NCBI GenBank assembly: GCA_000405245.1
Contig: ASMQ01000001.1
Location: 1-57,613 of the forward strand
DNA: 57,613 nucleotides
From: Candidatus Aenigmarchaeum subterraneum SCGC AAA011-O16
GTDB lineage: Archaea; Aenigmatarchaeota; Aenigmatarchaeia; Aenigmatarchaeales; Aenigmatarchaeaceae
Direction: 5' to 3'
Every line of letters starts with the position of its first letter. The stretch's first letter is position 1. Of this stretch, positions 1 to 57,613 are shown one piece after another. The position numbers and the translations under genes were made by a program. Below the pieces are notes generated by a model. It was not told where the DNA came from. It searched no databases and saw nothing but the letters and a program-made list of their open reading frames with translations.

Positions 1-560
1 CAAATACGTCTATATACCAATCGCCAGGCAGAGAAGCATTGAAACTAAAATTAAAAACTAAAGTCAAGGCGGTAATTAAACCCGGATCTTCTGCAATGGG
101 TTTGGATGTTAAATTCACTGCAATGGTGTTCATTATAGGCAAGCCAGTCAAATTTAGTTCATCAATCTGAAGAAACTCACCTGCCATAGTACCTGTATCA
201 GCATAAAAAGTCCAGTTGAAAGTTCTTGTATCATTAAAATCCATGGATGAATTCCGTATAGGCTCGCAACCCAAAGCGTCTCCACCATCAACTACCAAAA
301 GTTGTGTCCTCGTATTTGTAGCGCTGTACGCAAAGATTCTAATGAATTCACCTGCATCTAACGCGGCTGGTGCAACATAATCATACTCGAAGTCTATAGC
401 TCTGTAGCCTGTTGTGTTGACAGCAGTGCTGCTTGTGTTCAATCTAAATACAGCACCGCTGATAGTTGTTGAACCCCTGTTTCCTACACAAGCAGCACTT
501 AGCCAAGCGGAAGTGGAAAACCACGGACCTACATTAGAAAAATTTGTCCCAGTTATTGTA
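1..560 (-). repeat. Inverted copy of 4538-5097
   Basis: Position 1 is the complement of 5097 and the match runs without a break that I could find to position 560 (4538). It copies the N-terminal domain of the giant surface protein in reverse orientation. It has no start region or reading frame of its own, so any ORF here is an artefact of the copy. The copy ends in the four bases TGTA (557-560), which also occur at the start of the next inverted block. Confidence 0.95.
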
Positions 561-721
561 ATTATATTGTCCCACAGCCAAATCGAGTTGTTCTGATGCT
601 CTTGAGTTTGCTCCGAGATTGTTAGCTAAATGTGTTAAGTTTCTTGTGAAATTGAAAGCAAGTATCTGTTGTCCGATGGAATTGTTTGCAGTCGCATTAT
701 GTACGCTTCTGTAAGTGACTG
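557..721 (-). repeat. Inverted copy of 8100-8264
   Basis: This block is the reverse complement of 8264 down to 8100, inside repeat unit 3 of the giant surface gene. It is joined to the preceding block through the shared TGTA at 557-560, which skips about 3.7 kb of the gene. The two joined places are not homologous to each other, so repeat-driven recombination does not explain the joint. From 722 the sequence is unrelated and enters the truncated gene that follows. Confidence 0.93.
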
Positions 722-1387
722 CCAGCAAAGCCTACAGACGTAAAGACGGCAGTGCCTTTCAAAATTCAGCAGACTAATAATCAGTATGAAATAATTTTTA
801 CCAAGACTATATCAAAAGGCAACGAATTCAATATTACTGTGGACTTTCAAACAACCGGCTTGGTGGATAAAGTGGGCGACAAAAATTTGTTCACGTTCAC
901 ATTCAGGCAACCCGTCGATGAATTCACACTGAATGTAGCTTTGCCACCACAATCCGCAATCGTTGATGAGGGTGGAAGTCTTTTGATCACTAGACCAGTC
1001 AGAATAGCTACAGATGGACAGAGAATTCTTTTAGAATGGTCTAAACAGATAATCTCCGGAGAAGAATATGTAGTCTTTGTGCAATACAGGGCTGCAGATA
1101 CAGGAGCTTCTGCAACACCCTTCATTATAGTTGCAGTGTTAGTCGCGGCAGCAATCCTTGTCTTAAGATTCAGAAAAATGACAAAACATAAACTGATTAA
1201 AGACGTTGTTAATGAGGACGAAAAGAAAATCGTAGACTACGTGGCAAAGAATGATGAAGTGCTACAAGAAGATTTGAAAAAGCATCTCGATTGGTCAAAA
1301 ACAAAAGTGAGCAAAGTCATAAGGAATTTAGAAATGAAAAATATTATAGAGAAGAAACCCTACAAAAAACAAACAAACTCAGATTAA
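722..1387 (+). CDS. Membrane-anchored winged-helix protein, 5' end missing
   Basis: The frame is open from the rearrangement joint at 721/722 and has no convincing start; the first possible initiator is GTG at 752, in mid-domain. The visible part has an extracellular beta-rich region (roughly the first 130 residues), one membrane segment around FIIVAVLVAAAILVLRF, then a charged cytoplasmic winged helix-turn-helix domain (around DEKKIVDYVAKNDEV to RNLEMKNIIEKK). This architecture recurs in archaea as membrane-tethered MarR/ArsR-like proteins that may pass an outside signal to DNA; that role is inferred. The original N-terminus and signal peptide are lost at the joint. Ligand and target are unknown. 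Confidence 0.75.
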   Translation, partial: PAKPTDVKTAVPFKIQQTNNQYEIIFTKTISKGNEFNITVDFQTTGLVDKVGDKNLFTFTFRQPVDEFTLNVALPPQSAIVDEGGSLLITRPVRIATDGQRILLEWSKQIISGEEYVVFVQYRAADTGASATPFIIVAVLVAAAILVLRFRKMTKHKLIKDVVNEDEKKIVDYVAKNDEVLQEDLKKHLDWSKTKVSKVIRNLEMKNIIEKKPYKKQTNSD

Positions 1388-1506
1388 AATAGTTAATTGT
1401 TTTGGTGTTCGCTGTCTACTAGCATTTCTCCGATTTTAGCTGTATAGATTACAAACAGCATCTCATTCAAAAATTTTTCCATTCCAAATCAGTAAATAAT
1501 AAAGAA

Positions 1507-1534
1507 GCCATCAGTTATAAAGTTAACTGATGGC
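1507..1534 (-). terminator. Perfect hairpin, probable terminator between convergent genes
   Basis: GCCATCAGTTA at 1507-1517 pairs perfectly with TAACTGATGGC at 1524-1534 across a six-base loop. It lies 8 bases past the stop of the minus-strand gene at 1543-2805, and on that strand it is followed by the T-rich TTCTTTATTATTT. This fits a terminator or 3'-end stabiliser for that gene; being symmetrical it could also serve the plus-strand gene ending at 1387. The rest of 1388-1542 shows no gene. Confidence 0.6.
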
Positions 1535-1542
1535 AATTAAAG

Positions 1543-2805
1543 CTAAACACCGGCACTCAAAGTTCTGTTCACAGTAAACATGGCTCGGGCTGCGTTGTTT
1601 GTCTCATCAGACTCTCTAATCAGTTCTGTAAAATCTGCGGTTGCAACAATTGTGTGATCTCCTATGCCTGCCACATTCGTATATTGCACCAAGACAGTCG
1701 ATGAGCCGCCTTCCTCTGTTTCTGTCACAGTTTGTTCTGCAACAGTCACGTTAGCTGTGAAGTCAAATATTTTCACAACATAGTTTTCAGCACTCTCATC
1801 TCCAAGGTTTGTCAAATTCACTGTTATGCTCGCTGTTCCGCCTTCTCCTACTATCAAAGGCTCTATTGAAACGCTTGTCACAGTCAAATCAGCTCTTTCT
1901 TCAGCCTCTTCTAATGCAACAACATGCTTTGCGGCATTTCTTGCATTAGCACATGCTGCAACTGCTTGTCCAAAAGCTCTTCCTGTTCTGTTTCCTGTTG
2001 TCAGAGCCGCTTCTGCATTTTCTAAATGCTTCTCCGCATTTGTCAAGAGGGCTTGACCAGCGTTATCAAGCTGTTTTGTCTTTAATTCCTCTATTAGCTC
2101 TGCACACTCTGCTAATCTTGTATCTAGCCTTGTGCTAACAGTGGCTTTCACCTCTTCTCTCTCATGCAATCTTTCTTTGAAATCTTCTGCCTTTTCAAAG
2201 AATTTTTCCGCAAACTTTTCAGGCACGTTTAATGTTACTGTCTTTTCCCCGACAGTGACAGTCATCTCAACAAACTCTCTTTCCCCAACACGTGCAGCTA
2301 TTTCAGCTCTTTTCCGCAAAGATCTTTCCATAGCTCTTTCTATAGCTGCTTTTGCCATCTCACTTCTAAGCTCTTGATAAAGTCTTTGCATGACTAAAGC
2401 GTGCTGGTAGTTTTGTTCTCTTATCTCGTCAACAATCTCAGTTACATTTCTTCCACTCGCTATGGCCCTTTCTAAATAACTATCTGTAGCTTCCAGTCCT
2501 CCCTCATAATCGCCAATCGTTTGTTCAGCAAGTTCTGTTCTATCTTGCTCCTGCATCATCCTTGCCTCAGCCAATCTAGTCTTTGCAAACTGATAATGCA
2601 TCTTAGCTTTTGTAGCCTCGTCAAACGTAAAGAACAAACTTAGACCTTCACCCCATCTTTTGAACATATAGAATGGGCTGTCAGGGGTTGTCCCTGCATC
2701 TGCTCCTATAAGCTGCTCGTCTGAAACTTCCTGAGCAAAGGCTATAGGCATAGATAGGACTAGAAAGCCAATCACTGCTCCTAAAAGTTTTTTCATTTTT
2801 TTCAC
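1543..2805 (-). CDS. Secreted DUF5667/CARDB-domain protein
   Basis: A 420-residue exported protein. Residues 1-24 form a signal peptide ending in AFAQ. Residues about 35-110 match the DUF5667 pattern (TPDSPFYMFKRWGEG, then LFFTFDEATKAK and a helical region); the middle (110-300) is charged and helical. Residues about 300-410 look like a CARDB adhesion fold (VSIEPLIVGEGGTASITVNL and ESDETNNA). CARDB modules are bacterial and archaeal Ig-like cell-surface domains. It is the last gene of a three-gene minus-strand run with 1-3 base gaps, and a strong hairpin follows it. Likely a cell-surface stalk or adhesion component; partner unknown. Confidence 0.8.
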   Translation of the reverse strand: MKKMKKLLGAVIGFLVLSMPIAFAQEVSDEQLIGADAGTTPDSPFYMFKRWGEGLSLFFTFDEATKAKMHYQFAKTRLAEARMMQEQDRTELAEQTIGDYEGGLEATDSYLERAIASGRNVTEIVDEIREQNYQHALVMQRLYQELRSEMAKAAIERAMERSLRKRAEIAARVGEREFVEMTVTVGEKTVTLNVPEKFAEKFFEKAEDFKERLHEREEVKATVSTRLDTRLAECAELIEELKTKQLDNAGQALLTNAEKHLENAEAALTTGNRTGRAFGQAVAACANARNAAKHVVALEEAEERADLTVTSVSIEPLIVGEGGTASITVNLTNLGDESAENYVVKIFDFTANVTVAEQTVTETEEGGSSTVLVQYTNVAGIGDHTIVATADFTELIRESDETNNAARAMFTVNRTLSAGV

Positions 2806-2808
2806 CTC

Positions 2809-3120
2809 TTAATTTTCTCCTTTTTTAAACATTGGTGGTTCAACCTTTTCTACTTTATACCAAGGCATCTGACGCACAAACGTTTCATCCACCTCGGACC
2901 AACGAACATTAACTCTGCAGTGATTCTTTGTAATTAGCCTTTGTGATATACTAGTGTCATCTAAATATATCGCTGCGTAGCCAGCAAGTACATCCCTACG
3001 GCCAGCTATGTCTCTAGCCTCTTCTGGCGTTGGGGCAGCGTAAACTATTCTATCGTTTACATAAATCCCCCATGCCTTTCTTGTTGGATTGTATTCTCTG
3101 ATTTTTATTTCATCAATCAT
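2809..3120 (-). CDS. Hypothetical protein, 103 residues
   Basis: I do not recognise this family. It is soluble, with no signal peptide or membrane segment, and starts MIDEIKIREYNPTRKAWG. Mixed alpha/beta composition with a middle stretch TPEEARDIAGRRDVL is visible. The ATG at 3120 lies one base after the stop of the small gene at 3122-3271, and its stop lies three bases before the DUF5667/CARDB gene, so the three are probably cotranscribed. No function can be assigned from sequence. Confidence 0.6.
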   Translation of the reverse strand: MIDEIKIREYNPTRKAWGIYVNDRIVYAAPTPEEARDIAGRRDVLAGYAAIYLDDTSISQRLITKNHCRVNVRWSEVDETFVRQMPWYKVEKVEPPMFKKGEN

Positions 3121-3121
3121 T

Positions 3122-3271
3122 TTATTCTACCTCAATTACAAAGAGCAAGCCATCGTCCTTTACTTTCAGGAAGTACGTCTTGCCTTCGAACTCGAACATG
3201 TATATTCCTTGAGGGTTTGCTATCGCTTCATCCTCAGGTATAAGCCCGAGGTCGAAATTTTCAAATCTCAT
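3122..3271 (-). CDS. Small acidic protein, 49 residues
   Basis: A short ORF beginning MRFENFDLGLIPEDEA and ending FVIEVE. It contains the beta-hairpin-like GIYMFEFEGKTYFLKVKD, the kind of strand-turn-strand seen in small beta proteins. Its TAA is separated by one base from the ATG of the next gene, which is the main reason for believing it. It would be the first gene of the minus-strand operon, with the promoter in the 134-base space shared with the divergent surface cluster. I see no clear ribosome binding site. Function unknown. Confidence 0.55.
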   Translation of the reverse strand: MRFENFDLGLIPEDEAIANPQGIYMFEFEGKTYFLKVKDDGLLFVIEVE

Positions 3272-3405
3272 AAGAATAATTAGTATAGGGAGGGGTATAA
3301 CGGAACTTAGGAAACCGTCCCTTTCACCCTTCTAAAACATGCTTTTTGAAGAAAATGGAGGCGTATAATCGTTTCTTTCGGTTTCATTAACTATTAATAT
3401 TCTAC
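3272..3405. promoter_or_regulatory. Divergent intergenic promoter region
   Basis: This 134-base stretch separates the minus-strand operon (start 3271) from surface cluster A (start near 3406). It holds AT-rich elements, including TTAACTATTAATATTC just before the plus-strand gene, and an imperfect palindrome around ACGGAACTTAGGAAACCGT that could be an operator. No gene is visible. The assignment rests on position and composition only. Confidence 0.35.
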
Positions 3406-4287
3406 TTGCAAATAATTATCAGTGGTCCTGTGGTAGAAAGGGTTTTGATAGTATTAGTCCTTAGTATAATCTTCATTTTCGGAGTTTTCCTTGCAGGGAG
3501 ACTTACAGGATTCTTTCTGGTAAACATTACTGAAAATGCGACAGGCAATGCTACTGAAAATTTAACAGAGAATTCAACATTAGGAAATTTGACAGAAAAT
3601 TTTACGGAGACTGCTCCAGAAGTGTCAAATGCAACTGAGAATACCACACAACCTGAGGTCAATTTAACTCCGAAGAAGCCAGAAATACTTCCGCCATTCG
3701 AAACTCCGCCATCACCCCCTCCTTTTGTAGAATCTTTGGTTTTAAATCCTTCATTTAATGATCGCCGAGAAGGTAATCCCAATTTGTTCAAAAACTGGTT
3801 CTCACAGAATAGTGTTGATGGGATTGATGACGGAGATCATGAAGAATGGTTGTATGTGCCAGTTGCTAATGTAGGTAGAACAGCTTCGCCATCTTTTAAT
3901 TTCTCAGCATGGTCCATTTCCCCAGAAGTCACCTCAAGATCTTTTAATGTAGGACCTAAAAAGTATTCACTTGTACTTTATTTCAAAACAAGTTCTACAT
4001 ATTCGCAAGTGGATGATCTAGGGATTATAGGACTATCGTTCTTTCTTTTTGATGTAAATGGGAATTTCCTGAATTCTGACGACATAATCTTTGGCCCCTC
4101 CTCTTATTTTCTTCCAGATCCAGACCTCTTTGAATCCGCATCGATTGAAAATGAAGGGGACTGGATTAAACTTTCGATAACAACCACAGCACTCCCTGCC
4201 TCAGGAATTGGAAAATTGGCTCTTGGTTCAAGATTCGTAGAAGGATATGTTTTGATTGATGATGTCTCTATCAGCGTGGTGCAATGA
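3406..4287 (+). CDS. Membrane-anchored jelly-roll-like surface protein
   Basis: First gene of surface cluster A, about 293 residues. An N-terminal hydrophobic segment (about residues 13-38) acts as anchor or signal. A low-complexity N/T/E linker (about 40-95) is full of NxT/S sequons, followed by a proline-rich stretch (PPFETPPSPPP). The C-terminal 180 residues resemble carbohydrate-binding jelly rolls: it opens LVLNPSFND and closes GYVLIDDVSIS, a typical first and last strand. The start is a TTG at 3406; GTG at 3430 is an alternative. Its stop overlaps the ATG of the giant gene (ATGA), indicating cotranscription. Cluster B opens with a similar protein. Sugar binding is inferred, not shown. 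Confidence 0.7.
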   Translation: MQIIISGPVVERVLIVLVLSIIFIFGVFLAGRLTGFFLVNITENATGNATENLTENSTLGNLTENFTETAPEVSNATENTTQPEVNLTPKKPEILPPFETPPSPPPFVESLVLNPSFNDRREGNPNLFKNWFSQNSVDGIDDGDHEEWLYVPVANVGRTASPSFNFSAWSISPEVTSRSFNVGPKKYSLVLYFKTSSTYSQVDDLGIIGLSFFLFDVNGNFLNSDDIIFGPSSYFLPDPDLFESASIENEGDWIKLSITTTALPASGIGKLALGSRFVEGYVLIDDVSISVVQ

Positions 4288-6650
4288 ACAGAAGCAAAAA
4301 TTTACAAACAATTTTGGTAATAGGGTTTATAATTCTAATAATCGTCCTAGTAAACAACGCATTTGCTGTCCAGACAGACTACCAAGGTTGTTCTGCCAGA
4401 GACATTTATAACGGAACTGGAATGGACTGTGGTACCAATTTAGATACAAGAAATGATTTGCTGAGAATGAACATAACTTCTCAAAGTGTTGATGGTGACA
4501 GGGAGAGATTTTTTAACGAAACTTTTGATACAAATACTACAATAACTGGGACAAATTTTTCTAATGTAGGTCCGTGGTTTTCCACTTCCGCTTGGCTAAG
4601 TGCTGCTTGTGTAGGAAACAGGGGTTCAACAACTATCAGCGGTGCTGTATTTAGATTGAACACAAGCAGCACTGCTGTCAACACAACAGGCTACAGAGCT
4701 ATAGACTTCGAGTATGATTATGTTGCACCAGCCGCGTTAGATGCAGGTGAATTCATTAGAATCTTTGCGTACAGCGCTACAAATACGAGGACACAACTTT
4801 TGGTAGTTGATGGTGGAGACGCTTTGGGTTGCGAGCCTATACGGAATTCATCCATGGATTTTAATGATACAAGAACTTTCAACTGGACTTTTTATGCTGA
4901 TACAGGTACTATGGCAGGTGAGTTTCTTCAGATTGATGAACTAAATTTGACTGGCTTGCCTATAATGAACACCATTGCAGTGAATTTAACATCCAAACCC
5001 ATTGCAGAAGATCCGGGTTTAATTACCGCCTTGACTTTAGTTTTTAATTTTAGTTTCAATGCTTCTCTGCCTGGCGATTGGTATATAGACGTATTTGACA
5101 ATAATGCTGTGCAGTGGGTTAACAAGATGTCGGGATTAATAAATACCACTTGGATTCAACCAAACATAACACTGGACGTCAGTCCTTCAGATTTTGTCAA
5201 TTCTTCTGGACATGTCATGACAAGAATAAGAACTGACATGATTAGGAAGTATTATAATGCAACAAATGCCTTCAACCTTTCCGTAGACTGGTTTAACACA
5301 TCTGTTACTTTTATTTCAAATCGACCGCCGAGATTCAAAGATAACACAACAAACTTTGGATTGTCGACTCCATATTCTCCGGGAAAGAACTTGGGCTTTC
5401 AAGCAAATTGGTCAGACCCTGATGCTGGAGGTAATGCAGCAGTTAGTAAAGCAATTTTTGAAATCAATCTTTCAGGAACAATAACAAATTATACAAGATT
5501 CACTACGCCAGCCATAAACAACGGAACAGATGGGGTTTACACAATCAATTTTACAATGCCTCAAACTAGAGGAGCAGGTCAATATCAATACAGATGGTTT
5601 GCTAATGATACTTCGAACTCATTCAACCAGACAACCATAGTCATCTTTGAGATCACACAGAACGACACAAAAAACATGATAATGAATCTGACTTTAAATG
5701 GGACAGAGGCTGACTTATCTAGGACTTACAGATTTGTCCACAATGCTACTGCGAACAGCTCCGCTGTAGTAGATGCTGTGTTAGCTTTCAACTTCACAAG
5801 AAACACCACACATTTGGCAAGCAATCTGGTCGACGGAAATACTGCATCAGAACAATTGGACAGGGCAGTCGGTCAATACAATTTCACTTACAATACATCA
5901 GGAAATGCTAATTATTCGTCAGCTACAAAATCTTTGCTTTTGACGGTTTTCAATTCGAGCCAAAGTGCAGAATTAAAAGTTGTACCTTATCCTAACACAT
6001 ACGGGAATCCTACAACAGCTACATGCATAGGCAATGGTACAGATTTCGTTGGTGGAATTGTCTCACCACCAGCTTATGGATTATTTAGAAATGCCAGCGA
6101 CGTCACTGCTACAGAAAACAACACAGCACTAGTTCTGCCGACTCTACAATGGGCATATGTCTGCAATGTCACAAATACGCAGAACTATACTTTTTCAACA
6201 AACTACTCGCTCTACAACATAAGCAAAGCTGATTTGAATGTAACTCTGCAACTGAATGGGACGCAAGGCAATAGAAATTACACGGAAAGGCAAGTCGCAA
6301 ACTTCACTGCATATACAAACTTCTCTTTAGTCGAGAACACACAAAAACTGATTTTGACTTCTAATTATACCGGCTGGATAGACTTGACATCCAATCAGTA
6401 TATATTCAACACTACTAACCTGACGACTGTTGGGCAGAACTGGAATATTTCTGGGTATTTTGTAGGTAACGGGAACATAAGTTATCGGCAACAGTTCTAT
6501 CTGTTCAACGTGACTGCCGTACCGCCTAATCAAGTTCCGCAGTACAAAGACAACACAACAAATTTCGGACTTTCAACACCATATTCTCCGGGAAAGAACT
6601 ATGGATTCCAGATAAATTGGACAGATCTGAAGGCGGAAATGCTGCAGTAA
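4284..6650 (+). CDS. Giant repeat surface glycoprotein, N-terminal part (frameshifted)
   Basis: N-terminal 788 codons of what should be a 2842-residue protein running to 12811. Residues 1-28 are a signal peptide (hydrophobic core, then NNAFAVQ). Residues about 30-340 form a domain paralogous to the start of the 29719-35022 protein (shared VNTTGYR, LDAGE and TRTQL-type blocks). From residue about 347 (nt 5322) the 392-residue repeats begin. At 6624-6629 the repeat reads GAT CTG where other units read GAT CCT GAA, so one C is missing; the frame then hits TAA at 6648. The reading frame continues in the next feature. Dense NxS/T sequons suggest heavy N-glycosylation. Confidence 0.85.
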   Translation: MNRSKNLQTILVIGFIILIIVLVNNAFAVQTDYQGCSARDIYNGTGMDCGTNLDTRNDLLRMNITSQSVDGDRERFFNETFDTNTTITGTNFSNVGPWFSTSAWLSAACVGNRGSTTISGAVFRLNTSSTAVNTTGYRAIDFEYDYVAPAALDAGEFIRIFAYSATNTRTQLLVVDGGDALGCEPIRNSSMDFNDTRTFNWTFYADTGTMAGEFLQIDELNLTGLPIMNTIAVNLTSKPIAEDPGLITALTLVFNFSFNASLPGDWYIDVFDNNAVQWVNKMSGLINTTWIQPNITLDVSPSDFVNSSGHVMTRIRTDMIRKYYNATNAFNLSVDWFNTSVTFISNRPPRFKDNTTNFGLSTPYSPGKNLGFQANWSDPDAGGNAAVSKAIFEINLSGTITNYTRFTTPAINNGTDGVYTINFTMPQTRGAGQYQYRWFANDTSNSFNQTTIVIFEITQNDTKNMIMNLTLNGTEADLSRTYRFVHNATANSSAVVDAVLAFNFTRNTTHLASNLVDGNTASEQLDRAVGQYNFTYNTSGNANYSSATKSLLLTVFNSSQSAELKVVPYPNTYGNPTTATCIGNGTDFVGGIVSPPAYGLFRNASDVTATENNTALVLPTLQWAYVCNVTNTQNYTFSTNYSLYNISKADLNVTLQLNGTQGNRNYTERQVANFTAYTNFSLVENTQKLILTSNYTGWIDLTSNQYIFNTTNLTTVGQNWNISGYFVGNGNISYRQQFYLFNVTAVPPNQVPQYKDNTTNFGLSTPYSPGKNYGFQINWTDLKAEMLQ

Positions 6651-9600
6651 GTAAGGTGATATTTGAAATTAATGTTTCTGGGACAATAACAAATTACACA
6701 AGGTATACTTCTCCGGCAGTAGGCAATGATACCTCTGGAGTCTACACAATTAATTTCACACAGCCTCAGTTTTCCGGAGCAGGCGAATACAGATATAGGT
6801 GGTTCGCTAACGACACAGGAAACGAATTCAATTTGACTAACGTTGTAATCTTCACTATCACGCAAAATAGGACATTAAGTTTCATGAACCTTACTCTCAA
6901 TGGAACTGAAGCAAACCTTGCTGTAACATACAGAAGCGTACATAATGCCACTGCAAATTCCAGCACAGTCACAGATGCAAATTTGCCTTTCAACTTTACA
7001 AGGAACATTACACACCTTTTCAGCAATATCTTTGACGGTCAGATAAATTCAGTTCAACTGGACTTGCCTGTCGGAGAATATAATTACACTTTCAACACAT
7101 CCGGAAATGCAAACTATTCGGCTGGAACAAAGTCCTTTATACATACTGTACAAAACGCGACTTCCAATGTGACTTTGACAATGACTCCAGGAGTAACGAC
7201 ATATCCTACTTCAACTACAACAGTCTGCACAGCAGATAACAGAGAAACTTCTGCAAATCTTTATAGAAACGCCTCTCTGGCAAATACGGAAAATAATACA
7301 GCTATAATTCTCGGAGCAGGACAGTGGGCATATACATGTAATGTCACTGCGACTCAGAACTTCACTTTCGCCGGAGTTACAAATATCCTTAACATAAGCA
7401 AAGGCGACGCGTTGTTGAATCTGACTTTGAATGGCACGCAAGCGAATAGAAACTACACGAGAAATGAGGTTGCTAACTTTACGGCCTACTCCAATGTCAG
7501 TTTTGTAAGAGAAGTGCAACAACTCATCCTGACTTCGAACTACACCGGATGGGTGGATTTAACATCCATTCAATACATTTTTAACACAACCAATTTGACT
7601 ACAGTAGGACAAAACTGGAACATAACAACGTATTTTGTAGGAAACTCCAATCTATCCTACACAACACGAAGTGTATTCTTTAATGTCAGCACTCCGCCAC
7701 CGAATCAACCCCCACAATATAAGGATAACACGACAAACTTTGGATTAGTAACAACATTCTCTCCTAACAAAAACTATGGATTTCAGATAAACTGGACCGA
7801 TCCGGAAAATGGAAACGCGGGAGTGAGCCAAGCTTTCTTTGAGACTAATGTTTCCGGAACGATCACTAATTACACCAGATTTTCATCACCGGCAGTGACA
7901 AACACATCTGCTAACGGGCTTTACATAATAAACTTCACACAAGAACAATTTTTACAGACAGGAGAATATAGATTCAGATGGTTTGCGAATGAGACTGGAA
8001 ACGAAGTTAATGAAACCAGCTTGGTTATTTTTACAATCAACAAAAACAGTACTTTCGACTTTATGAACTTGACTTTGAATAATACTGAGGCTTCCTTGTC
8101 AGTCACTTACAGAAGCGTACATAATGCGACTGCAAACAATTCCATCGGACAACAGATACTTGCTTTCAATTTCACAAGAAACTTAACACATTTAGCTAAC
8201 AATCTCGGAGCAAACTCAAGAGCATCAGAACAACTCGATTTGGCTGTGGGACAATATAATTACACGTACAACACATCTGGAAACATCAATTACACAGCGT
8301 CCACAAAATCATTCGTCTTGACTGTGAGCAATGCAACTTCTAATGCGACTTTAACTGTAACACCAACAGCTCCGGTCACTTACGCTGTTTCATCGACAGC
8401 AATCTGTACTTCAGATCACAAAGAGAGTTCTACAAATCTCTATAGGAATGACACACTTGCAAATACTGAAAATAATACAGGACTGTTCTTGCCGGCTGGT
8501 CAGTGGAAGTATATATGCAATGTCACAGCTACACAAAATTACACCTTTGCAACAGCATTGACAATTTACAACATCAGCAGAGGCGACGTGAATGTAACTT
8601 TACAATTAAATGGAACACAAGGCAACAGGAATTACACGCAAAGAGAAGTGGCTAACTTTACAGCATATACGAACGTATCTTTGGTTAGAGAAGTACAGAA
8701 ACTGATTTTGACTTCAAATTATACCGGATGGATTGACCTGACTTCCGATCAATATGTTTTTAACACAACAAACCTAACAACAATCGGACAAAATTTCAAC
8801 ATGTCCGGATATTTCGTTGGCAATTCAAATCTAAGTTATAGGCAACAGTTTTATCTATTCAACGTATCTACCCCGCCACCTAACCGTCCTCCGCAGTTTA
8901 AAGAGAACATAACCAACTTCGGGTTGGCATCAACATACTCACCTGGTAAAAATTATGGTTTTCAAATTAATTGGACAGACCCTGAATTTGGAAACGCGGG
9001 AATTGATAAAGTTATATTCGAAACAAACGTTTCTGGCGTTATAACGAATTATTCTAGATACGATTCTCCTGCTGTTACAAATACCTCAAATAATGGTCTT
9101 TATACAATTAACTTTACTCAGGAGCAATTCCCACAAGCCGGAGAGTATAGGATCAGGTGGTTCGCTAATGATAGCAATGCAGGTGAGAATGCTTTCAACT
9201 TGACAAGTCTTGTCATCTTTACTATTAATAAGAACACATCCTTCGACAGAATGAATTTGACATTGAACAAAACAGAAGCACCATTATCAGTTACCTATAG
9301 GAGCGTAACCAATGCGACTGGAAATCACTCCATATTTTTGACAGGACAAGTTCTGTCTTTAAACATGACTAGGAATACTACGCACTTCGACGGCTCCGTG
9401 ATTTCAGGCTTCTACGATGAACAACTTGATTTGGCTGTCAGTCAGTATAATTATACATTCAATACCTCCGGTAATGTCAATTACACCGCCGGAACCAAAT
9501 CATTTATTTTGACAGTGGGTAACGCTACAAGCAATGTCACTTTAACCGTAACTCCAGCCCCGACCACATATCCTACCCAGTCTACAGCAACATGTACAGG

Positions 9601-10925
9601 AGATAGTAGGGAGGTTTCTTCGAATCTTTACAGAAATGACACTCTGGCCAATACGGAAAACAACACTGCATTAATCTTGCCGGTTGGTCAGTGGAAATAT
9701 ATCTGCAATATCACAGCTACACAAAACTTTACATCCACAACATTCACAAGAATCCAGAACATAACTAAAGGAGACCTGACCATAAGTTTGTTCCTCAATG
9801 ACACACAGGCAAACAGGAATTACACAAGAAATGAAGTTGCAAACTTTACAGCTGCTGGAAATGTTTCTGGGATAACAATAACTCTCGCGTCTAATTACAC
9901 AGGCTGGATTGACCTAACCGGAACACAGTTCATTTATAACACGACCAATTTAACTACACTTGGCCAGAATTGGAACATTTCCTCATACTTCAACGGCAAT
10001 GCAAACCTCTCCTACTTCATGAGGACTTTAGCATTCAATGTGACTACGCCACCACCTAATAGACCACCACAGTTCAAAGAAAATACGACAAACTTCGGAT
10101 TGTCAACAGCATATTCAACTGGAAAGAACTATGGCTTTCAAATAAATTTCAGCGACACGGAAACTGGAAATGCTGGCGTGGATAAAGTATTGTTTGAAAC
10201 AAACGCTTCTGGAACTGTAACAAATTATTCGGTTTTCTCCTCTCCGGCGGTTACAAACACTTCAACGAGTGGATTGTTCACAATTAATTTCACACAGGAG
10301 CGATTCCTAAGCTCCGGAGAGTACAGAATAAGATGGTTTGCAAATGACACGGGCAACGAGGCCAATTTAACTAGTGTTGTAATTTTCACAGTAACAAAAA
10401 ACAGTTCAATAAACTACATGAATTTGACTTTGAATGGAACAGAAGCTACACTCTCTGTCACCTATAGGAGTGTTACGAACGCCACAGGTTACAATGCAAT
10501 ATCTTCTGGACAGATTATACCTTTCAACCTTACAAGAAATACGACGCATATAGGAATCACAAACCCAATTTCAAATGTTTTGGATCTAGCAGTTGCTCAA
10601 TATAATTACACATACAATACAAGTGGAAATGCAAATTACACCACATCAACTAAATCATTTATACTTAGCGTGACGAATGCGACATCAAACGTTACATTGT
10701 CCGTTACACCAGCCACACCGACATTCGGAACATCGACCACTGCAACTTGCACATCTGATAGTAGGGAGACTTCATCTAATCTCTATAGGAATTCCAGCTT
10801 AGCAAATACCGAGAATAATACAGCATTGATACTGCCAGGTGGGCAATGGACTTATGTCTGCAATGTAACAGCGACTCAGAACTTTACCTTTGCCACCACA
10901 GCACAAATTTACAATGTAAGCAAAG
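5322..10925 (+). repeat. Five tandem ~1.18-kb coding repeats
   Basis: Units begin at about 5322, 6531, 7706, 8885 and 10061, each opening with a PP(R/Q)(F/Y)K(D/E)N motif followed by TNFGL and NYGFQINW. Spacings are 1209, 1175, 1179 and 1176 bases; the last unit is shorter (ends near 10925). Each 392-residue unit seems to hold about four Ig-like modules, marked by WFAND, YNTSGN, ENNTALILPxGQW and NTTNLTT. Protein identity between units is high while many third codon positions differ, so the array is not a recent DNA duplication. By hand count unit 4 has about 35 NxS/T sequons. Confidence 0.9.
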
Positions 10926-12811
10926 CATCCAATCCAGTAAATCTATTTTTGAATGGAACTTTGAACTCGAATAAAAGTTATATTTATCCGCAGGCAATAA
11001 ACGCGACAGCAGCAATAACCGGTGGCACAGCAACTTTATTTAGAGATGACGCTTCAGTCTCGAATCCTCATCTCATCCAACCTGCGGCTAAATCCGCTGG
11101 ATATGCTTACAAAGCAAATGGAACAGGAAACCAAAACTACTCCGACAACTTCACAGGCGTCACCTTCTATGCTATAGTTGACAAAAGTTTCACTCTAACT
11201 AGTCTATTCTTAAACGGAACAGAAGGAAATGTAAATTATATTCTTAATGGAATTGCAAACCTGACAACATCTGTCAACACCACAGGACAGATACAACTTT
11301 GGACAAACTTCACTGGCTCGATGCAGAACGTATCGAATTCCCCAGGAACATCTCCGTTGATAAACTACACTAATCTTACAACCAGAGGAGCTTACAATAT
11401 CACAGGATACTTTGCAGGGAATGAAAACTTCTCAACATCGAGCCAGTTTTATATTGCAAAGGCTATAGGCGGTTATGCTGAAGCTGATCTTATTGAGCCT
11501 ACAGGAATAAAACTTGTAAAAGAAAAAGACACCTTTTTCCTTAATACGCAATTCACATGCAGGGTAGCAACCTGTGGTCTACTCAACATAACACCGCGAC
11601 AGGAATTGAACGTCATAACAAACAACACGGCTGACGGACTTTACTTGGATAGCGGAGAAACTTCTGTAAAACAATGCACATTGTCAATCGGTCAAGGCTG
11701 TTTTGCTAACTGGACAATCGTAGCCAACACCATAGGATCCTATGACGTCGATGCTAACGTCAGCGGAGCAGACATAACTAATGACACGGCAGATGTTCTA
11801 GTTTCTGTATACCGGGTCGTGACTGAAGTTGTGACAGTGCCGGGCTTTGGAGGAGGCCTTTTGATTATAAGAGAAAAAGGCAGACCTTTGCTTGACTTAG
11901 AAATTGTCAATTTGACTCCTAGAGTATTTACTGGAGAAAATTTAATTTACACTATCAATTTAACTAACGTAGGAAACCTTACAACCTTCGATGTCGTAAT
12001 CCACAAAAGCGTTATAAAGGACGATAAGGTCCTTCTAACTGACGCCATAACACGATCGATGTATGATAACATTTCGATAACAGACTCTATGCACATACCT
12101 GACGACTTTAATGTGGATAGATATTTCTTCCAATTGTTTGTGGAGTACGTGGGGAGAAATGCATCTGCTGTGGCTACTTTTGATGTAATAAAAGACTGTT
12201 TGACTTTGAAAGGGGTTTCTTACGATCTCTTCAGCAGAAAGCAGGTGATGCATTCTGAGACCTTGAAAGATGTCAACCTTACCTTTGAAAACATCTGTGG
12301 ATTCGATTTGAATGATGTCATAATGAATATTGATGGCTTGAAGATCAGGGTAGGTAAAGTTGCTGGAAGCTTTGAGAGGAGCATCAACTTCGATAAATTT
12401 GGAGCACATCCAATATCGCTCACGTATAAAGAGGGAGAGTCTAAGGTAGATTTTGCGCTTGAACCGCCAGGACCAGACCTGTTAACAATCCTACTAATTT
12501 TAATAACCTTAGGATTGATTATCGGAATAGTTTATTATTCAAAAAGAATATACGCCATACTGCAGGAACTTGGCATAGTCATACCAAAGATAAGTCTGAA
12601 TATTCCGAAGATAACCTGGAGGCCAAGAATTCCAAAAATACCAGCATTGCCAAAAATTATTATCAAAATCCCTGAAATACCACGGCTCCCTGAAAAACCA
12701 AAAGAATTAAAGCCGGAAAGCGAAGTATTTAAGGAGGAATTGAAGGCTAAGGTAATAGAAAAGTTAGAAAAGAAATTCGAGGAGGAAGAAAATGAAAAAG
12801 GACGAAGTTGA
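6617..12811 (+). CDS. Giant repeat surface glycoprotein, C-terminal part with membrane anchor
   Basis: Continuation of the 4284 gene after the one-base frameshift; no start or signal peptide of its own (the frame opens on ATT). It holds most of unit 2 and units 3-5 of the tandem repeat, three further Ig-like modules (about 10925-11470), a juxtamembrane region, and one transmembrane segment (about 12475-12547). The cytoplasmic tail is unusual: proline-spaced basic repeats (PKISL, PKITW, PKIPA, PKIII) then a charged helix ending EEEENEKGRS. The tail overlaps the start of a coiled-coil gene by 20 bases. Most likely a very large adhesin, S-layer-associated or fibre-like protein; threonine and asparagine rich. 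Ligand unknown. Confidence 0.85.
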   Translation: MDRSEGGNAAVSKVIFEINVSGTITNYTRYTSPAVGNDTSGVYTINFTQPQFSGAGEYRYRWFANDTGNEFNLTNVVIFTITQNRTLSFMNLTLNGTEANLAVTYRSVHNATANSSTVTDANLPFNFTRNITHLFSNIFDGQINSVQLDLPVGEYNYTFNTSGNANYSAGTKSFIHTVQNATSNVTLTMTPGVTTYPTSTTTVCTADNRETSANLYRNASLANTENNTAIILGAGQWAYTCNVTATQNFTFAGVTNILNISKGDALLNLTLNGTQANRNYTRNEVANFTAYSNVSFVREVQQLILTSNYTGWVDLTSIQYIFNTTNLTTVGQNWNITTYFVGNSNLSYTTRSVFFNVSTPPPNQPPQYKDNTTNFGLVTTFSPNKNYGFQINWTDPENGNAGVSQAFFETNVSGTITNYTRFSSPAVTNTSANGLYIINFTQEQFLQTGEYRFRWFANETGNEVNETSLVIFTINKNSTFDFMNLTLNNTEASLSVTYRSVHNATANNSIGQQILAFNFTRNLTHLANNLGANSRASEQLDLAVGQYNYTYNTSGNINYTASTKSFVLTVSNATSNATLTVTPTAPVTYAVSSTAICTSDHKESSTNLYRNDTLANTENNTGLFLPAGQWKYICNVTATQNYTFATALTIYNISRGDVNVTLQLNGTQGNRNYTQREVANFTAYTNVSLVREVQKLILTSNYTGWIDLTSDQYVFNTTNLTTIGQNFNMSGYFVGNSNLSYRQQFYLFNVSTPPPNRPPQFKENITNFGLASTYSPGKNYGFQINWTDPEFGNAGIDKVIFETNVSGVITNYSRYDSPAVTNTSNNGLYTINFTQEQFPQAGEYRIRWFANDSNAGENAFNLTSLVIFTINKNTSFDRMNLTLNKTEAPLSVTYRSVTNATGNHSIFLTGQVLSLNMTRNTTHFDGSVISGFYDEQLDLAVSQYNYTFNTSGNVNYTAGTKSFILTVGNATSNVTLTVTPAPTTYPTQSTATCTGDSREVSSNLYRNDTLANTENNTALILPVGQWKYICNITATQNFTSTTFTRIQNITKGDLTISLFLNDTQANRNYTRNEVANFTAAGNVSGITITLASNYTGWIDLTGTQFIYNTTNLTTLGQNWNISSYFNGNANLSYFMRTLAFNVTTPPPNRPPQFKENTTNFGLSTAYSTGKNYGFQINFSDTETGNAGVDKVLFETNASGTVTNYSVFSSPAVTNTSTSGLFTINFTQERFLSSGEYRIRWFANDTGNEANLTSVVIFTVTKNSSINYMNLTLNGTEATLSVTYRSVTNATGYNAISSGQIIPFNLTRNTTHIGITNPISNVLDLAVAQYNYTYNTSGNANYTTSTKSFILSVTNATSNVTLSVTPATPTFGTSTTATCTSDSRETSSNLYRNSSLANTENNTALILPGGQWTYVCNVTATQNFTFATTAQIYNVSKASNPVNLFLNGTLNSNKSYIYPQAINATAAITGGTATLFRDDASVSNPHLIQPAAKSAGYAYKANGTGNQNYSDNFTGVTFYAIVDKSFTLTSLFLNGTEGNVNYILNGIANLTTSVNTTGQIQLWTNFTGSMQNVSNSPGTSPLINYTNLTTRGAYNITGYFAGNENFSTSSQFYIAKAIGGYAEADLIEPTGIKLVKEKDTFFLNTQFTCRVATCGLLNITPRQELNVITNNTADGLYLDSGETSVKQCTLSIGQGCFANWTIVANTIGSYDVDANVSGADITNDTADVLVSVYRVVTEVVTVPGFGGGLLIIREKGRPLLDLEIVNLTPRVFTGENLIYTINLTNVGNLTTFDVVIHKSVIKDDKVLLTDAITRSMYDNISITDSMHIPDDFNVDRYFFQLFVEYVGRNASAVATFDVIKDCLTLKGVSYDLFSRKQVMHSETLKDVNLTFENICGFDLNDVIMNIDGLKIRVGKVAGSFERSINFDKFGAHPISLTYKEGESKVDFALEPPGPDLLTILLILITLGLIIGIVYYSKRIYAILQELGIVIPKISLNIPKITWRPRIPKIPALPKIIIKIPEIPRLPEKPKELKPESEVFKEELKAKVIEKLEKKFEEEENEKGRS

Positions 12812-13154
12812 TAATATTGCTGAAGAGATAGCTGATGAAACTTTTGATTTTTTTAAAAGCAAATTCAAAGGCGTTTTAGATGTCGCTGAGAAAAGCTCTA
12901 GACTGAACCAAACAGTATCCTCGAACATGAGCAATTTAGACAAGAGATTAAACTATATGGAGAGTAGACTAGAGAACCATATCAAAAACTTTAACATTGT
13001 CGCGGTTGAAACGGATAGGCTGATAACCGAGAAAACTGAGGATTTGGCTAGAGAGAACGACGAGACTATAATGAAATTAGTAAGCGATATCCAGGACTTG
13101 AGGGACGAAGTTACAAGACTAAAGACCGATTTGAGAAGGAAAAACCAATTTTAA
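12792..13154 (+). CDS. Cytosolic coiled-coil protein, 120 residues
   Basis: Starts inside the 3' end of the giant surface gene at ATG 12792, with a clear GGAGG-type ribosome binding site about 8 bases upstream (near 12781-12786). No signal peptide or membrane segment. Residues 1-30 are acidic; residues about 40-115 have heptad-like spacing (LDKRLNYMESRLENHI, then DIQDLRDEVTRLKTDL) typical of a parallel coiled coil. Because the giant protein has a charged cytosolic tail and the genes are translationally overlapped, a tail-binding cytoskeletal or clustering adaptor is a reasonable inference. No named family recognised. Confidence 0.75.
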   Translation: MKKDEVDNIAEEIADETFDFFKSKFKGVLDVAEKSSRLNQTVSSNMSNLDKRLNYMESRLENHIKNFNIVAVETDRLITEKTEDLARENDETIMKLVSDIQDLRDEVTRLKTDLRRKNQF

Positions 13155-13179
13155 ATTTCTTAACATTTAAGAGTGTAGT

Positions 13180-16100
13180 ATGATGCTGACCGAGGCGGAA
13201 GCTAAACTGTTGTTCATCTTAACATTGATAATTACTATGTTCTCTCTAAGGGCATTTTTCCCTATCACAGGTTATGTTGCAGCATACAATACCGGAGCAA
13301 ATACAATAAACGTTTCGGGTTCGAGCAATAATTTTTCTTCAATAGCATCTGACATTGCAGACTCAACAAAATTCAACTGGAATGACTCGACTAGAATTGC
13401 AATCCTAGGAAATTCTACAAATCCAGTTAATCTGAATATAACATCGGATGGAATTCTGACAGCGGAAACAAACTCGACATTCATTGCCAATGGCAACATC
13501 TTTTTGAACGGAAATATGACTGTTAGTAATGTTACAATTACAGTCAACGGGAATGTGAGTATATCGGCCCCGAATTCGTATATAAATTTTGCCAATTCAA
13601 AATTGACAATCAATGGTTCATGGACAGACAATTCAACATCAACGTTTTGGAATTCTGCAAACTCCTCAGTCACCTTCACCTCGCCCTATAATCAGACCAT
13701 GGCCTTCGGTAATGCCACCAACTATGTCGACGGTGTAGAGTTTAACAACTTAATGTTTGATCCAAACTCTTCTTCTGCTAATCCGACATTTACTGTCGCT
13801 GGAAATGCATTGAAAATAAATGGAACGCTGACAATAAAGAATGCAGCAGGTGATGCGACACATGTCACAACTGTAACAGATGCGACAAACGATAAAGGCA
13901 TTACAGTAAAGAAGGCACTGACAGTAGGCGGAAACGGAACACTGATTTTCAGCGATAACCCAACCACATCGAATTCATTGTTTACCTTTTCAGTTCAAAC
14001 CAACGGGACGCTGACAACCGACAACAGTACTATCACCATCAGCACAGGAGGCGCTGGTGGAGCTTTTTCTATAGCTGGAGGAACTTGGAATATGGGTTCC
14101 GGCTTAATACAAATTGTGTCAGCAACTTCGTCGCTCTGCGTGAGCGGAACAGTCAACGCAGGAACCTCGCTTATAAGTGTAACAGGTTTTGACTTTGTGA
14201 TCACAAGCTGCACTGGTGCACGTTCGCTAAATAACCTCACATTTAGCAGTAGAATTACGCTCAGTGGAAACGATCGATTTTTAGGCAATGTTACTGGGAA
14301 TTTAGGATGCGATGCCGTCAACTGGAATGGCGCCATTTTGACGGTTGATGGGACATTTACAACGAATTGCAAAATTTATGGAGGAGGAGCACCTCAGGTT
14401 GGCGGAGTGAATGTTACCAATCTTTTTATCAACACAAGCGGATATGCACAATGGAGTAGCACCAGCCATACTATTTCCGGGGCATATACGGACAATTCTA
14501 CCAATCCGTCAAATAACTGGGACGCTGGAAGTGGTACAGTTAGTTTTACATCCACTAATTCAGTAACGATGACATTCGCAAATCTCGGAGAAAATGAGTT
14601 CAACAATCTTGTCTTTAATCCGAATTCTGCCTCTGCCAATCCCACATTCACGATTGCCGGAAGTGCACTTAACATTAATGGCACGTTAACCATAAAGAAC
14701 CCGGCTGGTGTTTATTTTTATGATCCTGGAATAAATGTGACTTTATATTCGCTGAATATATCAAATGCAAGCATCTTCAGACTTGACTCTGCAGCAGGCG
14801 GAAGCCAGACTCTATTGAAGTTCATCGACCTGAACGGAACCGGATTTTCCAGCAACGTAAGCGGAAGTTTCATAGCTAATGGCAATAAAACTTTTGGAGT
14901 CCTTATAACAACAAACAACACAACCGCCCCGGCAAATGCATTCAACTTTAAAACCGGAATCGAACCAGCAACATTTTTCTTGAATTATACTAACATATCG
15001 TTCGCAAATGCAGTCGATATGAACCAGATATCTAACAGCTCCATGGTAAGCAATGTCGTCATCAAGAATTCCACAATAGGTTTGAGGTTTCTGAATGGTG
15101 GCGGAGGTAACTTCACAAATATAAGTTTTTTTGGCGTTTCACAAAACATCGTCAACGCCAGAGGAACTCAAAACTGGACAAACATAAGTTTTGATTCCAG
15201 TGCCACCAGTCATCTGGAGGCAATAGCAGGAAGCATAGAAATAAACACAGTACAAAATCTGAATAGTTCTAAAATATCTTGGTTAAACACTTCTCCGGGA
15301 ACACTAATCATCAAAAATTTCAACAGTATTGGAGACTGGAGAATGTATGCTTACAATTCAAGCATGCAGAACAGCAAATCTTCCATCAAAAACGACTTTA
15401 CATCAGCAGATAATATCACGATTTTCGGGGGAACATTTATCATAGATAAAGTGACTGAGTCAAAAAGTTTTACAATAAGTAACGGGACTACTGTAAACAT
15501 TTCATCCGGTAACCTGACAGTTAGCGAAACCTTTAATCAAACAGGAAATTTGAACATTTATAACCATACAGATGTCGTATCTACGCATTCGATAATAAAC
15601 GAATCGGCTCTATTTGTCAGCTCCAACTCTTCATTTTATGCAAACAATTTTAATCTTAACGAAAGTGAAATAAGAATCTATGGAGACTTCCATTACACAA
15701 GTACAACGCCACAAGTTCCAAAAAAAGTGGACGACAATGATGATGGACTGGTGGGACTGTGGCATATGGATGAAAGTTATGGAAGAAACAGTACAGACTC
15801 TTCAGGCAATGGAAATAATGGATTTTTGATTAATGGAGCCAATTGGACTAGTGGAAGATTCAAAAGCGCATTAGAGTTTGATGGTGTAGATGATTCACTA
15901 GAAGTTTTTGATAACAACAGTTTGGATTTAACTGTCAACGGAACTCTTGTCGCATGGGTGAAACCTAAACTGATTGATAGATATCAAACAATTATTGCTA
16001 AAGGCAGAACTACAGTCACAGATAATTTATATTCTCTATTTTGGTGGAATGATAATGAAGTTTTAATGTCAATAAATAACAATACGCCTGGATTGGAGAG

Positions 16101-16464
16101 CAATTGCAAAAGTGTTACACAATTATCGCAACCAGACGTATGGTATTTTATTGTTGGAACCATGAACCCGTCGAGCTTGAAAATCTATGTTAATGGAGAG
16201 TTAAAGACAGAGTGCTCAAAACCATACAACATTACGCCGACAACTTACAATCTAACGATAGGAATCTCCAAAAATGGCGATTATCCATTTGCTGGAGTTA
16301 TTGATGAAGCTGTTGTCTACAACAGAGACTTATCGGCGGATGAAATAAAAAATTTATACGGATTGGGTTTGATTAAGCATAGAACTATAACGGCGGTCGG
16401 AGACGCCAACATAACTGTGGACACAGGCATTATAGCTGTAAACACAACCTATGCCAGCCAGTGA
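13180..16464 (+). CDS. Beta-helix/LamG surface protein, N-terminal part (ends at in-frame TGA)
   Basis: Begins MMLTEAEAKLLFIL with a signal or anchor at about residues 8-34. Residues about 40-840 are N/T/S-rich short strands (repeated NGTLTIKN, ANPTFT and FNNL motifs, a near-duplicate block at about 13738-13850 and 14600-14705) consistent with a right-handed beta-helix. Residues about 855-1065 are a LamG/concanavalin-like domain: GLWHMDES, SGNGNNG, ALEFDGVDD, then GVIDEAVVYNRDLS. Codon 1095 (16462-16464) is TGA in the same frame as the next ORF; TGG (Trp) there would give one 1538-residue protein. Dense NxS/T sequons. Likely an exported adhesin. Confidence 0.8.
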   Translation: MMLTEAEAKLLFILTLIITMFSLRAFFPITGYVAAYNTGANTINVSGSSNNFSSIASDIADSTKFNWNDSTRIAILGNSTNPVNLNITSDGILTAETNSTFIANGNIFLNGNMTVSNVTITVNGNVSISAPNSYINFANSKLTINGSWTDNSTSTFWNSANSSVTFTSPYNQTMAFGNATNYVDGVEFNNLMFDPNSSSANPTFTVAGNALKINGTLTIKNAAGDATHVTTVTDATNDKGITVKKALTVGGNGTLIFSDNPTTSNSLFTFSVQTNGTLTTDNSTITISTGGAGGAFSIAGGTWNMGSGLIQIVSATSSLCVSGTVNAGTSLISVTGFDFVITSCTGARSLNNLTFSSRITLSGNDRFLGNVTGNLGCDAVNWNGAILTVDGTFTTNCKIYGGGAPQVGGVNVTNLFINTSGYAQWSSTSHTISGAYTDNSTNPSNNWDAGSGTVSFTSTNSVTMTFANLGENEFNNLVFNPNSASANPTFTIAGSALNINGTLTIKNPAGVYFYDPGINVTLYSLNISNASIFRLDSAAGGSQTLLKFIDLNGTGFSSNVSGSFIANGNKTFGVLITTNNTTAPANAFNFKTGIEPATFFLNYTNISFANAVDMNQISNSSMVSNVVIKNSTIGLRFLNGGGGNFTNISFFGVSQNIVNARGTQNWTNISFDSSATSHLEAIAGSIEINTVQNLNSSKISWLNTSPGTLIIKNFNSIGDWRMYAYNSSMQNSKSSIKNDFTSADNITIFGGTFIIDKVTESKSFTISNGTTVNISSGNLTVSETFNQTGNLNIYNHTDVVSTHSIINESALFVSSNSSFYANNFNLNESEIRIYGDFHYTSTTPQVPKKVDDNDDGLVGLWHMDESYGRNSTDSSGNGNNGFLINGANWTSGRFKSALEFDGVDDSLEVFDNNSLDLTVNGTLVAWVKPKLIDRYQTIIAKGRTTVTDNLYSLFWWNDNEVLMSINNNTPGLESNCKSVTQLSQPDVWYFIVGTMNPSSLKIYVNGELKTECSKPYNITPTTYNLTIGISKNGDYPFAGVIDEAVVYNRDLSADEIKNLYGLGLIKHRTITAVGDANITVDTGIIAVNTTYASQ

Positions 16465-16467
16465 ACT

Positions 16468-17796
16468 ATGAAGAATGTAACTTTTAACTTGAATCCAACT
16501 TCCATCATCAAAATAAACGGCAATTTGACTTTAGTTAACGTGACGATTAACGCTAACAATTCCCTATACGGAGTTGTTATCAATTCTAACAATGCGACGA
16601 TAAATTATACGAGCTTTTTGAATGCCGGCGGATATATTTATTTAAATAATTCAAAATTAACAGCCTACAATCTGTCTTTCGATGGAATCAATACGTTTGT
16701 CGATGGCTATAATTTTTCAATCAATAACGTGACGAATGTTCCATCAACTTCAGGATTTAATAGTCTAGGCGAATTTCTAAATATCAGCAACACATCTACA
16801 GGTAGTTCAATTCTAATAAATTTCAGCTACACCGGCAGCGTTTCCGGAGAAGACAATCTTAGAGTTTACAAGTGGACTGGCACGTCTTGGACTGTTGAAT
16901 CGAATACTGGAGTAGACACAACAGGAAAATATGTTTGGGCAAACATAACTCCTGCCTCTATATACGGAGTGTTGTCACCTGCTCCATCGACAGCAACAAC
17001 AGCGCCATCAACAACACAACCATCTGGAGGCGGAGTTGGAAAGGCAAAAAATAATTTTACCTTGAGCGTGAATTCCTTTTCAGTTCAGTTGGTATTAAAG
17101 GAGTTCAAAACAGAATCGATAGAAATCAAAAACACCGGCGACACAGACTTGACAATCAATGTAGACCCTGGAAATTTGAGAGACAGAGTTTTATTGACAT
17201 CCTATACAGTGAATCTAAAAGTTGGTGAAACCAAAACTCTTACTGTAACTTTTGTAGCCGGCAACAGCACTGGAGTTTTTATAGGAGGCTTGGCGTTTAC
17301 TGCAGAAGGTATCAAGAAAACCATACCTACCTCTTTAGTAGTAGAGAGCGAGAATATACTTTTTGATGTAAAATTGAATTTGTCAGAGATCTATAAAAGA
17401 GTTGTGGAGGGTTCTTCGGTAATTCCACTGGTAACTCTCATCAACGTCGGCAGACCTGAAAAGACAGTCGATGTCCTGATTAATTATTCAATAAAAGATA
17501 TTAATGGGAATTTACTGTTAGCTGAATCAGAAACTATGGCTGTAACAAACAGAACTACTTTCCCTAAAGAATTTAGATTGACTGATAAGTTTGTACCTGG
17601 CGAATATTTCATAAGTGCGGAAGTCGCTTATATAAATTCCTTTGCAGCCTCAAGTGTCTTGTTCGAAGTCATACCAAAACCACCTATTTTTGTTGTTCTG
17701 TATGTACTCTACATCGTTTTTATTTTAGTAATTATTTTATATATATCAAGAAAAAAACGTGAATCTAGTCGCTCCAGAACCTTTTCGTTCTTATGA
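16468..17796 (+). CDS. Beta-helix/LamG surface protein, C-terminal part with membrane anchor
   Basis: In frame with the preceding ORF and starting one codon after its TGA, so most probably the same gene. It lacks a signal peptide and continues the beta-helix (NVTFNLNPTSIIKINGNLTL). A Thr/Ser/Pro-rich linker (about residues 165-190) is followed by two Ig-like domains, then a C-terminal membrane segment (about residues 405-428) and a basic tail RKKRESSRSR. The C-terminal anchor implies that an unbroken protein would be fixed to the membrane, whereas termination at 16464 would release the passenger. Its last 32 bases overlap the convergent helicase gene. Confidence 0.75.
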   Translation: MKNVTFNLNPTSIIKINGNLTLVNVTINANNSLYGVVINSNNATINYTSFLNAGGYIYLNNSKLTAYNLSFDGINTFVDGYNFSINNVTNVPSTSGFNSLGEFLNISNTSTGSSILINFSYTGSVSGEDNLRVYKWTGTSWTVESNTGVDTTGKYVWANITPASIYGVLSPAPSTATTAPSTTQPSGGGVGKAKNNFTLSVNSFSVQLVLKEFKTESIEIKNTGDTDLTINVDPGNLRDRVLLTSYTVNLKVGETKTLTVTFVAGNSTGVFIGGLAFTAEGIKKTIPTSLVVESENILFDVKLNLSEIYKRVVEGSSVIPLVTLINVGRPEKTVDVLINYSIKDINGNLLLAESETMAVTNRTTFPKEFRLTDKFVPGEYFISAEVAYINSFAASSVLFEVIPKPPIFVVLYVLYIVFILVIILYISRKKRESSRSRTFSFL

Positions 17797-20605
17797 ATTC
17801 CCTTTCAGCCTTCAGAATGTCCTTATAGAAATCGTCATCACTTCTATACATCCTGGCTAGAATTCGCGAAGCTGTTTGCGGTCCGACACCCCTTCCAGCC
17901 AAAGCTATGCAGGCTTTCTTTCCATAAACAATAACCATGTCAGCAGATCTCTTGATTCTCTCTAAGATCTTCAATTCCTCGTCAGTTAGTTTCTTTCCTG
18001 CAAGCCTTTTCTTCACAATATCTTGAGCTTCCATCTGGTATGGTCTCAACACAGCCAAAAGTTTCGAATGACAAGACCTGCATCTCGGTTCATCCTCGAT
18101 ATCCTTGACATAAATATTCAGCGCATACTTTCCACAATTCACACAAAGAATCCTAACCCTTGAATCCATAAGTCTATTTCTAAAGAGCTTGAATATTTCC
18201 TTCTCCGGTCTGTCAGGCCTTGCAATATCATGAAGTTCGTATTTGAATCCTAACTCAGCTAGAGGCGACAGTCCGTCGCACTCCTCAATTTTTATTTTCT
18301 TGCTTTTAATTTCTTTGAAAACATTTATTGTGTTTTCTAAATCTAATTTTTCAGTGAAAATCTCCCGCAAAACTTCTTTGAAGATTGGTGAACCCCGATA
18401 GACATCGATAATCTTTTCTATCTTCAGCCTTTCAAAATTGGCTCCCTTAACAATCGCTCCAAACCTTTTAGCAACATGCACAAACCTCCGTTTGAACAAA
18501 GTAGAGTTCTGCAGAGCTTTTTCCAAAAGTGGTTCTATATCCTCAGGTTTGTAGTTCTCAAATATTTTTTTGATGTCTTCTGCTGAACAGCCTCTTAAAA
18601 TTATTCTATAGGGGTCAGATCTGCTAGCTATTATTTCTCCAAATTCTGCGGAGAGAATCGCGGCAATAAACCTTGCTAATGTTTCATTGACCAGACTCCC
18701 GAATGGTGAATGGAGAACAACAAAATCTTGAAATTTCTCTATTAGCAAAGATTCGTTATGCGGAACAGGAAACTTTCTTACTTGAGCTTTTATCAACTGA
18801 ATCATTTTCTCGGCCGTATTAGAAGAAACGGGATATTTTTCTTTTATCTTCTCAATTATGAGGACTTGCTTTAAGTTTTGTTTTAACATTTTTCCAATAA
18901 GCCCTCTTAATTCTCCGACCTCCTGTGCAACCGCAAAAGGAACAGGTATCAATTCTCCCTCCCACGCTGGAATCGAAGATTCAATGTCCTCTATAGCTTC
19001 GACATAAACCTTCCCATTTTCAACAGAAATTATCTTCCACGGTCTTCCTTTCACAATAAAGCTTGATCCTGCATCGCCATGCGTAGCTATGAACTCTTCA
19101 TCAAGATTTCCTACAGGAGTGTTTGTTATTATATCTATTATTTTGTAGGACTGTGAGTCCGGAATAACAGAAAGATTTTCAAAATAATATGGGAGTGCTC
19201 TTCTACGTCTCTTTATTCCGTTATCTGTGAATAACAAATGCAACTGTTGATCGAGAAAATTTATCAATTCTAAAAATTCTTTTTCAGAAAGTTCTGCATA
19301 AGGAGTAGCGTTTTTGAAAGTTTTGTAAATCTCTTTCCAGTCAGAACCATATTCCTCTATTCCCATCCCGATTATCTGATGTGTCAAAACATCCAAACAG
19401 TTTTTGTATGTGGTCAGCTTCTCCAGTTCGCCTTTCAAAGCTTTCCTAGCTATGACTGCAGACTCAAACACATCATCACCTTCTCCGGCAATAATGATAC
19501 CTTCAGAAACTCTTCCGACTCCGTGTCCTGCTCTTCCTATTCTCTGAACAAGCTTCGAGACTTGTCTCGGAGACATATACTGCAGAACTAATTCTATCGA
19601 TCCGATGTCTATTCCCAGTTCCAAAGAAGAGGTAGCAATCAAAGCTTTCAGTTTTTCTTCCTTGAATTCCTTTTCAGCTTTCAATCTTACTTCTTTTGAC
19701 AAAGACCCGTGATGTATGCCATGAAGCAACTCTTTGTCAAAAATCCTTAATCTCGAAGAAAGCATTTCAGCTGCTTCCCTTGTGTTTGTGAAAGTAAGAG
19801 TGGATCTAAATTTTTTAATATATTCATAGATAGTCCGCAATCTTGCTGCCACCCCATCTCCGATAAATATTTTCTCAGCAAGAGCTTTGTCTTCCCTTGT
19901 AGGATATGGAGACTCAACCTCTATGGACAAGTCTTTCGTCTGTATCGCATTCACAATCTCATATTTTTGATTCGCAAAAATGAATTTTGCAGCGACATCC
20001 GGAGAACCTACAGTAGCGGATAAAGCTATAATTTGCGGGACTCCACAAAGTCTTTTTAATCTTTCTAGAGCCAATGTGAGTTGGATTCCTCTCTTGCTCT
20101 CGACAAGCTCGTGGATCTCATCGACTATTATGTATTTGATGTTCCGTAGATGTTCCCTGAATCTTTTCCCTGTCAACATCGCCTGAATCTGCTCCGGAGT
20201 CGTGATTAGTATATGTGGAGGGTATTCGAGCTGTAGTTTTCTTTCCGATTGGCTTGTATCACCATGTCTAACAGAAGCATCAAGCTCAAGCTTTGAAGAC
20301 CACCACAGAAGTCTGTCGAGCATGTTTCTGTTCAAAGCTTTAAGAGGGGTTATGTAAAGCAAAGCGATTGGCTTGTGCTCACTCTCTTTAAGTTTTGAAA
20401 ACAAGGGGAGCATAGCAGACTCAGTTTTGCCTAAACCTGTTCCGGCAATAGCTAAAATATTCTTTCCTCCAAGAACTTTCGGTATGACAAGCTGTTGTAC
20501 GACAGTAGGTTCAGAAAATCTAGATACGGCTAGCTCTTTTACAGTATTATTTAATAGTTGAAATACGTTTGATTCCAGTGCGGCGCTGACCTTGGTCTCT
20601 GGCAT
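17765..20605 (-). CDS. Lhr-type superfamily 2 DNA helicase
   Basis: A 946-residue ATP-dependent helicase of the Lhr/Hel112-like family. Motif I is AGTGLGKT (54-61), motif II is DEIH (162-165), motif III SAT (196-198), and the second RecA domain carries QRIGRAGHGVG. The winged-helix and Lhr-core region follows, and a C-terminal zinc ribbon (CVNC then CRSC, about residues 821-845) precedes a short GRGVGPQTASRI helix-hairpin-like motif. Archaeal Lhr proteins act on recombination and repair forks. It is divergent from endonuclease III by 42 bases, a plausible repair pair. The 3' end overlaps the surface protein gene by 32 bases. Confidence 0.93.
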   Translation of the reverse strand: MPETKVSAALESNVFQLLNNTVKELAVSRFSEPTVVQQLVIPKVLGGKNILAIAGTGLGKTESAMLPLFSKLKESEHKPIALLYITPLKALNRNMLDRLLWWSSKLELDASVRHGDTSQSERKLQLEYPPHILITTPEQIQAMLTGKRFREHLRNIKYIIVDEIHELVESKRGIQLTLALERLKRLCGVPQIIALSATVGSPDVAAKFIFANQKYEIVNAIQTKDLSIEVESPYPTREDKALAEKIFIGDGVAARLRTIYEYIKKFRSTLTFTNTREAAEMLSSRLRIFDKELLHGIHHGSLSKEVRLKAEKEFKEEKLKALIATSSLELGIDIGSIELVLQYMSPRQVSKLVQRIGRAGHGVGRVSEGIIIAGEGDDVFESAVIARKALKGELEKLTTYKNCLDVLTHQIIGMGIEEYGSDWKEIYKTFKNATPYAELSEKEFLELINFLDQQLHLLFTDNGIKRRRRALPYYFENLSVIPDSQSYKIIDIITNTPVGNLDEEFIATHGDAGSSFIVKGRPWKIISVENGKVYVEAIEDIESSIPAWEGELIPVPFAVAQEVGELRGLIGKMLKQNLKQVLIIEKIKEKYPVSSNTAEKMIQLIKAQVRKFPVPHNESLLIEKFQDFVVLHSPFGSLVNETLARFIAAILSAEFGEIIASRSDPYRIILRGCSAEDIKKIFENYKPEDIEPLLEKALQNSTLFKRRFVHVAKRFGAIVKGANFERLKIEKIIDVYRGSPIFKEVLREIFTEKLDLENTINVFKEIKSKKIKIEECDGLSPLAELGFKYELHDIARPDRPEKEIFKLFRNRLMDSRVRILCVNCGKYALNIYVKDIEDEPRCRSCHSKLLAVLRPYQMEAQDIVKKRLAGKKLTDEELKILERIKRSADMVIVYGKKACIALAGRGVGPQTASRILARMYRSDDDFYKDILKAEREFIRTKRFWSD

Positions 20606-20647
20606 GAGTATTATAAGATTAATAAATTCTCAAGGTTTATAAAAGTT

Positions 20648-21310
20648 ATGATGAACGGAAACATAGGTCAGATTGTAGATTTCATAGAAGAAAGATATGG
20701 AAAACAAATAGGAGAGCATCCTACAAGACACAACATCACTCCTTTTCAGATATTGGTTTGGGCTTTCCTATCTCACAGAACAAGAGATGAGAAAACCCTG
20801 ATTGCTTATAAAAGTTTGTTTTCAACAGTAAAAACCCCAGAGCAGGTCCTTAAACTGCCCGACAAAAGGTTGCAGAATTTAATAAAACCTGTAGGCTTCT
20901 ACAGAAATAAAACAAAAAATTTGAAAAGACTCTGCAAGATCCTCATAGAAAACTATAAGGGAAAGGTTCCCAAAACCAGAGAAGAACTGATGTCGCTTCC
21001 CGGAGTTGGTCACAAGACTTCTGCGATAGTCCTTTCAGAAGCATACAAACAAGACTATATTCCTGTTGATTCCCACGTTGAAATCATAAGCAAGAGATTA
21101 GGCTTGGCTTCGGAGAAGGCAAAACCGCACGAAGTCGAAAAGATTCTGGAAGAAATCATTCCTAAAAATAAATGGCACTTGATAAACCTTGGAATGATTG
21201 CTTTCGGCAGAGAAATCTGTCTTTCTAATTATCCTAAGTGTAATATCTGCCCTCTTCTGAGAATTTGTCCTTATGGGCAAAAAATCGGAATTAAAAGATT
21301 TCAGAAATAA
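20648..21310 (+). CDS. nth: Endonuclease III (DNA glycosylase/AP lyase)
   Basis: 220 residues. Base-excision repair enzyme that removes oxidised pyrimidines. The helix-hairpin-helix LPGVGHKT (117-124) holds catalytic Lys123, and the catalytic Asp is D141 in PVDSHV. The iron-sulphur cluster loop is intact: Cys191, Cys198, Cys201 and Cys207 with the C-x6-C-x2-C-x5-C spacing. The usual LSxQT segment near residue 42 reads LSHRT, a family variant. Starts ATGATG at 20648; TATA-like sequences lie in the 42-base divergent gap shared with the helicase. Its stop abuts the convergent gene at 21311. Confidence 0.93.
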   Translation: MMNGNIGQIVDFIEERYGKQIGEHPTRHNITPFQILVWAFLSHRTRDEKTLIAYKSLFSTVKTPEQVLKLPDKRLQNLIKPVGFYRNKTKNLKRLCKILIENYKGKVPKTREELMSLPGVGHKTSAIVLSEAYKQDYIPVDSHVEIISKRLGLASEKAKPHEVEKILEEIIPKNKWHLINLGMIAFGREICLSNYPKCNICPLLRICPYGQKIGIKRFQK

Positions 21311-21754
21311 CTACGGAGCAGCATTTAGAGAGAAATAATAGTTTCCTGTATTAGCTGAAGGAGAAAATTCATGCTTCACATAAAAATACATGTCTTCGAC
21401 AGGAACTTGAACAGGGTTTTCTAAAGGCGTAGTTTTGTTTTCATCCCAAATAGAATTCGTGACATCATCATCGTTTCCTGCAGACTGTGGAAGAATCAAA
21501 ACAGACAGATTGACTTTGATCGGTACATCAGCATCGTTCTTAATTTTGATTTTCGGAGACCATTTTGTTTCACCCTGCTCCACATCTGTCAAAGTGTAAT
21601 TATCGTCATTGCTACTCCCGATAATATCAAGAGAAATCGCTTTATTCACTGTTGCAAATCCTGTTATGGAATCATAAGAAGAGAGCAGTCCGAAGGCTGC
21701 ACCGACCAAAAATAAAATTGCAAGAACTCCAATTAAGAGAAATTTCTTTTTCAT
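21311..21754 (-). CDS. Secreted protein of unknown function, 147 residues
   Basis: Residues 1-25 are a signal peptide or anchor (KKKFLLIGVLAILFLVGAA). The mature part begins with a strand-rich segment containing SITGFATVNKAISLDI, a pattern I have seen in small archaeal exported proteins, and continues with KIKIKND and VKNLSV-like strands typical of one Ig-like or SipW-like beta domain. No catalytic motif and no cysteines. It is transcribed on its own, convergent with endonuclease III. Function unknown; an envelope or pilus-associated protein would fit. Confidence 0.65.
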   Translation of the reverse strand: MKKKFLLIGVLAILFLVGAAFGLLSSYDSITGFATVNKAISLDIIGSSNDDNYTLTDVEQGETKWSPKIKIKNDADVPIKVNLSVLILPQSAGNDDDVTNSIWDENKTTPLENPVQVPVEDMYFYVKHEFSPSANTGNYYFSLNAAP

Positions 21755-21810
21755 GACTTAACTATCGGATAACTTCAGTAAAAATCTATTTTACCTAAGT
21801 TGGTGTAGAA

Positions 21811-23181
21811 CTATTTTCTTTTTAAGACTTTTCCATATTCCCAAAGAGCCCACATAGCATTGACAGCTCTCTCCGGAGTAGGATAGACTGGCACGCCAAC
21901 AGCTTCCAGTTTTTTTGCCCTCTCCTGAGTCCATGAACCGCCTGTCGAACAAACAGTCAAAGATTTTCCATAGATCTTGCAGTCCCGGAGAACATCTATA
22001 ACGCCTTCATCCAACATAGGAACCTGTAAAAGGGCTATGCAAACCACGCCTGAGATTCCTTTATCTTTAAAGACTACGTCTAAGGTCTTCTGGTAACGCT
22101 CGGTTGTAGCATCCCCGCTAATATCAATAGGGTTGTGATAAGACGTATATTTAGGCAAAAAGCTCTTTAAAGCTTTTATTGATTCATCAGAAAGTTTAGG
22201 AAGCTCTAAACCCATTCTAATAGTCTGATCTGCAGCGACAATTCCAAAGCCTCCACCATCAGTAACAATAGCTATTCTATTATCTTTTGGGGTCGGTTGA
22301 GATGCTAAAGCCTTTGAAAAATCAAAAAGTTCCTCTGTTGAGTCTGCTTCAACAATTCCAGCCTGTTTAAAGGCTGCTTCATACACTTCTGCAGGTCCGA
22401 CCAGTGCTCCTGTATGTGACAGAACGGCTTCTCTACCTTTCACTGTTTTTCCTGCCTTTATAGCGACAATGGGCTTCTTTTTAGTTATCTTTCTAGCCAA
22501 TTCAACGAATTCCTGCCCCTTTTTAATAGATTCGACATATAAAGCTATACATCTTGTCTGCAAATCCTTTTCCAGATACCGCAGGAGATCAGTTTCTTCT
22601 ATGTCTAGCATGTTTCCTATTGATACAAATTTTGAAATTCCCACGCCTTCTCCGGCAATCAAGTCTAAAATAGTCGAGCCAAAAGCTCCAGACTGAGTTA
22701 TAAAGGCTATTGAGCCTTCAGGAGGTCTTTTGAGTCTATCTCTTGGCAGAAAGAACATATCCAGATTCTTTGTGTATACTCCCAAGCAGTTTGGTCCTAA
22801 AACTCTTGCCTTACCTTTTATATGATTTAGAATCTCTTCCTCTCTTTTTTTATCTCCAGTCTCGCCAAAACCGCTAGAAATTATAATCATAGCCTTAATT
22901 TTCTTTTTTACACATTCTCCAACTTCCTTTGGTACCTCTTCTGCTGGTATGACTATGATAGCAAGATCAATAGGCTCCGGAACATCCATCACGGAAGGAA
23001 AAGCCTGTAAACCCAATATTTCTGTCGCCTGCGGGTTTATAGGGTAGATTTTCCCTTGAAAAGACAGTTTAAGATTCTCCAGGATAGTGTGTCCTATTTT
23101 CCCCGGAGTCCTAGAAGCACCAACCAAAGCAATGCTTTCAGGGGTAAAGAACAAATCTAGAGAATCCATAGCCTTAGGCAT
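21811..23181 (-). CDS. acdA: ADP-forming acetyl-CoA synthetase, alpha subunit
   Basis: 456 residues: CoA-binding Rossmann domain (IALVGASRTPGKIG, residues 17-30), succinyl-CoA-synthetase-like domains (ITQSGAFGS, then LSHTGALVG with the phosphohistidine). The enzyme turns acetyl-CoA, ADP and phosphate into acetate and ATP, the usual archaeal way to harvest energy from acetyl-CoA. The alpha subunit alone stops after these domains; the ATP-grasp beta subunit is encoded at 28223-28971, five kilobases away, and is frameshifted in this sequence. Cytosolic. ATG at 23181; ATG at 23169 is an alternative. Confidence 0.92.
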   Translation of the reverse strand: MPKAMDSLDLFFTPESIALVGASRTPGKIGHTILENLKLSFQGKIYPINPQATEILGLQAFPSVMDVPEPIDLAIIVIPAEEVPKEVGECVKKKIKAMIIISSGFGETGDKKREEEILNHIKGKARVLGPNCLGVYTKNLDMFFLPRDRLKRPPEGSIAFITQSGAFGSTILDLIAGEGVGISKFVSIGNMLDIEETDLLRYLEKDLQTRCIALYVESIKKGQEFVELARKITKKKPIVAIKAGKTVKGREAVLSHTGALVGPAEVYEAAFKQAGIVEADSTEELFDFSKALASQPTPKDNRIAIVTDGGGFGIVAADQTIRMGLELPKLSDESIKALKSFLPKYTSYHNPIDISGDATTERYQKTLDVVFKDKGISGVVCIALLQVPMLDEGVIDVLRDCKIYGKSLTVCSTGGSWTQERAKKLEAVGVPVYPTPERAVNAMWALWEYGKVLKRK

Positions 23182-23233
23182 GAGAGCATTATATACAACT
23201 CCACCTATTTATTGTTTATTCTTGGAGTTAAGC

Positions 23234-23488
23234 TTAATCAGTCACCTTATAGACTCTAGCGCCTTCCTTTGTCTTAGAATAAATTTTCATTCCTACTGAC
23301 TGCCCTTTCTTAGCTTCATTTATGTTTTTATGCTCAATCTGCATCTCTGTTACAACCTGCTCAGAGGTTTCTGTACCCCTTTCTATCAATATCTTATCTC
23401 CAACTTTCAAACTATCTGATAGATCCACAACAGCAACTAAAAGTTTTGGATAGAAGTGCGAAACCATACCGATTAACTTTTTATCCAC
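23234..23488 (-). CDS. Elongation-factor-like beta-barrel protein
   Basis: 84 residues resembling only domain 2 of translational GTPases. The strand pattern KLLVAVVDLSDSLKVGDKIL, then EQVVTEMQIEHKNINEAKKGQSVGMKI is the characteristic barrel; no GTPase domain is present. Archaeal genomes commonly carry such stand-alone proteins annotated as translation elongation factor-like. Located downstream of and separate from acdA's promoter region. Role uncertain; ribosome or RNA binding is inferred from the fold. Confidence 0.8.
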   Translation of the reverse strand: MDKKLIGMVSHFYPKLLVAVVDLSDSLKVGDKILIERGTETSEQVVTEMQIEHKNINEAKKGQSVGMKIYSKTKEGARVYKVTD

Positions 23489-23612
23489 CTAATCACCACT
23501 TAATTAATGTTTTTCAACTAATAAAAAGTTTTTGTTTTGTATTCTGTGTCATATATTTTCGAACATTGATATAGTTTAAATATCGTTTTAGCAAGTATTT
23601 TCAGGTGATTCG

Positions 23613-23813
23613 ATGGCTAAGAAAATGGAAGATATGGGCATGATGCCACACTGGCATTGCCAACATGCGCTTTGGAAAGGTGTCGGAATGCTAATTGCTG
23701 CTGCAATCTTTTGGTCAGTAGCAGATTGGAAAATGGCACTTGCATATACCTTGGGCGTGTTAGGAGTTCTATCTGTATTGAAAGGATTGTGGGTGCACTC
23801 TAAGGGCTGGTAA
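23613..23813 (+). CDS. Small membrane protein with Met/His-rich N-terminus
   Basis: 66 residues. The N-terminal 20 residues are rich in Met, His and Cys (MGMMPHWHCQH), followed by two hydrophobic helices (about 23-40 and 43-58) and a short WVHSKGW end. A TATA-like TTTAAATA lies near 23575 and a GGTGA ribosome binding site seven bases before the ATG. The Met/His/Cys cluster could bind copper or another soft metal; that is inference. No family recognised. Confidence 0.7.
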   Translation: MAKKMEDMGMMPHWHCQHALWKGVGMLIAAAIFWSVADWKMALAYTLGVLGVLSVLKGLWVHSKGW

Positions 23814-23825
23814 GAAATTTTATTT

Positions 23826-24992
23826 TTATTTTAATTTTTTCGTAGCTCTCTCTATCCTATCCATAGCTTTCTCTATCAAATTCAGTTTCGTTGCAAAAGA
23901 AAATCTTAGAAACCCTTCTCCATATTTTCCAAAGTCTGCTCCGGGAACAACCGCTACTTTTGCGTTTTTCAAAAGCCAACTAGCAAACTCTCTTGACTTC
24001 ATTTTGTAATCATACTTAGCAAAAATGTAGAATGCTCCCTGAGGCTCTTTGCATTCAAAACCTTCTAACTCATTTATCCTTTTGGTAAGAAAAACTCTTC
24101 TTTTGTTGTATTCATCGACATGCTTTTTGACTGAAGTCTGTGGCCCTTCAAGCGCAGCAACTGCAGCAAACTGCGAAGGTGTCGGAGCAGACAAGCTCAC
24201 AAATATGTGCAGATATCGCATTGCCTTTATGATTTTTGACGGCCCTGCTGCATAACCGACTCTGAAACCAGGCATGCCATAAGACTTGGAAAAGCTTTGC
24301 AAAGTCAGAACATAATTCGCCATTCCATTCAAACTTCCGATAGAAATATGATTTGTATCATAAACAAACTTTTCATATGCCTCATCAGAAATTATCAATA
24401 GATTATTTTCTACAGCAAAAGATGCAATCTCCTCCAAAACTTTTTTTGGGAAGACTGTTCCGGTGGGATTTGAAGGCGTATTGACTATTATTGCTTTTGT
24501 TTTTTTAGGTTCGACTAGTTTTTTTAAATCGCTTACATCAGCCTGAAAATCCTTTTCGTATCTCAAAGGCATTGATATGGGATAGCCATTCAGCATCTCA
24601 ACCATCGGAATGAATGCAAGAAATCCAGGATCTGGAACAAAGCAAGACTCTCCGGGATCAATTATAGAAAGCAAAGAGAGCATTATCGCTTCATTGCTTC
24701 CATTAGTCACGACAACCTGCTCCGGCGGAACATCGATCTTGTTTTCGCTTTTGAGCTTTTTCGATATCGCTTGCAGCAGTTCCATTCTTCCTTCAACAGG
24801 AGAATAATGAGTGAAACCTTTTTTTATTGCAGAGCATGCGGCATTGATGACATGTTTAGGTGGGGTGAAGTCGGGCTCACCAGGACCAAGAGAAATTATA
24901 TCTTTCCTTTCAGCTGCAATCTTCAGAAGACTTCCTATTTCTTCTTCAGGCAGCGTGTCCGCTCTCTCAGAAACTATTCCCCTCAATGTCAT
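23826..24992 (-). CDS. PLP-dependent aminotransferase, class I/II
   Basis: 388 residues from ATG 24992; a longer start at 25013 would add seven residues but sits on top of the promoter. Fold-type I: substrate-binding GPGEPDF near residue 35, NTPSNPTG near 170, and the PLP lysine in SFSKSYGMPGFRVGY near 230, with the phosphate-binding Arg region FLRFSFA near 365. Closest in look to archaeal aspartate/aromatic aminotransferases; the exact amino acid cannot be told from sequence. TATA-like AAATATAAGG about 21-30 bases upstream indicates a leaderless mRNA. Confidence 0.9.
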   Translation of the reverse strand: MTLRGIVSERADTLPEEEIGSLLKIAAERKDIISLGPGEPDFTPPKHVINAACSAIKKGFTHYSPVEGRMELLQAISKKLKSENKIDVPPEQVVVTNGSNEAIMLSLLSIIDPGESCFVPDPGFLAFIPMVEMLNGYPISMPLRYEKDFQADVSDLKKLVEPKKTKAIIVNTPSNPTGTVFPKKVLEEIASFAVENNLLIISDEAYEKFVYDTNHISIGSLNGMANYVLTLQSFSKSYGMPGFRVGYAAGPSKIIKAMRYLHIFVSLSAPTPSQFAAVAALEGPQTSVKKHVDEYNKRRVFLTKRINELEGFECKEPQGAFYIFAKYDYKMKSREFASWLLKNAKVAVVPGADFGKYGEGFLRFSFATKLNLIEKAMDRIERATKKLK

Positions 24993-25098
24993 AGTATAAA
25001 TTAATAATCCCACCTTATATTTTCGCAGTTCCTACTGCCAGAAAATAAATTTCTCATTAAAAATAAGCATAAATACTTAAATCGCAAATAAATAATGC

Positions 25099-25284
25099 AT
25101 GGGGATAAGTTCTTTTGACGAGGAATTGAAAAGGAATGCTCGACAACTTCTTTGCCCAAACTGCGAAAATAAAGTTTCTGTCCCAATAACTGAGGAAGAG
25201 GCTTTTTGTGATGAGTGCGGAGAAGAATTTTCTATAGAGGAGGATAAAGACGATTTTATCTGGCATCCTTCTGAAAATTATTAA
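25099..25284 (+). CDS. Small zinc-ribbon protein
   Basis: 61 residues with two CxxC knuckles, CPNC (about residues 19-22) and CDEC (about 37-40), making one zinc ribbon, then an acidic tail (EEFSIEEDKDDF). No catalytic domain. ATG at 25099; a TATA-like TAAATACTTAAAT lies about 20-28 bases upstream. The last four bases overlap the convergent CTP synthase gene. Such solitary ribbons are common in archaea, in transcription or RNA contexts; function unknown. Confidence 0.75.
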   Translation: MGISSFDEELKRNARQLLCPNCENKVSVPITEEEAFCDECGEEFSIEEDKDDFIWHPSENY

Positions 25285-27047
25285 GATGTTTTAATCTTTC
25301 TTAACACTTCTTCAGCCTTCAAAGGAGAGATCTGATTTCTAACTGCTTCTGCGAATCCAAAGAACAAAGGATTAGGCCTGACGTAATTTGAAGTGAATTC
25401 AGGATGGAATTGCGAAGCGACATAAAATGGATGATTTTTGACTGAGGTTATTTCGACTAAAACAGTCCCGTTCAAACCTCGATGAACTCCAGGGAAAAAC
25501 ATCCCGTTCTTCAAAAGAATTTCATGAAAATCAGGATTAACTTCTCTTGTATGTCTGTGTCTTTCGAAAACAACAAAATCATCTCTATTCAGAAGTCCTA
25601 ATCTTACTTTATCGTATGCAGACAGTTTTGATTTTTCATGCGAATCCGGTCTTCCAGTTCTTTCGTAAAGTCTTCTTACAAATCCATCATCTAGAATGCA
25701 GGAAAAGTCTCCTAGTCTCTGTGTTCCTATGTATCCGTATTTTTCTCTTGTCTCTTTTTGTTCCGGCAAGAAACAAATCAAATGCTGCTCGGGATCAGGG
25801 CAAACCCTTCCCTCATCCATTTCATCTGAATGTGCATTCTCGAGACCACAGACGTTCCTTGCAAATTCAACAACGCCCATCTGCAAACCTAAACATAAAC
25901 CAAGGAAAGGAACTCCTTTCTCCCTTGCGTATTGGATAGCTTTTATTTTCCCTTCCAATCCTCTTGTCCCGTAACCGCCAGGAACAATTATTCCTTTCAC
26001 TTTGTTGAGCAACGAAGTATCCTGCTCGCAAACAACAGCATCTATCCTGTGAATCTCTGGAACGAAACCAAATTCTATGCAAGCTCTTCTCAAAGATTCT
26101 TCAACAGAAATGTAGGCATCCTTATGAATTCCTTTTCCTTCAGCCACGTATTTTCCAACATATGCGATAGGAATCCTTTCCATGGCACTGTCGGCTTTCT
26201 TTATGAACGTGTCGTAATTCTGCCAATCGACAGTCTGCGGAACAACAATTTTGAAGTTTCCAAGTATAGTCTCTCCGAATTTCTGATCATTAAAAATAAA
26301 AGGAAGCTTGTATGGCAAATCAAGGGTCGGATCAGATATTATATGCTCTTTTCCAACATTGCAAAAAGTCCTTAGCTTCTCTTTCCTCTTTTCATCCATG
26401 AATTCTTCGTATTCTGTTCTGACAACAAGGAAATCTGTCCTCAAACCCAATTCATTCAGAGCTTTTATTGCACTCTGTGCAATCTTTGTTTTAGGCTCTC
26501 CGACAGACTCGTTAAAAATTAAAGGGACTAGTACGACAGTAGCGGCCTCTTCACCGTCCTCGTAAATCATGCTTGCTATAGCTCTAATGAATATCAAGGC
26601 TTCGTCGTCACCGATCGTTCCGCCAACCTCGACAACAGCAAAATCACAGTTGTTTGCAGCCTCTTTGATTTCCTTTTTCACCTCATCTCTTATGTGGGGA
26701 ATCATCTGGATTGTCCTTCCTAAATATTGACCCATTTTTCCATTGTTAATGACACTGTGAAAAATCTTTCCGGAGGTTATGTTCTGCTTTTTGAGACAAG
26801 GTTTTCCCAAAAATCTTTCATAATGTCCAAAATCCTGGTCTATTTCTCCGCCGTCTTCTGTCACAAAGACTTCGCCGTGCTCATTAGGATTCTGATCTCC
26901 TGCTCCGAGATTGAAGTAGGGATCGATTTTTATAGTTTTTACATTGTAACCAAAGTTTTGGAGAAGCCTAGCTATTGAAGCGGTTACGATGCCTTTTCCT
27001 AAGCCACTGTAACCCCCACCAAGAACAAAGAGAAATTTCGTGGGCAT
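25281..27047 (-). CDS. pyrG: CTP synthase
   Basis: 588 residues, somewhat longer than the usual 530-550. Makes CTP from UTP, ATP and glutamine. The N-terminal synthetase domain opens LFVLGGGYSGLGKG (P-loop-like) and has DPYFNLGAGDQNPNEHGEVF. The C-terminal class I glutaminase has the nucleophile in GLCLGLQMG (near residue 390) and the His/Glu pair in SQFHPEF (near 555). Extra length lies in the glutaminase part between these motifs. A palindromic ATTTAAAT at 27069-27076, 22 bases before the ATG, is a likely TATA box, so the gene is probably leaderless and separate from the hairpin region upstream. Confidence 0.95.
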   Translation of the reverse strand: MPTKFLFVLGGGYSGLGKGIVTASIARLLQNFGYNVKTIKIDPYFNLGAGDQNPNEHGEVFVTEDGGEIDQDFGHYERFLGKPCLKKQNITSGKIFHSVINNGKMGQYLGRTIQMIPHIRDEVKKEIKEAANNCDFAVVEVGGTIGDDEALIFIRAIASMIYEDGEEAATVVLVPLIFNESVGEPKTKIAQSAIKALNELGLRTDFLVVRTEYEEFMDEKRKEKLRTFCNVGKEHIISDPTLDLPYKLPFIFNDQKFGETILGNFKIVVPQTVDWQNYDTFIKKADSAMERIPIAYVGKYVAEGKGIHKDAYISVEESLRRACIEFGFVPEIHRIDAVVCEQDTSLLNKVKGIIVPGGYGTRGLEGKIKAIQYAREKGVPFLGLCLGLQMGVVEFARNVCGLENAHSDEMDEGRVCPDPEQHLICFLPEQKETREKYGYIGTQRLGDFSCILDDGFVRRLYERTGRPDSHEKSKLSAYDKVRLGLLNRDDFVVFERHRHTREVNPDFHEILLKNGMFFPGVHRGLNGTVLVEITSVKNHPFYVASQFHPEFTSNYVRPNPLFFGFAEAVRNQISPLKAEEVLRKIKTS

Positions 27048-27068
27048 TAGTATACTTTAAAATCTGAC

Positions 27069-27076
27069 ATTTAAAT
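27069..27076 (-). promoter_or_regulatory. TATA box of pyrG
   Basis: ATTTAAAT centred about 25 bases before the pyrG ATG. The spacing leaves almost no 5' leader, matching the pattern at many other genes here. It lies between the structured region at 27106-27235 and pyrG, so that region would not be part of the pyrG mRNA. Confidence 0.5.
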
Positions 27077-27105
27077 CCTTTTCGCTTTTTGAGAAATTAG
27101 TAAGA

Positions 27106-27235
27106 TGGGGCCAAACATAAGGCCCCAAATGAGCTGCGGTATTCCGCTAATCAAGCTCGATGTTTCTTTTTCTTTGCCATTTCTTTTTCACCAATGCACA
27201 CAAAACAATTATTTTATTTTGCATTGCACCATATA
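27106..27235 (-). ncRNA. Candidate structured RNA with two adjacent hairpins
   Basis: The 223-base gap between the epimerase and pyrG has no convincing protein gene but holds two stable hairpins. TGGGGCC (27106-27112) pairs with GGCCCCA (27121-27127). Next to it GAGCT...AGCTC encloses GCGG-TATT-CCGC with a six-base bulge (about 27131-27158). On the minus strand an AT-rich promoter-like stretch (around 27255-27264) sits about 25 bases before 27235, and the GC-rich hairpin would be the 3' end. Boundaries and strand are inferred. The family is not recognised. Confidence 0.4.
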
Positions 27236-27270
27236 ATAATTATGCGCGCTGATATTTATTTCTATCGCAA

Positions 27271-28173
27271 TTATTTGTAATGTTCGGCGAGAAGTTGCAA
27301 ACCTTCTTTCAAATCAACTTTCGGATTGAAACCGATTTTCTTTTTTGCCAAACTTATGTCAGAATGTGTGTGCTCGACGTAATTTTTTATAGGGTTATTA
27401 GCATGTTTTGCTTTAATGTTTTTCTTCAAGACCCCATTCAGCAAACCCACAACATCATTAAACGAATAAGATTTCCCTGATCCTAGATTTAGTATGCCAT
27501 TGAAATTTGACTTCATGGCTCGAGTTATGCCATCCATTATGTCTGTCACGTAAACAAAATCCCTTGTCTGCTTTCCGTCTCCATAAATTGTCGGTCTCTG
27601 GTTTTTTCTCATAAGCCATAGGAATTGCGTTGCAATGTTTGCATATTGCTTTTTATGGAGCTCGTTAGGTCCGTAAACAGAGAAAAATCTTAAACCCACA
27701 GACTTCACTCCATGCAATTCATCATAAATCCTTGCCGTATGCTCATTTGCAAGCTTTGAAAGCTCGTAGAATGAACCAGGAATAAGTTCTATATCCTCTT
27801 TGTGCGGAGGTTTTGTCCTAGAATAGAGGGAACTTGTAGAAGCATAAACGACTTTCTTCACTCCAGCATCTTTTGCAAATTCCATTATCCTTATGAAGCC
27901 GTTCACATTGACATCCGCCCCTTTCATTGGCTCTTCGTAGAACATCGGAGCAGAGCTCTTTGCAGCCAAATGAATTATATAGTCAGGATCCAGTTTGTAT
28001 AAATAATCAGGAATGTTTCTAACATCACAGATTATCAGTTCCGAATTCCCATCAAGATTAGACTTTTGTCCGAAACTTAGGTCATCAAGAACAAAAACTT
28101 CATTACTTTTAGCCAAACTATTGGCTAAATTACTTCCTATAAATCCGGCTCCGCCTGTAATTATGATTCGCAT
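27271..28173 (-). CDS. NAD-dependent sugar-nucleotide epimerase/dehydratase
   Basis: 300 residues, extended SDR family. NAD-binding GGAGFIGSN (about 7-15), catalytic YELSK (Tyr-x3-Lys, near residue 140), and FFSVYGP plus RDFVYVTD substrate-side motifs as in UDP-glucose 4-epimerases and dTDP-glucose dehydratases. Likely supplies a nucleotide sugar for envelope glycans, which would suit the glycosylation-rich surface proteins nearby (inference). ATG 28173 is preferred to the upstream TTG because a TATA box (TTTAAATA, 28196-28203) lies about 23 bases before it. Confidence 0.88.
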   Translation of the reverse strand: MRIIITGGAGFIGSNLANSLAKSNEVFVLDDLSFGQKSNLDGNSELIICDVRNIPDYLYKLDPDYIIHLAAKSSAPMFYEEPMKGADVNVNGFIRIMEFAKDAGVKKVVYASTSSLYSRTKPPHKEDIELIPGSFYELSKLANEHTARIYDELHGVKSVGLRFFSVYGPNELHKKQYANIATQFLWLMRKNQRPTIYGDGKQTRDFVYVTDIMDGITRAMKSNFNGILNLGSGKSYSFNDVVGLLNGVLKKNIKAKHANNPIKNYVEHTHSDISLAKKKIGFNPKVDLKEGLQLLAEHYK

Positions 28174-28222
28174 ACTCAAAACTAGATTTGGAATGTATTT
28201 AAAGTCTTATGGACTTGTAGTC

Positions 28223-28750
28223 TTACTTTATAATTCTAACATCAGCCGCAAAGCATCCGTTCTCATTGCAGAAAAGAGGATTCACGTCCATTTCTTTTAT
28301 CTTTTCGTTGACAGCTAGCTTCGAGACTTTTATCAAAGTTTCGTATAAAGCAGAGAAGTTGATAGGCTTTCCACCCCTGAAACCTTTGAGAACTTCATAC
28401 CCTTTCAATTCCCTAACCATATCCTCAGCATCCTGCAAAGAAATAGGACAAACTCTATAAGTGACGTCTCTCAAAACCTCAACAAAAACCCCGCCAATAC
28501 CAGCAGTTATGATTGCTCCGAAAGAATGATTTCTCTTAACCCCAGTTATAAGCTCTAAACCTGATAGTTGCTTTTGTATGAGAACCTTTTCCGCGCCTCT
28601 TATCTTCATCAGTTGCTTGAAAGCTTCCTGAGCCTGCTCCATGCTTTGTATGTTTAGCTTGACTCCGCCGAACTCAGTCTTGTGTATGATCTTCTCTCCA
28701 GAGACCTTCATCACACAAGGAAAGCCAATTTTCTTAAGAACAGATTGCAA
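28223..28750 (-). CDS. acdB: ADP-forming acetyl-CoA synthetase beta subunit, main part (frameshifted)
   Basis: ATP-grasp domain of the nucleotide-binding subunit. Visible motifs are FPCVMKVSGEKIIHKTEFGGVKLN with the active-site His of the HK(S/T) loop, GAIITAGIGGVFVEVL, and a C-terminal KEMDVNPLF. It lacks the first helix and strand, which are encoded in another frame just upstream (28711-28971). Reading seven A residues instead of six at the run 28799-28804 would restore one 249-residue protein. Partner of the alpha subunit at 21811-23181. It is followed by the epimerase, which has its own promoter. Confidence 0.85.
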   Translation of the reverse strand: MQSVLKKIGFPCVMKVSGEKIIHKTEFGGVKLNIQSMEQAQEAFKQLMKIRGAEKVLIQKQLSGLELITGVKRNHSFGAIITAGIGGVFVEVLRDVTYRVCPISLQDAEDMVRELKGYEVLKGFRGGKPINFSALYETLIKVSKLAVNEKIKEMDVNPLFCNENGCFAADVRIIK

Positions 28751-28971
28751 ATCACTGTCTCTTTTGATGAAAATTTGTTGAGTAACAGGAATCTTATATT
28801 TTTTAATAAATCGAAGGCTCTTTCGTCAGGCATCTTTTCAATCAGAGGCAGTCTAGGAGCTGGAGTCTCTATATGCTTTACACTCTTAGGCTTGAAAACC
28901 TTGGCATGTCTTTTAGCGTGCTTTACATGTCTTTTAAAATGGTGTTTTTTGACCCTATGTTTTTTAGCCAT
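28711..28971 (-). CDS. acdB: ADP-forming acetyl-CoA synthetase beta subunit, N-terminal part (frameshifted)
   Basis: Start of the beta-subunit gene up to the frameshift. From ATG 28971 the first 30 residues are unusually rich in Lys and His (KKHRVKKHHFKRHVKHAKRH), a tail not normal for this enzyme. MPDERAFDLLKK then begins the true ATP-grasp fold. Beyond the T6 run at 28799-28804 this frame becomes nonsense, while the other frame gives the expected YKIPVTQQIFIKRDSDLQSV. ATG 28971 is preferred over an upstream start because a TATA box (29001-29009) lies about 30 bases before it. Confidence 0.75.
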   Translation of the reverse strand: MAKKHRVKKHHFKRHVKHAKRHAKVFKPKSVKHIETPAPRLPLIEKMPDERAFDLLKNIRFLLLNKFSSKETVICNLFLRKLAFLV

Positions 28972-29000
28972 AAAATCCTTTATAACATTAATAACTCCAC

Positions 29001-29024
29001 TATTTAAATCACTAACTTTAAATG
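29001..29024. promoter_or_regulatory. Divergent TATA boxes for acdB and surface cluster B
   Basis: TATTTAAAT at 29001-29009 faces acdB (ATG 28971) and CTTTAAATG at about 29016-29024 faces the plus-strand secreted protein (ATG 29047). Both sit at leaderless spacing from their genes, so the two transcripts share a 75-base control region. Confidence 0.5.
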
Positions 29025-29046
29025 TGAGTTTCAAGATAATTAGTTC

Positions 29047-29679
29047 ATGAAAACTGTAGGCTTTGCTATTATTTTTGTTGTCTTAGCAAGTGCGTGTGTC
29101 AATTTTGGGTCTTCTGAAGTTGTTTTTTCCTCGTCTTTCGAAGAAATAAGGGATGGAAATTTGCCTACAGATTGGTTTGTTCTCGATCAAGACAAACGTC
29201 CTTATACAAACAATGTAGACAGTGGAACTTGGGTTAATGCTCTCGTGGATGATGCATTCTCTGGAGCAAAAGCTATGAAGGTTTCAAGCGGGAGTGCGAG
29301 CAATACTTTAAAATCCAGAGCATTCCCTGTAAAAGTCCCGGGAAACTATATAATAAGTTTCTACTATAAACCATTCAATATGAATTCGCCTTTGGATGCT
29401 ACTACAAATAGCGGTTCAGGAGCATTCGCCATATTGCATGACAGTGCCGCTCCGGTGAACGAACTGAACTTTAACAGCCAAACAGCAAGGTCGTCTGATG
29501 CCGGCGAATTTTATGGTATTTCCCTGACTGATGCGGGCAACGGGTGGAAAAAATTGGAATCCAGAATCAAATTTACCGAGCTACCAAAAAATAATGATAA
29601 AATAGTTTTAATATTTTGGATAAATGACCCTTTTGAAAATTCCTATTATCTTTTGGATAACATCACTTTCAGTCATTAA
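29047..29679 (+). CDS. Secreted jelly-roll-like protein, lipoprotein-like signal
   Basis: 210 residues. The signal peptide (1-17) ends in LASAC, which resembles a lipobox. The mature protein is one beta-sandwich like carbohydrate-binding modules: VVFSSSFEEIRDGNLPTDW at the start, NYIISFYYKPF in the middle and SYYLLDNITFS as the last strand. This mirrors the protein that opens surface cluster A. A giant paralogous surface protein follows 39 bases later. Binding of a glycan is inferred from fold only. Confidence 0.7.
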   Translation: MKTVGFAIIFVVLASACVNFGSSEVVFSSSFEEIRDGNLPTDWFVLDQDKRPYTNNVDSGTWVNALVDDAFSGAKAMKVSSGSASNTLKSRAFPVKVPGNYIISFYYKPFNMNSPLDATTNSGSGAFAILHDSAAPVNELNFNSQTARSSDAGEFYGISLTDAGNGWKKLESRIKFTELPKNNDKIVLIFWINDPFENSYYLLDNITFSH

Positions 29680-29718
29680 ATTTATGCTTGAACGACTTAT
29701 AATAAAGAGGAAAATGGT

Positions 29719-32700
29719 ATGAAAGGGGAGGGCTTAAGATTAGAAATAGTGTTTTTTCTAGTTTTAATATTAAATATTCTGAATTTTTCTGTTCTGGCTT
29801 CTGCTGGACAGTATTTGGGTTCGACAGACTACGCTATATACAACGGAACAGTGCCAGCTGCTTTAAGCACTAGATTAGATACTGACGACAATGTTTTTTG
29901 GAATGCATCAGCAAGCGTGTACTACGAGGGAAATAGAGAGACAATCTTCTATGATGGTGGTGCAATAACGTCAGCATGGACTAATTTAAACTGGTTAGAC
30001 ACTGAACTTGAAGCATGTACGGGTGATGGTGACAATAACTTTCTTGCTGATGGAGTTTCAGGCGTCTACACGCTAAACACGACTTCCAGAATTGTTAATA
30101 CAACAGGTTACAGGGTAATAGAATTTAATTACACTATTTCTGCAAATGCTCAACTTGATGCTGGTGAGCTGGCTGTGGTAAGAGCTTATTCAGGAGCGAC
30201 TACGAGCACACAACTGTATATTGATGATGGCGGGGGTTCAGGAAACTGTATTGTGGCAAGAAATATATCCCAAGCTTTTAATGATACAGGAACCTTTAAT
30301 TTCACTTTATGGTGTAATCACAATAACGCGGCAAACGAGCTTTGCAGAGCCGACAATATTCGCATATCCGGCTTACCTATGCTCTCGACTGTAGCGTTCA
30401 ATCTGACAACAAAGCCTTTCACAGAAACTGTGGCAGACGTAACAAGAATGGATATAGAGCTTTCTCTCCTGTTCAACCAAAGCCAAACCGGAGGAAACAG
30501 ATGGATTGACATTTTAAGGCAGAATGATTCTGTTTGGGAACAGGTGGCTGCATCCCCGTTCTCAATAACTGAAAACAAGACAAGGATCACAAAAGAATTT
30601 CCTACAGATGCAGCAGACATCTCAACGTATGCAAATTCTTCAAATCACATTACAATAAGATTCAGAACGAACACGATACAGAAGGGTCATGCTGGCGGTG
30701 TTAACAATGCCCAGTTCAATGTAGTGATGGATTTCCTGAACCTCACAACCACTGCTGCTGTTAATCTTGCTCCGCAGTCATTTGCGGTAGTACAAGGCAA
30801 ACCGAACGGCACGACATATTCCGATAGCCGCAATTTCGGTTTTCAAGCAAGATGGACAGACAATACTAACCCGCAACATGTCACATTTGAATCAAACATC
30901 TCTGGAGCCATCAGGAATTATTCTAACTACACAACCCCCGGACTCGCCGGTTGTGGTACAACTAGCGTGTATTGTATAAATTTCACCGGGCTCCAGACTA
31001 AAGGAGCTTTCAGTTATTACTATAGATGGTTTGCCAACGATTCTGCAAACCAACAGAACTCCACAAGTTTGACCTACTTCAATATATCCAGAGGAGCAAC
31101 AGCCGTATCACTCTTCATGAACGACTCTACAACAAACACAAATTACACACAGAATGAAGTTGCGAACTTCACAGCCATAATAAACACGACGGGTTTGACG
31201 ATAAATTTGACAAGCAATTATACTGGTTGGGTAAATCTGGCCGGAACAACTACAATTTTTAATACTACAAATTTAACGACCACAGGACTGAATTGGAACA
31301 TAACAACCTTCTTTATACAAAACGACAATTATACGACAACAATCACAAGTCTTTTCTTCAATGTCTCTGTACCGACACCACCAGCGATAGCTTGGAACCA
31401 GTCTACAAAAAATTTAGGAACAATAAATTCAGGCTCAAGTTCCTCAGGCAATGTCACAGCTAGATCGACAGGAGGGACGAGCACAAATGTTTTGATTAAT
31501 GAGAGTCAGGATACATGCAACTGTATTTCCTTTACACCTGACTCTGTCTCAAGCCTCGGAAATAATCAGCAACGAGAGGTCAGATTTACTGCAGCTCCAA
31601 GCACCGGTTTGAATGACGGAAGCATGTATTTCGCGATTGTCAACGTTACATCCACTCAAGACTCTTCTGCAGATCAAATTAATGTTTCTTTCATTTACAA
31701 CGCAGAAATATCTGGAAGTGTCGCATTGGATATGGGTGAGGTTTCAAACGCGACATCTGAATCAACAGCAGGAAGTGTGAGCGCGACAGGAACAAACACA
31801 AATGTCAGGGTTTTCAAAAGTTCTGGTAACGGGACAAATGTTATACATGTGAACAACACGGACATAGGAACGCTGCTTGGCGGGACAGGAGTCGGTGTCA
31901 ATTACATTTGCAACCCTCCACCACAAACAGCATTAGGTTACTACATAGTCAATTTTGTCATAAACTCGACAGAGCACAAGGCAGGATTAAATACGAGTGT
32001 GGCTTGTAGAGTCGCGTTTTCTGACAGAGCACCTTTATTCAGGAACTTCGGGCAGAATGTCTCTCAGGTTTTTGCTGGACACGGAATAAAATTGTTTGCA
32101 CAAGGATTTGATGACAGGGGTTTGCATCGAGCTTTCCTCTCCACTAATGAATCAGGAATATTTGTGAATTATACAGGAGAGGGTGGGGGTGGAGCCCAAA
32201 GCATACTGTCGTTCCAGAAATATAGACCTGTGGGCTGGCAAACTTCAGGCACGGTTACAGAACCAGAAAATGCGACTGATAAACATTACAATGATTCAGG
32301 CATATCGGGTACCTCTGTAGTAATACCATCAGGAACCTCTAGTGTGAATTATACCTACGACCTGCCTTCTGTAGATTCCGCAACCCTTTTTTATGTAGCT
32401 TATAGAGATACTCTTTCAGGTGGCACTGCGGATGTCTATAATTTTTCATCAAATAGTTTTTATAGAGTAGTTGTTTCTTTAACAGCTGCCGCAATCACAA
32501 GAACCGTGCAACTGAACATTACTTCTGGTCTTATAAATTCTACAGGACATGCTATCCTTAAAATAACCAACACCGCTAGTGATAACTTAAACATCGACGA
32601 TACACACACAACATTACCGGGCGATACATACAACTATTCCAATATAACATCGCCCAACGCCCCAGACATGTATGCTGCAAATTGGACAGGCGCATCAACA

Positions 32701-35022
32701 TCATGCGATTTAATAGCAATATGCATCGGCGAAATTGAATTCAACAATGCAGCTTATACAGCCATAGCACAGGATGACACAACATACACACAGATTGTTT
32801 GTAGATCATGCGCAGTTGGGCAGGAAGCTGACCATTTGATTCATCTAAAAGTGGAAGAGTCAATCAGCAACATAAACTCAGTGACAGTAAGATACCAAGG
32901 CTTTGCATCAAGCAGCACGCTAACTCTCTATATATTTAATAACTCGATGCCTGGCTGGCAAAACATGACTGTGATAGGTACAAGCACAACCGGTATATAT
33001 TACAGAGAATATAGCGGTGCAGAAGTGTCTGATGTGGTCGACAGTTCAGGTTATGTTAATTTGAAAGTCGCAACTCCGCAAGACGGAAGTGTAACAGCAA
33101 ATACAGATTATGCGGAAGTGAATGTGAATCACACCGCAGCTGCTGCTGGCGGAGGTCCGTCTTTATACAGCTCTCCTTTGAATTTACTGAACACTTCAAA
33201 CAACTGGACATGGACAAACTTCTCCTGGAGCAACACAACAATAGTTGACAAAGTCGTTGCATGGAGAATATGGTATGAAGATAATTCAAGCAAGACAACT
33301 GCAACCCCAATAAGATTATTCTTCTCAGGATCTGTTATCAGAGATCGTCTAACAGGTTTGTGCACAACAGATTTCAATGTCCTTAATGATACTTGCGTCT
33401 CGTCTTCAGAAGCAAAAGAAAACCAAACATACTATTTGAATTTCCTTTTGGTTAACGGAACTCCACAAGGAAAAATTAATCAGACCATTCATTTGCAATA
33501 TAGCGAATCGAATGACACTACAAGGAATGAAGCAAATCTAGATGTCAAATTGCCATCAGCCCTCCCGTCAGGTAGCTGCGGAGGTAATTATCTTTACATG
33601 AGCACGACGCCGACAATCGAGACTTGTGCAGGTTTAAGTTGCACAGCTCTGACAGACGGAGGCAACCCGACAGGAGACATAAGAATCCAGCAGCTTTCAC
33701 CATTAAACGCATCTCCATATTATGTAAACATAACCTATCCTATAACATTCTGCACAAACACGACAGGTAAATCTTTTGACTTTGGTCACAGGATAGTCTC
33801 TTCGGCAGTAGGAAACCTCATCCCAGATTCATACATAACTATAGGTGTTTCTGCAATTCAGAAATGGGGCTACAACTTGACCGCTTCAATTTATTCATCG
33901 CCGGCAACAGCGGACATAAATGGGGATGGAGTGATAGATGTTATTTTCGGATCTGATGAAAACAAAGTTTATGCTGTGAGCGGAAATAATGGAACGAATT
34001 GGTGGAATTATTCGACAGGAGATGCTGTATTTTCCTCTCCGTCAATAGGAGATTTGGACAACGATGGAGATCTCGAGGTTGTCTTTGGTTCTTTTGACAA
34101 AAATATCACTGCTGTGAATAGCACAGGTGGAAGAGTGTGGAATTTCACGGCAGACGATTTGATCGGAACATCAGCGGCTCTAGTCGACTTGAACAACGAT
34201 AATGCATTGGAGGTTGTGATTGGTTCCTGCGGAAAGAATCTTTATGTTATTAACGGAACGAGCGGAGCGCTGTTATGGAATTATTCTGCAGAAGATTGTA
34301 TCTGGGCTTCTCCGGTTGTGGCTGACATAACCAATGACGGAATAAAAGAGATAGCATTCGGTTCGTATGACGGAAAAATTTATCTCTTGAATGGAAGCGT
34401 GGCTTCAATGACGAAAGCGCAGAGAACTCTGTGGAGCTTCAACTTCAGCAACACTACAGCCACATATCATCAATTAGAAGGAGCGCCGGCAATCGGAGAT
34501 GTGGATAACGACGGGACAAAGGATGTTATCTTCGGAACTTACAATGGAATATCAGGAGGCAATCCTCCGACAAATTACATTTATGTTTTGAACGGAGGTT
34601 CAGGAGCACAAATATGGAACTACTCTGTAGGCTTCACCCTTGTCGGATCAGCTCCAGTTTTGAGCGATATTAATGGAGACGGATTCAAGGAAGTCATAGT
34701 CGGGACGCAGTCACCTGACAAAAGGATATACGCTCTAGTTGGATTGAACGGAACAAAGTTATGGGACTACCAAACAAATGGACATGTTGATTCTTCGCCT
34801 GCCATTGCAGATTTGAATGGTGATGGCATAAAGGATGTGATAGCTGGCTCATCTGACAATTTTGTTTACGTAATCAATGGAAAAGATGGTGCATTCTCAT
34901 GGAGGTTTAATGCCGGCGGTTCTATCTACACCTCGCCTGCAATAACAGATCTTAACAGCGATGGGAGAAATGAAATAGTTGTCGGAACAACGACTAACAA
35001 CCGCTTGATTACAATATCCTAG
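29719..35022 (+). CDS. Giant surface protein with Ig-like modules and FG-GAP propeller
   Basis: 1767 residues, uninterrupted. Signal peptide 1-31. Residues about 32-330 are paralogous to the start of the 4284 gene (VNTTGYR, LDAGE, ISGLPML blocks). A reduced version of the 392-residue repeat follows (NFGFQARWTDN, YYRWFAND, TSNYTGWVNL, IFNTTNLTT), then about 700 residues of beta-rich modules. Residues about 1390-1767 hold eight FG-GAP/VCBS calcium-binding repeats forming a beta-propeller. No C-terminal membrane segment is present, so it is secreted or held by partners. NxS/T sequons are dense. Probable adhesin. Confidence 0.88.
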   Translation: MKGEGLRLEIVFFLVLILNILNFSVLASAGQYLGSTDYAIYNGTVPAALSTRLDTDDNVFWNASASVYYEGNRETIFYDGGAITSAWTNLNWLDTELEACTGDGDNNFLADGVSGVYTLNTTSRIVNTTGYRVIEFNYTISANAQLDAGELAVVRAYSGATTSTQLYIDDGGGSGNCIVARNISQAFNDTGTFNFTLWCNHNNAANELCRADNIRISGLPMLSTVAFNLTTKPFTETVADVTRMDIELSLLFNQSQTGGNRWIDILRQNDSVWEQVAASPFSITENKTRITKEFPTDAADISTYANSSNHITIRFRTNTIQKGHAGGVNNAQFNVVMDFLNLTTTAAVNLAPQSFAVVQGKPNGTTYSDSRNFGFQARWTDNTNPQHVTFESNISGAIRNYSNYTTPGLAGCGTTSVYCINFTGLQTKGAFSYYYRWFANDSANQQNSTSLTYFNISRGATAVSLFMNDSTTNTNYTQNEVANFTAIINTTGLTINLTSNYTGWVNLAGTTTIFNTTNLTTTGLNWNITTFFIQNDNYTTTITSLFFNVSVPTPPAIAWNQSTKNLGTINSGSSSSGNVTARSTGGTSTNVLINESQDTCNCISFTPDSVSSLGNNQQREVRFTAAPSTGLNDGSMYFAIVNVTSTQDSSADQINVSFIYNAEISGSVALDMGEVSNATSESTAGSVSATGTNTNVRVFKSSGNGTNVIHVNNTDIGTLLGGTGVGVNYICNPPPQTALGYYIVNFVINSTEHKAGLNTSVACRVAFSDRAPLFRNFGQNVSQVFAGHGIKLFAQGFDDRGLHRAFLSTNESGIFVNYTGEGGGGAQSILSFQKYRPVGWQTSGTVTEPENATDKHYNDSGISGTSVVIPSGTSSVNYTYDLPSVDSATLFYVAYRDTLSGGTADVYNFSSNSFYRVVVSLTAAAITRTVQLNITSGLINSTGHAILKITNTASDNLNIDDTHTTLPGDTYNYSNITSPNAPDMYAANWTGASTSCDLIAICIGEIEFNNAAYTAIAQDDTTYTQIVCRSCAVGQEADHLIHLKVEESISNINSVTVRYQGFASSSTLTLYIFNNSMPGWQNMTVIGTSTTGIYYREYSGAEVSDVVDSSGYVNLKVATPQDGSVTANTDYAEVNVNHTAAAAGGGPSLYSSPLNLLNTSNNWTWTNFSWSNTTIVDKVVAWRIWYEDNSSKTTATPIRLFFSGSVIRDRLTGLCTTDFNVLNDTCVSSSEAKENQTYYLNFLLVNGTPQGKINQTIHLQYSESNDTTRNEANLDVKLPSALPSGSCGGNYLYMSTTPTIETCAGLSCTALTDGGNPTGDIRIQQLSPLNASPYYVNITYPITFCTNTTGKSFDFGHRIVSSAVGNLIPDSYITIGVSAIQKWGYNLTASIYSSPATADINGDGVIDVIFGSDENKVYAVSGNNGTNWWNYSTGDAVFSSPSIGDLDNDGDLEVVFGSFDKNITAVNSTGGRVWNFTADDLIGTSAALVDLNNDNALEVVIGSCGKNLYVINGTSGALLWNYSAEDCIWASPVVADITNDGIKEIAFGSYDGKIYLLNGSVASMTKAQRTLWSFNFSNTTATYHQLEGAPAIGDVDNDGTKDVIFGTYNGISGGNPPTNYIYVLNGGSGAQIWNYSVGFTLVGSAPVLSDINGDGFKEVIVGTQSPDKRIYALVGLNGTKLWDYQTNGHVDSSPAIADLNGDGIKDVIAGSSDNFVYVINGKDGAFSWRFNAGGSIYTSPAITDLNSDGRNEIVVGTTTNNRLITIS
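33913..34975 (+). repeat. Eight FG-GAP-type calcium-binding repeats
   Basis: Asp-rich loops DINGDGVID, DLDNDGDLE, DLNNDNALE, DITNDGIKE, DVDNDGTKD, DINGDGFKE, DLNGDGIKD and DLNSDGRNE occur at about 33913, 34051, 34185, 34324, 34498, 34666, 34809 and 34948. Each is followed by a (V/I)(I/V)(F/V/I)G strand and a W-containing strand, as in integrin-like propellers. Loop three lacks the usual glycine and is probably weaker for calcium. Confidence 0.88.
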
Positions 35023-35031
35023 GTGAAATTC

Positions 35032-35688
35032 ATGCAAGGCAAATACTTTGGAATTTTTTTAATTTTGTTTTTTGCTTTGCTATCAAATGTTGTTGCCGCT
35101 CCCGGAGACTGGGATATTTTTGGTGGGAATGAACAAAGAACAAGAGTCCAGGATCTGAGACCGCCCTTTTACACAACAATAGGTGTGAACAGCCTCACAA
35201 TATATTCTTTCTGGAAAGACAGCATAAGCAATCTAGGCTTTGCTTATGTGGAGGAAGATGCGACAGGCGCTTTCATAAAACATCCTGTCACAGTAAAAGG
35301 AACCTCCTCCTGGGTTAATTACACTATAACTTCTGCAAGTTCCAATGTAACCACAATAACATTTAAAATTTTTGTGGCTGATGTCTTAGGAAATTCAAAC
35401 ATAACTGAAGGCAGTTTTAGAGCCGATACGAAAACCATTCAAACCATAGCTACTACAACAGCTGTTTGCGGCAATAACGTGTGCGAAAGCGGGGAAGACT
35501 CTAACACATGCCCTCAGGACTGTCCAAAAACAGAAACAACAACAAATATAAATCAGCCCAGTGAAGAGCCTGAAACCACGATATTTTTAATACCAAGATT
35601 TGACATTGGAGATCTGCTTCCTGCAATCTTTGCAATAGTTTTATTGTCAGTAATAATAAGGATAATGGCGGAACAAATAAAAGGATAA
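35032..35688 (+). CDS. Exported membrane protein with Cys-rich motif
   Basis: 218 residues from ATG 35032, preferred over GTG 35023 because GGTGA seven bases upstream then works as ribosome binding site. Signal peptide 1-23, an Ig-like domain (about 35-130), a Cys-rich loop CGNNVCESGEDSNTCPQDC of a kind frequent in archaeal and bacterial surface proteins, a Thr-rich linker, and a C-terminal membrane segment (about 185-210). It follows the giant gene by nine bases and is likely cotranscribed; a membrane partner for that anchorless protein is an inference. Confidence 0.72.
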   Translation: MQGKYFGIFLILFFALLSNVVAAPGDWDIFGGNEQRTRVQDLRPPFYTTIGVNSLTIYSFWKDSISNLGFAYVEEDATGAFIKHPVTVKGTSSWVNYTITSASSNVTTITFKIFVADVLGNSNITEGSFRADTKTIQTIATTTAVCGNNVCESGEDSNTCPQDCPKTETTTNINQPSEEPETTIFLIPRFDIGDLLPAIFAIVLLSVIIRIMAEQIKG

Positions 35689-35707
35689 ATATTTAAAATA
35701 TGAATAG

Positions 35708-36349
35708 ATGTTTATGAAGACTAACAAAAACTATGCATACTTGCTTGTGTTTGAAGTATTGATTTTAATAGGTGTTTTGGTTTTTCCTTTAGACTCATTC
35801 AGAGTGAATAGGTATCCTGTAGCTGCGAGAGATTCTGACTCGACTCCAACAGGCTTGCTGATTGCTAATCTAGGGGACAGCAGTATGGAGCCTGTGATTT
35901 TGAAGTTCGCTCCTTTCGGTTATTTGACTGTGGAAAATTGGAACAAGGATCTGACAAGTCTGGGCGGAGAAGTAAAATCAGCTCAACTGATTGTGAACTG
36001 GCGTACTGATATCGGAAGGGGGGCAGGAAATATTTATATCGGATATTCCTTGGATGGAGGGAAAACATTCAAAGAAGTGGGACCGTTCACAGAATCAACA
36101 GGCACAGCAACATCCATTGATTTGCCACAACTGAGCTTAAGCGACCTGAATGGAGTAGACGCGAGATTCAGGGGAGAGGACATGGACGGAAAAGGCCCGG
36201 CCGTAGCATATGTAAATATGAGGATGGATGTGGATATGTCTTCGCCGTTTTTGAAAAATGTAGCATTAGTTTTTGTGGCTTTAGCGCTGGCGGTCACCTT
36301 GCTTGTTAATTATGGTTATGTTTCTCTGGGAAAATTTTTTGGAAAATGA
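35708..36349 (+). CDS. Two-helix membrane protein with extracytoplasmic beta domain
   Basis: 213 residues (the second ATG, at 35714, is equally possible). N-terminal membrane helix (about 9-27) and C-terminal helix (about 185-207) flank an extracytoplasmic beta domain. One sialidase-type Asp-box is visible (YSLDGGKTF); a lone Asp-box marks a propeller-like or Ig-like strand turn, not an enzyme. The AATATTTAAAAT just before the gene may be its TATA box. Last gene of surface cluster B. Function unknown. Confidence 0.65.
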   Translation: MFMKTNKNYAYLLVFEVLILIGVLVFPLDSFRVNRYPVAARDSDSTPTGLLIANLGDSSMEPVILKFAPFGYLTVENWNKDLTSLGGEVKSAQLIVNWRTDIGRGAGNIYIGYSLDGGKTFKEVGPFTESTGTATSIDLPQLSLSDLNGVDARFRGEDMDGKGPAVAYVNMRMDVDMSSPFLKNVALVFVALALAVTLLVNYGYVSLGKFFGK

Positions 36350-36379
36350 AACTTTTTAAACTAGACGGCTCAATTATCA

Positions 36380-37183
36380 TTGATTACTGTGACAGCTCAA
36401 GAATGGATAGACAATTCGACTCTTCTGTGGAAACCTTTTTGCGAACTCAAAGAAGCTGAGAAAGTCATAATTGGGATACCTTTCGGGGCTACACAAATCG
36501 GAGGACCGTCAAATACACATCATGCTCCGAATAGATTAAGAAATCTTTTCAGAACGAAGTTTTGGACATATGATTTCGAAAGGAAAGAGGACTTGCTCAA
36601 CAGAAAAATTTATGATCTGGGAAATATCAAGCCAGCAGAAAAATTTGATGTGCTTACCAAAAGAATTCAGGAGGTAGTGAACTGGGTGCTGAAACAAAAC
36701 CCGAGTGCCAAAATAATTACAATCGGCGGAGAACACACCGTAACCTTTCCTGTAGCGAAGACTCTGAGACCGAAGACACTTCTCTCGTTGGATGCACACC
36801 CAGATTTTGTAGATGAATATGAAGGGAATAAATATTCAATAGCATGTGTAATGCACAGGATTCATGAGCTGGGAACGAAAGTTTCTCTAAGAGGAATAAG
36901 GACAGCATCAGAAGATGAGCATGACTTCCTTGTAAAAAATAAAATTGACTGGAGACAGGACTTGAACTTCTCCGGGGATGTTGATTATCTTTCCATCGAT
37001 ATTGATGTTCTGGATCCAATATACGTGGGGACGAATGCTCCGGAGACTAACGGATTCAAGCCGATTGATGTTATAAATTTGATTAGAAAAATAAATTTCA
37101 AGCACTGCGACATCGTTGAGTGGAATCCTGATTTCGGATATCCCGCAGTCATAAGAATATTCAAAGAGCTGTTGTTGAAGTAG
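36380..37183 (+). CDS. Arginase/agmatinase-family hydrolase
   Basis: 267 residues. The Mn-binding motifs of the ureohydrolase family are in order: GGEHT (near 116), SLDAHPDF (near 136) and SIDIDVLDP (near 205), with a VEWNPDFG end motif (near 245). The first motif reads GGEH rather than GGDH, and the family has many members of different specificity (agmatinase, arginase, formiminoglutamase), so the substrate is left open. Starts TTG at 36380, about 25 bases after a TTTTTAAAC TATA-like box; GTG 36389 is an alternative. Cytosolic. Confidence 0.85.
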   Translation: MITVTAQEWIDNSTLLWKPFCELKEAEKVIIGIPFGATQIGGPSNTHHAPNRLRNLFRTKFWTYDFERKEDLLNRKIYDLGNIKPAEKFDVLTKRIQEVVNWVLKQNPSAKIITIGGEHTVTFPVAKTLRPKTLLSLDAHPDFVDEYEGNKYSIACVMHRIHELGTKVSLRGIRTASEDEHDFLVKNKIDWRQDLNFSGDVDYLSIDIDVLDPIYVGTNAPETNGFKPIDVINLIRKINFKHCDIVEWNPDFGYPAVIRIFKELLLK

Positions 37184-37206
37184 TGTTGCGGAAAATTATA
37201 AGAGCA

Positions 37207-37512
37207 CTAATAAGCTTCGACCGCAGCAGCTTCAGGTTCCCTCTCTTCTTCTGGCATGGACGGGGTTGTTATATGCTTGATTATAACAACGTCTCCAACA
37301 TTCTCTACAAGCTGGTATGGAATGACCACGCCTTTTTTCCCGCCGACCAGATTTGAGAGAAAAGAGCCTTTAGAAGCCTCTATAACAAGAGATCGCATCC
37401 TAAACTTTGCTAAATTAATTTCTATATCTGCTACCCTTCCGCAGTAAGCTCCCCTGTTTGTAAAAACATCTTTCCCGAACATCTCTGAAACGTTTTTTAC
37501 TGTTATTGCCAT
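37207..37512 (-). CDS. PRC-barrel domain protein
   Basis: 101 residues. A single PRC-barrel: VSEMFGKDVFTNRGAYCGRVADIE and RSLVIEASKGS, closed by GVVIPYQLVENVGDVVII. Such stand-alone barrels in archaea are proposed to act in RNA metabolism or, as CdpB-type proteins, in cell division; which one applies here cannot be told. The tail after residue 85 is acidic (PEEEREPEAAA). A textbook ribosome binding site GGAGGG (37519-37524) precedes the ATG. Confidence 0.88.
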   Translation of the reverse strand: MAITVKNVSEMFGKDVFTNRGAYCGRVADIEINLAKFRMRSLVIEASKGSFLSNLVGGKKGVVIPYQLVENVGDVVIIKHITTPSMPEEEREPEAAAVEAY

Positions 37513-37599
37513 TGCTATCCCTCCAAAATAAACAAATTTTCTGTAATAATTAAATGAGGAAACACATATATAAAGGTTGAGGGGAATTTAAAATTTGTG

Positions 37600-37682
37600 C
37601 TAGGGTGGCAGAATCAGGTAATGCGCCAGCCTGCTAAGTTGGTGCCCGAAAGGGCTTCTGGGTTCAAATCCCAGCCCTAGCG
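37600..37682 (+). tRNA. tRNA-Ser(GCT)
   Basis: Class II tRNA. Acceptor GCTAGGG pairs with CCCTAGC, discriminator G. The anticodon arm CCAGC-CTGCTAA-GTTGG gives anticodon GCT. The long variable arm (TGCCCGAAAGGGC region) and the T arm CTGGG-TTCAAAT-CCCAG are intact. CCA is not encoded. A TATA-like ATATATAAAGG lies about 25-35 bases upstream. No intron. Confidence 0.93.
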
Positions 37683-37693
37683 CCTTTTGTATT

Positions 37694-37777
37694 GGACCCG
37701 TAGTCTATCGGTAAATTTTCGATAAAGGACATCGCTCTCACACAGCGAAGGGCCAGGTTCAACTCCTGGCGGGTCCA
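37694..37777 (+). tRNA. tRNA-Val(CAC) with enlarged D-loop
   Basis: Acceptor GGACCCG/CGGGTCC, discriminator A. Anticodon arm TCGCT-CTCACAC-AGCGA gives CAC. T arm CCAGG-TTCAACT-CCTGG is normal. The D-loop (37707-37726) is 20 bases instead of 8-11 and contains the inverted repeat TATCG/CGATA (37706-37710, 37720-37724). This may be a ten-base mini-intron in the D-loop or a genuine extra hairpin. It starts 11 bases after tRNA-Ser and is probably cotranscribed with it. Confidence 0.9.
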
Positions 37778-37786
37778 CTTATTAAT

Positions 37787-38296
37787 CTATGCTATGTAAG
37801 TTGATGTTCCAAGCCTTTGTCTATCTAACTGTCTATTCAATTCAGAAGAAAGTCTTCCGTCAATACGAACTGGCAATCTGGCCAACATATCCTCATAGAG
37901 TGGTGAATCTGGTGGGAGAGAAGAAAATACATCATAGGAACCTTCAGGGATTAAAGCAGCTGCCGTTATCATTATTGGTTTATGTTCCTGAGAAAGTTTA
38001 CTAATCTTTTCAAGAAATCTTTCATAGCTGTTCATTTCCCAACCATTATTCATTATCTTTTCAATCACATCATCGCCAGCGCATACTTCATCACCAACAC
38101 CGACAAGATGATAACCGTGATGCGGTCCTCTCAAACCAGGGCGAATACTCTCAAGTTTTATTTGGTAGACCCTGTCTTGTCCTTTAGAATAAATAAAAAC
38201 ATCGAGCCTTCCTCTTTTATCAACTCCAGAAATAATTCTTTTTTCTCCTTTCAATCCTCTTATTTCTTCTAAAAGTTCACTAGCTGGCTGTGGCAT
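37787..38296 (-). CDS. Hypothetical soluble protein, 169 residues
   Basis: No family recognised. The first 60 residues have a DUF-like alternation (KGEKRIISGVDKRGRLDVFIYSK), then a His-rich turn GPHHGYHLVGVGDEVCAG and helical C-terminal half. No signal peptide or membrane segment. It lies between the tRNA pair and tRNA-Glu on the opposite strand, with tRNA genes on both sides. Function unknown. Confidence 0.65.
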   Translation of the reverse strand: MPQPASELLEEIRGLKGEKRIISGVDKRGRLDVFIYSKGQDRVYQIKLESIRPGLRGPHHGYHLVGVGDEVCAGDDVIEKIMNNGWEMNSYERFLEKISKLSQEHKPIMITAAALIPEGSYDVFSSLPPDSPLYEDMLARLPVRIDGRLSSELNRQLDRQRLGTSTYIA

Positions 38297-38350
38297 GAAA
38301 ATAACTTAGAAATAAAGATATTTAAGCTACTGTTAAGAACTTTCTTACAT

Positions 38351-38464
38351 GCTCCTGTCGTCCAGTCCGGTCAAGGACGGTGGCCCTTCGAATTCTTTTC
38401 GAAGGATATGATCAAAGATGATTGAGGAAAGCCACAAACCGGGGTTCAAATCCCCGCGGGAGCA
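38351..38464 (+). tRNA. tRNA-Glu(TTC) with intron 38391-38429
   Basis: Acceptor GCTCCTG/CGGGAGC, discriminator A, D arm GTCC/GGAC and T arm CGGGG-TTCAAAT-CCCCG. The anticodon stem GTGGC/GCCAC is split by a 39-base insert at the canonical site between positions 37 and 38. The spliced loop reads CCTTCGA, so the anticodon is TTC and position 33 is C rather than the near-universal U. The anticodon region CCTTCGAA pairs perfectly with TTCGAAGG inside the intron, as expected for a bulge-helix-bulge substrate. Promoter-like ATATTTAAGC lies about 30 bases upstream. Confidence 0.85.
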
Positions 38465-38469
38465 CCTTT

Positions 38470-39018
38470 TTATTTAGAAAAGGATTCCAGAATTATCTCT
38501 TTCACAGGACCAGGAACAAGCTGTTTCCATTTATTGTCTCCGGAGAAAATACTCTTCCTTATCATACCTGCGGAGTAATCGAACCCATTATTCCCGAAAA
38601 CTTTGTGCTCCACATAATTATACCCAAGTTTTTTAATCATCTTATTTCTCATTCTGTCTCTTTTATTTTTTACAGCAACAAAGAATTCTATTTCGCTTGA
38701 AGGAAATGGTAAATTAGATTCAAATTTGTTTTTTGTATAAAGGTTTGGCGGATAAAACTTGAATATTTCTACGTTATCAATTTTTTCTTCTTTCAAAGTC
38801 TTTTCAACCATTTTTTTGACTGTTATAAAGGAAAAGGGGTTGCTTTTCTTGGAAAACATATCCATGTCAAAAATCCTTTTCTTGTTTTTGATGTCCTCTA
38901 ATCTTGGAGTGAATATCCCTACTCCTATTTTTTCATATTTCTTTGACGCCTTTTTAATTGCTAACAAATGACCTTTGTGAAAAGGTTGAAATCTCCCTAC
39001 AATAATTCCGTACTTCAT
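38470..39018 (-). CDS. nadM: Nicotinamide-nucleotide adenylyltransferase
   Basis: 182 residues, archaeal NadM type. It joins NMN and ATP to make NAD. The nucleotidyltransferase signature GRFQPFHKGHL (8-18) is complete. The C-terminal family motif is variant: YSAGMIRKSIFSGDNKWKQLVP instead of ISGTxIR. Extra basic residues lie in the middle (KKSNPFSF, KNKRDRMRNKM). Cytosolic. Its 3' end is six bases from tRNA-Glu. The specificity for NMN rather than another nucleotide is based on the family resemblance. Confidence 0.82.
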   Translation of the reverse strand: MKYGIIVGRFQPFHKGHLLAIKKASKKYEKIGVGIFTPRLEDIKNKKRIFDMDMFSKKSNPFSFITVKKMVEKTLKEEKIDNVEIFKFYPPNLYTKNKFESNLPFPSSEIEFFVAVKNKRDRMRNKMIKKLGYNYVEHKVFGNNGFDYSAGMIRKSIFSGDNKWKQLVPGPVKEIILESFSK

Positions 39019-39096
39019 AAAGAACTTAATATAGAACTGAGGTTTAAATTCTTAACGAAAAGCTTTTTATTAGGCCTAAAACATATAATAACAATT

Positions 39097-39103
39097 AGGA
39101 GGT
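39097..39103 (+). promoter_or_regulatory. Strong ribosome binding site of the histone-like gene
   Basis: AGGAGGT eight bases before the ATG at 39111 is a near-perfect Shine-Dalgarno sequence, stronger than at almost any other gene here, which argues for high expression and for this start. Confidence 0.7.
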
Positions 39104-39110
39104 GTTTTTG

Positions 39111-39275
39111 ATGGGTTTGGTTGTTAAGAACGCTATAAAGAGATCTGTCAAAGGAATGAGATTTTCTGGGGACTTTTTCAAGGCTTTGGACAAATATGTG
39201 GCTGAAAAGGTTCAAAATGCAGCCAGAAGAGCAAAAGCCAACGGAAGAGCTACTTGCAGACCGCATGATTTGTAA
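39111..39275 (+). CDS. Short histone-fold protein, 54 residues
   Basis: Begins MGLVVKNAIKRSVKG and ends RATCRPHDL. The pattern fits a histone fold: a short first helix, a long central helix (SGDFFKALDKYVAEKVQNAARRAKANG) and the RAT-x-RP-HDL end, which matches the usual R-T-V-x-x-D-D-L of archaeal histones and of the DUF1931-like group. At 54 residues it is shorter than the typical 65-70. Basic, no signal peptide. Likely a DNA-binding chromosomal protein. A convergent ORF on the other strand is only its shadow. Confidence 0.78.
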   Translation: MGLVVKNAIKRSVKGMRFSGDFFKALDKYVAEKVQNAARRAKANGRATCRPHDL

Positions 39276-39341
39276 ATTTTAGCTTTTCTTTTTCGTTTTA
39301 ATAGATAATTTTATATCATTCTAGAATCTAGTCTTCTTTAC

Positions 39342-39458
39342 GCGGGGGTAGCGAAGCACGGTCAAACGCGCTAGACTCAAGCCTGCTTGAGTTTTGATTC
39401 AAGATGAAAGATATCTAGTCCCTTAGTGGGTTCGCAGGTTCGAATCCTGCCCCCCGCA
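39342..39458 (+). tRNA. tRNA-Leu(CAA) with intron 39382-39412
   Basis: Class II tRNA. Acceptor GCGGGGG/CCCCCGC, discriminator A. The anticodon stem CTAGA/TCTAG is interrupted by a 31-base insert between positions 37 and 38; the spliced loop CTCAAGA carries anticodon CAA. CTCAAG in the loop pairs with CTTGAG in the intron. Variable arm CCC-TTAGT-GGG and T arm GCAGG-TTCGAAT-CCTGC are normal. TATA-like TTTATATC lies about 25-35 bases upstream. CCA is not encoded. Confidence 0.88.
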
Positions 39459-39461
39459 CCA

Positions 39462-39896
39462 TCATTTTATCTTGGGACTGATACCGGTGAACAAATCTAG
39501 AAATACTGGTGTGAGCAAATCTAGAAATGAACCTTCACAATAATCTTTAATATCAGCAGGTTCTAAGTCCATTTCTAGATTTGTTACGTTCCGTGGAAGT
39601 TTACAAAGTAGATAGAGTTCATTATATGATTTTCCGGTTCTATTGTTTATTGCTTGCAACACTTGGTCAATTCCAGGACCTTCCACTTTCTCGTATACAA
39701 CACATCTATCATTTTCTAAACCTCTTATTTCTAAATATGCAGTATAATTTTTGGAAAAAGGAAATGTACCTTTGGCTCCTGAACATTCCTTAAAAGAGGC
39801 ATCTAAACATTGTTTGTCATCACCACAATCCTTTAAAAAAATGCCAGCACAGGCGCTGACAGTTACTACTGCCAACAATAATAAATAAAATTTCAT
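39462..39896 (-). CDS. Secreted lipoprotein-like protein, 144 residues
   Basis: Signal peptide of about 15 residues ending VTVSACAG, which resembles a lipobox. The mature part has six further cysteines (CGDDKQC, FKECSG, RCVVY, LLCKL, YCEGS), suggesting disulphide bonds outside the cell. NxT sequons are present but sparse. No family recognised. It ends four bases from tRNA-Leu on the opposite strand. Function unknown. Confidence 0.65.
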   Translation of the reverse strand: MKFYLLLLAVVTVSACAGIFLKDCGDDKQCLDASFKECSGAKGTFPFSKNYTAYLEIRGLENDRCVVYEKVEGPGIDQVLQAINNRTGKSYNELYLLCKLPRNVTNLEMDLEPADIKDYCEGSFLDLLTPVFLDLFTGISPKIK

Positions 39897-39910
39897 ACAG
39901 TATACTCTAT

Positions 39911-39918
39911 TTTATAAA
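39911..39918 (+). promoter_or_regulatory. TATA box of the lipoate ligase operon
   Basis: TTTATAAA about 31-38 bases before ATG 39949, which is preferred over TTG 39928 because TTG would fall inside the promoter-to-start interval. Confidence 0.5.
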
Positions 39919-39948
39919 CTTATATAATTGGTAGATTCAATAATTGTT

Positions 39949-40239
39949 ATGAGAGGATTCGCTTCTAAGAAAATCGTCGGTGGAAAGTTAGTTAAAGTGA
40001 ATGTGGACTGTGGCTATATAATAAACGACATTAACATCTCCGGAGACTTTTTCATGCATCCTGAGGAAGGTCTGTTCGAAATAGAACATGCTTTGCACGG
40101 AATACACCCTGCTGATTCTGTAGACAGAATCGAAAGAATAATCAAAGAGACTGCTGAAAAGCACAATATTGAAATGGTCGGTGTTGATTCTAGAGCTATG
40201 GCTGAAGCGATCAAAGAAGCGATTGTAAAGAGTGAATAG
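39949..40239 (+). CDS. lplB: Lipoate-protein ligase, C-terminal subunit
   Basis: 96 residues from ATG 39949. Small archaeal partner of LplA: MRGFASKKIVGGKLVKVNVD opens the fold, then GDFFMHPEEGLFEIEHALHG and a final helix pair. In Thermoplasma-type systems LplB is needed for LplA to form lipoyl-AMP and to load lipoate onto E2. LplA follows with one base between the genes, so they are one operon. It sits beside the E2 gene that carries the lipoyl domain. Confidence 0.85.
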   Translation: MRGFASKKIVGGKLVKVNVDCGYIINDINISGDFFMHPEEGLFEIEHALHGIHPADSVDRIERIIKETAEKHNIEMVGVDSRAMAEAIKEAIVKSE

Positions 40240-40240
40240 A

Positions 40241-40984
40241 ATGCAATGGAGAATTATTCCTGTTGAAGTCCACTCCCCACAGATGAATATGGCTTTGGAT
40301 GAATCTTGTATAGAGCATGTTGCAAATGGTGCTTCGCCTACTGTCCGATTCTATGATTACGATAATCATGCTGCAATAATCGGCTTCTTCCAAAAAATGC
40401 ATGAAGAGGTTGATGTCGAGTTTTGCAGGATGAATGACATACATTGCGTGAGAAGGATAACTGGTGGCGGAGCAATGTATCTGGACAAAGACGGGGCAAT
40501 AACCTATTCTGTGGTTGCTCCGGAGCACATGCTTCCTAAGAATATTCACGATTCTTACAGAGAAGTTTCTCAATGGGTAATCAATGGACTAAGAAAAATT
40601 GGAATAGAATCTGAATTCAAACCAATAAATGACATCACAATCAACGGGAGGAAGGTTTCTGGTTCAGCCTTGACCAAAAAGAAAAATGTGGTGATGGTCC
40701 ATGGCACAATACTTTATTCTCTAGATGTCGAAAGAATGTTCCGGGTTTTGAAGGTTCCTAAGGAAAAAATATCTGACAAGATGATTAAAGACGTTAAGGA
40801 AAGGGTAACTTCTATCCTAGATCACACTTCTATCAATAGAGAGGATGTCTATAGAGTTTTGCAGAACTCTTTCAGTGAAAATAAAGAGCATGTCATTGGA
40901 CAGTGGAACCAAGAAGAACTAGAGAGAGCAAGGGAACTAGTAGAAAGTAAATATAAAAGTGAAGACTGGGTATTCAGGCGGTAG
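40241..40984 (+). CDS. lplA: Lipoate-protein ligase A, catalytic subunit
   Basis: 247 residues from ATG 40241. It attaches lipoate to the lysine of lipoyl domains. Family motifs are RRITGGGAMYLD (about 70-82), NDITINGRKVSGSA with the conserved lysine (about 128-141) and HGTILYSLD. Like other archaeal LplA it lacks the C-terminal domain, which is supplied by LplB upstream. The target is presumably E2 at 41653-42969. Its 3' end overlaps the convergent HAD gene by 11 bases. A GTG start at 40232 is possible but less likely. Confidence 0.9.
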   Translation: MQWRIIPVEVHSPQMNMALDESCIEHVANGASPTVRFYDYDNHAAIIGFFQKMHEEVDVEFCRMNDIHCVRRITGGGAMYLDKDGAITYSVVAPEHMLPKNIHDSYREVSQWVINGLRKIGIESEFKPINDITINGRKVSGSALTKKKNVVMVHGTILYSLDVERMFRVLKVPKEKISDKMIKDVKERVTSILDHTSINREDVYRVLQNSFSENKEHVIGQWNQEELERARELVESKYKSEDWVFRR

Positions 40985-41615
40985 CTGTTTCTTTTTGCAG
41001 AATATCGACAACTTCTCCCAAATCTTTGGCAACGTAGTCAACCTTACCTTCTAGTTTTGGATTTCTGAAACCTATTGATAAACCTGCTATTTCGAGCATG
41101 TCAAGATCATGTATGCTGTCAGACAGAGCAACACACTCTTCCAAAGGAGTTGTCAACACTGAAGCTATATTTTTCACTATTTTTGCTTTGCCTTCCAGCG
41201 GAACCACACAAATCGGTTTCCCGGTTATTCTACCATCAGGTCCGACTTCAACACCATTACCAAACCAATAATCAGCTCCCAATCTCATAGCAATATCTTC
41301 TGCATGAAAATCCAAACCGGCTGTGACTATTGCTGTTTTCATGCCAACATTTTTCAAGTAACCAAATAAAAGTTCGGCATTCTCTCTTAGGTGGTAGTTT
41401 AAAACAACTTCTTTGACTTCATCATAGGTTGGATTTTCCCACACACTCAAATCTTTTCTCATCCATTCTAAATAATCTATTTTGCCCTCTCTGAATGCTT
41501 TATAATGCGCATCAGAATGGTGCATCGTTCCAAAGTGTTTATGCAGAGTCCACCATGCGCTGTCCTCTTCTGTTAAAGTCCCGTCTAAGTCCGAAACAAA
41601 TAATTTGTATTTCAT
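40974..41615 (-). CDS. HAD-family phosphatase, SerB-like
   Basis: 213 residues. HAD motif I is VSDLDGTLT (Asp nucleophile and general acid, 8-16), motif II is IVTAG (near 95), lysine in GKAKI (near 142) and motif IV is ALSDSIHDLDML (near 165). The helical cap between motifs I and II is like phosphoserine phosphatase. Substrate is not determined by sequence; a small phosphomonoester is likely. It lies between lplA and E2. Confidence 0.82.
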   Translation of the reverse strand: MKYKLFVSDLDGTLTEEDSAWWTLHKHFGTMHHSDAHYKAFREGKIDYLEWMRKDLSVWENPTYDEVKEVVLNYHLRENAELLFGYLKNVGMKTAIVTAGLDFHAEDIAMRLGADYWFGNGVEVGPDGRITGKPICVVPLEGKAKIVKNIASVLTTPLEECVALSDSIHDLDMLEIAGLSIGFRNPKLEGKVDYVAKDLGEVVDILQKETATA

Positions 41616-41652
41616 AGAAATTTATAGAAAGTTAAACTTTAAATATCCTAGA

Positions 41653-42969
41653 TTACTCTACCAGCAACAAATCAATATCTTCCAAATATTTCTTGAAAGC
41701 ATTCACAAACCTTGCTGCGTCAGCTCCGTCATTCACCCTATGATCAAAAGTCAGAGCAATGGGGAGGACTTTCCGAATTCTTATTTCACCGTCGATGACC
41801 AAAGGTTTGTCGTAGATTCTTCCTATCCCAAGGATTGCGACATCAGGCATGTTGATAATCGGAGTTCCCCATATCCCTCCTATTGCTCCGTAATTCGTTA
41901 TTGTAAAAGTATTTCCTTTCAAATCAGCTAGATCCAGCTCTCTTTTCTGAGCTTTGTCAGCCAATTCCTGAACCTCTTTAGCCAAATCCAAAATACTTTT
42001 CTGTTCAGCAATCTTGACGACCGGAACAATCAAACCATCGTCTGTCGCGACAGCTATTCCTATGTTGTAATATTTTTTGACCATGATTTCTTCATGTTCC
42101 TCGTCTAGAGAAGAATTGAATCTTGGGAATTCTTTTAACGCAGAGATCAAAGCTTTGATAATGAAAGGCATGAATGTCAAGTGGACTCCTTTCTTCTCAG
42201 CATCTACTTTGTGCTTTTCCCTGTGACTCCATAATTCTGTGACATCTGCTTCGTCAAAATGAGAGACGGCAGCGTTCTGCAAATGGGATTCGACCATTCT
42301 TTTTGCAATAACTTTTCTCACACCTTTCAGAGGAATGTGATCTACATAACCGTACATGTCATATTTTTTGATAATCTTAGCACCTGTCTGTTGAACTTCT
42401 TGAGGTCTTTTTTCTCCGACATGCTCCGCATATCTCCTGACATCCTCTTCGGTTATTCTTCCTTCGGAACCTGTTCCTCTGATTTTCGACAAATCTGCAT
42501 TCAATTCTCTTGCCAGTCTCCTAACGGCGGGGACAGCTAAGATTTCCGGAGCAGCTTCTGTCGGAGTGACATGTTTAGCTAAATGCTTATTATAAGAAAA
42601 ATCATCAGTAAATTTCGCTCCGCAATATTTACAAAACAGTTCCTTTTCTTCAGCATCAGGTATTTCGCCGACGACCCCATAAGCTTTCTTGGCTTCTGCA
42701 GGAGGTTTTGCTGGAGAGACTGGTCTCTCCCCTGCCTCTCCGATTGTAGCGAGAACCTCTCCGACACGTATTGTGTCCCCTTCCCTATGATACAATTTCA
42801 GAACTGTCCCAGTTCGCGGAGAAGGCACCTCGACAACAGCTTTTGCTGTCTCGACTTTGCAGATAGAATCATGTTCTTTTACTTTATCTCCTTCCTTCAC
42901 GAGCCATTGGACTAATTCCCCTTCAGTCAATCCTTCGCCCAAATCAGGAAGCTTGAAATCGAAAGGCAT
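41653..42969 (-). CDS. pdhC: 2-oxo acid dehydrogenase E2 (dihydrolipoamide acyltransferase) with C2H2 finger
   Basis: 438 residues. Lipoyl domain 1-78 with Lys43 in ETAKAVVEV; a linker holding a C2H2 zinc finger (Cys113, Cys116, His129, His133; C-x2-C-x12-H-x3-H); E1/E3-binding domain about 143-180 (VPAVRRLARELN and GRITEEDVRRYA); catalytic domain about 205-438 with His410 and Asp414 in FDHRVNDG. It transfers the acetyl group to CoA in the pyruvate dehydrogenase-type complex. The finger is not part of the usual E2. TATA-like box about 22-30 bases before the ATG. E1 genes lie 2.7 kb away; E3 was not found here. Confidence 0.93.
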   Translation of the reverse strand: MPFDFKLPDLGEGLTEGELVQWLVKEGDKVKEHDSICKVETAKAVVEVPSPRTGTVLKLYHREGDTIRVGEVLATIGEAGERPVSPAKPPAEAKKAYGVVGEIPDAEEKELFCKYCGAKFTDDFSYNKHLAKHVTPTEAAPEILAVPAVRRLARELNADLSKIRGTGSEGRITEEDVRRYAEHVGEKRPQEVQQTGAKIIKKYDMYGYVDHIPLKGVRKVIAKRMVESHLQNAAVSHFDEADVTELWSHREKHKVDAEKKGVHLTFMPFIIKALISALKEFPRFNSSLDEEHEEIMVKKYYNIGIAVATDDGLIVPVVKIAEQKSILDLAKEVQELADKAQKRELDLADLKGNTFTITNYGAIGGIWGTPIINMPDVAILGIGRIYDKPLVIDGEIRIRKVLPIALTFDHRVNDGADAARFVNAFKKYLEDIDLLLVE

Positions 42970-43023
42970 GAGAAACTATTCGGAAGCACACAATATAAAT
43001 TTCACCATAGACACAATTAAATG

Positions 43024-43031
43024 GATTTAAA
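43024..43031 (+). promoter_or_regulatory. TATA box before 43056
   Basis: GATTTAAATAG-type box 25-32 bases before the ATG at 43056, a clean example of the leaderless pattern. Confidence 0.5.
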
Positions 43032-43055
43032 TAGTTTTCTATTCATAAAGAAAAT

Positions 43056-43691
43056 ATGGCTGTTCAAGCTATGCAGACGGTCGCAGACTCTATACCGTAT
43101 TTTCCAGTTGAGGGGGCTTCTATAAGAGACCCGTTTAATGGCGAACTTACATTGGAGCCTACACTCAGGACTACAACACACCCTATTCTTGGCAGGATCA
43201 GACTCACATATCATGATACTTTACTTTTGCATATAGCAAATCGTGCTTACTCAATGCTGAAGCCTTATCGTTTGCCAGCGGATGGTAGACTAAAAACTGT
43301 AAAGAGACTAGACGTTGCACGCACAAGATTCGAAGGTCAGTATAAAGTTGACGGAAGAGAGGAGCTCATAGGATTGGTCCTACAAGAAAATGTAAAATCA
43401 GGGAAAGGTTCTCCTGTTTACGACGCTAGTTTAGAGGTAATTGGAGAAGGCATCTATACAAGTGTTAAAGGTAAAAGTAACTTAGATTCCAGAATCAAAC
43501 CTATATGGAAAGGCGTGTTGATTAGAATAGAAAAGGTACCGCTTGGAGAGCCTCTTGATGGAGCGGTTGTTGCCGAGACTATTGCAGTGAAACCTTCGCC
43601 TATGGAAGCACATGATTGGGTGAGAGGAGAGCAAGATTATTTGAACAAATTTGTCAAAGAAGTGCTAAAAGGATTTGAAGGAAAAATATAA
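43056..43691 (+). CDS. Hypothetical protein, 211 residues
   Basis: I do not recognise the family. No signal peptide or membrane segment. The N-terminal third is mixed; the middle looks like a beta barrel or hot-dog-like fold (RTRFEGQYKVDGREELIGLV, then SLEVIGEGIYTSVKGKS). The end is helical. It ends one base before the convergent pterin dehydratase. Function unknown. Confidence 0.6.
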   Translation: MAVQAMQTVADSIPYFPVEGASIRDPFNGELTLEPTLRTTTHPILGRIRLTYHDTLLLHIANRAYSMLKPYRLPADGRLKTVKRLDVARTRFEGQYKVDGREELIGLVLQENVKSGKGSPVYDASLEVIGEGIYTSVKGKSNLDSRIKPIWKGVLIRIEKVPLGEPLDGAVVAETIAVKPSPMEAHDWVRGEQDYLNKFVKEVLKGFEGKI

Positions 43692-43943
43692 TCAAGAATT
43701 CTTAATTTTGTTTATCAGTTTTGCTAATTTGAAATCTCTATTTGTGATTTTATAACCGGCATCATGTGTTGTGGTCCTAATTATTACTTGATTCCATTTC
43801 TGCATTATTATGTCTGGGTGGTGCTGGATTCTTTCAGCTATTCTACCAACTTTATTCACAAATCTCAAAGCCTCTTTAAAATCTTTAAAAATGAATTTCC
43901 TTTTCAAATATCTGCCGGATTTTCTCCATCCTTCTACTTTCAT
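43692..43943 (-). CDS. Pterin-4a-carbinolamine dehydratase
   Basis: 83 residues from ATG 43943. The family motif is intact: RIQHHPDI (first His pair), then the family's TTHDAG and TNRDFKLAKLI. The enzyme dehydrates a 4a-hydroxypterin; stand-alone archaeal copies may also serve molybdopterin-related chemistry. The start is the downstream ATG because it forms an ATGA overlap with the stop of the hydrolase upstream (43940-43942) and has GGTGAG eight bases before it. Confidence 0.87.
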   Translation of the reverse strand: MKVEGWRKSGRYLKRKFIFKDFKEALRFVNKVGRIAERIQHHPDIIMQKWNQVIIRTTTHDAGYKITNRDFKLAKLINKIKNS

Positions 43944-44812
43944 AAATCTCTCACCCAAGATATTATTTTATTAACGACGTAATCTATATGACCAACAAAA
44001 CTATGGTCAGCGCCTTTCACTAATAATGTACCGCATTTCGGAGAATTTATCGCACTTCTTTCTATAATCGCTAGCATCTTTTTTGGAGGAATAGCAGCAA
44101 ACTCTTCCCTAGAACCGAATATCGCCAATATTGGCACTTTAATCTGCTTTATGCTTTCCAATGTCATTTGAGTATAATCAAATATCGTACCTTCTACTCT
44201 TTTAACAATTGAATGATACCTGTATGCGGATGCGATGAATTCGTAGCTCCACTTCGGCATCAATTCAAATTTTCTGCCGGATTTGATAAGCCGTTCGCAG
44301 AGTCTCAATGCTTTGTCGTACTTGCTCTTCAAAAACTTGTGCTGGAAGTTTTTGTCATCGGCCGGAGCAATCAAAATTAAACCTTTCACTCTTCTGTCTA
44401 TAGTCTTCATCAAATAGTATGTTGACTTTTGGCAGCCTGTGGATTTTCCAGCAAGATAAAATTCTTTGATTCCCTTCTTTGAAAGGAAATCTATAGCTGC
44501 CTTTATGTCATGGACACAGTCTTCGAACCTTTCATATGCGGTTCCGATTGTGACGGTTTTGAATTTATTGCCAACCTTTTTCTTAAAGTCAGCTATAATC
44601 TCGCTTCCTCTCGTGTTTATAGAAAGGAAATTTATTTCATTTCTCTGGCAGGCCTGTGCAAGATCCTCGATCATGTTGCTCTTGTATGCCCTATAGAAAT
44701 TTCCAGTCAAACCATGAATGTAGATAATAGCTTTCTTGCTTTTAGCCGGAGCAAGAAATCCGTAAAGTACTAGTCCATCTTTTGTAAGAAAGCTTACAAG
44801 CTCGCCTTTCAT
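43940..44812 (-). CDS. Alpha/beta hydrolase
   Basis: 290 residues. Oxyanion region IYIHGLTGNFYRAY (about 30-43), nucleophile Ser in AGKSTGCQKS (near 121), acid in IFGSREEFAA (near 230) and His in GADHSFVGHID (near 272). Fits a serine hydrolase of the esterase/lipase or acylaminoacyl-peptidase-like type; substrate unknown. Cytosolic. Translationally coupled to the pterin dehydratase by an ATGA overlap. Confidence 0.85.
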   Translation of the reverse strand: MKGELVSFLTKDGLVLYGFLAPAKSKKAIIYIHGLTGNFYRAYKSNMIEDLAQACQRNEINFLSINTRGSEIIADFKKKVGNKFKTVTIGTAYERFEDCVHDIKAAIDFLSKKGIKEFYLAGKSTGCQKSTYYLMKTIDRRVKGLILIAPADDKNFQHKFLKSKYDKALRLCERLIKSGRKFELMPKWSYEFIASAYRYHSIVKRVEGTIFDYTQMTLESIKQIKVPILAIFGSREEFAAIPPKKMLAIIERSAINSPKCGTLLVKGADHSFVGHIDYVVNKIISWVRDL

Positions 44813-44846
44813 AAATTATTTATCCTTAACCTTCTATATTAGATTG

Positions 44847-45710
44847 ATGGAACTCAAGAGAGCAGATATTCTAGGAAAAAAATTAGGAAGATGCTTTGCC
44901 TGCAACAAGCAGAAGGAGGTTTTGATTTGCAAAGAAAAATCTACAGGAAAAATTCTCAACGTCTGTGAGGATTGTATAAGAGAAGCAGGTGAGAAGGAAG
45001 TTTTTCTTTCTGGAAGCGATGCCATCGTTTTTAGAAACAAGTGGTTTATGGCAGGAATAAAACTTGCTCTCTATGCTGTGCTTGCCACATTTTTATTAAT
45101 ACCACTCCAATTATTTGGAGTCTTCGCTTCGGTAAGTGAGACCACTTGGATGTATCTGAATTTTGCTTGGTGGGGATATCTTGCTTTAATCCTGATTTTA
45201 TTTACCATAGGTTATGTAACCGCACCGATAAAACCAAAACTTTTTGAGCGTAAGGCCATGAAAGATTTGATGAAAGTCAAACCGGTAAATTTTTTCGAAA
45301 ATATTTCTGATAGACGAGTAAAACTGTTTTTAAAAGCCTCAGTAATATTCTTTTTTGTGTCCGCGGCTTCATTCTTTTTTGTTCAGATAAAGTACTTTTT
45401 CTACATTTATTTGTGGTTTTTGAACCCGTTTTTTGCAATAGTGGCATCCACAAATGGAGACTACTTTTCACTTTTAGTACTTGTTTTGCCTTATCTTGCA
45501 GCCATGTATACACAATGGAAAGCCACAAGTGATTACAGCACAATCGACTATGTCCCTGGCAAAAGCCTGTTTGTTCAGGGCAAGCCATTAGATATTGTTT
45601 ACAGGACCAACAATCGTATAGGAATTTTGGTAGGAATATTTATTATTTTTGTAAGCTTGAACTTGATTTTTCTTTGGATTGGACCTTGGCCCTTAGCTCT
45701 TAGACCTTAG
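44847..45710 (+). CDS. Zinc-ribbon polytopic membrane protein
   Basis: 287 residues from ATG 44847. An N-terminal treble of cysteines (CFAC at about 16-19, CEDC at about 40-43) forms a cytosolic zinc ribbon. Then five to six membrane helices (about 70-90, 105-128, 160-180, 182-215, 265-285) in an otherwise aromatic-rich protein. No named family recognised. It runs against the flanking minus-strand genes; its last four bases overlap E1 beta. Function unknown. Confidence 0.68.
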   Translation: MELKRADILGKKLGRCFACNKQKEVLICKEKSTGKILNVCEDCIREAGEKEVFLSGSDAIVFRNKWFMAGIKLALYAVLATFLLIPLQLFGVFASVSETTWMYLNFAWWGYLALILILFTIGYVTAPIKPKLFERKAMKDLMKVKPVNFFENISDRRVKLFLKASVIFFFVSAASFFFVQIKYFFYIYLWFLNPFFAIVASTNGDYFSLLVLVLPYLAAMYTQWKATSDYSTIDYVPGKSLFVQGKPLDIVYRTNNRIGILVGIFIIFVSLNLIFLWIGPWPLALRP

Positions 45711-46681
45711 AAGCTCATGATTTTTTCAATATTTTTGACAACCTTCTCCGGAGAAGGCAGATAGTAATTCTCTAATTTTGGCAGAGGAAATATTATGTCA
45801 AATCCTGTCACCCTTAGAACCGGAGCAGACAAACTCAGTAAAGCTTTCTCATTTATTATCGCCGATATTTCAGCTCCGACCCCACCAGATCTAGGAGCCT
45901 CATGCAAAACAATAGCGCGTGTAGTTTTCTTTACAGACTCAATTATCGCATTCGTATCTAAAGGAGACAGAGTTCTCAAGTCAACAACCTCGACTGAATA
46001 TTTATCTCCGACCATCTCCGCAGCTTTCAAAGCAGTCTGCAGCATTGAGCCATAAGAGAATATAGAAACATCTTTTCCCTCTCTCACAACATTCGCTTTC
46101 CCGAGCGGAACAGTATAAATATTTTCAGGGACTTCCTGCTTTATTGCGCGGTAGATTCTCTTTCCTTCCATGAAAATCACAGGGTCCGGATCCCGAATAG
46201 AAGAAATCAAAAGTCCTTTGGCGTCGTAAGGATTCGAAGGAATGACGACTTTTATTCCAGGCATGTGAACAAAATAAGCTTCCGGAGAATCTGAGTGATG
46301 TTCTAAAGCTCTAACCCCTCCACCATAAGGAAACCGGACGACAAGATGGCAAGAAAACCTTCCTCTGGTCCTGTTCCTTATTCGTGCAGCGTGCGAAATC
46401 AACTGATCATAAGCAGGTGGTGTGAACCCATCGAATTGGAGTTCAGCAACAGGCTTCAGTCCTGCTAGAGCTAATCCGATAGAAGTTCCGACAATCGCAG
46501 ACTCTGCCAGAGGAGTGTCAATAACTCTATTCTCTCCAAATTTCTGCCACAGCCCATCCGTCACTCTGAAAACTCCGCCATCCTTTCCAACATCCTCTCC
46601 CAGAATTATGACAGAGGGGTCTCTATCCATCTCTTGCATTAGAGCTTGGTTGATTGCTTGAACCATGTTTAATACAGCCAT
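45707..46681 (-). CDS. pdhB: 2-oxo acid dehydrogenase E1 component, beta subunit
   Basis: 324 residues. The transketolase-like pyrimidine-binding domain opens QAINQALMQEMDRDPSVIILGEDV, has GVFRVTDGLWQKFGENRV and LAESAIVGTSIGLALAG, and the C-terminal domain shows VEVVDLRTLSPLD and VGAEISA. With E1 alpha it decarboxylates the 2-oxo acid on thiamine diphosphate and reduces it onto the E2 lipoyl group. Its ATG abuts the stop of a small membrane protein that separates it from E1 alpha. Whether pyruvate or a branched 2-oxo acid is preferred is not decided by sequence. Confidence 0.93.
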   Translation of the reverse strand: MAVLNMVQAINQALMQEMDRDPSVIILGEDVGKDGGVFRVTDGLWQKFGENRVIDTPLAESAIVGTSIGLALAGLKPVAELQFDGFTPPAYDQLISHAARIRNRTRGRFSCHLVVRFPYGGGVRALEHHSDSPEAYFVHMPGIKVVIPSNPYDAKGLLISSIRDPDPVIFMEGKRIYRAIKQEVPENIYTVPLGKANVVREGKDVSIFSYGSMLQTALKAAEMVGDKYSVEVVDLRTLSPLDTNAIIESVKKTTRAIVLHEAPRSGGVGAEISAIINEKALLSLSAPVLRVTGFDIIFPLPKLENYYLPSPEKVVKNIEKIMSF

Positions 46682-46960
46682 CTAATCACTCCCTGAAACT
46701 CTTTCCACAACTATTGAAGCGACAATATACCAAAAAATAATATCAACTAAAGCTATGAGTGGAAAGTCAGTTAAAAATTTGGAAACCGGTTCTCCGCCAG
46801 ATGTAGTCATCTGGACAGGAATTATCAGACCTGTCGTGCATACAAGACCTTCTGTCGTTCCACTGCAAATCCGGAAACCATATATCGAAAGCGCAAAAAG
46901 AATTAAACCTAAGAAAAGTTTAATCAAGACTGCAGTGAAAAAAGTTTCTTTTAAATTCAT
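46682..46960 (-). CDS. Small membrane protein between the E1 genes
   Basis: 92 residues with two membrane helices (about 9-31 and 65-86). The loop between them has a conserved-looking CSGTTEGLVCTTG. No family recognised. The ATG directly follows the E1 alpha stop and the stop directly precedes the E1 beta ATG, with a GGTGGTT ribosome site, so it is translated as part of the E1 operon. Function unknown; a membrane tether for the complex is only a guess. Confidence 0.7.
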   Translation of the reverse strand: MNLKETFFTAVLIKLFLGLILFALSIYGFRICSGTTEGLVCTTGLIIPVQMTTSGGEPVSKFLTDFPLIALVDIIFWYIVASIVVERVSGSD

Positions 46961-48022
46961 TCAACCACCCATTTCCTCCATCTGTTCTTTCAAATTTTCT
47001 GTCATCTCCGCATAAATATATTTGAAAATATCTTTCGGGTCTGGCGGAGGTTGAGCCTCCGCAGCTTTGATAGCATCATCAATCTTTGTTTTTGCATTTC
47101 CCATTATCCTGTCCTTTTCCTGCTCAGTAAGTATCCCTTTTCTCTCCATGAATCTTTCCAGTCTGACAATAGGATCTTTCTTCTTCCATGCTTCTACTTC
47201 CTCTTTAGATCTGTAACGAGTCCAGTCATCGGCTGTTGTGTGATGTGACATTCTGAATGTAAAGCATTCGATTAGAGTGGGTCCCAAACCTTTTCTCGCG
47301 TTTTCGACAGCTTCCCTTGTAGCTTTGTAAACAGCAAAAATGTCATTGCCATCAACCTTCACTCCCTTGAATCCATAAGAGATTGCTTTCTGTGCCAAAG
47401 TTTGGGAAGAAGTCTGTCTAGAGACTGGAACAGATATTGCCCACTGGTTATTTTGGATGACTGCGACAAGCGGGGTCTTGAAAACTCCAGCAAAGTTCAA
47501 AGCCTCATGAAAGTCCCCTTTTGAGGTTGCTCCGTCTCCGAAGAAAACAAGGGTGACAACATCTTTTTTCTGCATCTTGTTTCCCCAAGCAAAACCAACC
47601 GCATGCGGTATGTGCGTTCCGACAGGAATAGCAATGGAAAAGCAATTTACATTCTCCGGAATCTTCATTCCCCTCTCATCCCCTGCCCAATACATGTAAA
47701 GCAAATGCGCAGGGAACCCTCGGAGAAGCATTGCACCGTTTTCTCTAAAAGAAGGAAAAACCCAGTCTTGCCTATTCAAAGCTGCAGCAGCTCCAACCTG
47801 CGCAGCCTCCTGCCCAAGAGTCGGAGCATAGGTCAGAAGCCTTCCCTCTCTCTGGAGTTTCATAGCAGTCTCGTCAAAAATCCTTGTAAGAATCATCCAT
47901 TCGTAAAGATGAATAATATCTGATGCAGAAAGTTTAGGCATCAGAGCCTCATCAATATTTCCACTCTCGTCCAAGACTTGCAAATATTCAATCCCGAAAT
48001 TAGCAACCTTGATTATAGGCAT
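46961..48022 (-). CDS. pdhA: 2-oxo acid dehydrogenase E1 component, alpha subunit
   Basis: 353 residues. The thiamine diphosphate motif GDGATSKGDFHEALNFAG to QNN is complete (about 165-195), and so are PTLGQEAAQVG and FRMSHHTTADDW with the phosphorylation-loop region used for E1 contacts. First gene of the E1 operon, followed by a small membrane protein and E1 beta. The TATA-like TTTATTTAAGC lies about 20-28 bases before the ATG. Cytosolic. Confidence 0.94.
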   Translation of the reverse strand: MPIIKVANFGIEYLQVLDESGNIDEALMPKLSASDIIHLYEWMILTRIFDETAMKLQREGRLLTYAPTLGQEAAQVGAAAALNRQDWVFPSFRENGAMLLRGFPAHLLYMYWAGDERGMKIPENVNCFSIAIPVGTHIPHAVGFAWGNKMQKKDVVTLVFFGDGATSKGDFHEALNFAGVFKTPLVAVIQNNQWAISVPVSRQTSSQTLAQKAISYGFKGVKVDGNDIFAVYKATREAVENARKGLGPTLIECFTFRMSHHTTADDWTRYRSKEEVEAWKKKDPIVRLERFMERKGILTEQEKDRIMGNAKTKIDDAIKAAEAQPPPDPKDIFKYIYAEMTENLKEQMEEMGG

Positions 48023-48065
48023 AAATAGAATTTAGAGAGCTTAAATAAAAACTTCATCTTTCGCC

Positions 48066-48335
48066 TTATTTGCCTGTTGCCCACTTCTTTAGATTATCGT
48101 AAGATGTTTCTCCACAAATCCATTTGCCTGTCTTTTTGTTAAAGAAGAAAGGGACTCCTCCGCAGTATCCTTTGTCACACTGATCCATGAAAGCCGCGTT
48201 CTTGGAGTTGTGCCAGACCTCTGTTTTTGTGATTTTCAATCCTGTTTCCTTCTCCAGTCTTTGCATCAAAGGTTCCATGGCTCTGCAGTGAACACACTCA
48301 GTTCCGTAAAACTCAATTAAATCTCCGTCAGCCAT
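48066..48335 (-). CDS. Thioredoxin/glutaredoxin-like protein
   Basis: 89 residues with a thioredoxin fold: IEFYGTECVHCRAMEPLM carries the CxxC active site (Cys14, Cys17), and GGVPFFFNKKTG supplies the cis-Pro loop. A third cysteine pair lies at about 53-58. Thiol-disulphide exchange is expected. Start near 48335; a TATA-like TTATTTAAAC lies about 20-28 bases upstream. The exact partner is unknown. Confidence 0.85.
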   Translation of the reverse strand: MADGDLIEFYGTECVHCRAMEPLMQRLEKETGLKITKTEVWHNSKNAAFMDQCDKGYCGGVPFFFNKKTGKWICGETSYDNLKKWATGK

Positions 48336-48366
48336 ACTATAATCTCTTTAAAAGGAGTTTAAATAA

Positions 48367-48564
48367 TTAACTCGCCACTTTCTTTCTTTCCATGAGTCTT
48401 GTTATGTATCCCGCTACCTTGTTCCTCTGGCTTTTGCTGTCTATTAGAGCAAGCCCTCTCAAAGCATTCTTGTTTTGATCGAAATCGACATTGAACTTTT
48501 CAGGATATTTCGATATTAACTCTTCTGAGATGTTCTTCATCCATGTCGTTTTAATTCTCCCCAT
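48367..48564 (-). CDS. rps17e: Ribosomal protein S17e
   Basis: 65 residues. Matches archaeal and eukaryotic S17e: MGRIKTTWMKN at the start and RNKVAGYITRLMERK at the end. No bacterial counterpart exists, which supports the archaeal identity. A TATA box TATTTATAAG (48597-48606) and GTGAGGT before the ATG are visible. Divergent from nop5. Confidence 0.93.
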   Translation of the reverse strand: MGRIKTTWMKNISEELISKYPEKFNVDFDQNKNALRGLALIDSKSQRNKVAGYITRLMERKKVAS

Positions 48565-48610
48565 GACCTCACGTAGTAGATTTTTAACCTCTTCCTCTTA
48601 TAAATACCTT

Positions 48611-49633
48611 ATGAAAATCTTCATTGCCATCAATTTGATGGGCGTCTTCGCATTTGATGAAGCTAACAATATAGTTAGCCATACGCTGTTCGAGAAGAAT
48701 CCGAAGGAGGTAGCTGAAAGAATCCTTAAGTTTTCTAATGGGGAGGATTTGGAAGAACTGAGGTCGCTAAAAATCAAGCTAAGAGATTATGACATCGTAG
48801 AAAAGGAGCCGAACCCAGGATCAGAGTATTTAAAACAACATTTCCGAGAGATTGCTGAGCGGTTGAAATTTTCCAAAAGCGATTCAGAGTTGAACAGCTT
48901 CATGTCTTCTGTGAATGTTGAATTGAGCAGGTTAAAAATTTCTAAAATTGAAAGAAGGGACAAGCTCATAGTACAAACAGTTTCTGCATTGAACGACTTG
49001 GACAAAATAGTGAACAGCATGACTGAAAGATTGAGAGAGTGGTATGGATTGCATTATCCTGAGTTAAGAATTTCTGATCCAGAAAAATTTGTTAAAGAAA
49101 TCATGGAAAAGGGGCATAGGAGCAGATTTGAAGATCCTCCAGAAAGTATGGGAATGGAGCTTGGAGAAGATGATCTGAAAACAATAAAAGATTATGCGGA
49201 GCAATTAAAAGCTCTTTATGCTTTAAGAAAAAGTCTAGAAAAGTATCTGGAGAGGGTTGTTCCGGAGGAAATGCCAAATACTAATGCTTTGCTTGGAAGT
49301 GTTCTGACTGCCAAACTTCTCGCCAAGGTCGGATCTATGGATAAATTAGCAAAAATGGCTTCCTCATCTATCCAACTAATAGGTGCAGAAAAATCCCTTT
49401 TCAAATATTTGAAAGAAAGAGATAGAACTAAAGGACCTCCACGCTTCGGACTTCTTTTCCTTCATCCAGATATCTCTGGATCAAAAAGAGAAATCCAAGG
49501 AAAGATAGCTAGACTCTTATCATCGAAGCTGACGCTTGCAGTCAGAGCTGACTTTTACACAAAGAAAAATATGACTAAAGAGCTTTTGGAAGATTACAAA
49601 AACAAGTTGGAACAAATAAAGAAGGGATCATAG
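48611..49633 (+). CDS. C/D box sRNP core protein Nop5
   Basis: 340 residues from ATG 48611 (an upstream open frame is an artefact). N-terminal NOSIC region, central coiled coil (IERRDKLIVQTVSALNDLD and SMTERLREWYGLHYPEL), then the Nop domain (NTNALLGSVLTAKLLAKVG, MASSSIQLIGAEKSLF, GPPRFGLLFLHPD). It binds fibrillarin and L7Ae to guide 2'-O-methylation of rRNA and tRNA. Fibrillarin lies just downstream, separated by a small membrane protein gene. Confidence 0.94.
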   Translation: MKIFIAINLMGVFAFDEANNIVSHTLFEKNPKEVAERILKFSNGEDLEELRSLKIKLRDYDIVEKEPNPGSEYLKQHFREIAERLKFSKSDSELNSFMSSVNVELSRLKISKIERRDKLIVQTVSALNDLDKIVNSMTERLREWYGLHYPELRISDPEKFVKEIMEKGHRSRFEDPPESMGMELGEDDLKTIKDYAEQLKALYALRKSLEKYLERVVPEEMPNTNALLGSVLTAKLLAKVGSMDKLAKMASSSIQLIGAEKSLFKYLKERDRTKGPPRFGLLFLHPDISGSKREIQGKIARLLSSKLTLAVRADFYTKKNMTKELLEDYKNKLEQIKKGS

Positions 49634-49638
49634 TGAAC

Positions 49639-49836
49639 ATGCAAAGAGCTCTAACTGTAGCTGTAACTGTTGCTTTGTTTTTAATTTTACTATACATTTT
49701 ATTCATAGATCTCAAAACTCTGCCTAAAGGACAAAAAATTTATCTGATATTTGTCTTCTCTTTTATTGTAGTCGGTTTAATAGTTTCTTCTATTCTATCA
49801 ATAAGATTGTTTGTTAAGAAGGAAGAAGTTTACTAG
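49639..49836 (+). CDS. Small two-helix membrane protein between nop5 and fibrillarin
   Basis: 65 residues from ATG 49639, six bases after the nop5 stop. Two membrane helices (about 7-24 and 35-57) with a short lysine-rich tail. No family recognised. Its position inside an otherwise universal nop5-fibrillarin pair is unusual. It ends eight bases before the fibrillarin ATG. Function unknown. Confidence 0.65.
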   Translation: MQRALTVAVTVALFLILLYILFIDLKTLPKGQKIYLIFVFSFIVVGLIVSSILSIRLFVKKEEVY

Positions 49837-49843
49837 TGATAAA

Positions 49844-50497
49844 ATGAAAGAGATTTTTCCTGGTATATTTATAATAAATGACAAACTTGCTACATTAAAT
49901 AGCGTCAAAGGTTTCAGACCATTCGGAGAACAACTAATTGAAGTGGGTGGAAAAGAGTACAGACCGTGGGACCCGAACAGAAGCAAAGCTGCAGCTGCTA
50001 TCATTAAGAAAATAAAGCAGTTTCCAATCCAAAAAGGTAATAAGATTCTTTATCTCGGAGCAGCCCACGGATTCACCTGCACTTTCCTTGCAAATGTTGT
50101 CGGAGAAAATGGAGTGATATACGCAGTTGAATTTTCTGAAAGGACTTTCAATCAATTATTGCCTTTATGCGAGAAATACAAAAACATTGTTCCGATATTT
50201 GCTGATGCAAGAAAGCCTGAAGAGTTTAATTGGATAGAGAAGGTTGACATTATCTACTGTGATATAGCACAACCAGACCAGACGCAGGTTGCGATAAGAA
50301 ATTGCAGAGAATTTTTGAAGAAAGGAGGTTATCTTATGTTAGTTATTAAAACACAAAGCATCGACGTCACCAAATCTTCAAAGAGAGTCACGGACGAAGA
50401 GATTGAAAAGCTTAAGGAGACGGGATTCGAGATTATCGATTGGAAAATGCTCGAGCCTTTCGAAGAAAAACATTCATTTGTGCTCAGCAAGTTCTAA
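49844..50497 (+). CDS. flpA: Fibrillarin, RNA 2'-O-methyltransferase
   Basis: 217 residues from ATG 49844. Class I SAM methyltransferase: FRPFGEQLIEVGG and RPWDPNRSKAAAAI, then the SAM loop ILYLGAAHGFTCTFLA (about 73-88), YAVEFSE, DIIYCDIAQPDQ and VIKTQSID with the catalytic Lys. It methylates ribose 2'-OH at sites chosen by C/D box RNAs together with Nop5. It overlaps the convergent DHH gene by 24 bases at its 3' end. Confidence 0.95.
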   Translation: MKEIFPGIFIINDKLATLNSVKGFRPFGEQLIEVGGKEYRPWDPNRSKAAAAIIKKIKQFPIQKGNKILYLGAAHGFTCTFLANVVGENGVIYAVEFSERTFNQLLPLCEKYKNIVPIFADARKPEEFNWIEKVDIIYCDIAQPDQTQVAIRNCREFLKKGGYLMLVIKTQSIDVTKSSKRVTDEEIEKLKETGFEIIDWKMLEPFEEKHSFVLSKF

Positions 50498-51427
50498 AAA
50501 TCTTTTCTTGAATTTTTTAATATCATTTATCTTCGCTCCGGCGGCAACCGTATGCCCTCCACCTCTTCCAATGCCTTCAGCAGCTTTCTTGAAAAGCTCG
50601 CCCAAATTATATTTGTGGCTTCTGCCACTAACACTCCAGCCATTTCCAGTCTTTTGATACAAGATAATGGTTTTGTCAGGGTGTTTATCAAAAAGCTCGT
50701 TGGAAACGATCCTAATTATTTTGTAGCCTGCTTTGACTTCAATAAAATTGATTTCTTCGAGTCCTTCGGCCTCTATTTTGTCAATGGTTCTATTGAGTTC
50801 CTTTCTTAGCGTATCTAACACAGAACGGTAATCCCCCCTATAAACAAAGTCCTCTATTCTTTTACACGTCGAGAGGAACCTAGAGATTTTTGATAGGTCC
50901 TGACCTTTTATGATTTTGACTGCCTCTATTATTTCTGCAGCCTGCTTCTCCTCCTCGTTGCCTTTAATAACAGAATCCCCGACATCACCAATCCGCATAA
51001 GCCATTCAAAATTTTTTAATCCGAGAGATTTGCAAATATCATAAGCCAAGTGAGTTGTAGACGTATAAAAATCAGGATTTTCAAGCCTAGGATTAACAAA
51101 AACAAAACCCATTTTATTCAAATCTTTTTCGATAATATGGTGATCTATTATCAGGACTTTTTTCTCTTTGAAAAACTTTAGCAGTTCAAAATTCTGACTT
51201 AATCCTAGATCAAGAAATATGTAATTATCGAATTTTATTTTAGAGAATTCTTCAAATACTTCTTCTGAATAATCTCCTTGGTGTAGCTCAGCCTTAATTT
51301 TCTTAGAATTCAAATATGCTAGAATAATAGCTGCAGAACAGGTCCCATCGCAGTCAGAATCGTGCAAAATTCCTACTGAACCTTTAATATTTTCCAGAAA
51401 TACTATTCCTTTTTGTAAGGATTTCAT
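50474..51427 (-). CDS. DHH-family phosphoesterase
   Basis: 317 residues. DHH motif I is HDSDCDG (22-28), motif III LIIDHHII (near 91), motif IV GDVGDS (near 147) and the DHHA1 substrate motif GGGHTVAAGA (near 290). Archaeal members include RecJ-like exonucleases (GAN), nanoRNases and c-di-AMP phosphodiesterases; the size fits a RecJ-like or nanoRNase-type protein. Its ATG overlaps the stop of the HD gene upstream by one base, so the pair is coupled. Substrate undetermined. Confidence 0.85.
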   Translation of the reverse strand: MKSLQKGIVFLENIKGSVGILHDSDCDGTCSAAIILAYLNSKKIKAELHQGDYSEEVFEEFSKIKFDNYIFLDLGLSQNFELLKFFKEKKVLIIDHHIIEKDLNKMGFVFVNPRLENPDFYTSTTHLAYDICKSLGLKNFEWLMRIGDVGDSVIKGNEEEKQAAEIIEAVKIIKGQDLSKISRFLSTCKRIEDFVYRGDYRSVLDTLRKELNRTIDKIEAEGLEEINFIEVKAGYKIIRIVSNELFDKHPDKTIILYQKTGNGWSVSGRSHKYNLGELFKKAAEGIGRGGGHTVAAGAKINDIKKFKKRFLELAEHK

Positions 51428-52035
51428 TATTTTTCACTTTCTTTCTCCTCTTGCCCTGACATGAGCAAAAACTGCAAAGGCGAGGTTGCTCCATGAATAT
51501 TGGTTTCTGCAGCAGCATCTATGACATCCGCGTAAACAACTATAGTAGCTTCTATGGTTCTAGGGTTTGCAGCAGACTGTCCCATGTCCCCTCCGTGTGC
51601 AGCAACGATATGTATCACACCTTCAGGGAATTCTCTTGCGTACAATTCAGCTGCGGAAAGAGCTGCGTGGTCCATGAATGTTCCTGTAAAGTTCCACCCT
51701 TTCCCTTCTTTCTTTAGAATGAAAACTTTTCCAATATCATGCAAGAGAGCTCCTGCAATCAAATGATCATGATTTATCTTCATATCATAGGTTTGTTCTA
51801 AATGTTTCGCGATTGACAATGCGAGTTTCGTCACGCTTACGGTGTGCTCCAGTTCCCCTCCTTTATAATAATGATGCGAACCAACCCAAGCAGGTATCTC
51901 GTCGAAGTTTGCTTTTGGGTATGGATAATCTGAATTAGACGACTCAGGATTTTTCAAAATCTGTATAGTCTTCTCCCTAAGTTTCTTGTCTTTAATCTGA
52001 TTTGCAAGTTCTATTGCATCTTTCATTGTTGTCAT
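51427..52035 (-). CDS. HD-domain phosphohydrolase
   Basis: 202 residues from ATG 52035, chosen because it makes an ATGA overlap with the IleRS stop (52032-52034). The metal-binding motif is HTVSVTKLALSIA, then GALLHDIGKVF (H-D) and DHAALSAAELYAREF, IVAAHGG. Acts on a phosphate ester, possibly a nucleotide or cyclic nucleotide; not assignable. It lies between IleRS and DHH phosphoesterase in one operon. Confidence 0.83.
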   Translation of the reverse strand: MTTMKDAIELANQIKDKKLREKTIQILKNPESSNSDYPYPKANFDEIPAWVGSHHYYKGGELEHTVSVTKLALSIAKHLEQTYDMKINHDHLIAGALLHDIGKVFILKKEGKGWNFTGTFMDHAALSAAELYAREFPEGVIHIVAAHGGDMGQSAANPRTIEATIVVYADVIDAAAETNIHGATSPLQFLLMSGQEEKESEK

Positions 52036-54842
52036 TTCTGTACACCGAACCAATAAACATCATTCTCAAATTTGAATTCGACTTTTTCTCCTTTTAATTC
52101 ACCGAAGGTTACCTTGCTCCCTGTCCTCCCGCCGATAACCTTGGCCCAAGACTTATATGCTCTCTCCGGAGGAATATAAAGCTTTATTTTATCAGTGACT
52201 TTTAAATTCATTTGTTTTCTTTTATCTTGGACAGCTCTTATCAATTCCTTTACCAGCCATTCGATCTTCAATTCCTTAGTAACCTCAGTATCGACAAAGA
52301 CTTTTCCATACTCAAAATCCAGGCCTTCTTTTACTTTTCCAAATTTCACTATCTTCACATTAGCCATCTGCTCGATCACACTTTTTAAGCTAGGATTGAT
52401 TTTCTTTTTGCTTTCAACAATCAGAGTTCTCAATGGATACTTTAATTTTATATTTGTGTCATGTCTTATAGAATTTGAAACTTCCACAATCCTTTTTACC
52501 ATTTTCATCGATTCTTCAAGGCCTTTATCCACAAATTTTTTATCGACAGATGGATAATCTTCCATATGAATAGTTTCTTTGCTCTTGAACAGCTTCTGAT
52601 AAATATCTTCGCTTAGATAAGGGCAGAGCGGAGCAAACATTTTCAAAACTCTATCCAAAACATAATAAAGAGTTGCAAAGGCAACAAGCTTGTCTTTTCC
52701 TTTGTGGGTGGGCCAGGTCCTTTCCCTGATTATCTTTATGTACCAATGCGATAAATCTTCTACAATAAAATTCTCAAAAAGTCCTACAGCTTTAACATGA
52801 TTGAAACTCTCATTCGCTTTTCTGCATTCTTCAACTACAGAATTCACTCGAGAAAGAATCCATTTATCCTCGGTTTTTAAGTTCTTAAGACTCTTCGTTT
52901 TCTTGCAGTAAGTCTCGAAGAAATTGAACGAATTGTAGAGCACGTTGAAAAACTTGGCCGCATCCTTTACAGACTCCCAATCAAAGCTGAAATCATTGCT
53001 CACATCATACTTCAAAAAATAATATCGAAAAATGTCCCTGCCGTATTTGTCTATGACATCCTGCGGAGCAATTATGTTGCCCAGAGATTTTGACATCTTT
53101 CTTCCATGCGCATCAAGAATGAAGCCGTGGAATAAAATATTTTTAAAAGGTCTTTCGTCAAAAGTTATGACACTTGTTATCAGAGAGGAATTCCACCATC
53201 CTCTTATCTGGTCTGGACCCTCTAAAACAAAGTCAACAGGCCACATTTTCTTGAATAAAGTTTTATTACTAGGAAAACCTAGCGAAGCCCACGCAGATAC
53301 TCCGGCATCAAACCATACATCAATGACATCCGGAACCCTTCTCATTGTACCTTTCCCACATTTCTTGCATTTCCATGTCACCTCATCAATATAAGGCCTG
53401 TGCAGGTCTTTCGGTTTTTTTGGAAGTTCTTTTACAGACTCAACAACTTTGACATGTTCACAATGATCACAAATCCAGATAGGTAAAGGAATCCCCCAGT
53501 ATCTTTGCCTAGATATTGGCCAGTCATCTAGGCTTTGTAACCAATTTTCAAATCTCTTTCCAGCCCAGTCCGGAGTCCAGTTCATTTTCTTGTTTTCAGT
53601 CAATAGCTTATTTCTAAGAGAACTGATTTTGAAAAACCATTGCGGAACGCTCATCAAGAGCAAAGGAGTGTCGCATCTCCAGCATAAAGGATAATCATGA
53701 GTTATGTTTTCTTCTCCGAAAATCGCATTCCTCTTTTTCAGTTCTTTAATGATTTCTACATCAGCATCCTTAGCATATTTTCCTTTTAGAAATCCTGCTT
53801 CTTCCGTGAATGTCCCGTCCGTCTTCAACGGAGACAGAACGGGAAGCTTGTTTTCTCTGCCGACTTTAAAATCCTCTTTCCCATGTCCCGGAGCAGTGTG
53901 GACCAGACCGGTTCCGTCTTCTAAAGAGACATACTGTTCAGACAGAACAACTCTTCCTATGATTTTTTTTTGCAGAGGCAAAATGTCCTTCATTGGATTT
54001 TCGTATTTTGTTCCTTCCAATTTCTTTCCCGGAACAGTCTGAAGAACCTCGTAAACTTCCACTTCCAATTTCTTCATGACTTTATCTACAAGATATTTAG
54101 CAATCCACAAATCTTCGCTCCCGACCCTGACTTTTGAATAATCAACCTTCGGATTAACCATCACTCCGACATTTGCCGGCAACGTCCATGGCGTGGTCGT
54201 CCAGATTAGAAAAAATTCGTTCTTTTTGTTTAAGACTGGGAATTTGACATAAATAGAATTTTCCGTAATGTTTTTGTATTCTATTTCATTATAAGCTACA
54301 GCGGTTCCGCATCTTGGACAAACATGCACTGGATAGTCTCCTTTATAGAGCAGGCCTTTTTCGAAAGCTGTCTTGAAAGTAAACCACGCACCCTCTATGT
54401 ATTCAGGATTCAGTGTCAAGTAAGGGTTTTTCCAATCCATCCATATCCCGAGATTATTGAACTGGTCGTTCATTACTCCGATGAACTGTGTTGCAAATTT
54501 CCTGCATTCTTCGACAAATTTTGCTATTCCGAAGCTCTCGATGTCCTTTTTGTTTTTAAAGCCTAATTGTTTCTCGACTTTGTTTTCAATCGGCAATCCA
54601 TGCGTGTCATAACCAGGCTGAGCCCAGACATCAAAACCGTTCATTCTAAAAAATCTTATGTAAAAATCCTTCAGAATTTTGTTTAAAGCTGTTCCGAGAT
54701 GAATTTCTCCAGTCGCGTATGGCGGTCCATCCAAAAAATAGAACTTCTTTTTTCCTTTCCTGAATTTCAAAACCTTCTCCGGAACGCCTTTTTGCTTCCA
54801 GAGCTTCAATGTCCTTTCCTCTACTTCCTTTGGGTTATACAC
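52032..54842 (-). CDS. ileS: Isoleucyl-tRNA synthetase
   Basis: 936 residues, GTG start at 54842. Class I synthetase: HIGH variant GEIHLGTALN (near 45-54), QPGYDTHGLPIE, the editing domain in the middle (TTTPWTLPANVGV), KMSKSLGN (near 610) and a C-terminal anticodon-binding region with paired cysteines (WICDHCEHV, WKCKKCGKG) for zinc. Translation of Ile codons. Divergent with MBF1, with both start regions overlapping in about 45 bases. Confidence 0.95.
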   Translation of the reverse strand: MYNPKEVEERTLKLWKQKGVPEKVLKFRKGKKKFYFLDGPPYATGEIHLGTALNKILKDFYIRFFRMNGFDVWAQPGYDTHGLPIENKVEKQLGFKNKKDIESFGIAKFVEECRKFATQFIGVMNDQFNNLGIWMDWKNPYLTLNPEYIEGAWFTFKTAFEKGLLYKGDYPVHVCPRCGTAVAYNEIEYKNITENSIYVKFPVLNKKNEFFLIWTTTPWTLPANVGVMVNPKVDYSKVRVGSEDLWIAKYLVDKVMKKLEVEVYEVLQTVPGKKLEGTKYENPMKDILPLQKKIIGRVVLSEQYVSLEDGTGLVHTAPGHGKEDFKVGRENKLPVLSPLKTDGTFTEEAGFLKGKYAKDADVEIIKELKKRNAIFGEENITHDYPLCWRCDTPLLLMSVPQWFFKISSLRNKLLTENKKMNWTPDWAGKRFENWLQSLDDWPISRQRYWGIPLPIWICDHCEHVKVVESVKELPKKPKDLHRPYIDEVTWKCKKCGKGTMRRVPDVIDVWFDAGVSAWASLGFPSNKTLFKKMWPVDFVLEGPDQIRGWWNSSLITSVITFDERPFKNILFHGFILDAHGRKMSKSLGNIIAPQDVIDKYGRDIFRYYFLKYDVSNDFSFDWESVKDAAKFFNVLYNSFNFFETYCKKTKSLKNLKTEDKWILSRVNSVVEECRKANESFNHVKAVGLFENFIVEDLSHWYIKIIRERTWPTHKGKDKLVAFATLYYVLDRVLKMFAPLCPYLSEDIYQKLFKSKETIHMEDYPSVDKKFVDKGLEESMKMVKRIVEVSNSIRHDTNIKLKYPLRTLIVESKKKINPSLKSVIEQMANVKIVKFGKVKEGLDFEYGKVFVDTEVTKELKIEWLVKELIRAVQDKRKQMNLKVTDKIKLYIPPERAYKSWAKVIGGRTGSKVTFGELKGEKVEFKFENDVYWFGVQK

Positions 54843-54886
54843 AAGACCACTTAAGCTATATATTTTTAGCCACTTATTTAAGATTT

Positions 54887-55318
54887 ATGGGGGAATGCGA
54901 GATTTGCGGCTCTCCGAAAGCTTTCTTGAAAGCGAGGGTTGAAAGCGTTATTCTAACGGTTTGCAGAGACTGCTCAAAACATGGAGAAGTCCTTCCGCGA
55001 ATAGAAATAGCGCCTAAAAGAACTTTTGTGAGAGAAGAACCGGAGCAGTATGTTGTCAATGATTTTTTTGTTAGAATCAGAGAGGCGAGGCAGAAATTAA
55101 ATTTGACGCAAGAGCAACTTGCGGAGAGAATCAAGGAAAAATATTCTGTTATCAAAAGGGTTGAGGACGGTTGGGAGCCTCCTCTTAATTTGATAAAGAG
55201 ACTGGAGAAATTTTTAAATATAAATTTGATAGAGAATGCTCCGGAGAGTGTTTCTGTCAAGCAGGTAGAAAAGAAAAAGCAATTGACGTTTGGGGATGTC
55301 GCAAAGATAGATGTTTAA
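54887..55318 (+). CDS. Multiprotein bridging factor 1-like transcription factor
   Basis: 143 residues from ATG 54887. The N-terminal zinc ribbon has CEIC (4-7) and CRDC (27-30); the middle is a Cro/C1-type HTH (about 65-115: IREARQKLNLTQEQLAERI and GWEPPLNLIKRLEKFL). Typical archaeal MBF1 order. A TATA-like CTATATATTTTTA lies about 20-30 bases upstream (54857-54867). The tail VSVKQVEKKKQLTFG ends in a short basic region. The last four bases overlap the convergent DUF4870 gene. Confidence 0.88.
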   Translation: MGECEICGSPKAFLKARVESVILTVCRDCSKHGEVLPRIEIAPKRTFVREEPEQYVVNDFFVRIREARQKLNLTQEQLAERIKEKYSVIKRVEDGWEPPLNLIKRLEKFLNINLIENAPESVSVKQVEKKKQLTFGDVAKIDV

Positions 55319-55641
55319 GAAACGTGTCTGGCAGCCATGTCCCCTATCACAGGCAATTTGTACATTTTGCCTGAATAAGCTTCGTACATCAGAACAAACC
55401 AGAGAACAACGGAAGCAAGAGAAATAATCGATCCGAGAATAGCACCTAAAAGTGGTACCCATCCGATGATAAAGTTTAGAACAAACAAAATTCCGAAAGT
55501 AATAGTGGATTGCATTGCATGAAAACGTACAAATCTACTATTCTTTTCTACTATCAGAAATACAATACCTGTAATAATTCCAAGAAAGTATGCCAGTGCC
55601 CCGCGGACATTTTCATTTGATGAAGTTTTAGGGTTTGCCAT
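55315..55641 (-). CDS. DUF4870-type small membrane protein
   Basis: 108 residues from ATG 55641; a TTG at 55665 would add eight residues. Three membrane helices (ALAYFLGIITGIVFLIV, ITFGILFVLNFIIGWVP and IISLASVVLWFVLMY) and the family's FVRFHAMQS turn are visible. Common in bacteria and archaea as a Tic20-like domain of unknown function. A TATA-like TTTATATAG lies about 30 bases upstream. Confidence 0.8.
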   Translation of the reverse strand: MANPKTSSNENVRGALAYFLGIITGIVFLIVEKNSRFVRFHAMQSTITFGILFVLNFIIGWVPLLGAILGSIISLASVVLWFVLMYEAYSGKMYKLPVIGDMAARHVS

Positions 55642-55700
55642 TAGCCTCTTCAATTGATTGGGCAAATTGCTATATAAATGTTATCTGTTTTCTGATGAGC

Positions 55701-55710
55701 ATTTTAAATA
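55701..55710 (+). promoter_or_regulatory. TATA box upstream of hisS
   Basis: ATTTTAAATA 90 bases before the HisRS ATG. It is at leaderless distance (23 bases) from the mini-ORF at 55733 instead of from hisS itself. Confidence 0.45.
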
Positions 55711-55732
55711 TCCTTTGAGATTAATTATATTT

Positions 55733-55765
55733 ATGAGAACTGGTGGCTTAGTTCACAAAGAATAG
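55733..55765 (+). other. Ten-codon ORF in the hisS leader
   Basis: ATG at 55733 followed by MRTGGLVHKE and TAG at 55763. It sits where a leaderless start would be expected after the TATA box at 55701-55710, 35 bases before hisS. One His codon occurs, so a translational leader is possible but unproven. Confidence 0.3.
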
Positions 55766-55799
55766 AGATTTATCTAGCTTTGATTCTAAACAATATCGT

Positions 55800-57053
55800 A
55801 TGTTCCAGCCTCCTAAAGGAACTAGAGACATATTGCCGGAAGAAATGGAAAAAATGGAGTTTGTTAAATCTGTTCTTAAAAGAACATTTGAGAAATACGG
55901 ATTCAGACCTTTAGAAACTCCAGCATTTGAAAGCTTCGAACTATTATCTGCGAAGGGTGGTGCAGGAGAGGCAATCAAGGACGAGATCTATTATTTTGAA
56001 GACAAGTCAGGAAGACCTTTGGGCTTGAGGTTTGATTTGACTGTTCCGCTAGCAAGAGTCCTTGCAAACAATCCGGATTTGCCAAAACCTTTCAAAAGAT
56101 ACCAGATCGGGAAGGTATGGAGGTATGATAACCCGCAATCTATGAGATGGAGAGAATTTTCTCAGGCTGACATCGACATAGTCGGTTCTTCTTCGCTTTT
56201 AACAGACACAGAATGTGCAGCTTGTTTTACTGAATGTCTTAAAAATTTAGGTTTCAAAGATTTTTACATAAGGCTAAACAATAGGAAGTTGATTGAAAAT
56301 CTGCTTCTGGCTATCGGCGTAAAGAAAGACAAGGTTCTTGATGTCTTCAGGACTATTGACAAATTTGATAAGATCGGCTTAGACGGAGTGAAAAAAGAAT
56401 TGAAGGACAAAGGATTCAATCCAGAAAAGATTACTAAACTCATCAAAAACTCTGGGACCAACAAAGAAATCTTAGATAGGTTGCGTGAAGAGTTTGGGAC
56501 AAGCGAAGGCTTGGAAGAACTGAGAGAAATTTTGAGCCTCTCCAAAAGTTTTGGAGTAGAAAAATATCTTAAAATCGATTTGTCTTTGGTCAGAGGCTTG
56601 GAATATTATACCGGACCTGTCTTTGAAGTGATGCTGAAAAAGGCTGATGTGAGCATCGGTGGCGGGGGACGTTATGATAATTTGATTAAAACTTTTGGCG
56701 GTCCGGATTTGCCTGCTACAGGACTCTCTTTCGGATTAGATAGGCTGCTCAGTCTTGTTGAAGGTTTTGATTCGAAAAGAACTAAGATACTTGTTGCTCC
56801 GGTCGAAGAGTCTTTGAGAGAAAAGGCTTTGAGTGTTTGCCAAGAGATTAGAGGGCAAGGCTTCGCCTGTGAGATTGATCTTATGGACAGGAAGTTTTCA
56901 AAGCAGCTAGACTACGCAAATTCTTTGAAAATACCCTATGTCGTCATTATAGGGCGAAAAGAACTGAAGCAGAAAAAGGTCAAGTTGAAAGACATGAAAA
57001 CCGGAAAAGAGAAGTTGATTAGTCTAAAGGACTTGAAGAAATCAATCAAATAA
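55800..57053 (+). CDS. hisS: Histidyl-tRNA synthetase
   Basis: 417 residues. Class II synthetase: motif 1 PPKGTRDILPEEM and FRPLETPAFES, motif 2 RYQIGKVWRYDNPQSMRWREFSQ, the histidine-specific LVRGLEYYTGPVFEV (near 265) and motif 3 ATGLSFGLDRLL (near 305). The C-terminal anticodon domain (IEKPVTKILVAPVEES, DLMDRKFSKQLDYA) is complete. ATG 55800 follows a 90-base leader. It overlaps the convergent pilin-like gene by eight bases. Confidence 0.95.
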   Translation: MFQPPKGTRDILPEEMEKMEFVKSVLKRTFEKYGFRPLETPAFESFELLSAKGGAGEAIKDEIYYFEDKSGRPLGLRFDLTVPLARVLANNPDLPKPFKRYQIGKVWRYDNPQSMRWREFSQADIDIVGSSSLLTDTECAACFTECLKNLGFKDFYIRLNNRKLIENLLLAIGVKKDKVLDVFRTIDKFDKIGLDGVKKELKDKGFNPEKITKLIKNSGTNKEILDRLREEFGTSEGLEELREILSLSKSFGVEKYLKIDLSLVRGLEYYTGPVFEVMLKKADVSIGGGGRYDNLIKTFGGPDLPATGLSFGLDRLLSLVEGFDSKRTKILVAPVEESLREKALSVCQEIRGQGFACEIDLMDRKFSKQLDYANSLKIPYVVIIGRKELKQKKVKLKDMKTGKEKLISLKDLKKSIK

Positions 57054-57549
57054 AATTAACGCTCAAAACCACTTTCGTGGCTTCTATGGATTTTCTATTT
57101 ATCTCCAAAGTTTTTCCTGATAGCCCCTGCTTAGCCTCAAACTCGTAGAGAGGAGCAGTGTTGTTATACCAAGCCCATCTCAATTCATATGTCCAAATCT
57201 TTACGCCCTGAGTACATTTCTGCCAAACATGCTTGTCTTCGTTTATTTGTGTCCAATCATGCGTATCACAGACATTCGAAGATGTCGTAAGTTTATAGTA
57301 GATTCCATCCGTTTTAGCTTCCATAAAGCCCCTGTCTGTAGAGAAAAAGCATCTGTTTGAACTTCCACTTCTTGCCGTGTCAATTATCTTGTCATTGCAT
57401 TGCCCTAGCTGTGTTGTAATTGTGTTTGTTTCTGAGAGATCCAAAGACCTACCAAGAGAGGATGATATGAAAGGCAGAGAAAGCCCTGTAGCAGCAAGAA
57501 TGATAACAAAAATGAGAAGCCATTGGAATACGTTTATTGCACCTTTCAT
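57046..57549 (-). CDS. Type IV pilin-like protein
   Basis: 167 residues. The N-terminus MKGAINVFQWLLIFVIILAA has the prepilin pattern of a short basic leader ending in Lys-Gly, then a long hydrophobic helix (about 5-28), as in archaeal class III signal peptides. The globular part has three cysteines (CNDK, RCFF, NVCDTH, KCTQG) and strand-rich segments. No assembly ATPase or prepilin peptidase is in the window. Role as pilin or pseudopilin is inferred. No gene lies after it; 57550-57613 is empty. Confidence 0.6.
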   Translation of the reverse strand: MKGAINVFQWLLIFVIILAATGLSLPFISSSLGRSLDLSETNTITTQLGQCNDKIIDTARSGSSNRCFFSTDRGFMEAKTDGIYYKLTTSSNVCDTHDWTQINEDKHVWQKCTQGVKIWTYELRWAWYNNTAPLYEFEAKQGLSGKTLEINRKSIEATKVVLSVNFI

Positions 57550-57613
57550 GCTATAGAATTTGTTAATTCGTTATAAAAATGTCTATCATGAATCGAAAAT
57601 CACTGTATTTCTG

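Follow-up and report, generated by a model that had tools for sequence, protein, structure and literature searches.

What do two arrays of giant proteins, together covering 37.7% of the 57,613-nt window (the whole stretch of DNA analysed here), do at the surface of the archaeon that encodes them, and how might the cell hold and place them? A preliminary description had set out cluster A (3406-17796) and cluster B (29047-36349) as parallel gene sets filling over a third of the window, and both the layout of the genes and their share of the DNA were borne out. All cluster features given below lie on the plus strand. The location of the encoded proteins at the surface, likewise proposed at that stage, is well supported by predicted signal peptides and membrane anchors.

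Composition and kinship of the giant protein clusters

Giant A is read as two open reading frames because, compared with the other repeats, it lacks one C at 6627/6628 (sequence 6601-6660, repeat comparison); no slippery site for a programmed frameshift was obvious by eye. The 5' frame (4284-6650) encodes a predicted signal peptide, the N-terminal domain (4365-5318) and the first Ig unit, while the 3' frame (6617-12811) encodes four more Ig units, a CARDB-like region, a transmembrane (TM) helix (~12479-12535) and a cytosolic tail (~12536-12808). The signal peptide, the single C-terminal TM helix and the tail agree with the preliminary description. The repeats comprise five copies of a 393-aa unit that share 65-69% identity, with the last copy incomplete. 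At the contig end, positions 1-733 (minus strand) are an artefact, namely an inverted chimera of two giant A pieces (560 bp at 100% and 177 bp at 98%), and an apparent third copy of the N-terminal domain at 5-505 was rejected for this reason.

Further along cluster A, A5 (13180-16464) has an N-terminal TM helix, beta-helix-like repeats and a LamG (Laminin_G_3) domain (PF13385, E=5e-24), and ends at a TGA (16462-16464). Past this codon, A6 (16468-17796) continues in the same frame with Ig-like domains and a C-terminal TM helix; no signal peptide was found in it. With one frame split by a TGA, A5 and A6 look like a single gene, whose product would combine LamG and Ig domains with a C-terminal TM helix. 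The cluster contains the beta-helix-like repeats ascribed to it earlier, but the model of that gene has to be corrected.

In cluster B, giant B (29719-35022) has a predicted signal peptide, the N-terminal domain (29800-30756), two Ig domains (30811-31380), a further Ig-like region and an eight-bladed FG-GAP/PQQ-like propeller (~33900-35019); it has no membrane anchor of its own. The propeller, already recognized as such from the letters, is solid by both Pfam (E=4e-38 and 2e-23) and its loops, seven of which are strict DxDxDG-type and one degenerate. Eight blades with loops of this type are also found in FG-GAP/PQQ-like propellers with integrin-alpha-type repeats; here, however, the propeller is mounted on the Ig stalk of an archaeal protein. 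TM prediction likewise upheld two membrane proteins downstream: B3 (35023-35688), with a signal peptide, a Cys-rich motif and a C-terminal TM helix, and B4 (35708-36349), with a TM helix at each terminus and a beta domain that is homologous to the first domain of a protein on contig C3 (C3:32245-34146; 9.5 SD above shuffles). An agmatinase-like protein is encoded beside cluster B. The assignment of the DNA to the archaea is based on fibrillarin, Nop5/56 and similar genes.

Judged by sequence comparison, giants A and B are true paralogues. Their N-terminal domains display 35% identity over 517 aa (first repeat included; E ~1e-66), a match 51 SD above composition-preserving shuffles, and giant B contains parts of one giant A-type 393-aa Ig unit, confirming that the two share both an N-terminal domain and the same Ig-like repeat. 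The paralogy extends to the proteins encoded at the start of each cluster, and the modular reading of the clusters is supported as well. A1 (3406-4287) has a TM helix near its N-terminus (9-27), an Asn/Thr/Pro-rich linker and a jelly-roll-type domain, while B1 (29047-29679) is jelly-roll-type and secreted or lipoprotein-like. Direct BLASTP between them was weak (E=0.048), yet their similarity lay 8.7 SD above shuffles, and a third jelly-roll-type protein (C3:30945-32258) is clearly related to A1 and B1 (E=2e-6 and 7e-9, respectively). The proteins that start the two clusters are homologous; their jelly-roll fold, proposed earlier, is putative: models were mostly beta, with a mean pLDDT of 42-45 and no fold match at E<=1e-3. 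Structure prediction for the N-terminal domain was similarly of low confidence and gave no significant fold match.

Besides this jelly-roll-type relative of A1 and B1, the locus on C3 encodes a MinD/ParA ATPase and further surface proteins. The parallel first seen as a two-cluster system is consequently a triplication (cluster A, cluster B and the C3 locus) rather than a pair, in a genome that is 42% complete. In one relative from the same taxonomic order (G012), jelly-roll-type genes lie upstream of an Ig giant at a place syntenic to the C3 locus; a DUF1512-type gene close by shares 52% identity with its counterpart adjoining that locus. The arrangement is therefore not absent from all relatives, although none of those examined carries two such clusters. 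A phylum-wide profile search found no member of the jelly-roll family outside the window's own genome.

A glycosylation signal is present in the giants. The N-x-S/T sequons in their frames numbered 60, 155 and 85, compared to 18, 52 and 37 expected from composition, whereas control proteins low in N, T and S contained 154 versus 166 expected. The reversed motif was much rarer than the sequon (22 versus 60, and 70 versus 155). These counts suggest that the giants are probably N-glycosylated. A candidate ITG-type motif following N-terminal TM helices was unconvincing (8/104 proteins versus 58/1612 control windows).

A coiled-coil protein of cluster A from a MinD-associated family

A4 (12792-13154) is a small coiled-coil protein of the cytosol, and its gene has 20 bases in common with the 3' end of giant A. 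The preliminary description had correctly noted this coiled-coil partner, but missed that it belongs to a MinD-associated family, which is the strongest functional link of cluster A. Intact A4 homologues adjoin a MinD gene in all 6 of the 6 relatives that have one, and overlap it in 5. In one of these neighbourhoods (G073) the order is giant, TM protein, MinD, A4, and giants with the N-terminal domain in 3 further genomes (G082, G130 and G131) are likewise clustered with MinD. The MinDs most similar to these lie in surface-protein clusters in 12/30 cases, compared to 0/10 controls (Fisher p=0.015, Mann-Whitney p=0.009). Three A4-MinD pairs (L079, L080 and L082) either lacked a giant within the examined stretch or reached a contig end, and A4 was not found in same-family relatives. 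Pfam matches of A4 amounted to scattered coiled-coil noise with no common family.

No MinD/ParA ATPase was found inside the window; the sole copy of MinD detected in its genome lies at C3:39177-39944. The trio is thus split in this genome, with A4 beside giant A but MinD encoded on a different contig. We also compared the giant A tail with the C-terminal tails of A4-linked MinDs. It ranked 1, 2, 2, 4 and 25 of 472 own C-termini, with shuffle p values ranging from <0.002 to 0.22, a likeness that must be read in light of the ease with which amphipathic Lys/Glu helices resemble one another by composition. A MinD tail profile failed as a detector of giant A, leaving the ranking and shuffle tests as suggestive.

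In Haloferax, archaella and chemosensory arrays are positioned by MinD4 and MinD2 (PMC11588486). Those proteins resemble the module described here in consisting of a MinD/ParA ATPase with a small gene directly adjoining and a link to surface machinery. In contrast, the neighbours here are giant glycoprotein stalks instead of archaella or chemoreceptors.

Proposed positioning of the stalks, and alternatives

We hypothesize that the products of the clusters are modular stalks on the surface of a DPANN-like archaeon. In this view, giant A would be an N-glycosylated Ig-repeat stalk held by its one C-terminal TM helix, and giant B a related secreted stalk with a propeller at its tip, probably retained by B3 and B4. 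Ligands are likely bound by the jelly-roll-type, LamG and propeller modules. On the cytosolic side, giant A would probably bind A4 through its tail, which may act as the adaptor of the MinD/ParA ATPase encoded on C3; together, MinD and A4 would direct the stalks to particular sites, for example a pole, polar placement and adhesion both being conjectural. Positioning by the MinD module is suggestive, and against this mechanism stands the interruption of giant A and A5/A6 as read. We give roughly 45% to this reading, in which N-glycosylated stalks engage a coiled-coil/MinD positioning module through their cytosolic tail.

It is possible, and compatible with positioning, that the clusters form an episymbiont's apparatus for specific adhesion to a host archaeon, as the preliminary description had proposed. 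The phylum genomes compared are small (~0.3-1.9 Mb), and the modular proteins with Ig, LamG and propeller domains are similar to the giants of host-attached nanohaloarchaea, the SPEARE-type proteins SVXNc_0300 and BNXNv_0298 (PMC10266531). Both groups combine a Sec signal peptide with tandem Ig-like domains in small-genome DPANN-like archaea, and giant B shares the beta-propeller and giant A the C-terminal TM helix and cytosolic part. The window's giants differ, however, in being three to five times shorter and in having a MinD-tied coiled-coil family and a jelly-roll-type gene upstream, and in free-living archaea the same modules function in biofilm, surface or substrate binding.

Somewhat doubtful is an ordinary coat of lineage-specific envelope glycoproteins, with no specific attachment role or MinD link; a chance rearrangement would then have brought A4 beside giant A. 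In favour of such a coat, the Ig unit is common in the phylum (50/156 genomes, among them all seven from the same family) and frequently forms part of proteins of 2000-4300 aa. Patchy or unique distributions of the N-terminal domain, which is rare (8/155 other genomes; none found in same-family relatives), and of the jelly-roll family also speak for it. Yet gene order in six relatives ties the conserved A4 family to MinD, and the genome encodes a separate S-layer protein (C2:34971-37451; PF05124, E=2e-18). The giants are therefore unlikely to form the coat lattice itself; they are, like S_layer_C proteins, large secreted archaeal surface proteins, but have no PF05124 match.

Decay or mis-assembly of cluster A that leaves it without a functional giant is, in our view, unlikely. 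The frameshift at 6627/6628, the TGA at 16462 and the chimeric contig end would all fit such a fate, but both giant A frames retain long open stretches and intact repeats and are strongly enriched in sequons, such single-base differences are also typical of sequence errors in partial assemblies, and the reading frames of cluster B, unlike those of cluster A, are intact. A secretion straw of SPEARE type with a cytosolic secretion ATPase is highly improbable: the plan is alike (signal peptide and Ig repeats, with a propeller in giant B and a TM helix and cytosolic part in giant A), but giant A, its ~90-residue tail included, has no Pfam match to an ATPase domain, and in the window proteins that were scanned with Pfam, no VirB4/TraG domain or partner gene came up.

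Implications for surface organization in small archaea

The broader question is by what means DPANN-type archaea recognise partner cells and hold on to them; inventories of giant surface proteins usually give them no connection to the cell interior. A conserved pair of MinD and coiled-coil genes linked to giant stalks predicts positioning from inside the cell, which is testable. As a speculative extension across the phylum, MinD and a dedicated coiled-coil adaptor might recognise an amphipathic helix common to the tails of MinD and of giant TM glycoproteins, and very small archaea would thereby bring adhesive stalks to a defined site on the cell. PMC11588486 names Haloferax volcanii as the only archaeon in which MinD function had been studied, and giant stalks may represent a new cargo for archaeal MinD proteins.

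Two paralogous surface-protein clusters

The genome comprises 15 contigs (428,886 bases; estimated completeness 42%), the first of which is the entire 57,613-base window, and archaeal housekeeping genes (fibrillarin, Nop5/56 and similar) are present. The gene layout bore out the two clusters placed by the preliminary description at 3406-17796 (cluster A) and 29047-36349 (cluster B), and their share of the window, described there as over a third, was measured at 37.7%. Each cluster encodes a giant protein, and the two giants proved to be paralogues, 35% identical across 517 residues (E about 1e-66), sharing an N-terminal domain and an Ig-like repeat as proposed. The N-terminal domains of giants A and B scored 51 SD above composition-preserving shuffles, ruling out shared Asn/Thr-rich composition as the cause of their likeness. 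Giant A carries five copies of an Ig-type unit of 393 residues that are 65-69% identical, the last being incomplete; of this unit giant B holds two Ig domains, the first and the last. At its C-terminus giant B has a propeller that matched FG-GAP and PQQ models, with calcium-loop motifs of which seven are strict and one is degenerate.

N-x-S/T sequons exceeded expectation in the giant ORFs (60 vs 18, 155 vs 52 and 85 vs 37), where the reversed motif was much rarer than the forward one; proteins low in N, T and S displayed no excess (154 vs 166 expected). Over all proteins, forward:reversed counts were 680:380 for the surface-like set compared to 232:217 for the cytosolic-like set. Contig C2 of the same genome carries the gene for a distinct S-layer protein. 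Taken together, A and B are real, paralogous surface clusters.

Several gene models required correction. Relative to its other repeats, giant A lacks one C at 6627/6628 and is consequently read as two ORFs (4284-6650 and 6617-12811). The beta-helix-like ORFs at 13180-16464 and 16468-17796 share a frame with a TGA between them, and the second has no signal peptide, its start falling midway through beta-helix-like sequence. Either sequence error or real decay may account for these interruptions. Window positions 1-733 consist of two fragments of giant A, both inverted and overlapping by a few bases where they join: 1-560 matches 4538-5097 perfectly, and 557-733 matches 8088-8264 at 98%. This stretch is an assembly or amplification chimera at the contig end, so that an apparent third copy of the N-terminal domain near the window start is false; the junction also truncates the gene behind it (752-1387; TM and HTH DUF7343).

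Among the other genes of the window, one on the opposite strand (1543-2805), immediately upstream of cluster A, encodes an exported protein with DUF5667 and CARDB. An apparent ADP-forming acyl-CoA synthetase lies between the clusters in two parts ~5 kb apart (21811-23181 and 28223-28750), one CoA-binding/ligase and the other ATP-grasp. This small-genome archaeon also has genes for E1 and E2 of the pyruvate dehydrogenase type, together with a lipoate ligase (40232-48022).

Related loci in the genome and the phylum

A third locus, on contig C3, encodes a 437-residue jelly-roll-type protein homologous to its counterparts in cluster A (A1; E=2e-6) and cluster B (B1; E=7e-9). It also encodes a protein of 633 residues with a relationship to giant B (11 SD); the first domain of this protein is akin to B4, a small membrane protein of cluster B (9.5 SD). 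The locus further includes genes for a MinD ATPase, for two proteins with TM anchors and for several small surface proteins. Additional Ig-unit proteins occur at C3:21269-27289 (2006 aa) and on contigs C5 and C10. Clusters A and B may be copies of the C3-type locus that have since diverged.

The class and phylum searches each covered 156 genomes, so the phylum appears to be represented by a single class in this set. Phylum-wide, the Ig unit was found in 50 of 156 genomes and the N-terminal domain in 8 of 155 others (four full length, four partial), with none in the seven same-family genomes. The search for the same gene order in relatives, suggested in the preliminary description, succeeded in part. 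The jelly-roll profile matched no other genome of the phylum at the per-genome threshold. On closer inspection, the same-order relative G012 carries three tandem jelly-roll-type surface proteins (locus L142, 14212-18234) upstream of a 2708-residue Ig giant homologous to giant A (E=2e-51), indicating that the arrangement predates this genome. Only the giant-adjacent one of the three is clearly B1-related by sequence (9.2 SD); together with its neighbour it forms a pair of close paralogues. After the giant come TM proteins, then a DUF1512-type gene with 52% identity to its counterpart adjoining the C3 locus.

The coiled-coil protein A4 and MinD

The gene for the coiled-coil protein A4 (12792-13154) shares 20 bases with the 3' end of giant A. 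Searching with the single sequence recovered relatives in other genomes (E 1e-8 to 7e-12), and a family profile gave five full-length members (G074, G076, G051, G011 and G027; E 5e-48 to 7e-38, values that are not independent since these members seeded the profile), a count that leaves out weaker matches. In G076, G051, G074 and G027 there is an overlap of a few bases between the A4 gene and a gene for a MinD/ParA ATPase; in G011 the two are about 300 bases apart. A sixth member, reached via MinD, is in G073 (E=2e-7), where the gene row reads giant (1798 aa), TM protein, MinD, A4 and 3-TM protein; G083 retains an 88-residue remnant on a 4.6-kb contig that lacks MinD. In G076 and G051, A4/MinD has a TM-anchored protein and a large repeat protein as neighbours. 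Giants with the N-terminal domain lie in MinD-containing clusters in G130, G131 and G082, and that of G077 adjoins pilus-type ATPase and TadC-like genes, so named by homology to own-genome pilus loci. In the present genome A4 and MinD sit on separate contigs. This would fit a rearranged form of the locus, but is also the main weakness of a model linking them.

We also compared 30 loci picked by MinD similarity alone with lower-scoring MinDs of the same phylum, a small control (n=10). Surface proteins made up at least 40% of residues within 5 kb in 12 of the 30 vs 0 of the 10 (Mann-Whitney p=0.009; Fisher p=0.015). The profile had been trained on surface-linked MinDs, but not on any of these 40 loci. 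The cytosolic tail of giant A resembled the C-terminal extension of A4-linked MinDs, ranking 1, 2, 2, 4 and 25 among 472 own-genome C-termini. Shuffle tests gave p values from <0.002 to 0.22, and the G073 giant displayed the same likeness. A profile search with the MinD tails failed to recover giant A, and the resemblance is suggestive only.

Six loci of families f10 and f16 (L110, L111, L128, L106, L104 and L117) have a conserved 220-residue protein adjoining the MinD gene, and most also have a TM/coiled-coil protein of roughly 90 residues. Those reaching far enough (L106, L110, L111 and L128) encode a giant of about 2000 aa with a TM segment and helical tail, and very large cytosolic coiled-coil proteins too; these loci look like a larger version of the A4-MinD-giant arrangement. 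Ig giants with long basic helical tails occur in same-family genomes (L141 and L147), directly followed by a signal-peptide protein of roughly 260 residues whose C-terminal half is helical; here too a helical partner is encoded beside a giant. Locus L144 of G005 (2247-15296) encodes a giant of >4349 aa that has a TM segment around residue 3950 as well as a long coiled-coil tail in the cytosol.

A putative attachment system

Most likely, the clusters would make glycosylated stalks bearing binding modules. Giant A would cross the membrane, its tail meeting A4, which may in turn serve as an adaptor of MinD. In Haloferax volcanii, archaella and chemosensory arrays are positioned by archaeal MinD4 and MinD2 (PMC11588486), so MinD-driven placement of stalks would be a reasonable analogy, not a demonstration. 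A literature search, itself limited evidence, returned no paper on DPANN archaea that ties giant surface proteins to MinD. Nanohaloarchaeal giants (PMC10266531) are similar to those of the window in overall plan, but their defining cytosolic secretion ATPase is absent from the latter. Host attachment by the clusters is plausible, and the part worth following is the MinD-linked coiled-coil partner, A4.
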